Notes under the pieces: generated by a model | Told to the model about the DNA's origin: nothing | Databases searched by the model: none | What the model saw: the letters and a program-made list of their open reading frames with translations, nothing else | Position numbers and translations under genes: made by a program | DNA from: Polytrichum commune | Taxonomy: Eukaryota > Streptophyta > Polytrichopsida > Polytrichales > Polytrichaceae | Reading direction: 5' to 3' | Length of the DNA: 64,000 bases | Assembly: GCA_950295325.1 (NCBI GenBank) | Contig: OX485806.1 | Span: 52,447,169 to 52,511,168, forward strand | Part shown: piece by piece, positions 1-64,000 of the stretch | How positions within the stretch are numbered: position 1 is the first letter of the stretch | Layout of the letters: the number at the start of each line of letters is the position of its first letter

Positions 1-805
1 CCCCCTTAATCGGTAACCCATTCCCTAGATGTGGACTCCCATCCATGGAAGTCCAATCTCATGTTGATAATCGCGTTGCCGGAGCAACACTACAACAACC
101 CAAACCATACTAAGCAACTATGGCCTCACATTGGGCCAATGCCCATGGAGGCTGTGCCGTTCGGCATCGGGTGGGTGAGGCCACACCACCTCACCCATAT
201 AAGCCTCTAGCACTTTACGCGGGGCCCCTACCCCACCGTCAACCAACCTCTTGTCTCTCTACCAAGAGTTGGGGCCAAGTGGACATTTTCCTTTAGCTGC
301 TGGGGCTAGAACCCCCTAGCAGCTTCAGACCATCATAACTTCCTTGTATGATGATTGAACATAACAACCGACCATTCCATCTTCATCTACGCTTCAGGTA
401 GATGCCGATGGTCTCCTCATGTGCCCCAATCGGGCAAGTCTTGAGGAAGTTATGCCTGTTTGAACCTTGGCAGTCCCGGGAATCACTCCCAGGCACTGCT
501 GTACCAGGGCGCTGTCCCGGGACAGCGCCCCACTCAAATTGCCATAACTCCTAGCTCACACCTCCGATTCAGGTGTTCTTTAGCATTCTAGAATCACCAG
601 GCCATGAGCTACGCATAACTGATGGCCTTACCCTCATGCCTCCTAGTCTCCGTGGGTGGGAGGCGTTCCCAACGCCCGGGGCCCTCACCCACACTAGGAT
701 CACTTGGGCCCTCTCACCAACGGCGCCACAAGTCCCGGGTGTCACTCCGGGGTCCCCCTTGTGCCCATGGTGTTTCGGGCACTCCTCATGGAGAGGTGCA
801 CGACA
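1..805 (+). mobile_element. LTR copy A (5' end outside window)
   Basis: This is a third copy of the LTR family that is complete at 2129-3100 and 14476-15450. It matches them from about LTR position 171 to the terminal GTGCACGACA, which ends at 805. The next five bases, TAATG (806-810), belong to the inverted LTR fragment that follows, so copy A appears to have inserted into that fragment and TAATG is the expected target duplication. About 170 bp of copy A lie before the window. Whether it is a solo LTR or the 3' LTR of a longer element cannot be seen. Short open frames inside it recur in every copy and are not genes. Confidence 0.85.
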
Positions 806-1105
806 TAATGTGAGGCCATAGTTGCCTAATATGCTTGGGGTTGTTGTAGTGGTGCTCGGGCAACGCGATGATCAACATGGGATTGGGATTCCATGGATGG
901 AAGCCCACATCTAGGAATGGGTTACCAATTAAGGGGTGAGTCCTGAAAGCAAAGTAGGAGGGTTGGTTCCCTCCTATGAACTATAAGGTCCGGGGTAGGA
1001 GGAGCTAACCATTAGCATGGCGGTATGCGAAGGGTTAGCACTCGTAACCTTTGCTAGAAATGGAAATTGGTAAGATTTTTAAGGGGACTAGCAAGGGTTG
1101 GGACG
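806..1105 (-). mobile_element. inverted LTR fragment D, interrupted by copy A
   Basis: The reverse complement of 811-1105 matches the first ~295 bp of the same LTR family, including the stretch after the TGTCGC terminus; the terminus itself is degenerate here (GGGACG at 1100-1105). The fragment stops exactly where copy A begins, within the LTR motif GGCCTCACATT, so the rest of D should lie upstream of the window. The base changes near its end suggest it is older than copies B and C. Confidence 0.8.
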
Positions 1106-2123
1106 CCCGCGGTCCTCTAGTCTTCGAGTCCTCTAGTTCAAAGTCTTCCAATTTCTTTATTTGGGAAACTCGAGGATCCTCTAATCCTTTAATGTTTTCT
1201 AAACTTGAGGATCTTTCGATCCCTTTAATAAAGCACGAGGATCTTTCGATCCTATTAGTCCTCCGATTTTGTAGGCCACCGGTCTCGAGGTCCTCTAGTC
1301 TTGTAGGCTACCGGTCTTGTAGTCCTCCACCTCGAATAGCTCGCGTTAGAATGAGGTGCATTAGGTGCCTTATGTGCCTTCTTTATATAGGGTTCACTAT
1401 CTAGGAAATTGGTGATGTGGCGGTTAGGTCTTCTCTTAATGTGAAATGTGTGCATTTACTAATTTAGGCACTGAATGTAATTGTAGTCTAAATTCGGCTC
1501 AGCCAGATCTATTAATAGTAATGTAATGTGCTTTAAATATATATACTAATGGAGTACATTTGGGCATGTACTAGGTGTCTAGTTGTGCCATGGGTTGGTT
1601 ACAACTCCTCTAATTCCATTCATCCATAGTCTGATTCCGTCCCTTTATGTGTTCATCCTCTCCTAATACTTTATTATTTCTACTTACTAATCTACTATAT
1701 TAGCTCGAGTAACCTAGGCTATTTTTCTCACTAGTAGCTATTCTTCTCCCTAAGAACTACTCTTCTCACTAGTAGCTACCTACTGTGCTTAACCTAATTG
1801 ACCCCTCTCCCGAGACCGAGGTTCCCGTTCGGCTGAGGGCCCTACATAACGATGCTCACTTGCTCCTTTCTTCTACAGCTCCCGGCTCTCGGTCCCTCGG
1901 TCCTCGCTGGCTTGTTGTTTCCCTATCCACGTGGCTCCTGGTTGCTTGGTCTCTCGGCCCTTGGCCGACTCCCAGTCACCTCCGCACTTCGCCGGCTCCC
2001 AATCACCTCACGTCCTCCTGCTACACCTGTTGCCCATTGCGTTCCCAAATCTCCCTATTTGCGTTGCTCCGTCTTCCGAGTTTGGTTTGCCCTTCCTGCA
2101 TGTTTGGTTGCCGAATATGGATT
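1106..2123. other. non-coding spacer between LTR copies
   Basis: I see no supported gene in this kilobase. 1120-1330 holds a loose CT-rich repetition of the words GAGGATC and TCCTCTAGTC. 1480-1760 is AT-rich. Short open frames at 1785-2199 overlap one another in different frames, have no recognisable motif, and are probably chance. Confidence 0.5.
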
Positions 2124-2128
2124 CGGAG

Positions 2129-3100
2129 TGTCGCAACCCTTGCTAGGTCCCTTAACAATCTTGCCAATTTTTGTTTCTAGCAAAGGTTACGAGCGCTAAC
2201 CATTCGCATTCCGCCATGCTAATGGATAGCTCCTCTTACCCCGGACCAATAGTTCATAGGAGGGAACCAACCCTCCTACTTTGCTTTCGGGACTCACCCC
2301 TTAATCGGTAACCCATTTCCCCAATGTGGACTTCCATCCATGGAAGTCCAATCCTATGTTGATCATCGCGTTGCCGGAGCAACACTACAACAACCCGAAC
2401 CATACTAGGCAACTATGGCCTCACAATAGGCCAAAGCCCATGGAGGCCTTGCCGTTCGGCCTCGGGTGGGTGAGGCCACACCACCTCACCCATATAAGCC
2501 TCTAGGACTTCACGCGGGGCCCCTACCCCACCGTCAACCAACCTCTTGTCTCCCTACCAAGAGTTGGGGCCAAGTGGACATTTTCCTTTAGCTGCTGGGC
2601 CTAGAACCCCCCAGCAGCTTCAGACCATCATAACTTCCTTGTATGATGTCTGATCATAACAACCAACCACTCCATCCTCATCTACGCTTCACGTAGATGC
2701 CGATGGACTCCTCACTTGCTCCATTCGAGCAAGTCTTGAGGAAGTTATGCCTGTTTGAACCTTGGCAGTCCCGGGAATCCCTCCCAGGCACTGCTGTACC
2801 AGGGCGCTGTCCCGGGACAGCACCCCACTCAAATGGCCATAACTCCTAGCTCACACCTCCGATTGAGGTGTTCTTGAGCATTCTAGAATCACCACGCCAT
2901 GAGCTACGCATAGCTCATGGCCTTACCCTTGTGCCTCCTAGTCTTCGTGGGTGGGAGGCGTTCCCAACGCCCGGGGCCCTCACCCACACTAGGATCACTT
3001 GGGCCCTCTCACCAACGGCGCCACAAGTCCCGGGTGTCACTCCGGGGTCCCCCTTGTGCCCATGGTGTTTCGGGCACTCCTCATGGAGAGGTGCGCGACA
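2129..3100 (+). mobile_element. solo LTR copy B with 5-bp target duplication
   Basis: The element is 972 bp. It begins TGTCGC and ends GCGACA, the short inverted TG..CA termini expected of an LTR. It is flanked on both sides by CGGAG (2124-2128 and 3101-3105). A perfect duplication around a single LTR means it is a solo LTR, left by recombination between the two LTRs of a former element. It is nearly identical to copy C over most of its length, so the family was active fairly recently. The insertion lies exactly at the left edge of the S1 satellite. Confidence 0.93.
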
Positions 3101-3105
3101 CGGAG

Positions 3106-6100
3106 GCTCTACAAACATATAGGGACCTTCTCGGTTCCGATAGGGTACATAGGTTGAGGGTGTGAACCATATTTCTGCTTGTGTACATAGCCTTGTTGGA
3201 GGGCTTTAATCATTTTTTTGATTGTGTTGAAATCTTCTAGTTAAGGGGCTGGACAATATAAGGACCCTCTCGGGTCTGAGAGGGTCGAGGGGTTGGGGGC
3301 ATGAACCCGATTTTTGCTTGTCTAAATAGCGAAGTTGGAGGGCTTTAATTTGTTTTTTGGTTGGCTTCATAATCTTCAAGTTCAATGGTTGAACCTATAG
3401 GGACCCTCCTGGTTCTGAGAGGGTACATGGGTTGGGGTATACACCAAATTCTTGTTTGTCTAGATATGCCAACTTGAAGGGCTTTAATCATTTTTTTGAT
3501 TGGGTTGAAATCTTCTAGTTAAGGGGTTGGACACTGTACGGACCCTCTCGGTTCCGAGAGGATCGAGCGGTTGGGGGCATGAACCCGATTTTTGCTTGTC
3601 TAAATAGCCCAGTTGGAGAGCTTTAATCGATTTTTTGGTTGGCTTTATATTCCTCAAGTTCAATGGTTGAACATATAGGGACCCTCCTGATTCCGAGAGG
3701 GTATTGGGGTTGGGGTATACACCAAGTTTTTGGTTGTCTAGATATGCCCAATTGAAGGGCTTTAATCATTTTTTTTTGTTGGGTTGAAATGTTCAAGTTA
3801 AAGGGTTGGACAATGTAGGGACCCTCTCGGTTTCGAGAGGGTCCAGGTGTTGGGGGCATGAACCTAATTTTCGCTTGTCTAAATAGCCGAGTTGGAGGGC
3901 TTTAATCTATTTTTTGGTTGGCTTTATATTTTCCAAGTCCAATGGTTGAACATATAGGGACCCTCCTGGTTCCGAGAGGGTACAGGGGTTGGGGTATACA
4001 CCAAATTTTTGCTTGTCCAAATATGCCCAGCTGAAGGGCTTTAATCATGTTTTTGATTGGGTTGAAATTTTCAAGTGAAGGGGTTGGGACGCTCTCGGTT
4101 CCGAGAGGGTCGAGGGGTTGGGGGCATGAAGCCGATTTTGGCTTGTGTACATAGCCCTAATGGAGGGCTTTAATATATTTTTTGGTTGGCTTTATATTCT
4201 TTAAGTCCAATGGTTGAACATATAGAGACCCTTCTGGTTCCGAGAGGGTACAGGGGTTGGGGTATAAACCACATTTTTTCTTGTCTAGATATGCCCAGTT
4301 GAAGAGCTTTAATCATTTTTTTGGTTGGGTTGAAATGTTCTAGTTAAGGGGTTGGATAATATAGGGACCCTCTTGGGTCCGAGAGGGTCAAGGGGTTGGG
4401 GGCATGAACCACATTTTCGCTTGTCTAAATAGCCAAGTTGCAGGGCTTTAATTTATTTTTTGGTTGGCTTTATATTCTTCTAGTTATATGGTTGAACACA
4501 TAGGGACCCTCTCTGTTCCGAGAGGGTCTAGGGGTTGGGGGTATGAACCAAATTTCTGTTTGTGTAGATAGCCTAGTTGGAGGGCTTTGCTCATTTTTTT
4601 GGTTGGGTTGAAATCTTCTAGTTAAGGGGTTGGACAATGTAAGGACCCTCTCGGTTTTGAGAGGGTCCAGGGGTTGGGGGTATGAACCAGGCTTTTGCTT
4701 GTGTAGATAGGCCCTAATGCAGGGCTTTAATATTTTTTTTGGTTGGCTTCATATTGTTCGAGTTCGATGGTTGAACATATAGGGACCATCTCGGTTCCGA
4801 GAGGGTCCAAGGGTTGGGGATATGAAGAAATTTATGCTTTTGTAGATAGTGAGTTGGAGGGCTTTACTCATTTTTTTGGTTGGGTTTAAATCTTCTAGTT
4901 AAGGGGTTGGATAATGTAGGGATCCTCTTGGTTCCAAGAGGGTGAGGGGTTGGGGGCATGAACCCGATTTTGGTTTGTCTAAATAGCCAAGTTGGAGGGC
5001 TTTAATCTATTTGCTGGTTGGCTTTATATTCTTCAAGTTCAATATATTTGGTTGAACATATAGGGACCCCTGGGTGCGAGAGGGTACAGGGGTTGGGGTA
5101 TACACCAAATTTTTGAGTGTCTAGATATCCCCAGTTGAAAAGCTTAAATTATTTTTTTGGTTGGGTTGAAATTTTCTACTTAAGGGGTTGGACAATATAG
5201 GTACCCTTTCGGTTCCGAGAGGGTCAAGGGGTGGGGGGCGTGACTTTGATTTTCGGTAGTTTAAATGGCCAAGTTATAGGGCTTGAATGTTTTTTTGCTT
5301 GGCTTTATATTGTTCAAGTTCAATGGTTGAACATATAGGGACCCTCTCGGTTCTGAGAGGGTACATGGGTTGGGGGTGTGAACCGGAATTCTGCTTGTGT
5401 AGATAGCCTTGTTGAAGGGCTTTACTCATTTTTTTGATTGTGTTGAAATGTTCTAGTTAAGGGGCTGGACAATGTAAGGACCCTCTCGGTTCCGAGAGGG
5501 TCGAGGGGTTGGGGGCATGAACTTGATTTTGGCTTGTCTAAATAGCCAAGTTGGAGGGCTTTAATCTATTTGTTGGTTGGCTTTATATTCTTCAAGTTCA
5601 ATGGTTGAACATATAGGGACCCTCCTTGTTCCGAGAGGGTACATGGGTTGGGGGTGTATACCAGATTTCTGCTTGTGTAGATAGCCATGTTGGAAGGCTC
5701 TACTCATTTTTTTGATTGTGTTGAAATCTTCTAGTAAAGGGGTTGGACAATGTAGGGACCCTCTCGGTTCCGAGAGGGTCGAGGGGTTGGGGCATGAACC
5801 CGATTTTGGCTTGTTTAAATAGCCAAGTTGGAGGTATTTAATCTAGATTTTTGGTTGGCTTTATAATCTTCAAGTGCAATGGTTGAACATATAGGGACCT
5901 TCTTTATTCCGAGAAGGTACATGGGTTAGGGGTGTGAACCTGATTTCTGCTTATGTAGCCTTGTTGGAGGGCTTTATTCATTTTTTTGATTGTGTTGAAA
6001 TCTTCTACTAAAGGGGTTGGACAATGTTCGGACCCTCTCGGTTCCGAGAGGGTCAAGGGGTTGGGGGCATGAAACCGGTTTTGGCTTGTCTTAATAGCCA

Positions 6101-6892
6101 AGTGGGAGGGCTTTAATCTAATTTTTGGTTGGCTTTATATTCTTCAAGTTCAATGGTTGAACATATAGGGACCCTCTTTGTTCCGAGAGGGTACATGGGT
6201 TGGGTGTGTGAACCAAATATCGGCTTGTGTAGGTAACCTTGTTGGAGGGTTTTACTCATTTTTTTGATTGTGTTGAAATCTTTTAGTAAAGGGTTTGGAC
6301 AATTTAGGGAGCCTCTTGGTTCCGAGAGGGTCGAGGGGTTGGGGCATGAACCCGATTTTGGCTTGTCTAAATAGCCGAGTTGGAGGTATTTAATCGAGAT
6401 TTTTGGTTGGCTTTATATTCTTCAAGTTCAATGGTTGAACATATAGGGACCCTCTCTGTTCCGAGAGGGTACATGGGTTGGGGGTGTGAACTAGATTTCT
6501 GCTGATGTAGCCTTGTAGGAGGGCTTCATTCATTTTTTTGATTGTGTTGAAATCTTCTATTAAAGGGGTCGGAGAATGTTGGGACCCTCTCGGTTCCGAG
6601 AGGGTCACGGGGTTGGGGGCAAGAAACCGATTTTGGCTTGTTTTAATAGCCAAGTTGGAGGGCTTTAATCTAACATCTGGTTGGCTTTATATTCTTCAAG
6701 TTCAATGGTTGAACATATAGGGACCCTCTCTGTTCCGAGAGGGTACATGGTTTGGGGGTGTGAACCAGATTTCTGATTGTGTAGATAGCCTTGTTGGAGG
6801 GTTTTACTCGTTTTTTTGATTGTGTTGAAATCTTCTAGTTAAGGGGTTAGACAATGTAGGGACCTTCTCGGTCCTGACAGGGTCGAGGGGTT
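3106..6892. repeat. satellite S1, left part (~140-bp units)
   Basis: Tandem units of about 134-140 bp. Two variants alternate: one with GGTTGGACAATGTAGGGACC and one with GGTTGAACATATAGGGACC, giving a ~280-bp higher-order unit. Each unit has an inverted repeat, CCCTCTCGGTTCCGAGAGGG in the best copies, extended in many to 11-bp arms beginning GACCC around a TT spacer. The rest of the unit is T-rich (TTTTTTGGTTGG). Open frames across the array are translations of the repeat. Unit divergence indicates an old array. Confidence 0.95.
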
Positions 6893-7226
6893 GGCTCAAG
6901 GGGGGTAGTCATTGGTTGGACTAGGAATATACGTTCAAACAAATGATAGGGTATTTTAAAAACATGAGGGCTAAAAATTATAAATGGACTTAAGAGTAAT
7001 ATAGGGTATCAATAATGGCACTGAACATCTTTAAAGTACTAGAGGGTATGGAATAATAGGTAATTTGGAATTATAAGTAATGCAAGCCATTTTTTTATTA
7101 ATTCAAAGTAGAAATTTACATAATGATAACATGTGGATAAAAAAAGAATTGAAAGTAATACCCCTCTATAAAATAGTGGTTGTTCGCACCTATATCCTTA
7201 ACTTTTTAACACACTGCCCCCCCCCG
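6893..7226. mobile_element. MITE-like insertion inside S1
   Basis: About 335 bp of AT-rich sequence unrelated to S1 breaks the array in mid-unit. Its ends are imperfect inverted repeats: GGGGGGTAGT near the left edge, and ACTG followed by a run of C at the right edge (~7218-7230). There is no open frame. Small size, AT-richness and G-rich inverted ends fit a non-autonomous DNA transposon, but I could not define a clean target duplication because the flanks are G-rich. Confidence 0.45.
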
Positions 7227-10200
7227 AGGGGGTTGGGGGCATGAACCCGATTTTGGCTTGTCTAAATAGCCAAGTTGGAGGGCTTTAATCTAATTTTTGG
7301 TTTGATTTATATTCTTCGAGTTTAATGGTTAGACATATTAGGACCGTCCTGGTTCCGAGACGGTACAGGCGTTGGGGTATACACCAAGTTTTTCGTTGTC
7401 TAGATATGCCCAGTTTAAGGGCTTTAATTTTTTTTTTGTTGGGGTGAAATCTTTTAGTTAAGGGGTTGGACAATGTAAAGACCGTCTCGGTTTTGAGAGG
7501 GTCCAGGGGTTGGGGTTATGAACCTGGTTTTTGCTTGTGTAGATAGGCTCTAATGAAGGGCGTTAATCTTTATTTTGGTTGGCTTCATATTCTTCAAGTT
7601 CAATGGTTGAACATATAGGGACCCTCTCGGTTCCGAGAGGGTCTAGGGGTTGGGGGTATGAACAAATTTGTGCTTGTGTAGATAACAAAATGGGAGGGCT
7701 TATTCATTTTTTTGGTTGGGATTAAACCTTCTAGTTAAGGGTTTGGACAACGTAGGGACCTTCTCGGTTCCGAAGGGGTCCAGGGGTTGGAGGCATGAAC
7801 TGATTTTCGCTTGTCTAAATAGCCAAGTTGGAGGGCTTTAATCTATTTGTTGGTTGGCTTTATATTCTTCAAGTTCAATGGTTGAACATATAGGGACCCT
7901 CTGTGTTCCAAGACGGTACATGGGTTGGGGCTGTGAACCTGATTTCTGCTTATGTAGCCTTGTTGGAGGGCTCCATTCATTTTTTTGATTGTGTTGAAAT
8001 CTTCTAGTAAAGGGGTTGGACAATGTTGGGGCCTTCTTGGTTCCAAGAGGGTCCAGGGGGTGGGGGTCATGAACCCGATTTTGGCTTGTCTAAATAGCCA
8101 AATTGGAGGTCCTTAATCTAGATTTTTGGTTGGTTTTATACTCTTCAAGGTCAATGGTTGACAATATAGGGACCCTCTCTGTTCCGAGAGGGTACATGGG
8201 TTGGGGGTGTGAACCTGATTTCTGCTTATGTAGCCTTGTTGGAGGGCTCTACTCATTTTTTTGATTGTGTTGAAATCTTCAAGTAAAGGCGTTGAACAAT
8301 GTTGGGACCCTCTCAGTTCCGAGAGGGTCAAGGGGTTGGGGGCATGAACCCGATTTTGGTTTGTTTTAATATCCAAGTTGGAGGGTTTTAATCTCTTTGT
8401 TGGTTGGCTTTATATTCTTCAAGTTCAATGGTTGAACATATAGGAACCATCTCGATTCCGAGAGTGAACAGGGGTTGGGGGTATGAACTTGAATTCTGCA
8501 TGTGTAGATAGCCTAGATGGAGGGCTTTAATCATTTTTTTGGTTGGGTTGAAATCTTGTAGTTAAGGGGTTGGACAACACAGGGGTCAAGGGATTGGGGC
8601 ATGAACTCAATTTCCGCTTGATCAAATAGTCCAGTTGGAGGGCTTTAATTTAATTTTTGGTTGGCTTTATATTCTTCAAGTTCAATGATTGAACATATAG
8701 GGATCCCCAGGTTCAGAGAGGGTACAGGGGTTGGGGTATACACCAAATTTTTGGTTGTCTAGATATGCCCAATTGAAGGGCTTTAATCAAAAAAATTTGT
8801 TGGGTTGAAATGTTCAAGTTAAAAGGTTGTACAATGTAGGGACCCTCTCAATTTCGAGAGGGTCGAGGGGTTGGAGGCATGAACCTAACTTTCGTTTGTC
8901 TAAATAGCCCAGTTTGAGGGGTTTAATCTATTTGTTGGTTGGCTTTATATTATTCAAGTTCAATGATTGAACATATAGGGACCCCCACGTTCTGAGAGGG
9001 TACAGGGGTGGGGGTATACACCAAATTTTTGGTTGTCTAGATATGCCCAATTGAAGGGCTTCAATCAATTTTTTTGGTTGGGTTTAAATCTTCTAGTTTA
9101 GGGTTTGGACAACGTAGGGACTCTCTCGGTTCCGCTAGGGTCTAGGGGTTGAGGGCATGAACCTGATTTTCGCTTGTCTAAATAGCCCAGTTGGAGGGCT
9201 TTAATCTTTTTGTTGGTTGGCTTTATATTCTCCAAGTTCAATGGTTGAACATATAGGGACCCCCAGGTTTTGAGAGGGTACAGGGGCAGGGGTATACACC
9301 AAATTTTTGGTTGTCTGGATATGCCCAATTGAAGGGCTTTAATCAATTTTTTTGGTTGGGTTGAAATGTTCTAGTTAAAGGGTTGGACAATGTAGGGACC
9401 CTCTTGGTTTCGAGAGGGTCGAGGGGTTGGAGGCATGAACCTGATTTTCGCTTGTCTTAATAGCCCAGTTCGAGGGCTTTAATCTATTTGTTGGTTGGCT
9501 TTATATTCTTCAAGTTCAATGGTTGAACATATGGGGACCATCTCGGTTGCGAGAGGGAACAGGGGTTGGGGGCATGAACCGGATTTTTACTTGTGTCGAT
9601 AGCCCATTTGGAGGACTTTAATATGTTTTTTACTTGGCTTTATATTCTTCAAGTTCAATGGTTGAACATATAGGGACCTTCTCGGTTCCGAGAGGGTATA
9701 TGGGTTGGGGGTGTGAACCATATTTTTGCTTGTGTAGATAGCCAAGATGGAGGGCTTTAATCATTTTTTTGGTTGGGTTTAAATCTTCTAGTTAAGGGTT
9801 TGGACAACGTAGGGACCCTCTCGGTTCCGGGAGGGTCCAGGGGTTGGGGGCATGAACCAGATTTTTACTTGTGTCGATAGCCCATTTGGAGGACTTTAAT
9901 CTATTTTTTGGTTGGCTTTATATTCTTCAAGTTCAATGGTTGAACATATAGGGACCCCTCGGTTCCGAGAGGGTACATGGGTTAGGGGTGTGAACCATAT
10001 TTCAACTTGTGTAGGTAGCCGTGATGGAGGGCTTAAATTTTTTTGGTTGGGTGGAAATGTTCTAGGTAAGGGGTTGGACAATGTAAGGACCCTCTCTGTT
10101 CTAAGAGGGTCAAGGGGTTGGGGGCATGAACTTGTTTTTCGCTGGTTTAAATAGCCAAATTAGAGGGTTTTAATTTTTTTTGGGTTGGTTTTTTATTCTA

Positions 10201-11045
10201 CAAGTTCAATGGTTGAACATATAAGGACCCTCTTGGTTCCGAGAGTGTCTAGGGGTCGGGGGTATGCACCAAATTTTTGCTTGTGTAGATAGCCCTGTTG
10301 GAGGGTTTTACTCATTTTTTTGGTTGGGTTTAAACTTGTAGTTGAGGGGTTGGATAATGTAGGGACCCTCTCGGTTCTGAGAGGGTCGAGGGGTTGGGGG
10401 CATGAACCCGATTTTGGCTTGTCTATATAGCCAAGTTGGAGGGCTTGAATCTATTTGTTGGTTGGCTTTATATTCTTCAAGTTCAATGACTCAACATATA
10501 GGGACCCTCTCGGTTCCGAGAGGGTACAGGGGTTGGGGTATACACCAAATTTTGGGTTGTCGAGATATGCCTAGTTGGAGGGCTTTAATCATTTTTTTCG
10601 TTGGGTTGAAATCTTCCAGTTAAGGGGTTGGACAATGTAGGGACCCTCTTGGTTCCAAGAGGGTCCAGGGGTTGGGGTATGAACCAGATTTTTGCTTGTG
10701 TAGATAACTCTGTTTGAGGGTTTTTATCATTTTTTTGGTTGGGTTGAAATCTTCTAGTTAAGGGGTTTGACAATGTAACGGACCTTCTCGGTTCCGAGAG
10801 GGTCGAGGGGTTGGGGTATACACCACATATGTGTTTGTCTATATAGGTTGGGGTTCACGGGTTGAATGTTTTATGGGTGGGATGATATATATCAAAGTTA
10901 AGGGGTTGGACAATGTAGGAACCCTCTCGGTTTTGAGTAGGTCCAGGGGTTTGGGTACGCACCCAATTTTTGCTTGTGTGGATAGGCCCTGTTGGAGGCC
11001 TTTTATCTGTTTTTTGGTTGGGTTCTATTCTTCAAATTAAGGGGT
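7227..11045. repeat. satellite S1, middle part
   Basis: Continuation of the same ~140-bp tandem family with the palindrome CTCTCGG-TT-CCGAGAG in most units. Many palindromes have single changes that break the symmetry. The array runs up to about 80 bp before the first recognisable exon of gene copy 1, so the upstream exons of that gene, including the ParB-like one, are absent here. Confidence 0.95.
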
Positions 11046-11124
11046 TGGACATGGAGGGTCTTCATTGAGGACATTGGGACGAAATTGTGACCATATTTTG
11101 GACTTTATGTTTGGTTCATCTTAG

Positions 11125-13574
11125 TTGGAAAAAAATGTTGAGGGTGAGATCAGCTTATTTGAAAATGAATGCTCCATCGACATCGACTGGGCTTCTACAA
11201 AAGGTCTTTTGCAACCTACTCATTTTGTCAAGCATTCGAGGCTCATTTTGTGGGACAAGGTTTTTGGGTGTATTTTGACGACAAGGGAGACTTGAAGTTC
11301 ACCAAAGGGCTCGATCTCATAGAGTTCGAGAAAGGCCCCATAGCTATCAAGCGTGTTGCTTACCGGTAATCATTTTTGTTTTTATTTTGTCCTTCATATC
11401 TTTGTTTGCTTTCACTTATTCCAGTCCATTTCTTTGTTCTCATGTTCTTCAATCTCTAGGTACATTCACCGTGAGTTTGTCGTGAAGAATGTTCTTCCTT
11501 CTTCATCTTTGTTGTCATTCCTTGAAGATTGGATCGATGACAATTCAAAGTTTTGTATGTACACGCCCATGCAACTTGCAAAATTTCCACGCATGCATTT
11601 AGTGGCTGGTGGTTGGTACTTGGATTGTTCTCGTTGATTCGTTACCGACGTAGAAGAACCCCTCTACAACAACCTCGCTTCTTCTGTGCTTGAGGTTATT
11701 GAATTGGAAGAAAAGGCGGAAAAAAATGAGAATCCAACTCCTCCCACCAATGACAAAGAGGTTCCGCCGGTGAAGGTCAAGGGCAAAGGCAAGATGGTTG
11801 CCTCCAGTCAAGTGTCCATCCGTTCTTTCACCTAGGCATATGTTAAGCGTACTCCAGCTCCACCTACCACAGTTGTCGGAAGTCCAACTGCAACTCCTTC
11901 TGCCTCTTTTCCAGACCTTATTCCTGCTCCTTCCCATAGCGGTGTCATCATTCCCTCCGTGCCGCGCAAGAGGAAGGCCGTCGATCGGGATACCTCTGCA
12001 ACTTTTTCGAAGAAGTCGTCTACTCTCTCTTTGATTGAGAACGTCGACATGGTGGAGCTTATAAAGGATCTCATGCGCTCCAAGGTCCCCCTCCGGCTTA
12101 CTACCGCATCCAAGAATTCTTTACTAAGGTTTGTGCGACATTCTCTTGTTTTCCCGTTCATTCCATATTGTTGAACACTTGTTTTTTTTTCTAAATTTTC
12201 TTTGTATTTTGGCTTTGCAGGTTGGAGCAGGCCGTACTCGTCCGAATACCAAGCCTAAGGTTCACACAAGGCTTGATATAATTTTGTAAATTTTCCCGAG
12301 AACCTCCGTGTGCCGAGCATCTCGTCATCATCGTCGGAAGTTCCTTAGTGGAACAAACGTTCTTCCACGTACTTTGAGGTTTTGTTTGCCTTCGTAAGCG
12401 CCAAGTTCCATGACAACGGCATTTTTGTCTTTGCACACGCCGCTGATCCGGAAGTGTCTAGATCAATTTACATTTGGGCACATACAAAGGATTTTTACGT
12501 TGCCGAAGATTGGTTTGGCATGAATGACCTCGATCTACAATCGCCTACTATTCCTTCTGAGTTGGTAATTGTTTTCTAGCCTCATCGTTTATTATTCTTA
12601 TATTTTTTTCCATTATATTTTTGTATTCCTAATTCTCCCGTTCATATTTCTTGCAGACTCGCAAATTCTTTATCAAGGTGCTCGTGCATAATGAATCTGT
12701 TTTGAATGTCCGTACCTCGGACTTCGAAGACATGGGTTACAATCTCAAGAGATATGGTTTGCTTAACAGCTTTGCCGATGCGAAGAACCAGTCTATAAAG
12801 GAAGACGGGGTGCCTTGGAGAGGTGCTCGTGAAAAGCGCCCCAAGTTCTTCTCCATCATTTTCTCCATCCTCATGGACAAGGACGACATTATCATGGATT
12901 GGCAATGTGGTGTTGGTTGGTTTTTCATCTTGTTGTATTTTATGTCTTTGTTTTTTTATGTTTTGATTTTTTTATGTTTGTTCCATTTCCCATTCATTTC
13001 CTTATGCTCATCTTCTCGCATTTTGTTGTTTTAGGAGGTTCCGTCATTGCATGCCACTCCATTCAACGCCATATTGTGGCGCTTGAGTCGGACATCGACA
13101 TATTTAAGTCCATCCTCCTCCCCATGCGTGAGCCTGAGCAAGAACACACTTCTCAGCATGGTGCCCCACAACGAGGGTCGGTTTTTGCTCCTTCTCCCCG
13201 GAAGATGGCAAAACGCAATTTTGATTTACTATGTGCGTAAGTTTGTTATTGGCTTCTAACTTGATTGCTTGCATTTTTCTATCTTCTCGGATCGGAATTT
13301 TTGGCTTGTGCTCATTTTTCTTATTTTCTTTTCCTTTATGTGCAAAGTTCTAAATGAGAATCCGATTCGTGTCCTTAATGTGGACATGTTTGCAACCCCT
13401 TCGATGGCGTTCAAACTCCCTTCGTATGTTGCTAACCTTGCCCATCTTTTGGGGGATGCACCTTTCCCTCCTCCTAGTCCCACCCGTTTTTTCAATAATC
13501 TAGTATTGGATTTCCTTGACATAGAGGCTGAGAAGGGCGAGGATAGTGATAGACATTGTAGTCCAAGTTGTTGA
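11125..13574 (+). pseudogene. ParB/methylase-like family gene, copy 1 (5'-truncated)
   Basis: A multi-exon relative of the minus-strand gene at 21297-25472. Exons can be followed by homology: from 11125 (after acceptor CATCTTAG) to about 11367; from the acceptor near 11460 to ~12128; from ~12222 to 12565; from 12657 to ~12912; from 13035 to ~13238; and a last one ending near 13574. The 12222-12912 exons carry a GNxPWRGAREK-like block (PWRGAREKRP). Across the 13035 splice junction lies an SAM-binding-like motif I (DIIMDWQCGVGGS) followed by RHIVALE, the order seen in beta-class N4/N6 DNA methyltransferases; the catalytic DPPY-type motif is degenerate. Damage: one base missing near 11262 (DKVF block), a frameshift or stop near 12288 and a TAG at 12346-12348. 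The N-terminal exons are missing. Methylase kinship is inferred from motifs. Confidence 0.6.
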
Positions 13575-13734
13575 CACCGCCGCGTGCGTTTGGGACCTCC
13601 ATCTCATATGTATTGTTTTTGTTTGAGTTTTTTTATTACTTCATTTGCTAACTTTCCATGTACGTTTTGCAAATTCCATTCAACACCTTCTTTATCTTAT
13701 GTTGTTGTTTGATTTCAATTGTCTAAAGAGATTT

Positions 13735-14410
13735 GGGTGGAAGGATTGAATCTTTGTTGGTTGGGTTGATATTTCTCAAGTTAAGGGGCTGGATAATGTA
13801 GGGACCCTCTCCGTTCCGAGAGGGTTTAGGGGTTCGGGGCATGCACGAGATTTTTGGTTTTCTAGGGAGGTTCGGGTGGACGGGTTGAATATTTGTTGGT
13901 TGGGTTGATATTTCTCAAGTTAAGGGGTTGGACAATGTGGGGACCCTCTCGGTTTTGAGAGGGTCCAGGGTTCGGGTATGCACTAGATTTTTGCTTCTCT
14001 AGATAGGTTAAGGTCGACGGGTTCAATGCTTGTTGGGTGGGTTGATATATCTCAAGTTAAGGGGTTGGACAATGTAGGGACCCTCTCGGTTCCGAGAGGG
14101 TCCAGGGGTTGGGGGTATGCACTAGATTTTAGCTTGTCTATTTGGTTGCGTTTGACGTGTTGAATGCTTGTTGGGTGGGTTGACAAATCTCAAGTTAAGG
14201 GGTTGGACAATGTAGGGATCCTCTCGGTTCCGAGAGGGTCCAGGGGTTGGGGTATGCACCAGATTTTTGCTTCTCTAAATAGGTTGGGGTCGACAGGTTC
14301 AATGCTTGTTGGGTGGATTCATATATCTCAAGTTAAGGGGTTGGACAATGTAAGGACCCTCTTGGTTCCGAGAGGGTCCAGGGGTTGGGGGTATGCACTA
14401 GATTTTTGCA
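13735..14410. repeat. satellite S1, right part
   Basis: Five S1 units with a regular 137-138 bp spacing (TTAAGGGGTTGGACAATGT at ~13920, 14057, 14195, 14333). They carry the same CCCTCTCGG-TT-CCGAGAGGG palindrome. Unlike the left part they do not alternate between two variants and are closer to one another, so this end has been homogenised more recently. 13575-13735 is the AT-rich 3' flank of the gene. Confidence 0.93.
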
Positions 14411-14475
14411 TGTGGCATTATAGCCTTAATGATAAATATTGCATCCCCGTTCATAATATGGTGTACTAGCTAGGA

Positions 14476-15450
14476 TGTCGCAACCCTTGCTAGCCCCCCC
14501 TTGACCATCTTGCCAATTTTCAATTCTAGCAAAGGTTACGAGTGGCTAACCCTTTGCATACCGCCATGCTAATGGTTAGCTCCTCTAACCCCGGACCAAT
14601 AGTTCATAGGAGGGAACCAACCCTCCTACTTTGCTTTCGGGACTCACCCCTTAATCGGTAACCCATTTCCCCAATGTGGACTTCCATCCATGGAAGTCCA
14701 ATCCTATGTTGATCATCGCGTTGCCGGAGCAACACTACAACAACCCGAACCATACTAGGCAACTATGGCCTCACAATAGGCCAAAGCCCATGGAGGCCTT
14801 GCCGTTCGGCCTCGGGTGGGTGAGGCCACACCACCTCACCCATATAAGCCTCTAGGACTTCACGCGGGGCCCCTACCCCACCGTCAACCAACCTCTTGTC
14901 TCCCTACCAAGAGTTGGGGCCAAGTGGACATTTTCCTTTAGCTGCTGGGCCTAGAACCCCCCAGCAGCTTCAGACCATCATAACTTCCTTGTATGATGTC
15001 TGATCATAACAACCAACCACTCCATCCTCATCTACGCTTCACGTAGATGCCGATGGACTCCTCACTTGCCCCATTTGGGCAAGTTATGAGGACGTTATGC
15101 CTCTTTGAACCTTGGCAGTCCCGGGAGTCACTCCCAGGCACTGCTGCACCAGGGCGCTGTCCCGGGACAGCGCCCCACTCAAATGGCCATAACTCCTAGC
15201 TCACACCTCCGATGGAGGTGTTCTTGAGCATTCTAGAATCACCACGCCATGAGCTACGCATAGCTCATGGCCTTACCCTTGTGCCTCCTAGTCTCCGTGG
15301 GTGGGAGGCGTTCCCAACGCCCGGGGCCCTCACCCACACTAGGATCACTTGGGCCCTCTCACCAATGGCGCCACAAGTCCCGGGTGTCACTCCGGGGTCC
15401 CCCTTGTGCCCATGGTGTTTCGGCCACTCCTTATGGAGAGGTGCGCGACA
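14476..15450 (+). mobile_element. solo LTR copy C with 5-bp target duplication
   Basis: The element is 975 bp, TGTCGC...GCGACA, flanked by TAGGA at 14471-14475 and 15451-15455. It is almost identical to copy B, with short differences around LTR positions 590-640. Because B and C each have their own different target duplication, they are two independent solo LTRs and not the two ends of one 13-kb element. Confidence 0.94.
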
Positions 15451-15455
15451 TAGGA

Positions 15456-17170
15456 TCCCCCAATCAAATTAAGATTCACCCCATTAATATAGTGCAATCG
15501 AAACGAACATCATACCAATGATGTTGACATCCCCATGCACCCATTTCACAATGGAATACTTCCTAGCCCATGTGCTACATAACAAATGCAAGTGTTTGTT
15601 GCATTCAGGTGGCTCCATGCTGGTAAGTGTTCAGACTTTGCCGTATGTTTATTTTGGTTTTGGTTTTTGTATGGCACATTCTTGAGTTTGTTTCATACGA
15701 TGAATGTGTGTGTGTGAGCCCAAAGTTGAGCCCACAGTTGTTGTTAACTCTTGATGGCATTAGAACTTAGATTTTGAATTGTTATCAATTATTATAAAAC
15801 TTAAACAGAGTGTAACCGTGAGCTTGTGATAGAATGTAGTTAAAGCTTACAGGATGGTACTTTACGGGTTGGGAACCCGTTGGTATTATGTTAATTTGGT
15901 TAGGGGGTTAAGGGGGTTGAGTTTAAGTTAAAAACCGGGTTATTGGCCAAGTAAGGATAGTTAGTGTTTGTTTTAGGCTATGGGGATGGTGTTGATTGTG
16001 AGATTGGTTGAGTTGGTAGGAGGATCGTTGATGCCCATTTTAGGGAGGGGGGGCTGGCTATGGGCCACCCTAGTGAATTTCGGAGGCGGGGACTGTGGTT
16101 CGAGTGTAGAAAGGAGCGGCAGCTGCACGGGAGGAGAAGGAGAGAGTGTCGGCAGTAGAAAAAACGGGGACGACACAAGTGATTCAAGCGGGAGGCAGCA
16201 AATCCAACATGTATGATGGACCAGCAAGTGAGGGCGCTCGAGGGGAAGACAATGCAGTAGCAAGAGGAAACAACCCTTCCCACACTCAAGCTCAAAATGT
16301 GCACCAGGGAAGGGGGAAGTGAGTGCGGATTGCCGAGTAGTGCACTGTTCTCGGACTAGAGAGGAAGGAAACAACAAGGATGGACTGATAGGGGGAGGAG
16401 GGATTCACAATTCAGGTAAAGAAATTTATCCTGAGCTGAGAGATAGGAGGCAATTCGGCATGACACATTGCTGAATTTCGCAAGGATGACCTTGGGTGGT
16501 CCTGGACTCTGCCTTGAGTCTTGGGTTGGTTGAGTTTTCCTTCCACCTCCCTGCAATCAATGCCGAAGTTGGCAGTCGGAGCTAGGAACGGCGGGATTGA
16601 GGTTGTGGTAGGAAGCCCAACAAGGGGATGGTAGAAGAGGATGCTGGCTGGGGAAACTTAGTAGTGTGAGCGTAGAGCGGAGAGCGGTGATTGGAGAGTG
16701 GAAAATTTAGATTTTCTTGGGTTATTTTAGGAGAAGCGGTGCCTATGTCTGTGGATTTAGAGGTAGTTTGAATTCAATTTGTTGGAAAGGCACCCCATTC
16801 CCGTGGACATAATAATCCAGAATTGTTCGAGAAACCAACGGATCCTATAGGCGTGGAAGATTGTGTTTGTTATCAAACATCTTATAGTCTAGGTTTCAAA
16901 TGTTTCATATTAAATTAGGGCTGATGTCACCAATTGAAATCAAACATTATCATATGATGAACAACTTAAGTATACATAAATGATTTCCACAGAGTGATAA
17001 ATTGCCCCAAGTAGGTAGGGTATTCTTTCCAAGTACGATTAGATATCAATAATTCCCATACACAAAATATTTGATGGCCGAGAAAATGTTCATGAACTTA
17101 GGTGCCAAACTCAAGACTTACAAAAATGTGTATTCAGTTCAAGTAGCTATATACAACCATCCTCTACTTT
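15456..17170. other. 1.7 kb without a supported gene
   Basis: 15466-15490 contains, inverted, the motif TTAATGGGGTGAA..TTAA that recurs at 19070 and 19200. 15980-16330 is G-rich on the plus strand and gives overlapping open frames in several phases without family motifs. 16740-17170 is AT-rich. I see no TATA-ATG pairing or splice pattern strong enough to call a gene. Confidence 0.45.
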
Positions 17171-17178
17171 ATTTCCAT

Positions 17179-17679
17179 CTACACCCTATCGGCCGAACAT
17201 GTCCAATATGGGTAAAATGATTCAAAGATCATGCCATAGAACTCCTCCGCACACCAACAGCTCTCCAATTCATCCCTTAGCTTAGCCAATGAACGCAATG
17301 ACAAATCCCCCATGTCCGACATAAGAATCCTCCGGGAAATTTTTGAGCTGATGTGGCGGCTATGAGATAACCACATCATGTTCATTTGAAATTGTGTGAT
17401 GAGGTTATGTTCGCGTGGCAAACACACCCTTAAGTCTACATTGGGACCCATGGCGTATTCATATTGAGCCAAACGAAGAACATTGTACTCGGCATTTTTA
17501 TCCACAATATTTTTGCATGATTTGCAACATAGCCTCAAATCGTGGATTAGAGACAAACGACATTGGGTGTCCAATACCGTCTCCCGGCCCGTATCCACAT
17601 TTGCGGCATCCACCAATAAGTTGGGAACTAAGACTGACAATTGTACATCTAGGTCCAGATGTAGTACGAGTAGCTCCAT
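17179..17679 (-). CDS. hypothetical protein, possibly a terminal exon
   Basis: An open frame of about 166 codons from an ATG at 17679. The product is of mixed composition and not repetitive, with a paired cysteine region (LCCKSCKNIV, about residues 51-60), a basic/serine stretch (HSRHISSKISRR) and a C-terminus rich in aromatics (EEFYGMIFESFYPYW). I do not recognise the family. The length is well above chance for this AT-rich context, and composition is protein-like. It ends 75 bp before the S2 satellite begins on its 5' side. It could be a lone exon of a larger gene or a remnant. Confidence 0.3.
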   Translation of the reverse strand: MELLVLHLDLDVQLSVLVPNLLVDAANVDTGRETVLDTQCRLSLIHDLRLCCKSCKNIVDKNAEYNVLRLAQYEYAMGPNVDLRVCLPREHNLITQFQMNMMWLSHSRHISSKISRRILMSDMGDLSLRSLAKLRDELESCWCAEEFYGMIFESFYPYWTCSADRV

Positions 17680-17753
17680 GACGTGCAATTAGAGCGATCT
17701 TCCACAACCTGATGAACAAATGAAGAGGTACACAAATGAACTCAAAAATTAAG

Positions 17754-18898
17754 TGAATTTTGGCCAAGGCCTTAACCTCAACCCAAAGACTCAAGAATGC
17801 TTAAAATTTGGACAAGGCCTTAACATCAAACACAACATACAAGAATCTGAAATTTGGCCAAGGCCTTAACCTCAACCCAAAGACTCAAGAATGCTTAAAA
17901 TTTGGACAAAGCCTTAACATCAAACACAACATACAAGAATCTAAAATTTGGCCAAGGCCTTAACGTCAACCCAAAGACTCAAGAATGCTTGAAATTTGGC
18001 CAAGGCCTTAACTTCAACCCAAAGACTCAAGAATGCTTAAAATTTGGACAAACCCTTAATATCAAACACAACATACTAGAATTTGAAATTTGGCCAAGGC
18101 CTTAACGTCAACCCAAAGACTCAAGAATGCTTAAAATTTGGACAAACCCTTAACATCAAACACAACATACTAGAATTTGAAATTTGGCCAAGGCCTTAAC
18201 GTCAACCCAAAGACTCAAGAATGCTTAAAATTTGGCCAAGGCCTTAACATCAAACACAACACACAAAAATCTGAAATTTGGCCAAGGCCTTAACGTCAAC
18301 CCAAAGACTCAAGAATGCTTAAAATTTGGCCAAGGCCTTAACATCAAACACAACACACAAAAATCTGAAATTTGGCCAAGGCCTTAACTTCAACCCAAAG
18401 ACTCAAGAATGCTTAAAATTTGGCCAAGGCCTTAACATCAAACACAACATACAATAATCTGAAATTTGGCCAAGGCCTTAACTTCAACCCAAACACTGAA
18501 ATATGCTTAAAAATTGGCCAAGGCCTTAACATCAAACACAACATACAAGAATCTGAAATTTGGCCAAGGCCTTAATTTCAACCCAAAGACTCAAGAATGC
18601 TTAAAAATTGGCCAAGGCCTTAACATCAAACACAACATACAAGAATATGAAATTTGGCCAAGGCCTTAACGTCAACCCAAAGACTCAAGAATGCTTAAAA
18701 TTTGGACAAGGCCTTAACATCAAACACAACATACAAGAATCTGAAATTTGGCCAAGGCCTTAACGTCAACCCAAAGACTCAAGAATGCTTAAAAATTGGC
18801 CAAGGCCTTAACATCAAACACAACATACAAGAATCTGAAATTTGGCCAAGGCCTTAAATTCAACCCAAAGATTCAATAATGCTTAAAAATTGGCCAAA
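17754..18898. repeat. satellite S2 (47/48-bp units alternating)
   Basis: Tandem array with the repeated start TTTGGCCAAGGCCTTAAC. Two half-units alternate: one continues with CATCAAACACAACATACAAG, the other with CAACCCAAAGACTCAAG, so the higher-order period is about 95 bp. Each half-unit begins with overlapping short palindromes, TTGGCCAA and AAGGCCTT. About 24 half-units are present and closely similar, indicating recent expansion. The TCTCGG-N2-CCGAGA core is absent. Confidence 0.95.
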
Positions 18899-19309
18899 AG
18901 ACACACCTGAATTCAAGAATGGAGCCTTCCTCAAATGTGGCCAAGAGATGCCCAAACAAAACTTGCATTTGCTATATATCATTTGGGATTGGAAGACGGC
19001 CAATGTGAATGGGGTGCACATGGAGGCAAACATTATGGGTATGATATGTGATTGGATTCCACCAAATTAATGGGGTGAACCTTAACTTGAATGGGGGTTG
19101 GAATCAATATCATAACTCCAACTAAACACCAATGTGAAAGGGATCCACGTGGATATGAAATTCAATGGTATATTAGTAGTTCCGAATGCACAAGATTGAA
19201 GGGGTGAATCTTAACTTGAGTGGGGGATGGAATCAATAACATAATGACCATAATGGCACATGCATTATCTGGTGCCAACCCAAACCCCCTACCCCTAACC
19301 CCTCAACTA
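18899..19309. other. spacer with a diverged tandem duplication
   Basis: Two diverged copies of a ~45-bp block (GGGGTGAAYCTTAACTTGA.. to ..GGAATCAATA) start at 19072 and 19201. A fragment of the same motif occurs inverted at 15466. No gene is seen. The segment separates satellites S2 and S3. Confidence 0.5.
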
Positions 19310-21125
19310 GAGAAATAGCAATCCAACTAGCAAGACACAATCAGGTCCACAACTAACACCATCCACATTAATTCAAAATGTGCTCCTAGACAACTAGTTA
19401 CTTACCCTCAGGGAGCTGAGAACCCACCCAAACATAAAATCAACCATCCACAGTAATACAAAATCTGGTCCCCTTCAACTAAGACCTTACCCTCTCGGAG
19501 CCGAGAGACTACCCAAACATAAAATGAAAGCATTTACATTAATCCAAAATCTGGTCCTAGACACCTAAGACCTTACCCTCTCGGAGCCGAGAGCCCAACC
19601 AAACATAAAATCAACCATCCACACTAATACAAAATCTGGTCCTAGACACCTAAGACCTTACCCTCTCGGAGCCGAGAGCCCAACCAAACATAAAATCAAC
19701 CATCCACACTGATACAAAATCTGGTCCTAGACACACAAGACCTTACCCTCTCGGAGCCGAGAGCCTAACCAAACATAAAATCAACCATCCACACTGATAC
19801 AAAATCTGGTCCTAGACACACAAGACCTTACCCTCTCGGAGCCGAGAGCCTAACCAAACATAAAATCAACCATCCACACTGATACAAAATCTGGTCCTAG
19901 ACACACAAGACCTTACCCTCTCGGAGCCGAGAGCCTAACCAAACATAAAATCAACCATCCACACTGATACAAAATCTGGTCCTAGACACACAAGACCTTA
20001 CCCTCTCGGAGCCGAGAGCCTAACCAAACATAAAATCAACCATCCACACTGATACAAAATCTGGTCCTAGACACACAAGACCTTACCCTCTCGGAGCCGA
20101 TAGCCTAACCAAACATAAAATGAACCATCCACATTAATTCAAAATTTGGTCCCCCTATAACTAAGGCCTTACCATCTCGGAGCTGTGAGCCTAACCAAAC
20201 ATAATATCAACCATCCACACTAATACAAAATCTGGTCCCCTTCAACTAGGACCTTACACTATCAGAGCCGAGAGCCTAACCAAACATAATATCAACCATC
20301 CACACTAATACAAAATCTGATCCCCTTCAACTAGGACCTTACACTATCAGAGCCGAGAGCGTAACCAAACATAAAATCAACCATCCCCATTAATCCAAAA
20401 TCTGGTCCAAGACAACACATACCTTACCCTCTCGGAGCCGAGAGCCTACATGAAAATCAAATCAACTATCCACATCAATCCAAAAAGAAGTCCTAGACAC
20501 CTAAGGCCTTACCCTCTCAGAGCCGAGAGCCTACCCATTCATAAACTCAAAGCATACACATTAAGTCAAAATCTGGTCCTAGACACACAAGACCTTACCC
20601 TCTCGAAGCCGATAGCCTAACCAAACATAAAATCAACCATCCACACTAATACAAAATCTGATCCTAGACACCTAAGACCTTACCCTCTCGGAGCCGAGAG
20701 CCTAACCAAACATAAAATCAACCATCCACACTAATACAAAATCCGGTCCTAGACACCTAAGACCTTACCCTCTCGGAGCCGATAGGCTACCCAACCATAA
20801 AATCAACCATCCCCATTAATCCAAATTCTGGTCCCCCTATAACTAAGACCTTACCCTCTCGGACCCGAGAGCCTAACCAAACATAACATCAACCATCCAC
20901 AGTAATTCAAAATTTGGTCCTTGATAACACATACCTTACCCTCTCGGAGCCGAGAGCCTACCCAAATATAAAATCAACCATGCACATAAAATCAAAATCT
21001 TGACATCTAAGACCTTACCCTCTCGGAGCCGAGAGTCTACACGAACACAAAAATCTAACATCCACATAAAATCAATATTTGTTCCTTAACAACAAATCCA
21101 TTACCTTAGAGCCAAGAGCCTACAT
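19310..21125. repeat. satellite S3 (85-bp units), 3' side of gene copy 2
   Basis: Tandem 85-bp units, each with TTACCCTCTCGGAGCCGAGA, where CTCTCGG and CCGAGAG form 7-bp arms around AG. About six units between 19620 and 20100 are nearly identical; outer units are more diverged and contain short indels. The unit sequence outside the palindrome (ATAAAATCAACCATCCAC, AAAATCTGGTCC) has no similarity to S1 that I can see. Confidence 0.96.
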
Positions 21126-21296
21126 AAACATAGATTTGACAACTCGAAATAAAGAATTGAAATCAAACACCAACATAAGACGAAGAAGGAGATATATGGG
21201 ATTGCAAAAGGTAAATGAAAATTCATAAAATAAATTTATAAAAAAATTTAACAAAACCAATATATATGAGATGGAGGTTAGAGATGCACGAGGCGT

Positions 21297-24200
21297 AGTC
21301 AACCACTTGGACTACTATGTCTATCACTATCCTGGCCCTGCTCGGCCTTATGTCTAGGAAATCCAATACTAGTTTGTTGTAAGGTCGGATACGAGTAGGA
21401 GGTGGGGACGGTGCTTCCGCCAAAAAATGGGCAAGCTCCGTAGCATATTAAGGGAGCTCGAACGTCGTCAAAGGCGTTGCAAACATATCCGCATTAAGGA
21501 CGCGGATGGGGCTCTCAATTTGAACTCTGGACATAGAGGAAAAAAAGAAAACTATGAGCACATGTCTCTATCTCAAATATTTGAAGATACAAATAAAAAC
21601 AAGGTAGAATAAAATAATCAACTTACTCACAAAGCAAATCGAAATTGCGTTCGCCATCTTTCGAGGAGGAGGAGCAAAAACGGAGCCTCGTTGAGGGGCG
21701 GTAGGTTGAGAGGTCTGTTATTGTTCAGGCTCGCGAATGGGGAGGAGGATGGACTTGATAACATCAATGTCCGATTCAAGCGTCACAATATGGCGTTGAA
21801 TGGAGCGGCATGCTATGATGGAACCTCCTAAACCAACAAAATGCGAAGGGATCAGGATAAGGAAATGAATAGGGAAACGAATACAAATGAAATCAAAAAA
21901 TCAAAAAAGAAAGAAATGAAAAAAACAAGAGAAGAAAAACGAACCAAAGCCACACTGCCAATCCAATGTAATGTCGTCTTTGTCCGTGAGGGCGGAGAAA
22001 ATGATCGAGAAGAATTTGGGCCGCTTTTCACGAGCACCTCTCTAAGGCACCCCGTCGTCCCTCACGAATTGGTTATTCACATTGGTAAAGCTGTTGAGCC
22101 AACCATCTCGTTTGAGATTGTAACCCATGTCCTCGAAGTATGAGGTCCGGACATTCAAAACGGACCGATTACGCACAAGCACCTTGATGAAGAACTTGCG
22201 AGTCTGCACAAATTTTCAACGATAGAATTATGAAAACAGAAATAAAAGAAATAAGCTACGAATGAAAATGGATGAAGGCCGAGAAGAAGTACCAATTCAA
22301 AAGAATTAGTGGGCGATTAGAGATCGAGATCACTCATGCCGAACCAGTCCTCGACAACATAGAATTCCTCCATGTGAGCCCAGTTATGAATTGATCTCGA
22401 AACTTCAGGATCGGTAGCGTGCGCAAAGACGAGGACGCCATCGTCATGAAGGTTGGCATTCGCAAATGCAAACAAAACCTCGAAGTAAGTGGAAGAGCGG
22501 ATGTTCCACTAAGGAACATCCAAGGATGAGGCGTGGAGATGCTCGGGACACGTAGGTTCTCGGGCACATCTGCAAACAAGAGATCAACGCCAGTGTGAAC
22601 CTTAGGCTTGGTGTTTGGTCGAGTACGGCCCGCTCCAACCTGAAAGAAAAAATGCAAAGAAAGTAAAACAACAAAACAAATGTTCAAATACATTGAATGA
22701 AAGAATAAAACAATAAAAATGCACACAAACCTTGGTTAGGAAGTCTTGTATGTGGCGGTAGGCGGGAGGTGGAACCTTGGTCTTCATGAGATCCTCAATG
22801 AACTTCCCCATGTCCACATTCTCAATCAAAGAAAAGCTAGATGACTTCTCGGAGGAAGTTACCAATGTATCAGGTGCAACAGCCTTCTACTTGCGAGGCA
22901 CAGATGGAATGGTTGCACCGCTATGAGAAGGAGCAACAACCGGATTGGGTAGGGCAGCAGAAGGAGTGGCGGTTGGACTTCCAACCACAGTGGTGGCTGG
23001 AGCAACATTGCGTTGAACGGAGGCCTTGGCGTAAGAACGTGTGGAAACTTGAGAAAAGACATGGGCGAGAACCTTCTTACCTCTGCCTTTACCTTTGACG
23101 GGCGCAACATCCTTCCCAACGGATGGAGGAGCGGATTTATCTTCATCTGGTTCCTCCTCCAATTCAATGACGTCGGGGCTAGAGCTTGCAAGGCTGCTGT
23201 AAAGGGATTCTTCCTCATCGGGCACGAATCTACGAGAGCAATGCAAATACCAACCACCAGCCTGCAAGTGCAAGGGTGGAAACTTTGTGATTTGCATGGC
23301 CGTATAGACACAAAGATTGGAGTTGACATCGATCCAATCGAAGAGGAAAGTGGGCAAGGACGAAGGAGGCAAAACATTCTTCACAACGAGCTCGCGGTGA
23401 ATGTACCTGGAAAATGAAGAACATGGAGTAAGAAAATGGCCGTGGAAAGGAAAGGGAATGAAAGGAATATGCGAAAAATGAAAACGGAAAAGAATACTGG
23501 TAAGCAACGCGTTTGATTGCAATGGGGCCTTCCTCGAACTCCAAGAGGTCAAGGCCCTTACTAAATATCAAATCGCCCTTGTCGTCAAAATACACCCGAA
23601 AAACCTTGTCCCACAAAATGAGCCTCCAATGCTCAACATAATTGGACGGGTGCAAAATCTCCGTAGAAATCCAATCAATGTCCACAGACAACTCATTCTC
23701 AAACGATGCAATCTCGGCCTCAACCCCCTTCTCCAACTATGTTAAGAGAGACCAACAGTTAGAAATGAAAAAGAATGAAACAAACAAACGAAAAGAAACA
23801 AAACATGAAGATGTACCTGTGCCCAGAAAGAAGTTTTGTTAAGCTAGTCGTCAAGGACTTTCTCACGGAGAGGAAGAGCAGAGGGGAATTTGTTTTCAAT
23901 TTTGATCTTGGCGGGAGAATTCCACCACCGAAGCCACTTGGCTTTGAAGGAGGCATCGACATGGGTGGTTGCTACCTTTTGGAGTTTTTCTATTGTCATA
24001 TCGGGGACGAGGAAGGTGGAAAAATGGCGGTCAATCTGCAACATATGAGAGTGAAAGCAAAGATGAAACAAGAAGGAATGAAAGAGGAAGTTATAAGCCA
24101 ACAAGGAAACAAATGGGAGGCGAACCTCGTAGAAGAAGTCTTCGCCATTATCTTTGTGGGCGATGGAAATGAACTTCTCGAAATTTCGAGACCGAATACT

Positions 24201-25472
24201 CTTGATGAGTTTCTCTTGGGCTTTGGTCATAGTATCCCAAATTTTGGGAGCAGACCTGAGGGACTCTGGTGTATTCTCCCGTTACAACCTTGCTGCAGTG
24301 TCGGCTGCGTTCGACAACTCTCTCTAACATACAAAGAGGAGTGTAAAAGAATGACAATAATCAAGAGGAGAAAGACATAAGCATAAGGAAGGGAAGGAAG
24401 AATTACCTTATACAAGAATTTGACGAAGACGTCCAAGGTAAGAGGATACCAAGTTGGAGTTTTAACCATTTTGGTTTCGCACGTCTTGTAATCTGCGGGA
24501 GAAATAAGGTCCTTGAATTCCTCAAGTTTCATCTTCCCAAATGTTCGAATGCGGAGTAGCTTGGCAGGAATGTTGTCCTTGACATGGTCGTGCTTCGTGG
24601 ACCTACAAGAAATAGCGAGAAACAAAAGGGGAAAAATATTGAGAAAAAAAAACAACAAGAGAAACCCAAACAAAAACAAACTTACCAGTTGATGCCATTC
24701 ATGGCATTAAGGAAGACGACAGCACAGTTTCTCGGGTCGACAACAATGCAGTCCATGGAGATGTGCCAATCTTTGTCCATGGAATGGTGCTTGTTAATGT
24801 GTCGAAACCAAGCCGTCACGCGATGATTTCCCTCCCACACGAAAAACATCTTGCCAACAAAGTGATAGAGGTCGGAATCATTTTCAAGCATGGAATCAAA
24901 CTCATCACTGGCCTCCTTCCATAATGAACTCCAGGAGGCCCGAATGTCGTCCAAAACATGAAGCCCCTCATTAAGGTTGTTGTAGGGAGAGACATACATG
25001 GCACGGTTGCCGTCACGGTAACCCATGACGAATTTGTTTTGCAACCAAGCAACATCGACCTCCCTGATGGGCCGAACAAGAGGAAGACATTGCAAGCGGC
25101 ACAATGGAATAGAGAAATGTGACTTAGCAAGAGGTTTGATTCGAACCCGATGAATCACACCGATAGAGTCTTCTTTTTGCGATCTCCGAATCTCGAGCTC
25201 AATCTCATCCGGATTTGACTCATCAAGAGGACGCACAAGGTCGAATACATGAGGTGAATCATTCTACAAGGGTGGACACAAAATCATGAGGTTAAGCCCA
25301 AAATATGTTGAAAGCCAAAGAACCGGAAGTGCTTGGACACAAAAGGAAAATTTAGCATAGAAAACACCTTTCCACGTTGGACATCAACTAGTGTATGAAC
25401 TTCCACCTCGGCAGGCTCCAATTGAACATTACGGTCATATGTGGATGGCTCCTTGGAGAGAATAAGATCCAT
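21297..25472 (-). pseudogene. ParB/methylase-like family gene, copy 2 (most complete)
   Basis: Exons on the minus strand with GT..AG borders: 25472-25368 (ATG), 25263-24686, 24602-24407, 24323-24126, 24035-23817, 23736-23498, 23406-22731, 22639-22293, then ~22200-21950, ~21838-21720 and ~21423-21297. The 25263-24686 exon has an EGNHRVTAWFRHI block and a later VDPRNCAVVFLNAMNGIN block; together with an upstream LxPLVRPIREVD they resemble the ParB N-terminal fold. The 22639-21720 exons resemble the N4/N6 DNA methyltransferase core, with DLLFADVPE in place of DPPY and GGSIIACRSIQRHIVTLE as the SAM-binding part. In bacteria and phages ParB-like domains are often fused to such methylases. Damage includes nonsense codons in exons 4 and 5, at 22889-22887, at 22511-22509 and 22044-22042 (TGG to TAG in PWRGAREK). 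Expression as a shorter product cannot be excluded. Motif I ends in REPEQ then stop. Confidence 0.6.
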
Positions 25473-25524
25473 AGCTTGTGATTCCTACACAAATTGAAGT
25501 CGAATACAAAAAACAAAAGTTAGA

Positions 25525-26935
25525 CATTACCCTCTCGGAGCCGAGAGCCTACCCAAACATAAAATCAAAGCATCCACATTAATCTAAAATCTGGTCTTAG
25601 ACACATAAGGCCTTACCCTCTCGGAGCCGAGCCTAACCAAACATAATATCAACTATCCACACTAATACAAAATCTAGTCCCCTTCAACTAAGCCCTTACA
25701 CTATCAGAGCCGAGAGCCTAACAAAACATAAATTCAACCATCTACATTAATTCAAAATCTGGTCCCCCTATAATTAAGACCTTACCCTCTCGGAGCCGAG
25801 AGCCTAACCAAACAAAATATCATCCATCCACACTAATACAGAATCTGGTCCCCCTATACCTAAGACCTTACCCTCTCGGAGCCGAGAGCCTAACCAAACA
25901 TAATATCATCCATCCACACTAATACAAAATCTGGTCCCCCTAGAACTAATACCTTACCCTCTCGGAGCCGATAGCCTAACCAAACATAATATCAACCATC
26001 CACAATAACACAAAATCTGGTCCCTTTCAACTGGGACCTTACACTATCAGAGCCGAGAGCCGAGAGCCTAACCAAACATAATATCAACTATCCACACTAA
26101 TACAAAATCTAGTCCCCTTCAACTAAGCCCTTACACTATCAGAGCCGAGAGCCTAACAAAACATAAATTCAACCATCCACATTAATTCAAAATTTGGTCT
26201 CCCTATACCTAAGACCTTACCTTCTCGGAGCCGAGAGCCTAACCAAACATAATATCATCCATCCACACTAATACAAAATCTGGTCCCCCTAGAACTAAGA
26301 CCTTATCCTCTCGGAGCCGAGAGCCTAACCAAACATAATATCAACCATCCACACTAATACAAAATCTGGTCCCCTTCAACTAAGACCTTACACTATCAGA
26401 GCCGAGAGCCTACTCAAACATAAAATCAAAGCATCCACATTAATCCAAATCTGGTTCTAGACACCTAAGACCTTACCCTCTCGGAGCCAGGAGCCTAACC
26501 AAACATAAATTCAACCATCCCCACTAATACAAAATCTGGTCCCCCTATAATTAAGACCTTACCCTCTTGGAGCCGAGAGCCTAACCAAACATAATATCAA
26601 CCATCCACACTAATACAAAATTTGTTCCCCCTATAACTAAGACCTTACCCTCTCGGAGCCGAGAGCCTACCCAAACATAAATAAACCATCCACATTAATT
26701 CAAAATTTGGTCCCCCTATAACTAAGACCTTACCCTCTCGGAGCCGAGGGCCTAATTAAACACAAATTCAACCATCCTCACTAATACAAAATATGGTTCC
26801 CCTATAACTAAGACCTTACCCTCTCGGAGCCGAGAGCCTAACCAAACATAATATCAACCATCCACACTAATACAAAATTTGTTCCCGCTATAACTAAGAC
26901 CTTACCCTCTCGGAGCCGAGAGCCTACCCAACTAT
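25525..26935. repeat. satellite S3, 5' side of gene copy 2
   Basis: The same 85-bp family starts 50 bp upstream of the ATG of gene copy 2 and runs for ~1.4 kb. Units here are more variable than in the downstream array. One subtype has the altered palindrome TTACACTATCAGAGCCGAGA; these and the canonical CTCTCGG-AG-CCGAGAG units are interleaved. Gene copy 2 is therefore embedded in S3 on both sides. 26936-27237, after the array, shows no gene. Confidence 0.95.
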
Positions 26936-27237
26936 GAGCCCAAAATGAGTGCTCATATTGGTTTTATGTTTACAATTTATTTAGAATTGCATTTGGAGTG
27001 TTATTGAAACAATCAAAAGTATAAAAAGAGTGAGGCTTGGTTTGGTTTATGTTTTAGGCCTTAAGCCCATTTTGTGTGGTTAATTAGAGGTTTAGTTGCA
27101 TAAGGGAGTGTTTGGTTAGGTGTGTAGTATTTGATGAAGCAAGGGGAATGACTTTGGACTTTAATGTTTGAATTAGAACATGCTCTTGTTGGTTTAGAGG
27201 GTGAGAATTTAGTGGATAGGATAAGGTCCTACAAAAA

Positions 27238-27766
27238 TCTGGTACTGTGCATTTAGTGAATGCAATTCCAATACCCCCAAATTTCTGACCATGCTGAGCA
27301 GCTAAACTTGACCAATCCACCCTAACTGACAACACGTGCTCCGCATACATCATACACGCCACCGACTTTGGAATTGTACTCTTGGTCCATCTATCCAAAT
27401 TGGAGATATTTCTAAGTATCGTTAGGAATTTTCATTTTGCCTCCACGTCATCAAGCTGCATATAACTCGCACTGATGGCCTTGCAATGTCGCTCGTGACA
27501 AGGTCTTGGCCACAACCGATCAAAGTGAGGGAAGCCCACGTACTGCATTGCAGTCTTCGCTAACCACGGTTGTGGTACATTCTCCCAACCTGCCCTGGCT
27601 TTTTGGGTGTTGTCATCATAAACATCCCACTCCAACGCAGCGTATGCAAGGGTGCGTCTTCATCATCCCCATTGTCAGTTAGGGTGGATTGGTCAAGTTT
27701 AGCTGCTCAGCATGGTCAGAAATTTGGGGGTATTGGAATTGCATTCACTAAATGCACAGTACCAGA
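27238..27766. repeat. perfect 95-bp inverted repeat
   Basis: 27238-27332 and 27672-27766 are perfect reverse complements over 95 bp, separated by 339 bp. Both derive from the kinase-family segment encoding SVRVDWSSLAAQHGQ and what follows. The plus-oriented arm extends further into family sequence (to about 27787), so it came from a separate copy and not from a simple local inversion. A transcript across it would fold into a long duplex. Confidence 0.9.
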
Positions 27767-29309
27767 TATTGCATACACTGCGGAGTGGTGCGTCTTCATC
27801 TTCCCAGGATGCCATGCCCCAATCACACACACCAATGTAAACCGTGTTATCACGATTTTGTGTTAAATGCAGCATGACATTGTTGGGATTAAGGTCATTG
27901 TGTAACACGTCATGCTTGTGCACTACATCCACAATGCACATTAGAGCCCATGCCAAATAAGCTCGATGCCTTCGATATACAACCAACCGTTTCCGTGCTT
28001 CAAAGTCTGCCCCAGGCATTTGAAGGATTGTGCGCTCATGGGTTTCCGGAACGCTGAAGTCATAGACCCTCATGTTCTTCAAGGAGCCTCCATTCCACCA
28101 CATCGAATAGGATTCGTATGTTTTCATATTGAGGTATTGTAGCTTGATTACCTCAGGATGATCTACTGGACACGCCAATGCTTCAATTGAACGCTCCTTT
28201 CGGTTCTCCAGACTATTCGTGGCCTTCATGGTCTTCCCAGCCCACTCTATCCAGCTAGGGATGAATGATGCTCCATGAATTGTGACTCTCCGCACCACTC
28301 CGAAGGTCCCTTGGAAGATTTCCTTATCCAAGGCTTTGATCTCCGCATTCCTAGGCAATCATATGACACCCTGCCGGCCCTGAGTGGCAATGTTGTCTGC
28401 CATCTGCCTGTCAATAAAAATGGGAAGGTTGCGGGCGGATGTTCCTTTTGCTGCTATTACGCCTCTTTTCCAATTCTCTAGCTTCATGTACAGCTCGGAC
28501 TTCCTGCCACTACTATTTCCCTCGCCAGGATGCAGAGCATCATATGCCATTGTTGGATTGTAGATTGCTTCCCTGGCTTGTTGTTCAATCCAGGTGTCCC
28601 AATCGTTCATGCCCCTAGCTTCTTCAAACTCCGGTCCAGCCGTGGCTTCCGTGAGAATAAGCATCAATTCGTTCCTGACCAACTCTAAACCCTTTGTACC
28701 ATCATTGAGGTATTTTTTTTCCAAATAAACCATGCTGTTATTTCTAAACCACTCCAACAGCACGACCCTACAATGGTTTCGAGCCTCATCGATCCGCGGG
28801 TCACGTTTGCCTCTATTTTTCTTTTTCCTCGATTGTGAACCTGATACCGCGGACCCCTCCTCCGTCCCTTCCGAAACTGCTGGGCGTTTCTGTCCCCGCC
28901 TTTCACCATGCTCCGAACCCTGAGGTACATCACGTGCAGGGCTCTCCGGTCTTGATGTCTACCGTGTCGGAGATCGTGGTGGCATGGACTCACCACGAGT
29001 GGCTGCATTTATATATGTGGAACTGCCTGAGCTTGGTCCCCTTCCTGTTCTCCCTCTATGGCCACTGTTTCCCCGACTCCCACGTGTTCCACGGCTTCCA
29101 CGTGTTTGGTTGCCTCTTGAATGACCAACAACAAAGAACTCTTCGCCAAACCGAAAAGGATCTGGACGTGGGGGACGTGCTGCAGTACTTCCACTTTCGG
29201 CATCGCTTCCCGTACCCTCTCCAGTATGCGCAGATGGAGTGCTTTGGAGCCAAGCACGGTGCACCCTCGTATCCTCGTTTTGGTAAGGAGCAATGTCCTC
29301 CTCCTCCAT
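27238..29309 (-). pseudogene. kinase-like gene, N-terminal half (broken)
   Basis: One reading frame runs from ATG 29309 to ~27790, broken only by TAG at 28961-28959 and TGA at 28361-28359. The first ~115 codons are low-complexity, rich in R, G, S and T. A basic stretch (SRKKKNRGKR) follows. Then comes a protein kinase-like domain with a degenerate glycine loop (QGTFGVVRRV), a candidate lysine (AGKTMKA), a catalytic loop reading LHNDLNPNNVML (HRD changed to HND) and a metal-binding motif reading CDWGMA instead of DFG. The changed catalytic motifs suggest an atypical kinase or pseudokinase. At 27788-27640 the C-lobe is disrupted by an inverted segment; 27640-27238 continues in another frame and matches the plus-strand copy at 36903-37320, which supplies the rest of the architecture. 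Confidence 0.6.
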
Positions 29310-29532
29310 CGTGAAAAAAACCGCTTGAGTGAGTGAATGTAGAAATGAGTGAGTGAATGTAGAAATCAGCAAGTGAATCTGGAAAAAAAATTGCGAGGGT
29401 TCCCCCACAATTTGCCCTGCCCTCCCAAACCCCCTGAGACCTGCGCGGTGCCGCTGCCCTTGGGACGGCAACAAGGTCTCGGGTCCCTTTGTGGTGGGAG
29501 GAGAGGAAAGTGAGGGGAACTAAAGCCCCACG

Positions 29533-29543
29533 GCTTTATATAG
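29533..29543 (-). promoter_or_regulatory. TATA box of kinase-like gene
   Basis: On the minus strand the sequence reads CCTATATAAAG, about 225 bp upstream of the ATG at 29309. A GC-rich minisatellite begins ~70 bp further upstream. The spacing fits a core promoter with a long leader. Confidence 0.55.
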
Positions 29544-29610
29544 GCAAAGGGGTGCACAATCATTATGGGATCCCGGTCGGATTTGACATGGGGCACGAAA
29601 AGGACGTGTG

Positions 29611-30345
29611 GGGAATGTGGGAACGCGGGGGCGGACGGAGGGAACGAGGGGGCGGACTGAGGGAACGAGTGGGCGGACGTAGGGGAACGAGTGGGCGGAC
29701 GTAGGGGAACGCGGGAGGGAACGGAGCGCGGACGGGAGGGAACATGGGGCGGACGGTAGGGAACGTGGGTCGGACGGTAGGGGAACGTGGGGCGGACGGG
29801 AGGGAAACGTGGGGCGGACGGGAAGGAAACGTGGGGCGGACGGGAGGGGAACGCGGGGGGGACGGGAGGGGAACGCGGGGCGGACGGGAGGGGAACACGA
29901 GGCGGACGGTAGGGGAACGAGGGGCCGACGGTAGGGAACGCGGGGCCGACGGTAGGGAACGCGGGGCCGACGGTAGGGAACGCGGGGCCGACGGTAGGGA
30001 ACGCGGGGCCGACGGTAGGGAACGCGGGGCCGACGGTAGGGAACGCGGGGCCGACGGTAGGGAACGCGGGGCCGACGGAGGGGAACGTGTGGCGGACGGG
30101 AGGGGAACGCGGTAGGGAACGAGGGCGGACGGAAGGGAACGGGGAGCGGACGAAAGGGAACGGGGAGCGGACGAAAGGGAACGGGCGGGAACGTGGGGCG
30201 GACGGGAGGGGAGCGCGGTAGGGAACGAGGGCGGACGGAAGGGAACGGGGAGCGGACGAGAGGGAACGGGAGGGAACGTGAATGCACGGAGGGGAACGTG
30301 GGGCGGACGGGTGGGGAACGTGAGGCGGACAGGAGGGAACGGGGT
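29611..30345. repeat. GC-rich promoter-side minisatellite (M1)
   Basis: Tandem units of about 18-21 bp built from GGGAACG, GCGGGG and CGACGG words on the plus strand. Eight near-identical units (GGGCCGACGGTAGGGAACGC) lie at 29930-30080. The strand bias is strong, so the minus strand is C-rich and gives a long proline/arginine-rich open frame that is a repeat artefact. Related arrays occur at 36205 and 43209, each next to a TATA box. Confidence 0.95.
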
Positions 30346-30542
30346 TGAAGGGGGCAGGGGAACAACGTGGAATTGCGGCCATGTATTTTCTGGCAGTAGA
30401 AATATTATTGCATATTTATGTAGAGGACTTCATTACCTATCCATGGATACCAATAACTCATTTTTTGGACTTCATATGAATTTTTTAGAGCCAAAAAACA
30501 GACACTATGTCTAAACTTTTAAAAAAAAGTGTAAATGACCGA

Positions 30543-31036
30543 GTTCACACTATGGCCGTCCAAGTCGAGAGGCCGTGCGATTGAGTGGCCCAACTTTGTT
30601 GAGAGTCCAAAGAAATGAACTGAAAATAGCCAATAAAATATAGTAAGGGTAGCCTTAATTGGGCATAGTGTGAAGCCTCCAAAGGCCAAGCGCAAAGTCC
30701 AAACTCAAAGGAGCATGCCACTTTATTCCTTGCTCAAAATAACCCCTCCAATCTAACGGCCAAGATCTTGTCAATGATTGATTATTTTAATGAAAAAAAA
30801 GTTCGGCCTCTCGACGGAAGTTTGGGTTGAGCATTTTGCTATACCCAAACTTTGCTCGAGAGGCCGAACTCTTGGCGCCATAACTTCCTAAAAGTGTTGC
30901 CACCTAGGCTCTTTTGGAGGCGACGTCCTTTGGACTTCGGCCTCTAGTGTGAAGGCCGAGACGACGGACTTTGGGCATTTCAGCATTTTCATTGGGATAA
31001 ATGTTGAACCTCTCAAAGTTTGGCCATATTGTGAAC
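30543..31036. mobile_element. foldback/MITE-like element
   Basis: The segment starts GTTCACACTATGGCC and ends GGCCATATTGTGAAC, imperfect terminal inverted repeats of ~15 bp. It has no open frame of its own. Inside lies a strong hairpin (30800-30870) with 26-bp arms starting AGTTCGGCCTCTCGA, three mismatches and a short loop. An additional relative of the terminus (GGGCATAGTGTGAAG) is at 30660. This fits a non-autonomous foldback transposon. The target duplication is not clear. Confidence 0.5.
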
Positions 31037-31062
31037 CGGCCGTTAGATTTGCAATACATGTC

Positions 31063-31407
31063 TTATTCTTTTTTTGGCACAAATTGAAAATTCAAATTCA
31101 AAATACAACCAACCCAGCCGAAACAGCGCAGCCTAAGTGGAAATCTATAAATAATGCTCATTTGAGGCCTATCTTTCCAAGTAGGGATTAAGTTGCTACG
31201 GGTCACAATAAGACCTTTGACCCCCCAAATCAAATCAAATTTGTTAAGAATGTCAGGGTAGGCCACGTCCGACCCTTTTTCCAAATCCCTAAGCATATGT
31301 TTCCATTCAATCCTCCCATAATCTGATTTGTAATACATGTCATAAAAGCTAATGCAATTATTGTTTTGAAGTCTACCATCAAACGATATGTAAGATCGTA
31401 TGTTCAC
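31063..31407 (-). CDS. hypothetical exon-like open frame
   Basis: An open frame of ~114 codons whose composition looks protein-like (YGRIEWKHMLRDLEKGSD, NKFDLIWGVKGLIV). I do not recognise the family. It lies directly downstream of the foldback element, without a clear TATA box or splice acceptor. It could be a remnant exon or chance. 31408-32008 beyond it is AT-rich and shows no gene. Confidence 0.2.
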   Translation of the reverse strand: MNIRSYISFDGRLQNNNCISFYDMYYKSDYGRIEWKHMLRDLEKGSDVAYPDILNKFDLIWGVKGLIVTRSNLIPTWKDRPQMSIIYRFPLRLRCFGWVGCILNLNFQFVPKKE

Positions 31408-32013
31408 TTGTGGTTGGTTCTTTTTATGTACCAGTTTAAGCCAATACTAAAATAAAATAAACCTTATTCTATAAAATCTAGTGACACTACCATACAAGTT
31501 AGTATAGATGTTGTATATTTTTTTAATTATTCTATATATTTACATAACTACAACTTATAATTTTGTGAAGAATATGTATACATAATACAACAAAGTTCAA
31601 ATCAATACCTCTTTTGTGCACTCACATATACTCATACGGATTTAGTATAGTGCACCCCCCTTAAATGATCACTAATGTGGGCCACATTAAATTTAAACCC
31701 ACACCAATTCCCTAGTTTAATATCAATGTGGACCAGATTAATTTGCTTTTCTAGAATGTTATAATTTGTGTAAGGTGTTGGTAAGATATCTTTATGAAGC
31801 CTATGGGAACTCGGGGGATGCACTCTACATTATGTTTGAGAATCACGTGCGTTCATGACCCCTTCTAAAAACCCCAATGTATACCATAAGTTATATGTCT
31901 AAGTAGAGATTGTGCCAACTTGAAGTAGTCCTCGTGATTTGCGAACGCTTGACTTTCGCTGTAGGCATCGTAAAAAAAAGCGGGTGGGTTCGTTGGAAAG
32001 CTGGAAACCTAAA

Positions 32014-34177
32014 TGTGGGAACCCACAAACACCAAAAGTTCCGGATTGGCGGGTTTTTGTGCCAAATCCGGATATTTCCGGGTGACCTTAGTATCGTCCA
32101 GGGATTCTGTGAAGTGTAGGAGGTAGAGACTTTCCGGAACTGTTTGTTTCCCCTCTTCTTTTATATTTTCCGGAAATCCTAGTTTCCGGCCTTTTTGAAG
32201 TCCTCCTGTATCCGGAACTTCCTCTTCCGGATTTGACTCCTAAGTCCCAGACGGATTGTTTCCTCCCTAAAATATCTTTGTACTACGTTCTATCCTCCCT
32301 TAATGATGGGTATTTTCCGGTGAAGACGTCCTTCTCTAGAGGGGGGTCCGGATCTTCCCTCACAACCAAGCCGGATTGATCAGGTCCGGATTGGCAGGTC
32401 ACACAGGGAGTCCGGATTACCTCCTAGGACTACAACGACAGGAGGGTGCCGGATTCCACCAAGGGGGGTAAGCTCAACAGAGTGAAAGAGTGATCCGTAC
32501 CACGTTCCGGAATATCTTGTCTCTACGCTACTCGGATATCCGGATCGATGGTGTCTCCTTCCCCCTTCCTCCGGATCTGTATCCCCTCATCCGGAATCCT
32601 AACTTACTCCTGTACTTCTCCGGATCTCATCCGGCTAGTACTACCTTTGGCTCTACTGAATCCGGGCTAACTAGGCGATCCGTACCATTTTCCGGATTGG
32701 TCCGTCTAAAGGCGGTGGGACCTCTTCAGAAGCTCGGATGGCATGAATCCGGATCCCTCCCGGACTTCACCCAATCCTCCCAGCGGCTATCCCACCTAGA
32801 CGTTTCCCGACCAGCCGGGAAAATGAGGTTTCCCTCCCACTACACCCGGAAAGGTTCCGGAAGGTAATGACTAGTGATCTGATCCGGGTCTCCCCTTCCG
32901 GCGGACGGATCCGGTATACAACTGCCTGGGGCTCTACTAAATCTGAGATAACTGGGCGATCCGTACCACTTTCCATATTGTTCCGTCCGAGGGCGGTGAG
33001 ACCTCTCAAAAGATCGGATGGCGTAAATCCGGATCCCTTCCGGATTTTACCCAGTCCTACCAGCGGCTATCCCACCCGGACGTTACCCAAACATCCGGAA
33101 TAGTGAGGTTTCCTTCCCACTACACTAAAAAAGGATCCCTAGGTTTGCAACCGGATCTAATCCGGGTTTCCTCTCCTTTGTCCTATTCGGACTTCCTACT
33201 CCTTCCTTACTTCTAGCGTACAACAACCTCCCAATCCGTCCGTGCACAAAACAAATGAGAATAGGTGAAGATCTAGAGTTTTATTGAGTAGGGAGCAACA
33301 CAATACAACAATGGAGAAGGAACACCTCTCCAACTCCTTATTCAGCCTTAAGTAGAGGCTGTGATCCCTAACTAAGGGTGGCGGCCCAGGCGGCCGCCCT
33401 GGAAAACCCTAACTGCGAGAAATCCGGAACTTCGGACTTTCCGGATTTCTCGGAAGATCCGGAATTCCCGGATCTTGATCCGCTGACACAAAATTTGAAT
33501 TGCATGCTCGCCTAAGTCTGATCTACCTATTCCTGCTGTCCTAAGTCTGATCTACCTATTCCTGCTGTCCTAATTCTGATCTACCTACAGCTGCATGCCT
33601 AAGTCTAATTCAAGTGGTGTGGTGCTTTTTCGCCGCCTTTCCATTTTTGGTTTGACTTGGTAATCCGTTGATGGCGGAAGCTCCTCCTCCGGGGGCAAAA
33701 GAGTCTCCTTGGTTGCTGAAGGCCCTAGCCGCTGAAGGCCCGATTTGCTCCCGAGATCCGGAATGTGACTTAGATCCGGAATTCGACTGGGATCCGGAAA
33801 CTGACTCCAATCCGGAATCATGGGGTTTCGGGGTTCTGGCTGGTTGACTGGGCCCGACACCTGCTCAAATTCATCCTCTTCCCGTGCCTCTGGCATTTTG
33901 ATGCGGGCTCAAACACTCAATCCATCCGGATTTCTCTCATCCGGATTTCCCTCATCCTGACAGTTTCCCAACGGCATTTCTAGGTTAAATTCCGGTCCGG
34001 CCAAAGTATCAGTTTTAACCATTTTATCGTGTAAGGCGGAGTTCAAAAACCCATTATTCCTAATACGGCTAAAACACTCAAATAAACCTGATTACCCCTA
34101 GGTTAGCATGGTAAAATACGGAATTTGGATCCGTATTTCCGTATTTCCGTATTCCGGCGAAAAAGTGGGCTCCCACA
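32014..34177 (-). mobile_element. CCGGA-rich LTR-like element, short form
   Basis: The element is 2164 bp, bounded by TGTGGGA at one end and TCCCACA at the other, with a perfect 5-bp target duplication CTAAA (32009-32013 and 34178-34182). It shares termini and many internal blocks with the 4083-bp element at 58504-62586. TG..CA ends and a 5-bp duplication point to retroviral-type integration, but I find no long direct repeats at the ends, so it is either a very long solo LTR or a terminally reduced element. TCCGGA words are spread throughout. A ~290-bp block is tandemly duplicated (~32665 and ~32955). Strand is given by the ORF on the minus strand. Confidence 0.8.
33585..33896 (-). CDS. shortened version of the element's ORF
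   Basis: The ATG at 33896 opens with MPEAREED, the same start as the long minus-strand ORF of the 4083-bp element (ATG at 61937). After ~10 residues the sequence diverges into a short S/P-rich product of 103 residues with a repeated IPDLSHIPDLG-type motif. It looks like the remnant of the full ORF after internal deletion. Confidence 0.5.
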   Translation of the reverse strand: MPEAREEDEFEQVSGPVNQPEPRNPMIPDWSQFPDPSRIPDLSHIPDLGSKSGLQRLGPSATKETLLPPEEELPPSTDYQVKPKMERRRKSTTPLELDLGMQL

Positions 34178-34267
34178 CTAAACCCTCAAACCATGTATGA
34201 AAACACTTCTACATGAGTGTGAGAACAAAACAATGGCACATATGTGGTAGCAATTTGGAATGACGTA

Positions 34268-34302
34268 GGGTTTAGGGTTTAGGGGTTTAGGATTTAGGGT
34301 TT
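34268..34302 (+). repeat. degenerate interstitial telomere-like block
   Basis: About five TTTAGGG-like units (TAGGGTTTAGGGTTTAGGGG, then ATTTAGGGTTT) lie between the LTR-like element and the 165-bp satellite. TTTAGGG is the common plant telomere repeat, and short internal blocks are frequent in plant genomes. Confidence 0.75.
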
Positions 34303-35035
34303 ATGAACCACAAAGGTTGAAGCACAAATATGTGAATTGTTGAATGAAAGGGCAAGGGGATGCGTGTGGGTTGTGAAACCATACGAACCACTAAGGTTGA
34401 AGCTCAAATATGTGAATTGTTGAATGAAAGGGCAAGGGGATGCGTGTGGGTTGTGAAACCATATGAACCACTAAGGTTGAAGCTCAAATAAGCTTTGCGC
34501 TTCAAACCTTATTACAAATTGTTGAATGAAGATGGCATTCGGATGCCTGATATGTGTTGTGAAACCATATGGACCACAAAGGTTGAAGCACAAATATGTA
34601 CTTTGTTGAATTAAAATGACATTCGAATGCGTGTGGGTTGTGAAATCATACGAACCACTAAGGTTAAAGCACAAATATGTGATTTGTTGAATGAAAATGA
34701 CATTCGGATGCCTGAAATGCGTTGTGAAACCATATGAACCAGAAAGGTTGAAGCACAAATATGTACTTTGTTGAATTAAAATGACATTTGAATGCGTGTG
34801 GGTTGTGAAACCATACGAACCACTAAGGTTGAAGCACAAATATGTAATTTGTTGAATGAAAATGGCATTCGGATGCCTGAAATGCGTTGTGAAACCATAT
34901 GAACCACAAAGGTTGAAGCACAAATATGTACTTTGTTGAATTAAAATGACATTCGAATGCGTGTGGGTTGTGAAACCATACGAACCACTAAGGTTGAAGC
35001 ACAAATATGTAATTTGTTGAATGAAAGGACAACCC
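34303..35035. repeat. 165-bp satellite (two ~82-bp halves)
   Basis: Tandem units containing GAACCACWAAGGTTGAAGCAC and TTGTTGAATGAAAATGGCAT. Two half-units of 81 and 84 bp alternate. Because 165 is divisible by three, one minus-strand frame stays open across the array (34471-35112), giving a 27/28-residue protein repeat (YLCFNLSGSYGFTTH). No ATG start or promoter supports translation. Confidence 0.92.
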
Positions 35036-35289
35036 ATCAAATATAGAAACTTCAAAGAGGTATCAAAGAGGTTTCCAGTGCGGGTGTCGGGGGACTTTTT
35101 CAAAAAGTGCAACTAACTTTTTGACTTCACCAACTTTCTTTTTATTCCTATTGTGTTGTCTTTATCTTACCAACGAGAATTGGATCCTCTACATCTTGGA
35201 TTACATCAAATATTATAAATTTCATAAAGTCCTTTGAGCTCAGTATATAAGTAGAGCATTTAGAGTCATACATATAACGAGGGTAGAAT

Positions 35290-35834
35290 ATCATGGATAG
35301 GATGGGAGAGAAGAAGGTCTAGGATGTGATGAGAAGATAGCAAATTTAGGTGAACCCGATATTCCATTCAATCCATCACCCGAGCGTGAGAGAGATGAGA
35401 GAAGTGGTAGAGATCGATTTCGTGATGACTATGTTATGACCCCCTTCTCACAATCTACACAAGCTTGGAAGTTAAGGGCGGAGGAAGACCAACGACGATA
35501 TGCGGCGAAATTCGAGATCAATGCAGTGGAGAAGGACCTAACAAAAAGCGTGGGTGGAGATCCAAATGATGTGGTTGATTTGAGCGTGGATATTTGGGTG
35601 AAGCCCGGGGATGTGGATGACAATTCAATCGACATTGAAGATGTCAAGGTAGCGGGAGAATCTTCAAGGACTTTGCCTTTTCGTAGGAAGAGGAGAGGAT
35701 TATCGCCTCATCGGCTACCATTGGAGGAACGGATGAAAGACCGAACGATTAGCTATGTTGATTTACTTCGACCGAATCCTCTCCAAAAAATGGACCCTCG
35801 ACGGAAGCCACAAGCATCTACGAGGTTGTCATGA
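35290..35834 (+). pseudogene. small lineage-specific gene, copy 1
   Basis: The product is homologous to the ORF at 57618-58065. Both have an N-terminal LGEPDIPFNPSPE / LGDPHVSFNSSPE block, a middle QAWKLRAEEDQRRYA / QAWRWRMHEEQKRYA block, an acidic stretch, and the C-terminal signature RGLSPHR-x-PL-x2-RM-x-D-x-T-x-SYVDLLR. Here the ATG context (MGEKKV) is followed by a TAG and the frame changes before IANLGEP, so the 5' end is damaged; the remainder is open to 35834. I do not know the function. The highly charged composition with no membrane segment suggests a soluble, perhaps nucleic-acid-associated, protein. Confidence 0.5.
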
Positions 35835-36204
35835 CGGAATGAAGTGGAATATTAAATCGTGCATGGTTTGTTCATGTATGTGATTTATAAAAGGCATTTG
35901 TACCGTCGTCGCAATAATAAAGTTATTACTTGTACAATATGTTGTACCACTTCTATGAAATTTTTTAAAAAAAAATTTCAACCAACCGCGTATTATTGCA
36001 TACTTCTATGCATGTTCATCATTGTCTTACAAATTTTGAAATTTTGAAATTATATATAGAATAGCAAATATGTGTATTTTAGTGTAGTTGTCCTTACGAC
36101 AAATTGTTGTATAGATAAAAAAATCTCCATAGGGGTGACAATTTGTTGGTCATCATACTACATTGGTTAGTTTGTTGCTTGAGGGATCTTTCATTAGTTT
36201 TGTG
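35835..36204. other. AT-rich spacer
   Basis: 3' flank of the small gene, with long A and T runs near 35960. No gene or structured repeat seen. Confidence 0.5.
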
Positions 36205-36369
36205 TAGAACGCGGGAGCGGACGTAGGGAACGAGGGGGCGGACGTAGGGAAAGAGGGGGCGGACGTAAGGGAACGAGGGGGCGGACGTAAGGGAACGAAT
36301 GCGGACGTAGGGAACGAGGGGACGGACGTAAGGGAACGGGTGCGAACTGGGAGGGGAGCGGGGAGCGGA
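36205..36369. repeat. GC-rich promoter-side minisatellite (M2)
   Basis: Roughly nine units of GAACGAGGGGGCGGACGTAGG type on the plus strand, the same words as the array at 29611-30345. It ends nine bases before the TATA box at 36378. Open frames on the C-rich strand are repeat translations. Confidence 0.92.
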
Positions 36370-36375
36370 TGGAGG

Positions 36376-36386
36376 GGTATATAAGT
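36376..36386 (+). promoter_or_regulatory. TATA box next to minisatellite M2
   Basis: GGTATATAAGT on the plus strand immediately follows the minisatellite. The nearest recognised coding block downstream begins at ~36880, and no convincing ATG-linked exon lies between them, so the gene it served may have lost its 5' exons. Confidence 0.5.
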
Positions 36387-36812
36387 GGAGGGGACCACTT
36401 ACATACCCCACTCCATTCCTTGTGGGCGCCCGGACGACCCTCCTTTACTACAGAGTGCGGGGTGCTCGGAGGAGTTAAGGATCTTTTTTTTGGGATCATT
36501 TTATACTTTTTTTACTGACCTGTTTGTGGGTGTGATCCACGTGGACCCGTTCCCTTGTGACGTGGCATATTATTTTTTTGGCATATTCCTTGTAACGCGC
36601 CTAGTCAACTGGCCTCTGCGTGAGCGCTGGTAGCGGGGTGCTCGAAGGGTGTGCTGAATTTTTGTAGTTTAATTTTTAACGACATTTTTGAACTAATTCC
36701 ACAGCAACACTATTTTGAAGTGTATGCTTGGATGTTTTGTAGCACTATTATGAAGTGCAATTAGTAATTTAAAAATTAGAGTTCTAGATTAGAATTAGAA
36801 ACTACAATTTGG

Positions 36813-39051
36813 GTGGATACGGCAAGTGAAGGATTTCCAGACATGGCAAGTGGAGGACCTGGAGACATGGGAAGTGGAGGATCAGGTTGTCACAGATCAC
36901 ATGTACGCAAGTACGCTGCGTTGGAGTGGGATGTTTATGATGACAACACCCAAAAAGCCAGGGCAGGTTGGGAGAATGTACCACAACCGTGGTTAGCGAA
37001 GACTGCAATGCAGTACGTGGGCTCCCCTCACTTTGATCGGTTGTGGCCAAGACCTTGTCACGAGCGACATTGCAAGGCCATCAGTGCGAGTTATATGCAG
37101 CTTGATGACGTGGAGGCAAAATGGAAATTCCTAACGATACTTAGAAATATCTCCAATTTGGATAGATGGACCAAGAGTACAATTCCAAAGTCGGTGGCGT
37201 GTATGATGTATGCGGAGCACGTGTTGTCAGTTAGGGTGGATTGGTCAAGTTTAGCTGCTCAGCATGGTCAGAAATTTGGGAGTATTGGAATTGCATTCAC
37301 TAAATGCACAGTACCAGATATGGCATACACAATCCGGAGTGGTTCAGGAGGAATCCTAGACCAGTGGATGAGGCTGGGGCCCCAATTCCAGAGGGTCGGG
37401 AACAAAAAAACCACGTAATCGTAAACGACCAGGCAATGACGTGGAGATGGCCATCGAAGAGGCGTTTGAGCATATGGATGAGGGCATGGAGGCAAATGTC
37501 GAGGTCAACAACCTGATCAACGACGTGGTTAACGAGGTCCTAGACGAGGTAAACCTTGGTGAACTTGGAGAGGACCCGATGGAGAGCAGAATGGAAGAAT
37601 TGCGTAAGCAACATGCCGCTGAAATTCGTGAGTATAAAGCAAGGATTTTCGAGTTGGAAAATAAAGTTGCAACACTTACGATGGGGGAGGCTGGCAGTTC
37701 AAGTAGTACACCAATTAACCTTTAGTTTTTGGAAGCAGAGAGGGACACAGCTGTACAGTAGGCCAAGATTGCAAAGTCACAAGCTCTGGAAGTATGTATG
37801 AGGAATGAAGTAATGCGAGGAAAGATAGAGGCTTTGCAAAAGGAGGTGGTGGACATGCAACAACAACTTCAAGTGGTCAATGAAGTGGTTGTTGATCACG
37901 AAACCAAAATTGGCGGACTGGAGGAGCAGATTGCAAGGTTGAAGAAATTCTGTGGGATGCGATTGTGGAGCGCAAGAATATGAGGACAAGCACATTGCTT
38001 GCTATGGCCAAGGCTCGTCAATTTAAAGCTGAGTTTGAGAGCATCCAGAAAGAATGGAACCGCAATCAGAGAATGCGGAACATGATGCTCACGTCATGAC
38101 TAGAAGATGAGCATATGTACCCTAGTAGGTGGGATATAACTTATGAGTGGACATTGCCAAACGGGAGCATCGATTGGCGTCAAGTGACCGACCCAGATCA
38201 CCATTGGGATGTGACCCAAGTGCATGAATATCCATTCCGCATGAGGGGTGAGTTGTTATGGCCAAATCCACATACAATGGTCTTCGACGGAACCGCGTGT
38301 GCGATTTGCCAATGTCCATTTGGCCCGGAGGGATGCTATCAAGTTGGATCATGTGGGTCCCAATTCCATCCATAATGTGTAATAGGGAATATGATCAAGA
38401 AACGCCAATGTCCTCATTGCAGATCACCCTTCCACCCTCGTTTGTACCTCCAATTTGGCCTTCGGGATTACATGCCTAACGACTGGGTATTAAAGTCATG
38501 GGACTTTCCCTTCGATCTTCAAGAGTTTGATGGGGAAAATGTTGAGTGGAGTTGGTTATATAATTGTACCAAGGTTGAGCTATGGCACGAGAACAGAGAT
38601 GGCGACTGGACACGGAATGCACGTCAAATTTTGTATGTTGCAGACGAGTTATATCCCAACAAGCCCCCCGATCATGGCTTGAAAAGATTTTTGTACCAAA
38701 CTCTTGAATGGCATTCATCCTCCTTGGTACAATGCTGCAGGTCTCGAATCAGTATCGGAGCATGATTTGGAAGAAGATGCAGATGACATGCCTACGGAAC
38801 GGGATCCGAGATTTGAATTGCAATTAGAGGTGGGTTACCACAAGAACAGGCTACAGTTGGCTGCAATTGATGCACTCTTGCATAGAGTTGCGGATGATGC
38901 GGTATTGAGATGGCTAAATGGTGGGCCTAGACCATGTAATGCCGTTCCATTGTCTCCTGGTAGTCGTCCATACCTCACCCGTGGAACAACGCGAAGCATG
39001 GAAGCAGGGAATCATCACGAGCACGACGAGGATCTACTTCAGCTAGAATAG
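36813..39051 (+). pseudogene. kinase/coiled-coil/RING gene, C-terminal half
   Basis: 36903-37330 matches the C-lobe part of the minus-strand kinase-like gene (WDVYDDNTQKARAGWENVPQ) and reaches further. The frame then changes within an A run at ~37404 and continues as an acidic coiled coil (37441-37725, ELRKQHAAEIREYKARIFELE). A second coiled coil follows (37798-37978) after stops. From 38115 a new segment carries a RING-like zinc finger: CAICQCPF at ~38303, CGSQFHP near 38360, an in-frame TAA, then CPHCRSPF at ~38410. A frameshift near 38700 leads to the C-terminal frame ending at 39051. RING fingers usually mark E3 ubiquitin ligases. The N-terminal kinase half is missing here, so two broken loci together show the family layout. 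Confidence 0.6.
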
Positions 39052-39770
39052 ACCTCGATTCAGATTCGGATTAGGCATTTTTGAACCATGTTTAGAAAGT
39101 TGTATAGGAACGGAAGAAGACTTTGGACACAATGAACATATTTCATGTTCAAAGAATATGTAATATAAAGAGGATTTACCGACAAGTTGTCATTTCTAAG
39201 ATCGTGTAAAAGATAGCATATGGATGCCACGTGTTTTAATGTTATTCAAAACTTTTAAAAACTTACTTGAATATTAGTAATTCATATGATAGTCTAACCA
39301 AAAGTACTATTGACTACATAGTCAATATTGAATACCACATAAAGATATAATTATATAAAACGGATAGAAAGGTCCTCAAAAAGAGGATGTCACCAACGAA
39401 GCATGTACAATCGAGCAATAGGGGATTGCAATATTTATAAAAGCATTTTCTTTAAGAAGCTCAATAAATAAACATAAAACTCCATTCACAGTAAGAATAA
39501 TACAAAATAGTAATTAATAAAGGCATAACATGTTGTTGGAGATTAATTGCAATGCCAAGTTGACAACCATATTGTATTTTATTTTTTATTTTTAAACATG
39601 CAATAAATAATTTTATTACTATAATAAAATGATACAACTTTGAAGGTAACGTTCGCTTTGTGATCTAAATGTAAACCGAAGGCCCTAAGGTTGTAATTTG
39701 TATCAATTTTGACGTAAGTAATAAATTATGGGAGTACGTGGGAGCACCAAAATACCGCATTTGTGCAAAA
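39052..39770. other. AT-rich spacer
   Basis: About 700 bp of strongly AT-rich sequence between two convergent broken genes. No open frame, repeat or promoter-like element stands out. Confidence 0.55.
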
Positions 39771-39773
39771 CCA

Positions 39774-42700
39774 TTACGTTCGAATTCGTACTGTGGGATC
39801 ATTTGCTTCGACACATCTTGGGTCCTCTTCAGACTCGTCTGTGCTGCAATCATCATCCGTTTGGGGAGTCGCGCTCCGAAGATGCAACTCTCGGTCACGT
39901 TGTGAGAAAATTATCTTCTTGGTCGGCCGGGAGCCCTCTGCATCCTGTATGCCATTTTCATCTAGATGTGGACTACCCTCATCTTCATTGTAGTCTTCAG
40001 CAGTAAACGGAAGCGATCTTCCCTGATACCTCTTCCTAGTACGTTTGACACCTCTCATAGTTCTCAGATGCCCTCCACCCGTAGCACGACTTGAGTGCAC
40101 TTCATCTCTACTTCCATCTATAAAAACATCCCCCGTTGTACTTCCGCCTCCAACTCCAAGGCCACCTGTTCCATTGGATTGACTGTGTGGAAGTGAAACT
40201 GATGCGGATGGAATTGCAATTGGTATGTTCTCAACAACATGTCGACGAACAGATTGACGACGTGGCGCCTCTGTAGTAACATTTCTTGAAACATTGTGTA
40301 TAGCAACCAAAGTAACACCCACCGCAGTTGCACGTGAAACACCCAATCTAGAAGTATTGGCAATACTTCGAGTGAGAGGACGACGTTGTCCTTGTACATG
40401 CACTTGTACCGTAGAGGTGGATGCAGTTCTTTGAAGAACACGGAATCGAGTTGTAGGTATTTCAGGAACATTGGGCGTTTGATTTTCCATACGATGGTTG
40501 GATATGAGGGAGGCGTCCATGGATTCAGAATGTATTCGGGCTGGAAGTGGATCCTGTTGAACGTGCGTTGGCTCATTTGCGGGTAGTACATTGTCACCTT
40601 CACCAAAAGAAAGAGAATCGCTCCGAGGTTGCAAGGAATCTACTTCAATTCTTACATTCTTACTTGCCCCCATAGCAACATTATGGTCATGGCGAAACCC
40701 TTGTCCAGTGTGGAGAGTTTCAAAAGGCGGTCCTCCAATAGACCCCTCATGATCGTCATGCATTCCGTCGTTATGTTGGGGGACATCCGGTTCATCAAAA
40801 TCAAACACCCCAAGGTTTCCATCACCACCATTGCCATCCTCATCTTCTGAATCATGATTCTCGGAATCGAGGTCATCCAAATCAAAGTCGATGTGATCAA
40901 CATTGTTGTCATCATCATTTCCGGCCTTATCATTTGGATCCACGTCATCTTCGTTGTCATCTTCTTCGTCAAGGTCATCGTCAGAATGGACCTCATTCAA
41001 TTCGTACCATTGCGCAGGTCTTGGGCCCCTCCGATGTCGAATGAACCTACTATTGGTATATATGTAGACGAGGTCCTCAGCATTGACTATGCTTCAAGCG
41101 ATTGCGGCTCTTGTTGTGAACATATGAGTACATGCTCCAATTGCGTTCACATGCGGATGCGGAACATACTTGTGCAAGGATACGTCTTGCTATTGTTTGG
41201 AGGGCTTTAGCTCCACCTCCCATTGCATCCCACCATTCATGGAGAGGTGCGGCATGCACGCTCGGGTCAGTAGAATCAGCAAAAGGCCCTCGATTTTCAA
41301 GGAAATCTTGGTACTGGTGGAGGATTTGGACATAAGTGTCCTCATCTTGAGCAGGCCTGCGAAGAACTCGATTTAGGATTGTCCTCGAATTGTCATCCTC
41401 ATGGAGTGGGGCCCAACCACGTAGAAGCGGATTTAACATCGCTCCAGCCCAATGTAGATCATTCAACATCAACCTCCATCTATTTTGAAACGTTAGCATA
41501 GCATTTGCAACAAGCTCAGGGCTTAAGCGAAATGGAGGTTTACTGAATCCACGAATATGGGTTTGTAAATCATGCATGACCCTCCAAGCCATTCCCATTG
41601 CAGGCGCCTTGCCATCAAATACACGAAGAGCTTTAACAACCGGGATCACCATATACAAGAAATTTTCGCACGTGTTCCAGAATCCATCAGAACGTATAAA
41701 GCTTCGCACAGCAGAGCCCTTCATGTAAGAGGTGCGATATCTCCTCCTCATATCACGCATTAGAGTAGGCCAATCCTCATCAACCACCATTCTTTCCAAA
41801 GCATTGCGTACTTGGAGAAGATGTTCTATCATGATGAAGTTCGTTGCAAAACGGGTCTCTACAAGTAGGCGGAGTGAGAGATTTGGTGACAACCTCCGGA
41901 ATGTAGCTTGAGAAGCATGATGGTTTTTAACAAATACACAAATATGGCGCGCTTTTTTTACCAACTTTTTCACCCATTCCTCCTTCCCCCAATCTTCTAA
42001 GAGGAGATCTAGGCAATGTGCAGCACATCCTTGAAAATATAGATCGGGATTTGCTCGAATCAAATCGCGAGCAGCGGAGGCCGTAACTGGGGCATTGTCG
42101 GTGCAAACTTGGACCACATTATGTCGACCAACCTTTTCCACAAATGGTTGAATTTGAGCAGCAACATAGACATGATCCTTGTGATTTCCCGTGGTGTCAA
42201 TGGTACCCAAGAAAACATCTCCCTTTGTGCCACATTGAAGAACGTTTAGGAGAGGTCGGTTTTGCACGTTGTCCCATCCATCGCAACATATTGTAACGCC
42301 ATATTTGTCAACGGAATTCCCCAGCTTCTCTTTCACTTGCCTATCTAGGTCAACATTTTTATCAGTTAACAACTTCGTACGGATGGCATTGTACGATGGT
42401 GGTGTGTAGGCTGGCATTCGATGACGGGCAGTTTCACGCACAGCATGAACAAATGCAGGATGTCTCACAATGTTGAAAGGAATGTTAGCTTCATAACAAG
42501 CCGTTGCCCATGCTCTATCAAGGAGTTGTTTTGTTGACACATTGAACCCCTCCGTTATGTTGAGTTGACGTAGTTCACGAGGAGGTGTGCCATATATCAC
42601 AACATTAGAATGTTGAGTGGATTGGGACATAAGCAAAGGCTCTGTTTCACTAATTACGGAGTCCGCTATAATAGGCTCCAGAGGTGGCACCGGAGAGTCC

Positions 42701-42962
42701 TCATTTACAATGCCTACATGTAGGGCACAATGCCTCCGCAATGTTCAAACAAGACCCTAATATGCGGGGGAACCATCCTACATGTGGAAACATCACAAGC
42801 ACCCCCTACAGGAGGTCTATAACCAAGGTGGGCCAACATTCTATTTCCTCGGTAAGATATGACGAACGGGCAAAACCTACATTTAACCTGCCTTTGTGAT
42901 TTACCGGGAACCATCCCCTTATCCTCGTACCAATGATCCCATGCATCATTTCGGCGTGGCAT
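39774..42962 (-). pseudogene. hAT-type transposase with long acidic C-terminal extension
   Basis: The ATG at 42962 opens a BED-type zinc finger (CRFCPFVISYRGNRMLAHLG..C). A frameshift near 42715 leads into a 554-residue frame with the DUF659/hAT core: CCDGW, CTDNAPVTASAA, GCAAHCLDLLLEDW, and the C-terminal hAT dimerisation block ILAQVCSASACERNWSMYS..HNKSRNRL. An extra base near 41081 shifts the frame again. The remaining ~400 residues begin with SQAEDLVYIY, pass a strongly acidic run (DDDLDEEDDNEDDVD) and continue as S/T/R-rich sequence to 39774. Two frameshifts make this copy inactive, but both are single events in an otherwise open ~1050-codon gene, so it died recently. An acceptor (TTTGCAG, ~42980) just before the ATG suggests a leader intron. 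Confidence 0.75.
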
Positions 42963-43189
42963 GACTTCAACAAAACCTGCAAATACAAACAAGTTAGAGC
43001 AAGTAACTTTGATCGCATACTAAGTCTTGTTCAAGAGTGCCACAAGGGCAACCCTAATTCACAGTCACTAGATTGGACAAAGTATCCTCTGCATTCGAGT
43101 CTCACGCATTCAATCCTCACTCCTCAAAGGAGAATCAAAAGACTTGAGACACACTATGTCAGTGGAGGCAAAAATGGCACCTTGAACCC

Positions 43190-43201
43190 TCAATTTATAG
43201 T
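43190..43201 (-). promoter_or_regulatory. TATA box of hAT gene
   Basis: On the minus strand ACTATAAATTGAG, ~230 bp upstream of the hAT ATG, directly abuts the minisatellite that begins at 43209. Its placement fits a core promoter with a leader containing an intron. Confidence 0.55.
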
Positions 43202-43208
43202 ATTCGAA

Positions 43209-43365
43209 TCGGACGGGGGAGCGGACGGGGAGCGGACGGAGGGGGGGGAGCGGACGGGAGAGGGTGGGGAGCGGACGGGGGGGGGGGGGGCGGATGGGAG
43301 AGGGGGGGGAGCGGACGGGGGGGCGGACGGGGGGAACATGGGCGAACGGGGGGGCGGACAGGCTC
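43209..43365. repeat. GC-rich promoter-side minisatellite (M3)
   Basis: Units of GGAGCGGACGGG and GGGGCGGACGGGG type, related in wording to M1 and M2 but shorter and G-richer. It lies immediately upstream of the hAT TATA box. Confidence 0.9.
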
Positions 43366-43508
43366 TAGTAAAATTTTCCCCACTTTACCTTTACTTTGCT
43401 GACATGTCATCACACGTGGACATTGTAAATCCTACGTGTCCGAATTGGGTTAATGTAATTACACAAAAAAATCGGTAAAATTCAAGTCCGTCAGGATAAA
43501 GACAACAT

Positions 43509-43581
43509 CCGGCATAATGTCGTGACGGATACGTGTCGTGACGGCACGACATTATGCCGGGATTACCCTCCGTCACGACAC
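43509..43581. repeat. nested perfect hairpins
   Basis: CCGGCATAATGTCGTG at 43509-43524 is perfectly inverted at 43545-43560. Inside its loop GTGTCGTGACGG (43533-43544) is perfectly inverted at 43570-43581, so two alternative stems compete. GTCGTGACGG/CCGTCACGAC words are typical of subterminal repeats of plant CACTA elements and their small derivatives, so this may be a hairpin MITE remnant. 43585-44020 holds only AT-rich sequence. Confidence 0.75.
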
Positions 43582-44032
43582 AATAGACAACCCTGTTGGG
43601 GTTTGATGTTTGATTTGAACAAAAAACATAGGAAGATGTCCATATTTTATGCACAAGCCTTTTTTGGGTTATTCCATTCTTCTTCCATTCTATCTTCTGA
43701 TTTTTTTTATTCTTCCATTCTTCTTCCAGTCTATCTTCTTATTTTTTGTAATTCTAAAAAACGTATTGATATTCTATACTTATCATCTTTAATTTTTTGG
43801 TTTAGTTTTTCGGTTTAGTTTTCCTTAGTCTTTGTTTCATGTTTTGATCTATATTTTTACAACTACATTTCTTTATTTTTTTGGGTTTTGTTTTGAATTT
43901 TGTTACATGGATGATGCTATGGTGGATAATGAGGTAGTTTACCTCTATGTCTTATTGAATAATAGAGTACAAGGAGGGTTTAGGGTAAGAGTGTAAGAAG
44001 GTGTTACAAAATATAATTCACTATCTAAGGAA

Positions 44033-46989
44033 AACCATGAAGATTACCGCACTAAACAGACAATTAACAATCAAATGCAAAAATATATTTTTATGCAAGC
44101 AATAAGACATATAATCAAAATCACAATTATCAGATAATGCTACAGAGACTTTAGAATCTGTACTATTTGCATCTGAAGAGCCTTCATCCTTAGATTCAAC
44201 AGCTTCTAAATCAACATATTGTATACCGCTTAGCATCAACTCCTTAGGTCTAAATGTACGATATGAACCTTCCGCTAATTCATTGGCAACGTCATTTGCG
44301 TATGAAGGGAGCCGCCATGACTTTGGAGGGCTTGGATAGAACTTAGGGTCACAAAAAAAAAGGCGATGACTAGGGTATCTCAAATTACCGCTTCTGCAAA
44401 TGCAAATGGCAACATGGTCATAAAACCGCCTCATATGAAAGCAAATAAGAAAATATATCACTAGTAGTAGAAATAGTAGCTATACTCACTTACTAAACCT
44501 TGATTTCTTCACGATCTTCTGAACAACAATGATTTCGCTATCTGGATCCTCTAACATGACAACGTTTCTTGATTTCACTTCTATGGCCGAAGCAGATCGA
44601 ATTAGAGGAGCGATCAAGGCTTCAAAAATTGCCTTGTTAGCCTCTAATGCCGCAATGTGACGGTTCACACGCATGAATAGAAACTCCTGCAAAATAAGAA
44701 AACAATGAAGTTCAGTTCTCAAACAACATAAAAATTAATTAACATGAAATGGTCAACGGTTATTTATTTAAACATGAAGAGATGTTCAACGTACCCGTAG
44801 TTGTAGAGCAGTCTAGAACAATATCCCCGGGTGAAGAAGATGCCTGAATGAGCATCTGTATAAGGGCGAGGGATTTTTCGCGAGGACCACGCCAAGGGGT
44901 GGATCCATCCATTAACTGATCCTCCCTTGACACCAAGTTCTGGAGGATGTCATCCCGTGCCACATCAACCCCGTGACGGTCTAGTGCAAGGATGTGTTGA
45001 AAGCAAAATCTGGAAGCACGCACCTTCGGAATGCTCCTCACAACTAAAGTTATTCCAAACCTCATGGTCTGCAGATTACAAAAACAGTTAATTACTTTAC
45101 TTACGAAATAAGATAAAAATCATTAAGCACATTCTAGCAAATGAAATGGAAGATTAGTTTCACAAGATTAATAACATAAGATACAACTATCAATCAATTT
45201 AGCAATAAGTCATATCATAAAATAAACTCACAGTCAAGACTGGATTAATTGGGGATGTCAGGTGAAGCTTGTTCATCCCCCACCACTCTTTGTGAACAAC
45301 AAATCCATACGTGGAACAATACCCAAGAATGATTGACTTTGTAGACATTCGAAAAGGATGGAACAAAATTATCGCCCCATCGTCTTGGAGGTGATGGTCT
45401 GCGAAATCAAAGATTGTTTGAAACCAATCCTCAGGTTCTATGTTCCAGGCGGGAATAGACGAAGGTGGATTCGAAATTCCTGGAACGGGAAGGCCCTCTG
45501 GAAGATCTGTAAGAATCAAGTCCACACAGGGTACTTCCGCAGCAGATCCCTTGTAGCGTCGGCCTTTGTCACTTGAGTGTTGCGCATGAAAATAAATTTA
45601 TCAAAACTCTGACAAGAAAATCAAAGACTGCACACATTCTAACTTGACACCGTTCTGAATTAATGTGAATCAATTACTTGACTTCGAGATCAAATACATG
45701 AGAAGGAGATGTGTATGTAATGAAATCGCATATAACATACAAAAACAGATAGAAGTCAACGACTTAAGCAAGTGCTGAAGTTTTCATACAATGAAAATTA
45801 ACAAAGAAATGTGTTGGATGTCATTGTAATGAGAATGATGACCTATGAATGATTGAAAGAAACTTGAGAACTCATTCATGGGACTCCGCAGCTTGAAAAT
45901 TAGAATTGAATGAAAACATAAACAAAACAAAGTTGTTGAGCAGTATGGTACCTTAGAAATGAAGCTCTTTAACTCGTCATATAATGGACTCAAGCTGCCC
46001 ATGTCGCCACCAAGGACTTGCTCTAGTGAGAAGTTTTTAATCCACTCCCCAACTTGGCCATCATTCTCCTCAACCGATGTGAAAACATGGATTCCTTGGC
46101 TTAACTGCTCATAGGAGAAATCGCGTTTGGTTCCTCTAGACTGAATTGGAGCATGAGAACCAGAGTCATATGTAGGACTAGGCGCAGGTGGGCTCTTACA
46201 TTCTGGCTCTGGAGGGGGGTTCATCTTCTTCTTCCCCCTCTTGTAAGTCTTCTCCAGAAAGTTGTGGAGTTTTGCCATCTCTTTCTGGGCCGCTTTCTCC
46301 TCAGCTTCCTTCACCTTAAGCGCTTTCTTCCTATCTTCTTCTAGACGTCGCGAGAGGGCCTTTGCCCTCTCGTGCTCGTCTTCAATGCCTTGTAAATCAA
46401 CCATCTCAACACTAGACTCTCCAACTGCATCCCTTGACTTCCTAAGTTCAGTTTCAAAGGAGGGAGTGAAACTAGGAGCACAGTCGAGGTACCATCCACC
46501 TCCTGTGAGATGCGAGGTAGACCACGTCCGCTGTTGATTTGCTGAGAACATGCACGTTGAGTTCGACCTGTCAAGCCATGTAGAGAGAAATATTGGGAGA
46601 TCTTCTTTTGTTATTGCTCCTTTTGCAAGGAGCTCGTACTTGAAATACCTGCGGGTTAAAAAAAACCTCATCGTTATATACCTTGCAATCAAAATACATG
46701 TCATGTGAACAACCAAATCAATATGACAAATATAAGAATTCTAGTTGGAGAAGGATAAATCTTACCGAAAGAGTACTCTTCTCAAAATCAAGTCAGTTCT
46801 GTTGAAGCCCTCAAATTCATGAGTTTTGTTAAAAGCATCCTGCCCTCGGAAGAAGGTGGGGAATGCATTGTCCCATAACTTCATTCTACAATCCTCGATG
46901 TATGCAACCAAGGATAAGGGCTTGCTGGGTACTTCAAAGTTGATAACCAGTCTATCTTGACGCACTGTTTCTTCATAGATAATAAAAGC
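44033..46989 (-). pseudogene. ParB/methylase-like family gene, copy 3
   Basis: Exons with good splice borders on the minus strand: 46989-46766, 46648-45952, ~45580-45233, 45067-44797, 44689-~44495 and ~44405-44033. Relations to copies 1 and 2: GGGWYLDC (vs AGGWYLHC), a DLILTDLPEGLPVPG block at the position of the methylase DPPY motif, WWGMNKLHLTSP (vs WFGMNDLDLQSP), DGSTPWRGPREKS, and DIVLDCSTTTG as SAM-binding motif I followed by RHIAALEANKAIFEALI. A K/E-rich coiled coil (~46380-46250) is specific to this copy. Copy 3 is clearly more diverged than 1 and 2 are from each other and has fewer lesions; the join after DCSTTTG needs a small deletion to be explained, so it is probably not intact. 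No ParB-like exon is seen upstream, where satellite S4 begins. Confidence 0.55.
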
Positions 46990-47019
46990 CTAGTTGGATA
47001 TCTGTGGAAAGAAAATATA

Positions 47020-49560
47020 ATAGAAGCTCCCCGAATTCAAATAAGCGCACATATGCACAATTCAGCTGTGGCCTAATCACAACCTGAGTAACATTTAGCC
47101 TAAACTAAATTCAAAATCAAATCTGATTTCAGGCCTAATCACAACCATTCCAATATCTAATCCAAACTCACATGACACTCAGATCAGATTCAGGCCTAAT
47201 CACAACCATAGCAACATCTAACCTTACTTCACTTCACACTCACATCAGATTCATGCCTAATCACAAGCAGCCCAAATTGTAACCTAACTCACTTCATTCT
47301 CAATACAGCCCACTTTAGACCCCCCTCTAGGAAGTCTCTGTACCAAGACACATTGATGAGAATAATGCTGAGTTTCAGAAATCTTATTTCAGGCCTAATC
47401 ACAACCCAAGCAACATATATCCCAAACTCACTTCACACTTAAATCAGATTCAAGCCTTCTCACAACCTTATCAACTTCTAATCTTAACTCACTTCACACT
47501 GTATTCAGATTTCAGGCATAATCACAAGCTAAGCAACATATATCCCAAACTCAGTTCACACTTAGATCAGATTCAAGCCTAATCACAACCATAGCAACAT
47601 CTAACCCAACTGATTTCACACTTAATTCAGCCCACTTAAGACCCTCGTCTAGGGTGTCTCGGGACCGAGACACACTATTTTGAACAAATGTGACTCTCAG
47701 AAATTTGATTTCAGGCCTTATATCTGCCTTACGAACTTCACACTTAACTCAGATTTCAGGCCTAATCACATTATTACCAACATCCAATTCAAACTCACTT
47801 CACACTTAGATAAGATTCAAGCCTAATCACAACCATAGCAACATCTAACCCGACTGATTTCACACTTAATTCAATCCACTTAAGACCCTTGTCTAGGGTG
47901 TCTCGGGACCGAGACACACTATTTTGAACAAATGTGACTCTCAGAAATTTGATTTCAGGCCTACTAAACAACTTACCAACTTTACACTTAAATCAGATTT
48001 CAGGCCTAAGCACAACCTAAGCAACATATAACCCAAACTCACTTCACACTTAAATCAGATTCAAGCCTAATCACAACCATAGCAACATCTAACCCAACTG
48101 ATTTCACACTCACATCAGATTCAGACCTATTCACAACCTTCCCAAATTCTAACCTTCACTCACTTCACACTTAGATCAGATTCAAGCCTAATCACAACCA
48201 TAGCAACATCTAACCCAATTGATTTTACACTTAATTCAACCCACTTAAGACCCTTGTCTAGGGTGTCTCGGGACCGAGACACCCCTTTTTGACCAAACCT
48301 AACTCTCAGAAATTTGATTTCAGGCCTACTAAACACCTTACCAACTTTACACTTAAATCAGATTTAAGGCATAATTACAAGCTAAGCAACATATATCCCA
48401 AACTCAGTTCATACTTAATTCAGATTCAAGCCTAATAACAACCATAGCAACATCTAACATTAACTCACTTCACACTCACATCAGATTCAGGCCTAATCAC
48501 AACTAGCCCAAATTGTAACCTAACTCACTTCACTCTCAATTCAGCCCACTTTAGACGCCCCTCTAGGGTATCTCGGTACCGAGACACATTGATGAGAATA
48601 ATGTTGAGTTTCATAAATCTTATTTCAGGCCTAATCACAACCTAAGCAACATATATGCCAAACTCACTTCACACTTAAATCATATTCAAGCCTACTCACA
48701 ACCTAAGCAACATATAACCCAAACTCACTTCACACTTAATTCAGATTCAAGCCTAATAACATCCATAGCAACATCTAACATTAACTCACTTCACACTCAC
48801 ATCAGATTCAGGCCTAATCACAACCATTATAGCAACATCTAACCTTACCTCACTTCACACTCACATCAGATTCAGGCCTAATCACAACCTAAGCAACGTC
48901 TAACCTTACCTCACTTCACACTCACATCAGATTCAGGCCTAATTACAACCTCCCCAATTTGTAACCTAACTCACTTCACACTCACATCAGATTCAGGCCT
49001 AATCACAACCTAAGCAACGTCTAACCTTACCTCACTTCACACTCACATCAGATTCAGGCTTAATCACAACCTTATCAACTTCTAACCTTACCTCACTTCA
49101 CACTCACATCAGATTCAGGCCTAATCACAACCTAAGCAACGTCTAACCTTACCTCACTTCACACTCACATCAGATTCAGGCCTAATTACAACCTCCCCAA
49201 TTTGTAACCTAACTCACTTCACACTCACATCAGATTCAGGCCTAATCACAACCTAAGCAACGTCTAACCTTACCTCACTTCACACTCACATCAGATTCAG
49301 GCTTAATCACAACCTTATCAACTTCTAACCTTACCTCACTTCACACTCACATCAGATTTCAGGTCTAATCACAACTTTATTGACTTCTAACCTAAACTAA
49401 ATTCACACTCACATCAGATTCAGGTCTAATCACAACCTTACCAAAGTGTACCCTAAACTCACTTCACACTCAATTCAGCCCACTTTAGACCCCCCGAAAG
49501 GGTATCTCGGAACCCTGACACATTTTGTAGAATAATGTTGGCTTTCAAAAATATGATTTG
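47020..49560. repeat. satellite S4 (~61-bp units with palindromic inserts)
   Basis: Tandem units of ~61 bp with CACTCACATCAGATTCAGGC and CTAATCACAACC, most homogeneous at 48840-49350. At intervals a longer unit includes a palindrome: GTGTCTCGGGACCGAGACAC at 47654-47673, 47898-47917 and 48263-48282, TCTCGGTACCGAGA at 48571-48584, and degenerate forms near 47325 and 49500. The array starts right at the 5' end of gene copy 3. Confidence 0.94.
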
Positions 49561-49679
49561 AGGACCGATAACCACAAGTGGCAAGTGGCGCTCTAAAATT
49601 CTCTCTCGGGTGTCCAAAAATTTGGCTCGGGTCTCCAAATGTCTCTCTTCGAACCCTACATCAGAAAACAGATTCAAGG

Positions 49680-50430
49680 AGCCTACCTCTTCCTCGAAGT
49701 GCATCTCGTCATTATCCATGGTCCCTTCGCAAAGGTCAACTGCATCTCGATCAAAATCTCCGAGTCCCTGTTCAGTGAATGAACTATTTTCGTTGGATAG
49801 AAACATTACCCTAATCCCAAAACCATAAAAATTACCAATTGAAAACAATCTTCACAAACCTGTTGCTCACTATGATCCGATGTTGAGGCACTCGAGGCTG
49901 CCCCAGGTTGAAGTTGTGTCTGTATCATTCCCTGTTCCAGATGCCCAATCCAAATCCTACATTCCATCACCAAAAATTAAAAAACAACATAATGGAAAGC
50001 TAATGGGTCTCAACTGTTCTAATTATTCGTGAGAGTGGTTCACATTACGTTTTTAAAGAAAACAATATCATGAGGATTTTTTATAAACAACACCTCACTG
50101 CCCCCTTTGTCATCTGGGTTGTCTTCCTCCGTTACTGGAAATAAAACGATGGGAACTACCGCTTCAACATCAAACGTCTTTTCCCTTTGGAACCTCTACC
50201 TGTACCCTTAGAAGAAGTAACCCCTCTTCTACCCATTGTTGTCCGCAAATTGTACGGTGTCCCTAAGCTTACTCTTGATTCTAACCTTTGCCTTCTCTCA
50301 ATTCGCCTCTGTTTCTCACTATTCCTCCTTACTTCTCGTTTTGCTCTTGCTCTCGACCTAGTGTTCATCTCTAACAAACATCTGGAGCAAACAGATCTTA
50401 TATATCATTTTCAAGTCTGTCAGAATTAAC
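49680..50430 (-). other. candidate exons upstream of S4
   Basis: Three exon-like pieces on the minus strand. 50368-50156 starts MNTRSRARAKREVRRN and is very basic, with a shift to an acidic frame (VTEEDNPDDKGG) just downstream. ~49960-49862 (MIQTQLQPGAASSAS) ends at a donor CAG/GTTTGTG. 49780-49685 (GLGDFDRDAVDLCEGTMDN) follows an acceptor CTGAACAG. They could be the 5' exons of gene copy 3, with S4 inside an intron, or a separate small gene. I do not recognise a domain. Confidence 0.3.
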
Positions 50431-50728
50431 ATCTATGCGCCATCGTTATGTTCACATTTTCTTGTATTTAGATAGTTAATATGCACTTACTTAAATTGAT
50501 CCTTTGTTAATCCACACTGCATTAATACACTACAAAAGGCGGCGCTAAATCCTTTTCTACATAATCGTATCTTTCCATAGCAGATAATTCGTGGTGATAA
50601 AGGGATGACTACTATTGCAGTACATTCTATTCATACATGAAACAAGTTGTCCAGAATTTACATAAATAAATATTGACTATGAATTGATCTATCAGGTTAT
50701 CAAATATTCGGGCATTGTTGTCTACCCT

Positions 50729-50741
50729 AGGTATATATAAT
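50729..50741 (+). promoter_or_regulatory. TATA box of small ORF
   Basis: GGTATATATAATA lies ~60 bp upstream of the ATG at 50794, with a CT-rich leader between them, a typical plant core promoter arrangement. Confidence 0.6.
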
Positions 50742-50793
50742 ACCCGATTACTTGTACCCATTCCTTCATCTCATCTCATCATATTCTTCTCCA

Positions 50794-51222
50794 ATGGGTA
50801 CTGAGTCAAGTCTCCCGAGCCTTGCTCATTTAGGTGCTCCTAGTTCATCACAAATCCACACCACGTCGTCGATCGATGGTTTTCCAGACGTCAACAACAT
50901 GAAGATTCTAAACCCACCTGACTGCTCAGTTACTCCGGCGGTCGCAGTTCAGAGTCCACATCCCCGGACTCCATCTTTGCAGACAGATGTTGCAACGCTG
51001 ATAGAGGACAAGTCTACTTTACAAACTCATGCCTATTCTAGAGTAGGGGTTATTAAACCGGGCACTTACTCTAGATCTCTATTAAGGAGTGCCCCACGTC
51101 CCCAAGGTCAGGGACTCGGTTGCGCAGGATGCACTGCAGTTCATAGTTTAGGGATTGACCATTGTCATAAACATGACGGTGACAAAAATGGCAAAGGGCC
51201 CTATAAGCGTCTTCGTCGTTAA
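50794..51222 (+). CDS. small cysteine/histidine-tailed protein upstream of MULE
   Basis: 142 codons from ATG 50794 (MGTESSLPSLAHLG), placed just after a good TATA box. The first two thirds are S/T/P-rich and probably disordered. The last ~35 residues form a possible metal-binding tail, GCAGCTAVHSLGIDHCHKHD, ending in basic residues (KRLRR), which could also serve as a nuclear signal. It has the same strand as the transposase gene starting 390 bp downstream and may be an accessory protein of that element, or the next gene. The family is not recognised. Confidence 0.45.
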   Translation: MGTESSLPSLAHLGAPSSSQIHTTSSIDGFPDVNNMKILNPPDCSVTPAVAVQSPHPRTPSLQTDVATLIEDKSTLQTHAYSRVGVIKPGTYSRSLLRSAPRPQGQGLGCAGCTAVHSLGIDHCHKHDGDKNGKGPYKRLRR

Positions 51223-51544
51223 TCACAATGTAGCATTCTAATATTATTGCCGAGCTACTATCATGCTCTCCACATTATTCTTGGCGGCCATCATTCTTAT
51301 GACCTTATTTGCCAATATATATTATAATAATCAATGTTTAGAATGTATGCATGTTATTGGATTATACTATTTGATATGTATGCCTGTAATAGGATTCTAC
51401 TATTCGGTTTCTTACCTATCTCGGACTTGCATCCAAAATTGGTTTTTCAGCCGTCTTTCAACTTACTCTGCATGACTCTCTATTAATTTCTGAAATTCCG
51501 CTTGCTGGTACATAAATTACCAGTTTGCACAGTAATTTCTTTCC

Positions 51545-51556
51545 GGTTATATATTC
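51545..51556 (+). promoter_or_regulatory. TATA box of MULE gene
   Basis: GGTTATATATTC, ~55 bp upstream of the ATG at 51610. The short distance implies a leader of about 30 nt. Confidence 0.5.
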
Positions 51557-51609
51557 TCGCCATTTCAATGTTCAGAGTACTTGTTTTGTTCAGAGTTTAG
51601 TGGTTTACT

Positions 51610-54600
51610 ATGGCCCTGCTTCGTGCTGAACCTCATTCTATTCCGGTCCTCTTTCCATTAGGTGAAGACGGTCATGCTATAGTCACTTGTGCAACATTGA
51701 ATTTGAGGTTTCAGTATCGTGAGGTCACTATCTTTGTCGAAGAAGAAGTTTTTGATGATCATACCGGTCTAGTTTCACATGCAATTCGTCAAACTAGGGT
51801 AGAGAATGACGTCGGTGCGTTCTGGTTGCTGAAGCCTGGAAAATATCGTGTATATGGAGTCTCAGAGTCTATGTTAAAGTGTTCGACTGAACTTCTAACA
51901 CCTAAGGAGTCGTCCACTGTTAACATTGAGAGACCGGTGCTGGCTAGGGTCAAAATTGAGCCCGATCTAAATACAATATATGAGTTGAGTGATGATTCCG
52001 ACGGCGATGTTGAATTCCTAAAATCAGAGAGGAAAGTCCCAGCTTCGCTCTCTCCACAAGTAGTTCGCAAGGAAACAACTCCTCCTGTTAGTCCGTATCG
52101 TAATCGTGGTCAAGCCAATGTTGTGACAAGTCATGTTGTCAATATCATTCATTCATTGATGCGCCTTGGAGCTCGTAAGCGGTCCAAAAGTGTGTTATCT
52201 CGTATTAACTTTGATGCGATCAGACTCCAGCAGGTTGAATACCTTCCCCCTGTTACGATGGGGACGTTATCTTCGAGTTTCCACCTTTAGGTGACCATGG
52301 CCAGAATACAAAGGCCAAGCTGCTTCGTGGAATGGATAGAAGGTACGATGGCCATGCTTGGTCTCGCACAATTACAACCAATATTCAGAATGATCTCAAG
52401 CTTTTGTTTCGTACATCTTCTTGTTTGGGCCACCTCCGTTGTGACAATCCTACTTGTGAGTATCTTCAGCGAGACCACAGGACTTCCCAAGTGAATGAAA
52501 CAGAGTGGGAAGGATTATCTAAAAAATTGTTTGAAGTAGGGTCCAAGCCTCCAACTGGTTCGACCGTTGTTTGCAAATCCTGTAACGTCCCTCCAACCTG
52601 TGTTGCTGTGTGCACTGCCAAGATCTACTATGTTACTGGGACACCTCATATGACGAGGGCTTGTGTGCACTTGGGATCTCACGACCATCCCATCAAGTCA
52701 GGTGATCATCGGGACTTCATCGATTTGACAGACAGCTTGATTGGGGATCAAGTCAAACGCACCCCATCAACCACTCACTCCGCTATTGTGCTTGAAACTG
52801 CAAAGGAAGTACTGGGCCCACTCCTCCTTGCTAAAGAAGGTGAACCACAGAAGATCTTGGAGTTGGACGAGCTGCAAGTTATTTTCGATCGGTGTAAGCA
52901 CCTCACCTCGCCCAACATTTGTAATGCAGTCACCACGTTCAGGACTATGCGTCGCTTTGGAGTCATGGACAGTATTACCAAGTTACGCGGTGCTAGCAAT
53001 TGGAGGTTCGTGCAGCAGAATAGGTTTCCAGGGCAAGGAGCGGACATGGACAAGGTCTTTGTCTTCAAGATGTCTGAAGTTGGACCGGGCAGCGGAGTCG
53101 ACCTGGTCAAACGAATGCAATCCGGTGGTGATCTGGAGAACTCCTGGATAATGTTTGACCATGTCAAACGGGTCAGGTCGTGGACGACAATGGCTTGCCA
53201 TGTGTACGATTCCACATATTGCCATGTCATGACCATCGCAGTATGCGACATGCAGTCTGAAGATGTTGCAGCCCAGTCAGTCGTATGGAAGAACCTGAAT
53301 GCTCTCATGGCTCAACATGGAGTGGACAAAGTCAATTTTAAAGGTTTCATGGCCGACAGTGCCCTAGCGAACTGGAATGTTGTTCGAATCATATACGGAA
53401 GTGGAGATGCGTCTGAGAAGATGGTGGACAGGGAGAGGACTTGTGTTTTCCATTGGACGCAGTCCTTGGAGAAACATACCAAGGCCGATATCCGTCAAGA
53501 CATGCAATATCAGTATCGAATACTATGCCAACAATACAAGAATGCGAAATCGATGGCGGAGGCCGAGACAAAGTTTCTGGCAATTCGGGCATGGTGGATG
53601 TCATCCGGTGCAGCAATTGAACAAGCTCTTTCTCGACTGGAGCTCTGGCTGGCATTCTGGCATTTCCGTTACCGCCAATGGGGTGGATTTATGGAGTTGG
53701 TAAGTCTATACTTGCCAAACTTTTCCTGTATAGTTCACTCTTTATGGTTCAACTACATTGATTCCGCCCTTATTCTAATTCGGACTGTATGGGCATTGCA
53801 GGATCTAAGTGAAGCTGAACTAGCGGAAATGCCATCTTGTAACCTTGCTGAATCTATCCATAACAAGTGGAAGCAGCAATCTGGCGATCGAGGCAACGAG
53901 CTTTATGTGGCAACAGTCGATGACTTTGTGCGTGCTTTCATGCAGTGCTCAGCATATTCCCAATTCCTAAAGGGAGACAACCCTGGAACTGGACCCCCGA
54001 AGGAGGAATTGAAGCTGAGGCGTGCTCAAAGGTCAGCCGCATAAACAGGAATACCTAAACCTCTGCATGAGGCCATCTTGGATATGCCTGGCGGTGACGA
54101 GTGGTGCACCAAGACTCCCCACCTCGAAGGGGAAGAGGTATTTGTTTCTCTGAAGCGTAAACCAGACACTGCTTTCAGTGACGAACGTGAATCCCACAGG
54201 CCAGACAAAATCAGTATATCCCGACCACGCATCCAAACCAGATCTACCCGACTTAACGATTCTCCTCCTCCTGTGACAATTCCAGATTCTCCCACAACTC
54301 CAGATGAAGAGCAGCCGCAACTTCCAACACACGACGCTCCGCAGCAAGTGGATCGGCACCACGTCACTGCGATTGAGGAGACAGTATGCAACCCTGCCCA
54401 GTGGCACATCGCACAGCTGCCTAAGACATCTACGAAGGCTTGCTTTGCTTTACAAACAATTACCAAGAAGAAGTGTGTCGCTCGGATTGTACAAGACGGG
54501 AAGAGCACCGCTGCACCTACCTACTCGGGCCTCATGGATAACTATCGGAAGAAGAGATTGGACCCTCAAGACTTCTTTTTCTGCAATGATGACATTGAGA

Positions 54601-55250
54601 GATGCGTTAAGGGTACAAAAAGGAGATGGGTGGTCTCAGTCCCGAACGTTCCGGAGGTATGGCCGGTTAAGTTGGGGACCAACTTAACATGCAAAGAGAT
54701 CCTCTCTTTAGAAAACGCAGGCTTTAGACTGCCCCAGCGGAAGGAGATGACACCTTCCAGAAATTTTAAGGACCACCCGTTACCTTTGGACTTGGCAAGC
54801 TACACGACACCTGCATATCCCGATGAGTTTCCCACCCGACGTTCAGGGAAGTTGATTAGGCGCAACAAGAAGGCCCTGTCAACAAAACACGCCAATAATT
54901 GTGCCTAAGTCCTATCACTGAAAGCCAAAGTGGACAAATTATGCATGCTTCCAGCCCCTGCCTTAGGATGCATCATCTCGTTGGATTCCGGTACGCCCCC
55001 AAAGGTTCAGCAATAGTACTTGACGATTTTGCAGCTGCCAGTATGCACTAGTCCTAACTTCAAGGAGATGGCGACTAAAGCAATTGGAAAAATGGGTCAA
55101 TGGGCCAACTGTAAGCATTTGTACTATTTGTTTACTGTAGTGTGTGGTTTGGACTCAGATTCAGACACGTTCATTCATGCAGCTAGTTTTAGCTTCAACG
55201 AAGTGAAGCGAGTTTTGGAGGCTGGTTTATTGAAGTACCTTGACTCTTAG
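51610..55250 (+). pseudogene. MULE-type transposase gene, copy 1
   Basis: The frame opens at ATG 51610 with an N-terminal region of ~210 residues. A one-base shift near 52252 joins it to the main frame. That frame has a Cys/His zinc-binding region (CLGHLRCDNPTCEY, CKSCNVPPTC, HLGSHDH; GCM/FLYWCH-like), then the MULE catalytic region: CDMQSED (~residue 306 from 52332), FKGFMADSALANWN (~340) and CVFHW (~370). An in-frame 102-bp intron lies at 53700-53801. TAA at 54042-54044 interrupts the frame before the C-terminal part (to 54908). A last segment (55020-55250) resembles a SWIM zinc finger, with CTSPN (second cysteine lost) and CKHLYY. The role was cut-and-paste transposition in the nucleus. 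I could not find terminal inverted repeats. Lesions: one shift, one stop, one lost zinc ligand. Confidence 0.75.
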
Positions 55251-55700
55251 AGTTTTCTATTTCTTTAAAGAAACATATGTATGCAAGATTTTTTATAATC
55301 ATGATGTAGTGAGACTAAAAGGGCCACTACAAGACATTTGACGCACCACATGTATTTCTCTTTTCCAAAGTTGCGTGACCTTTTTGGAGTACCACTAATT
55401 CTCCTTGTATTGAAATAGTATGTGTTTGACTTGAGACAAACCCATATTTATTATTGATATTAGTTCCAAATGTTCAATTTAAGCCCCTAAACCATATTTT
55501 TCACTGATACAATAACATTTTTTCCTATGTCATAGCCCTTAATTGTCTACGGTCATAGGTCCCACTGTTCACTAAGTTTAGAAAAAAAATTTACTTAAAA
55601 TACATTTAGTCCAAATATACCCTAAACTTACTGCTTAAAATAACATTTTAATCAAAATATCGCGGAAGTTACCGCTCACCGCTCACTGCTCACCACTCGC
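55251..55700. other. AT-rich 3' flank of MULE copy 1
   Basis: No gene. A short duplication ACCGCTCACCGCTCACTGCT at ~55671-55690 is the only structure noticed. Confidence 0.5.
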
Positions 55701-55714
55701 AAAATAGCTTTGTC

Positions 55715-55990
55715 CGGCCTGAATCTAGTTACAGGCTGCTGGTTAGGACCGAATGGAGGATTTGAAGGTGGCTGGGCTAAGGGCCTAAATCTGGTTGAGG
55801 AAGCTGGTCTAAGACCGAATGTGGGATTTGAAGGCAGTTGGTTCAAGGGCCTGAATCTGGTTCGAGGCAGCTAGTTAGGACCGAATGGAGGATTCGAAGG
55901 TGGCTGGGCTAAGGGCCTGAATCTGGTTGAGGCAGCTGGTTTGGACCGAATGTGGGATTTGACGGTGGCAGGCTAAGGGGTGAGACCAAA
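55715..55990. repeat. short tandem repeat, ~66-bp units
   Basis: Four imperfect units with GGACCGAATGGAGGATT, GGTGGCTGGGCTAAGGGCCT and GAATCTGGTTGAGGCAGCTG. No palindrome core. 55991-56365 beyond it has no gene that I can support. Confidence 0.85.
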
Positions 55991-56365
55991 GTGGTGTAGG
56001 GGGGAGGAACTAATAGGTTCCACTAGCTTATGTTTAATTAGTAAATTAGTTATTACATAATATTTATTTAGGTAGATAGCTCATTAGCAAGTTAGGTGAA
56101 CACCGACATTAGAAGGTGGTATTAAGGGGTGGACTTGTGGTTGTGTTGTGTGGAATTGTAAGGGAGGGAGCCAATAGTGCCATAATAGAAAAGAGTGTTT
56201 CTTAGCACTTGTAATCTTGTTGTGGAATAAATTGGGGTACCCACCAATGATGTGAGATGCAATGGAAGTTAATGGCATTGGGATGATTTAGCTAGGCTAG
56301 CATGAATGTGATCCCCGTTACCTCACCCGGACTAAGACGCTTAATGGTGGGTGGTTTGGCCTCAC

Positions 56366-57118
56366 ACCAACCATAAAATCAACCATCCCCATTAATACAA
56401 ATTATGGTCCATGACAACACATACCTTACCCTCTCAGAGTCGAGAGTCTACTTGAAAATCAAATCAACTATCCACATTAATCCAAAAAAAAGTCCTAGAC
56501 ACCTAAAGCCTTACCCTCTCAGAGCCGAGAGCCCATCCAAACATAATAACAACCATACACATTAATGCAAAATCTGGTCCTAGACACACAAGACCTTATC
56601 TTCTGGGAGCCGAGAGCCTACTTGAAAATAAAATCAACTATCCACATTAATCCAAAATTAAGTCCTAGACACCTCTGGCCTTGACCTCTCGGAGCCGAGA
56701 GACTAACCAAACATAAAATCAACCATCCCCATTAATTCAAAATATGGTCCCCCTATAACTAACACCGTACCCTCTCGGAGCCGAGAGCCTATTCAAACAT
56801 AAATTTAAAGCATAAACATTCGCTAAAAACCAAGTCCTAGACACACAAGACCTTACCCTCTCGGAGCCGAGAGCCTACTTGAAAATCAAATCAACTATCC
56901 ACATTAATCCAAAATGAAGTCCTAGACACCTCTGGCCTTGACCTCTCGGAGCCGAGAGCTTAACCAAACATAAAATCAACCATCCCCATTAATTCAAAAT
57001 ATGGTCCCCCTATAACTAACACCGTACCCTCTCGAAGCCGAGAGCCTAACCAAACATAATATCAACCATCCACACTAATACAAAATCTATTCCCCCTATA
57101 ACTAAGACCTTACCGTCT
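56366..57118. repeat. satellite S3, third block
   Basis: Nine or so diverged 85-bp S3 units with CTCTCGGAGCCGAGAG in the better copies. No ParB/methylase-like gene is adjacent in this case. Units carry private variants (CTCTGGCCTTGACCTCTCGG), suggesting a separate lineage of the satellite. Confidence 0.92.
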
Positions 57119-57600
57119 AATAGTAAACTCCCCAAACCAAATTTAGAAATATTTAAAAAAAGATTCGGATATATCCAAAATATTCTAGATTCACCTAAAT
57201 ATAGTAAAAATGTAACCTATTTCCGTGGAATGTTTAGGTCATAAAATAAATAAAAAGGCCCTGAATTTGAAATGGTCTCATTGAGTTTGGAAACTGTGAA
57301 GTGCTAAAATGATAGGAAAATTGTGATATAATAGGTGAGTAATTGATAAAAACCAATGTTGATCCCAAGAAAGAATAAATGAAATTTTTTTTTTGAGATT
57401 GGTATAATTGAAGAATGAGTCAATCAAAATACAAAGGGCGACCAATTTGCTTCGTTTTAATTCCATCACTTTTGTCTTTGTCTTATGTGTGAATCAACTG
57501 TAGAGCTTGGACTCCAACAATTATTGTTTGTGGTCGAAGAGATTATCTTGAGCTAAATATATATGAGGACATAATTTAGACTCATACCCAATATGAATGT
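57119..57600. other. AT-rich spacer
   Basis: No gene or repeat. It may include the promoter of the following ORF; no clear TATA box was picked out in this AT-rich context. Confidence 0.45.
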
Positions 57601-57617
57601 AGAGACACATGCACACA

Positions 57618-58145
57618 ATGGGAGAGGAGAGAGACATGTTTGTTAGCCTAGCATGGGAGAATGAAATTAGAAATCTAGGAGATCCGCATGTTTCTTTTAA
57701 TTCATCGCCGGAACATGACATAGGTACTGCAAATCGATATAGTCTTGAATACAAGCGGACTCCATCTTCGCAGTTCCCACAAGCCTGGAGGTGGAGGATG
57801 CATGAGGAGCAAAAACGATATGCAAAAAATGATAGAAGGCGAGGTGATGTGCAGGAAAAGAACGAAACAAGGTGCATGAATAGTGAGGCAAATGATGCGC
57901 CTGATTTGAATGAAGACAGGTCAATCGACACAGAGCAGGAAGTCAAGGTGGTAGGCGAATGTTCGAGGTCTTTGTCGTTTCGCGATAGGATGAGAGGATT
58001 ATCGCCGCATCGTTGTCCATTGAAGGATCGAATGAGGGATAAAACGGTTTCGTACGTTGATTTGCTTCGAGCCACACAGGAGGGATCGGAGGCCGTTCTT
58101 GGTCAGCAGAGAATTTGTCGACCCACTTGCATCGTGAATCTTTGA
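57618..58145 (+). CDS. small lineage-specific gene, copy 2
   Basis: ATG 57618 (MGEERDMFVSLAWENEI). It is homologous to 35290-35834 over most of its length and shares the C-terminal signature RGLSPHR-x-PL-x2-RM-x-D-x-T-x-SYVDLLR. The frame is open throughout. Homology to copy 1 stops at about 58065; the last ~25 codons to the stop at 58143-58145 overlap, on the opposite strand, the truncated end of MULE copy 2 and are probably borrowed sequence. The protein is hydrophilic, with a coil-like RMHEEQKRYAKNDRRR stretch. Function unknown; two copies of similar layout argue that it was a real gene. Confidence 0.5.
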   Translation: MGEERDMFVSLAWENEIRNLGDPHVSFNSSPEHDIGTANRYSLEYKRTPSSQFPQAWRWRMHEEQKRYAKNDRRRGDVQEKNETRCMNSEANDAPDLNEDRSIDTEQEVKVVGECSRSLSFRDRMRGLSPHRCPLKDRMRDKTVSYVDLLRATQEGSEAVLGQQRICRPTCIVNL

Positions 58146-58984
58146 CACAACGCTCAATGTCGTCAGGGCAAAAAAAAACTTCTCGACTTTAGGTGTAGTG
58201 AATTTGTAATAGTTCCAAACTCCACGGTATGCCGGAGCACGGGTGCTCTTGGAGTTGGAGACGATTTTTGCAGTGCATTTCTTTTTGGTGACAGCATGTA
58301 TGACCCAACATGCCTTGGAGGAATTGTAAGGAACGCGAGCAATATGCCAGAGCTTCTCGTCCACTGTGGATTCTTGAATAGCAGTGACCCGGCGAGAATC
58401 CAGACCAGTAGGAGGGGGTGGTAGAACCTCTAGCACTGACGAAAAGGTCTCCTCGACGATGGTAGGCAAAGGTGAAGCATGAGATCTTGTGGTTCTCTGA
58501 GCGTGTGGGAACACACGAACACCAAAATATCCGGATTGGCGTTTTTAAGTGCCTAATCCGGTTTTGTCCGGATGACCCTAGTATCGTCCAAGGATTTTGT
58601 GAAGTGTAAGAGGTCGAGAACTCCCTGTGCCCGCTTATCTTCCACTCCTTAGCCAAATTTCCGGAAACCCCGGTTTCCGGCCTTCCGGTCTTTTGGAAAC
58701 TCTTCCTCCCCCGGAGTTTTCCTTTCCGGATTGTATCTTTAGGTCCTAATTATAATACTTATTCACCCCTATGGTCCAGATTTACCCCTCTACGTTCTAC
58801 CCTCTAGAATAGTTGGTTTCTTCCGGTGAAGACGTCCCTTATAAGATTGGGATCCGGATATTCCTTCACAACCAATCCGGATTGGCCAAATCCGTCTTGG
58901 TAGGTCACACAGGGAAATCCGGATTATATCTTAGGACTACAACGACCGGAGTATTCCGGATTCCACCCAGAGATCTGACTCGAC

Positions 58985-59470
58985 GGGATAAGTGGGTGAT
59001 CTGTACCACTTTCCGGATTGTCCCGTCCAAAAGCGGTGAGACCTCTTTAGAAGATCAGATTGGCGCAAGTCCGGATCCCTTCCGGATCTTTAGCCAGTTC
59101 TCCCCACGGCTATCTCACCTAGACGTTACCCAAACATCCGGAATAATGAGGTCCCCTTCCCACTACACTTCGGAGATGGCCTCCGACCCGGAATCCTAAC
59201 TGTTCCGGTCCTTCCCTCCTCCTTCTGATGGATCGATACGGCTACCACTACCTTGGGCTCTACTAAATCTGAGCTAACTGGGTGATCTATACCACTTTCC
59301 GGATTGGTCCGTCTAAGGGCGGTGGGACCTCTTCAGAAGCTCGGACGGCGCAAGTCCGGATCCCTTCCGGATCTCACCCAATCCTCCCAGTGGCTATCCC
59401 ACCTAGACGTTACTCAACCATCCAGAATAGTGAGGTTTCCCTCCCACTATACACAGAGAGGATCCGCAAG
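58985..59470. repeat. tandem duplication inside the LTR-like element
   Basis: Two copies of a ~200-bp core (GATCTGTACCACTTTCCGGA to CCCACTACAC), starting ~285 bp apart. The short element has the same arrangement at ~32665 and ~32955, so the duplication predates the split of the two elements. Confidence 0.8.
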
Positions 59471-60485
59471 GCAATAACTATATCTGATCCGGGTCTTTTC
59501 TCCCATGTCCTATCCGGAACTCCTATCCCCTCATGCTCTCTCTCCTCCGCTAACGATCTCCGAATCATTCGTATACAAAATCAATCAAGGAAAGTCAAGG
59601 AGTGAGAAATCAAGGAGTTTATTAGAGTAGGAGCAATCAAAATACAACAATGGAGAAGAAACCCCTCTCCAGCTCCTTATTCAGCCTTAAGTAGAGGCCC
59701 AAAATCCCTAATCTAAAGGCGGCGGCCCCTAAAAAAAACCCTAACTGCTTCCATCTTCCCGGATCAAGATCCGGATTTTCCGCTGACAAAACCCAAGGGA
59801 GAATTTTATTCCTCAACTTCCAAAAACTCCTAAGTCCTATCTTCCTATCTCTATTCTGCCTAACTAATCTAACTACCGTCCTAAGCTATGAAGAGCGGTG
59901 CTTCTTCTGAGCTGCTCCCTCCTTCGAATGGCTGCCGAGGCTGCTGACGGCGGATGAGCCCCCTCCCGGCGATGCCTTCTGTAGTCGCGTAAGCATCCTC
60001 CTCATGTTTGGAGAAGGGGCAATCTTGTCCTCCGAGTCCCTTGCTCCTTCTGTCCGAGGTGTTTTGGAACCTCGTGTTCCGGAAACAGTACTTCCCTTTC
60101 GGACACTCCGGATCGGGGAAGGATCACTTCCGGTGCGCTGTTCCGGTTTCTGTCCGCCCGAGATCGAGGTAGTCCGCGGATCCTTGGTGGAGGCCGCCCT
60201 TGAGGGTGGCGGAGGGAATGTGTTTCACCATTTGGTAGTCCGGAGGAGACGACGGCGAGGCTTGGGTAATAGGGGCCTTACCCCTACTCGGAGTCGCCTC
60301 TCGATCCGAAATTTGGTGCCTTATAAGGGTCCGAGCTCTGTTCGGAGTCCGGGACCGATCCGAGGTCCGCGGAACAGGGGACTGGCCTCGTCCGGATCTA
60401 ACAAACTCGGTGCTCTTCCGCCTCATTTGGGAGAGCGGATCCTTTCCGGAGCTCTTCCGAAACTGGCAAGCCGAGAGCCGCCTCC

Positions 60486-61937
60486 CTACTGGCTGGATTC
60501 TATAGCCGTTGGCGGATTCTGGACCAGGGCGACTTCACCAACTACCTCGTAGAGGGTTCGGGTTGGTGACCCAGGCGGACCCGGATAGAGTAACCGCCGG
60601 GGTGTTCCGCTTAGCAGAACCACCTTCTGGATTTCCACCAGGAGATCCTTCATCGTCCGTGAGTATTTCACGAGGATGGGGAGGGCCTGCCTAGCGGAAG
60701 CCGGTTCTCCGGACTCCATCATCCGGTCGTAGAGATGCGCCTTGTTGACGATCTCTGCCGGATGCCCCACCAGCTCTCGAATCCGGCTGAAGACCATTGC
60801 CTGCTCCGCGTGGTACTTCCGGATTCCCTCACTCTTCTGACTCAGCTCCTGAGTCATGGCCGCTACCTGCGCGGTGAGGTGAGCATTTTCCGTCTTGGTT
60901 TGCTCGAGCTCCTTCCTGTCCGCCCTCTTCGCCAACTCCCGGAGAATATTTCCGGGTCCGCAGTTGTCCAAGGCCTGGTTCGCTCCCCAGGCGATGTGTT
61001 CCAACTAGAAGTACTGGTTTTGCAGATCCTCCAGCCCTTCCTGGACCCGCTTGAAGGGATTTTCCGGAAAGTCCCAAGCGGAGAGATCCACATTCCGCCA
61101 AGTGGTCTCCCGGCTGGGTCCGACTTCCAAATGATAATGAGGGGGAGGAGAGGTTGGTCTCTGGAAGGTCGGCGGTGGACTTCCGGGTGAAGAGGGAGGC
61201 GCTTTTGGAATGATGGGGTCGCTTGAGGTTTCCATCTCGATGTCTTTGACTTTCGGATGGAGCTTGTAGGTGACTTCGTCCGCCGCTATAGTCAACATGT
61301 CCTCCTCCTCGGCCGTGATGCAGTCAAAGTGCTGATAGAGGTGCAGAATGAAGGGGGAGAGGAAGGAGGGTTTCCGGCCTACATTGGGGAGGGCCCGCCC
61401 TACTAACTCGTGAATTATCAACCCCCAATTCACGGGCCGGACTCCGGACATAGCACCGAACAGGGTGTTAGCCATGGTAAGGCTGATCTGCTTAGGCTTG
61501 TCCGGGTTAAGGATGGGCATGAGGAACTCTAATACCCTTCGCTCTCTAAGGTTCCGGCAGTTTCCGGGGTGGAAGCCGTCCTTCGGGTCCGCGTCTCCTC
61601 TAAACTTTCCGGCGAACAGGCCATCGCGGCAGCCGGCCCATCCCTCTCTAATTCCTCTCGGAAACCCGTAAACCCTATTCCAGACTTCCGGAGTCCAACT
61701 ATCCGGATCCCTCCTTTTAATTCCCAGCCACTGATTCCCTCTCTCGAACTTGAATTCCCGGAGGGTATTTTCCGCTCGGAGGTTCCAGGGTTTGGCGAGC
61801 AAACCCTCGCAACCCATAACCCGGAGATTCTCCGCTAGCTCCTGTAGCTCCCCGTCCTCCCTCGGAATTGCAGGGATGAGGGTTTTGAGCGGAATCGGGA
61901 TGGGTTCCCTCCGATCCTCTTCCCGTGCTTCCGGCAT
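60486..61937 (-). CDS. element-encoded gag-like ORF with in-frame TAG
   Basis: ATG 61937 (MPEAREEDRREP). The frame is open for ~311 codons, has a single TAG at 61007-61005, and then stays open for another ~172 codons to 60486. Part 1 has a compact region with WTPEVWNRVYGFPRG, GFHPGNCRNLRERRVLEFL, and PSFLSPFILHLYQHFD, resembling transposon-associated proteins common in seedless plants, then a proline-rich tail. Part 2 is a coiled coil (ELEQTKTENAHLTAQVAAMT) with hydrophilic flanks. A capsid-like part followed by coil is compatible with a Gag-like role, but I cannot assign a family. The lone amber codon could be a readthrough site or a simple mutation. Confidence 0.5.
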
Positions 61938-64000
61938 TTTCCTTTCTTCTCTCAACCTCTGTCACAACTACGGAAATTCTCTCCCCTCCGGGTTCCCTCT
62001 CTTCCGCTTAATTGCTACAGAGTCCCAGCAAGCCAACTGCCGGTAACTAGAAATTGCGGAGTCCTAGCAATCCAACGGCTGGGTGCTCGAAAAACAACCT
62101 CACCACTCGTTCTCTCAACAAATTTTCCTCTTGCGAAAAAGTGGGGAGGAGAAGGAAGGGACCCTTAGATATCCTTCCTCCCTCTTCTTTCCCCTGTTAC
62201 CGTTCGTTTTAACGGAAAACGGTTGCCAACCGTCTTCCGACGGTTTACCAACGGTTTCCCCCAACCGCCACAAGTCCGTTGTAACCGTCGTTACCAGCCG
62301 GCTCTCCACTTCCGGACCGTTGGGTAAACGTGGCATAACCGTTACTTGGTCCGGACCAGCGGTCCGGACCATAATCAAACAATCCTCCTAGTCCAATTTG
62401 CCGGACTGGTAATAATACCCTTTTTTATCATTTTTATCGTGCGAGGTGGATTTAGAACGCCCTATTTCCTAGTACAATTAATTTACCCTAAGAGACCCTA
62501 TTGTCCTCATACGATTAGGGTAAAATATGGAAAATGGATCCGTATTTCCGTATTTCCATATTTCCGTAGAATATTGGGCTCCCACAGAGCGACACGAGGG
62601 CGAGAAAAGTTGATGATGTCGGGGCGGTGGGTTTCATCGTCGTCTCCAATGGGAGTGTCGGGCTTGCATTTTTGCGAGCCGAATATCTCTGCACCCTCGA
62701 GGTGGGGACTACGGGTGCAGAATTCGCCCTCGCCGGGCATTTCAAGGAGAACCTTCCGTAGAACAACGGGGTCATTGGTACGTTGAGCACATTGAAGCTT
62801 GAGTTCTTCTTTGCTAGGGCCATCACCCCCAACGCTACCCTTCATAAATTGATGGTACGCCACAACTTGGAGGAACACTCGAATGTAGTCATCCACAGTG
62901 GCCACGTATAAATCGCCACCTTTGTTGTCGGACACTGGAAGCCATTTGTTGTGAATGGATTCGGCAAGGTTGCAATTGGGCATTTGTGCAAATTCCTCGG
63001 TGGTTATGATTTTCTCCTGCCAATGAAATGGCAGTGTAAGAAATAAATTTTTTTTGGGAAAATTAAATTAAAAACAAAAAACAAGAAGTAATAACAGTAA
63101 AGACGCACCAATTCCATGAAGCCACCCCATTGTCGATATCAAAAGTGCCAGAAGGCAAGCCAAAGTTGGAGGTGTTTCAGTCCATCCTTGGAGGTGCAGT
63201 TAGACGAAGCCCACCAGGCCTTGATGGCGAGGTATCTCGTCTCAGCGTCCTGCATAGAGGATGCGTCGCGATACTGAAGGCAGAGACGCTTGTGTTGGTC
63301 TTGCAAGTCGTGCTTGATATATAGTTTGGTGTGTTTCTCCAAAGACTGGGTCCAATGGAAATAGCAGGTTCTCTCACGCCCATCGATGGGAACCTTTGGA
63401 TCTCCGGACCTGTAAACAATCCTCACGGCATTCCAATTGGCTTGTGCACTGTCCGCCATGAAGCCTTTGAAGTGGGGCTTGGGGATTCCATGGCGGGCCA
63501 TGACGTGGTTGAGGTTCTGCCAGAAAAATACTTGAGCATCTTTGTCCTCGGATTGGAAGTCGTAGCAAGCGATGGTCATGACGCGCTGGTAGGTTCCGTC
63601 GTTTACGTGGCAGGCCATGGTGGTCCACTTGGCGACGCGTTTGACATGGTCGGACATGATCCAAGCATGCTCGAGATCCCCGCCAGGTTGCATGCGCTTA
63701 ACCAAGTCGACCCCACTACCAGGGCCGACCTCGGACATCTTGAAAATGAAAATTTTGTCCGTCTCGTCACCCTGGCCGGGGAATTGATTACGCTGGACGT
63801 AGGCCCAGGTGCTGACACCTCGAAGCTTGGCGATGCCATCCATAACCCCTAACCTACGTAAGTATTTGAAAGTGGTAACCTTGTTTTGGAGGTGGGGGGA
63901 ATTCAACTCCTTGCAACGATAAAAAACGGGCTCAAGTTCTTCCAACGAAAGAAGTTGATGAGGATTACTATCATTGCGGAGGAGGAATTCACCCACAAGG

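Follow-up and report, generated by a model that had tools for sequence, protein, structure and literature searches.

Palindrome-bearing satellite arrays beside decayed ParB–methyltransferase-like genes in a 64 kb window of Polytrichum commune

In the bacterial parABS systems and in sopB–sopC of the F plasmid, the gene for a ParB-fold protein adjoins a group of short palindromes, and sopC is a tandem array with one dyad per unit. In CENP-B box satellites, a short box persists in some of the monomers, which diverge elsewhere. The Ectocarpus transposon Sola1-1_Ec32 has ParB-like and N4C/N6A methyltransferase accessory proteins, which are suggested to bind and modify their own transposon in a passage that cites Iyer 2011 and Petroll 2025 (PMC12477816, 2025). 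The bdelloid N4CMT is described as a permuted enzyme of PF01555 in a paper that also mentions a Marchantia 4mC methyltransferase of bacterial origin, and the main text of which does not contain the term ParB (PMC8885841).

The window analyzed here, a stretch of 64 kb, has the features of eukaryotic DNA, with introns in its gene fragments, a hAT transposase, and solo-LTR-like repeats; a short TTTAGGG-type tract weakly suggests the green lineage. The window resembles Sola1-1_Ec32, as that transposon is described, in the apparent presence of ParB-like and methyltransferase-like domains in one eukaryotic gene within transposon-rich DNA. The copies in the window differ in being broken, two of them are without the ParB exon in the window, and the host element is not delimited; the passages of PMC12477816 on the accessory proteins mention neither a binding site nor an array of palindromes. 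As this kind of gene has thus been published, the palindromic arrays are the possible new contribution of the window, and none was found beside ParB–methyltransferase genes in the literature searched, to which most subscription papers did not belong. A ParB-fold gene adjoining palindromic sites, predicted here from sequence, recalls parABS and sopB–sopC, although the present locus is eukaryotic and intron-bearing, has a methyltransferase-like half in place of the ParA partner, and carries another site sequence. Bacterial-type amino-methyltransferases, or in this locus sequences resembling them, are found within eukaryotes here as in the N4CMT and Marchantia cases, whereas the catalytic motif of the present copies is degenerate. 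The short box found in part of divergent monomers is shared with the CENP-B box satellites, but the arrays described below are in or beside one gene family and are not known to be centromeric.

Palindromic box and positions of the arrays

The initial annotation had proposed that three unrelated satellites (S1, S3, and S4) carry one palindromic core and that each adjoins a relative of the same gene. The shared core was confirmed: TCTCGGNNCCGAGA occurs exactly at 41 sites in the window, as compared with none in 100 dinucleotide shuffles, and the outer arms and spacers given for the three satellites were correct on re-reading. The exact sites comprise 13 in S1 (3546–14235; spacer TT), 20 in the pair of S3 arrays that flank copy 2 (19493–21034 and 25533–26921; spacer AG, one AC), 4 in S4 (47657–48584; spacer GA in three and TA in one), which are spaced 244, 365, and 305 bp, and 4 in an S3-type array absent from that annotation (56687–56957; spacer AG). 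With up to two mismatches, 98 sites were found against 1.68 expected, and those off the arrays are only 16349 and 40859, regarded as background, and 49505, just past the S4 array. The palindrome observation is sound and non-random. Neither four unboxed arrays (S2, A34, A55, and A29; mononucleotide shuffles) nor the box-free 61 bp unit of S4 has a dyad beyond chance; by comparison with these four, the boxed arrays constitute a distinct set. In viral_contigs, the palindrome is present in 30 stretches with a single site per stretch, and reading of the box through the open reading frames of 240 relatives gave one short-motif match (P0229), which is not interpretable.

Table 1. Gene copies, exons, and boxed arrays in the window
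Feature	Position	Strand	Basis
S1 array 5' of copy 1, in gene orientation (monomer of ~139 bp)	3114..11058	+	TRF, palindromes
Copy 1, methyltransferase-like half, frame-disrupted	11122..13720	+	75.7% DNA identity to copy 2, translation
Copy 1 exon with motif-I-like DIIMDWQCG	12657..12914	+	family search, hmmsearch
S1 array, 3' of copy 1	13735..14409	+	TRF, palindromes
Single S1-like remnant without palindrome, past S3 array located 3' of copy 2	19223..19342	-	blastn
S3 array (85 bp), 3' of copy 2	19358..21137	-	palindromes, TRF, self-alignment
Copy 2, ParB-like exon and methyltransferase-like half	21155..25487	-	self-alignment, translation
Copy 2 exon with motif-I-like DITLDWQCG, stop-interrupted	21949..22203	-	translation, hmmsearch
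ParB/Srx-fold exon of copy 2	24688..25263	-	structure comparison
S3 array, 5' of copy 2, ~35 bp ahead of splice-acceptor-like site	25522..26931	-	TRF, palindromes
Copy 3, divergent methyltransferase-like half	44250..46965	-	30–38% aa identity
S4 array (61 bp units), upstream of copy 3 exon	47070..49472	-	TRF, palindromes
S3-type array, nearest gene copy >9 kb away	56366..57093	-	TRF, palindromes

The six arrays are separated from the closest end of a gene copy by 64, 15, 18, 35, 105, and 9401 bp, the 18 bp of the 3' S3 array becoming 89 bp if its end is taken from TRF (21066) instead of from self-alignment. The pairing of S1 with copy 1, S3 with copy 2, and S4 with copy 3 therefore stands for five of the six arrays (within 105 bp), but the sixth is apart from any copy and the association is not exclusive. 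When the arrays around one gene were merged, three of four clusters were located within 110 bp of a copy, which was equaled in 2 of 50,000 random placements (P = 4e-5, a value that flatters because the distance threshold was chosen post hoc and the window had been selected for the feature); by this post hoc test, the array–gene association within the window is non-random. The 5' array of copy 1 is composed of two TRF rows (3114–6894 and 7229–11058) and stops ahead of the first homologous exon. In all three copies, a splice-acceptor-like AG follows directly on the 5' array, and the exons preceded by this array in copies 1 and 3 are homologous, the exon downstream of S4 being the homolog of that preceded by S1. 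S4 looks intronic, because likely exons of copy 3 are found on its other side at 49.7–50 kb, and we infer an intronic position for the palindrome arrays.

Conservation of the core was counted in monomers phased with the core masked; an earlier count, in which the core exceeded the rest in all four sets, was discarded as biased because the monomers had been picked by the core itself. S4, with 5 boxed units, was too small for the unbiased count. The mean conservation of the core barely exceeds that of the rest in S1 (0.836 vs 0.834 in 60 monomers; 0.854 vs 0.842 in the 57 monomers left after exclusion of the 334 bp gap that separates two TRF rows) and in S3 (0.910 vs 0.901, 35 monomers), and the mean of the non-CpG arm columns was matched by 19 of 112 and 21 of 58 windows of the same shape, respectively. 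Among the three sets, the core is clearly better kept than the rest only in the gene-less array at 56366 (non-CpG arm columns, 0.982 vs 0.829; 7 monomers; P = 0.003; 0 of 58 windows). Symmetry, said initially to be held while spacer and arms vary, is thus held between satellites but not within arrays, where the symmetric core is present in 16 of 57 monomers of S1 (16 of 60 with the gap counted), 18 of 35 of S3, and 4 of 7 of the gene-less array. Changes of base pairs in S1 (60 monomers) and S3 were one-sided in 84 and 28 cases, compensated in 4 and 2, and left both bases changed and unpaired in 13 and 3, respectively. Selection for symmetry within S1 and S3 is not supported. The CpG columns of S1 change more (57 of 240 cells, vs 47 of 480 in other columns), as expected of methylated CpG, and those of S3 differ slightly (14 of 140 vs 22 of 280). 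As the genes are dead, decay of the core within arrays is no disproof that it once had a function.

Gene copies and their two domains

Exon borders were read by us from the translations. On three-frame translation, three likely exons of copy 2 were seen to carry in-frame stops, and the reading frame changes in copy 1 and apparently also in copy 3; the three copies look like decayed relics, and working copies in the window are not supported. Between copies 1 and 2, dN is 0.105 and dS is 0.549 (84 codons of one exon, with one stop codon dropped), so that much of their divergence arose under purifying selection.

The family had been described as having a ParB-like exon and a methyltransferase-like core. 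Both domains are supported, the ParB-like exon in copy 2 only, where the two are encoded on one strand of a stop-containing gene; within the window, hmmsearch detected no ParB-like exon in copies 1 and 3. The exon of copy 2 was matched to the ParB/Srx fold by structure comparison and is followed by short, separate exons. In public protein sets from genomes and metagenomes it has 142 relatives (E ≤ 1e-3), with no viral or prokaryotic relative confirmed in viral_contigs or genome_contigs. The sequence WEGNHR, which we take to resemble the glycine–arginine phosphate-binding motif of ParB/Srx proteins, is invariant or near-invariant across 30 sequences.

For the other half, an exon of copy 3 (44793–45068) scored 21.2 bits against PF01555 (N6_N4_Mtase; E = 3.2e-4; gathering cut-off, 26.7), and a 222-residue peptide that we assembled out of copy 3 segments lying in two frames scored 28.3 bits; the other three pieces, run singly, matched nothing, including the exon from copy 1 and that from the catalytic side of copy 3. 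A profile search of the PDB with E up to 10 gave three matches, all to motif I of DpnA or MboIIA methyltransferases (E = 0.078–0.23), and the fold model of the methyltransferase exon (pLDDT, 65.9) had no PDB match. These PF01555 and PDB profile matches lend modest support to an amino-methyltransferase-like region. A catalytic motif placed first with motif I later is the order of the permuted beta-class methyltransferases, and in this half a catalytic-like motif is followed by DIVLD. The likely catalytic site, however, has ILTDLPEG in copy 3 and LLFADVPEN in copy 2 instead of D/N/S-P-P-Y, and with DLPE or DVPE at this place methyltransferase activity of the copies is doubtful. The methyltransferase exon has 146 relatives at E ≤ 1e-3, with no viral relative confirmed in viral_contigs; among the 120 of them listed, two groups are discerned, one like copy 1 and the other like copy 3. 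One relative of each exon (P0007 for ParB and P0135 for methyltransferase) has the same longest contig of 43,482 bp, which suggests that the two lie on one contig.

Retention of the box: function or descent

The introns and one flank of copies 1 and 2, which are arranged tail to tail, still align at ~76%, with homology continuing past their 3' arrays (15455–15600 vs 19228–18955, ~76%); the satellite sequence has thus mostly turned over with the box retained. This retention is the best argument for a function of the box, but is explained in part by shared descent. Decayed copies of a ParB–methyltransferase family with a box-binding cis module are our preferred, tentative explanation, to which we give somewhat less than an even chance. 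The genes would be decayed members of a eukaryotic family that couples a ParB/sulfiredoxin-fold domain with an amino-methyltransferase-like domain of the permuted beta class, a type of accessory gene reported from algal transposons, and the palindrome arrays would have expanded within introns and flanks of the family genes. The palindrome may serve as a binding site for a protein of this same family, which is predicted to dimerize on the box; the arrays would multiply the copies of the site, and the bound protein could mark or organize the chromatin of its own element, as ParB does at parS-type arrays. A gene-plus-site module is plausible and fits the accessory-protein idea outlined for Sola1-1_Ec32. 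The further proposal of a eukaryotic ParB–parS counterpart, in which a transposon-borne family carries its own tandem sites, the box outlives satellite turnover as the protein needs it, and the element marks or clusters its copies, is unlikely. If true, it would provide a eukaryotic self-marking gene-plus-site module laid out as bacterial partition systems, and a reason for the dyads in some satellites. The 12-base palindromic core in the gene-touching arrays would offer a target on which the suggestion made for the accessory proteins could be tested by assays of binding and methylation.

Common descent without function is the main rival, and a serious one though we doubt it: the box would derive from one ancestral repeat of the element family and, unbound, be kept by arrays seeding and homogenizing each other. 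Read in the sense of the genes, both S1 and S3 contain CTCTCGGYTCCGAGAGGGT, of which the non-palindromic GGGT is a part, and they agree in 18 of the 19 bases at and about the box; when the box was left in, blastn gave matches of 50–54 columns at ~80% (E = 0.002–0.006). With the box masked, the flanks of S1 and S3 have no alignment beyond chance, the right-hand flanks leaning toward collinear similarity (p = 0.13; left, 0.91), and those of S3 and S4 (p = 0.13 right, 0.48 left) and of S1 and S4 (0.95 right, 0.68 left) are not significantly alike. The description of the satellites as unrelated is hence not certain for S1 and S3. Descent is also favored by the S1-like remnant 3' of copy 2, in which 19342–19299, 19333–19297, and 19290–19223 match 13744–13788, 13893–13929, and 14380–14448, respectively (E = 1.4e-4 to 0.006), so that this single palindrome-free unit beside the S3 array matches both ends of the 3' S1 array of copy 1. 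An S1-like unit was thus probably ancestral on this side and S3 grew later. An S3-like piece ahead of the exon of copy 1 (p = 0.0067, uncorrected for 80 comparisons) and the small excess of the core over the rest within S1 and S3 are in line with descent as well. Against it, S1 and S3 cannot be aligned beyond chance outside the box, yet the box survived between genes with alignable introns and flank, and the non-CpG arm columns stand out in the gene-less array.

The box could instead be a site for another protein, either a transposase, with repeats near the element ends, or a CENP-B-type host chromatin protein, which we consider improbable. A transposase-like gene (50731–54905), recognized by motif reading only, lies head-to-head with copy 3 and upstream of the gene-less array, and boxes that are only partly intact occur in satellites of centromeres; however, the 60 best pairs of exact words of at least 13 included no convincing terminal inverted repeats, either for a gene-bearing element or linking array, gene, and transposase, and the close adjacency of five arrays is to the ParB–methyltransferase-like copies. 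Least probable is a structural seed, hairpin-prone DNA driving tandem duplication wherever it landed in introns, which agrees with the tandem arrangement of the boxed satellites and the absence of dyads beyond chance from the four unboxed arrays, but structure alone needs no identical 12 letters and one-sided changes are tolerated.

Other elements in the window

Repeats of the form TGTCGC...GCGACA are located at 2129–3100 and 14476–15450 with TSDs read by eye as CGGAG and TAGGA, respectively. With different 5-bp TSDs they look like solo LTRs inserted separately, and an LTR-flanked element around S1 was rejected. A third LTR-like copy (1–805) is joined to the inverted 5' end of the repeat (806–1104). 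An open reading frame for a hAT-type transposase with DUF659 and hAT dimerization domains is found at 41077–42744 (minus strand). The transposase-like frames at 50731–54905 (plus strand) have an inverted relative at 62510–63999 (minus strand); both are presumably MULE-like, by motif reading only, with no Pfam match where scanned. No Rfam family or ribozyme reached the gathering score within the window. An inverted repeat (27237–27644 and 36912–37319, 99% identical) lies beside a protein-kinase frame (Pkinase, 28358–27702, minus strand). An array of 94 bp units (TTTGGCCAAGGCCTTAA) with no dyad beyond chance occupies 17759–18897, between copies 1 and 2. A short interstitial tract of TAGGGTT (TTTAGGG-type), the plant-type telomere repeat, is present at 34266–34303.
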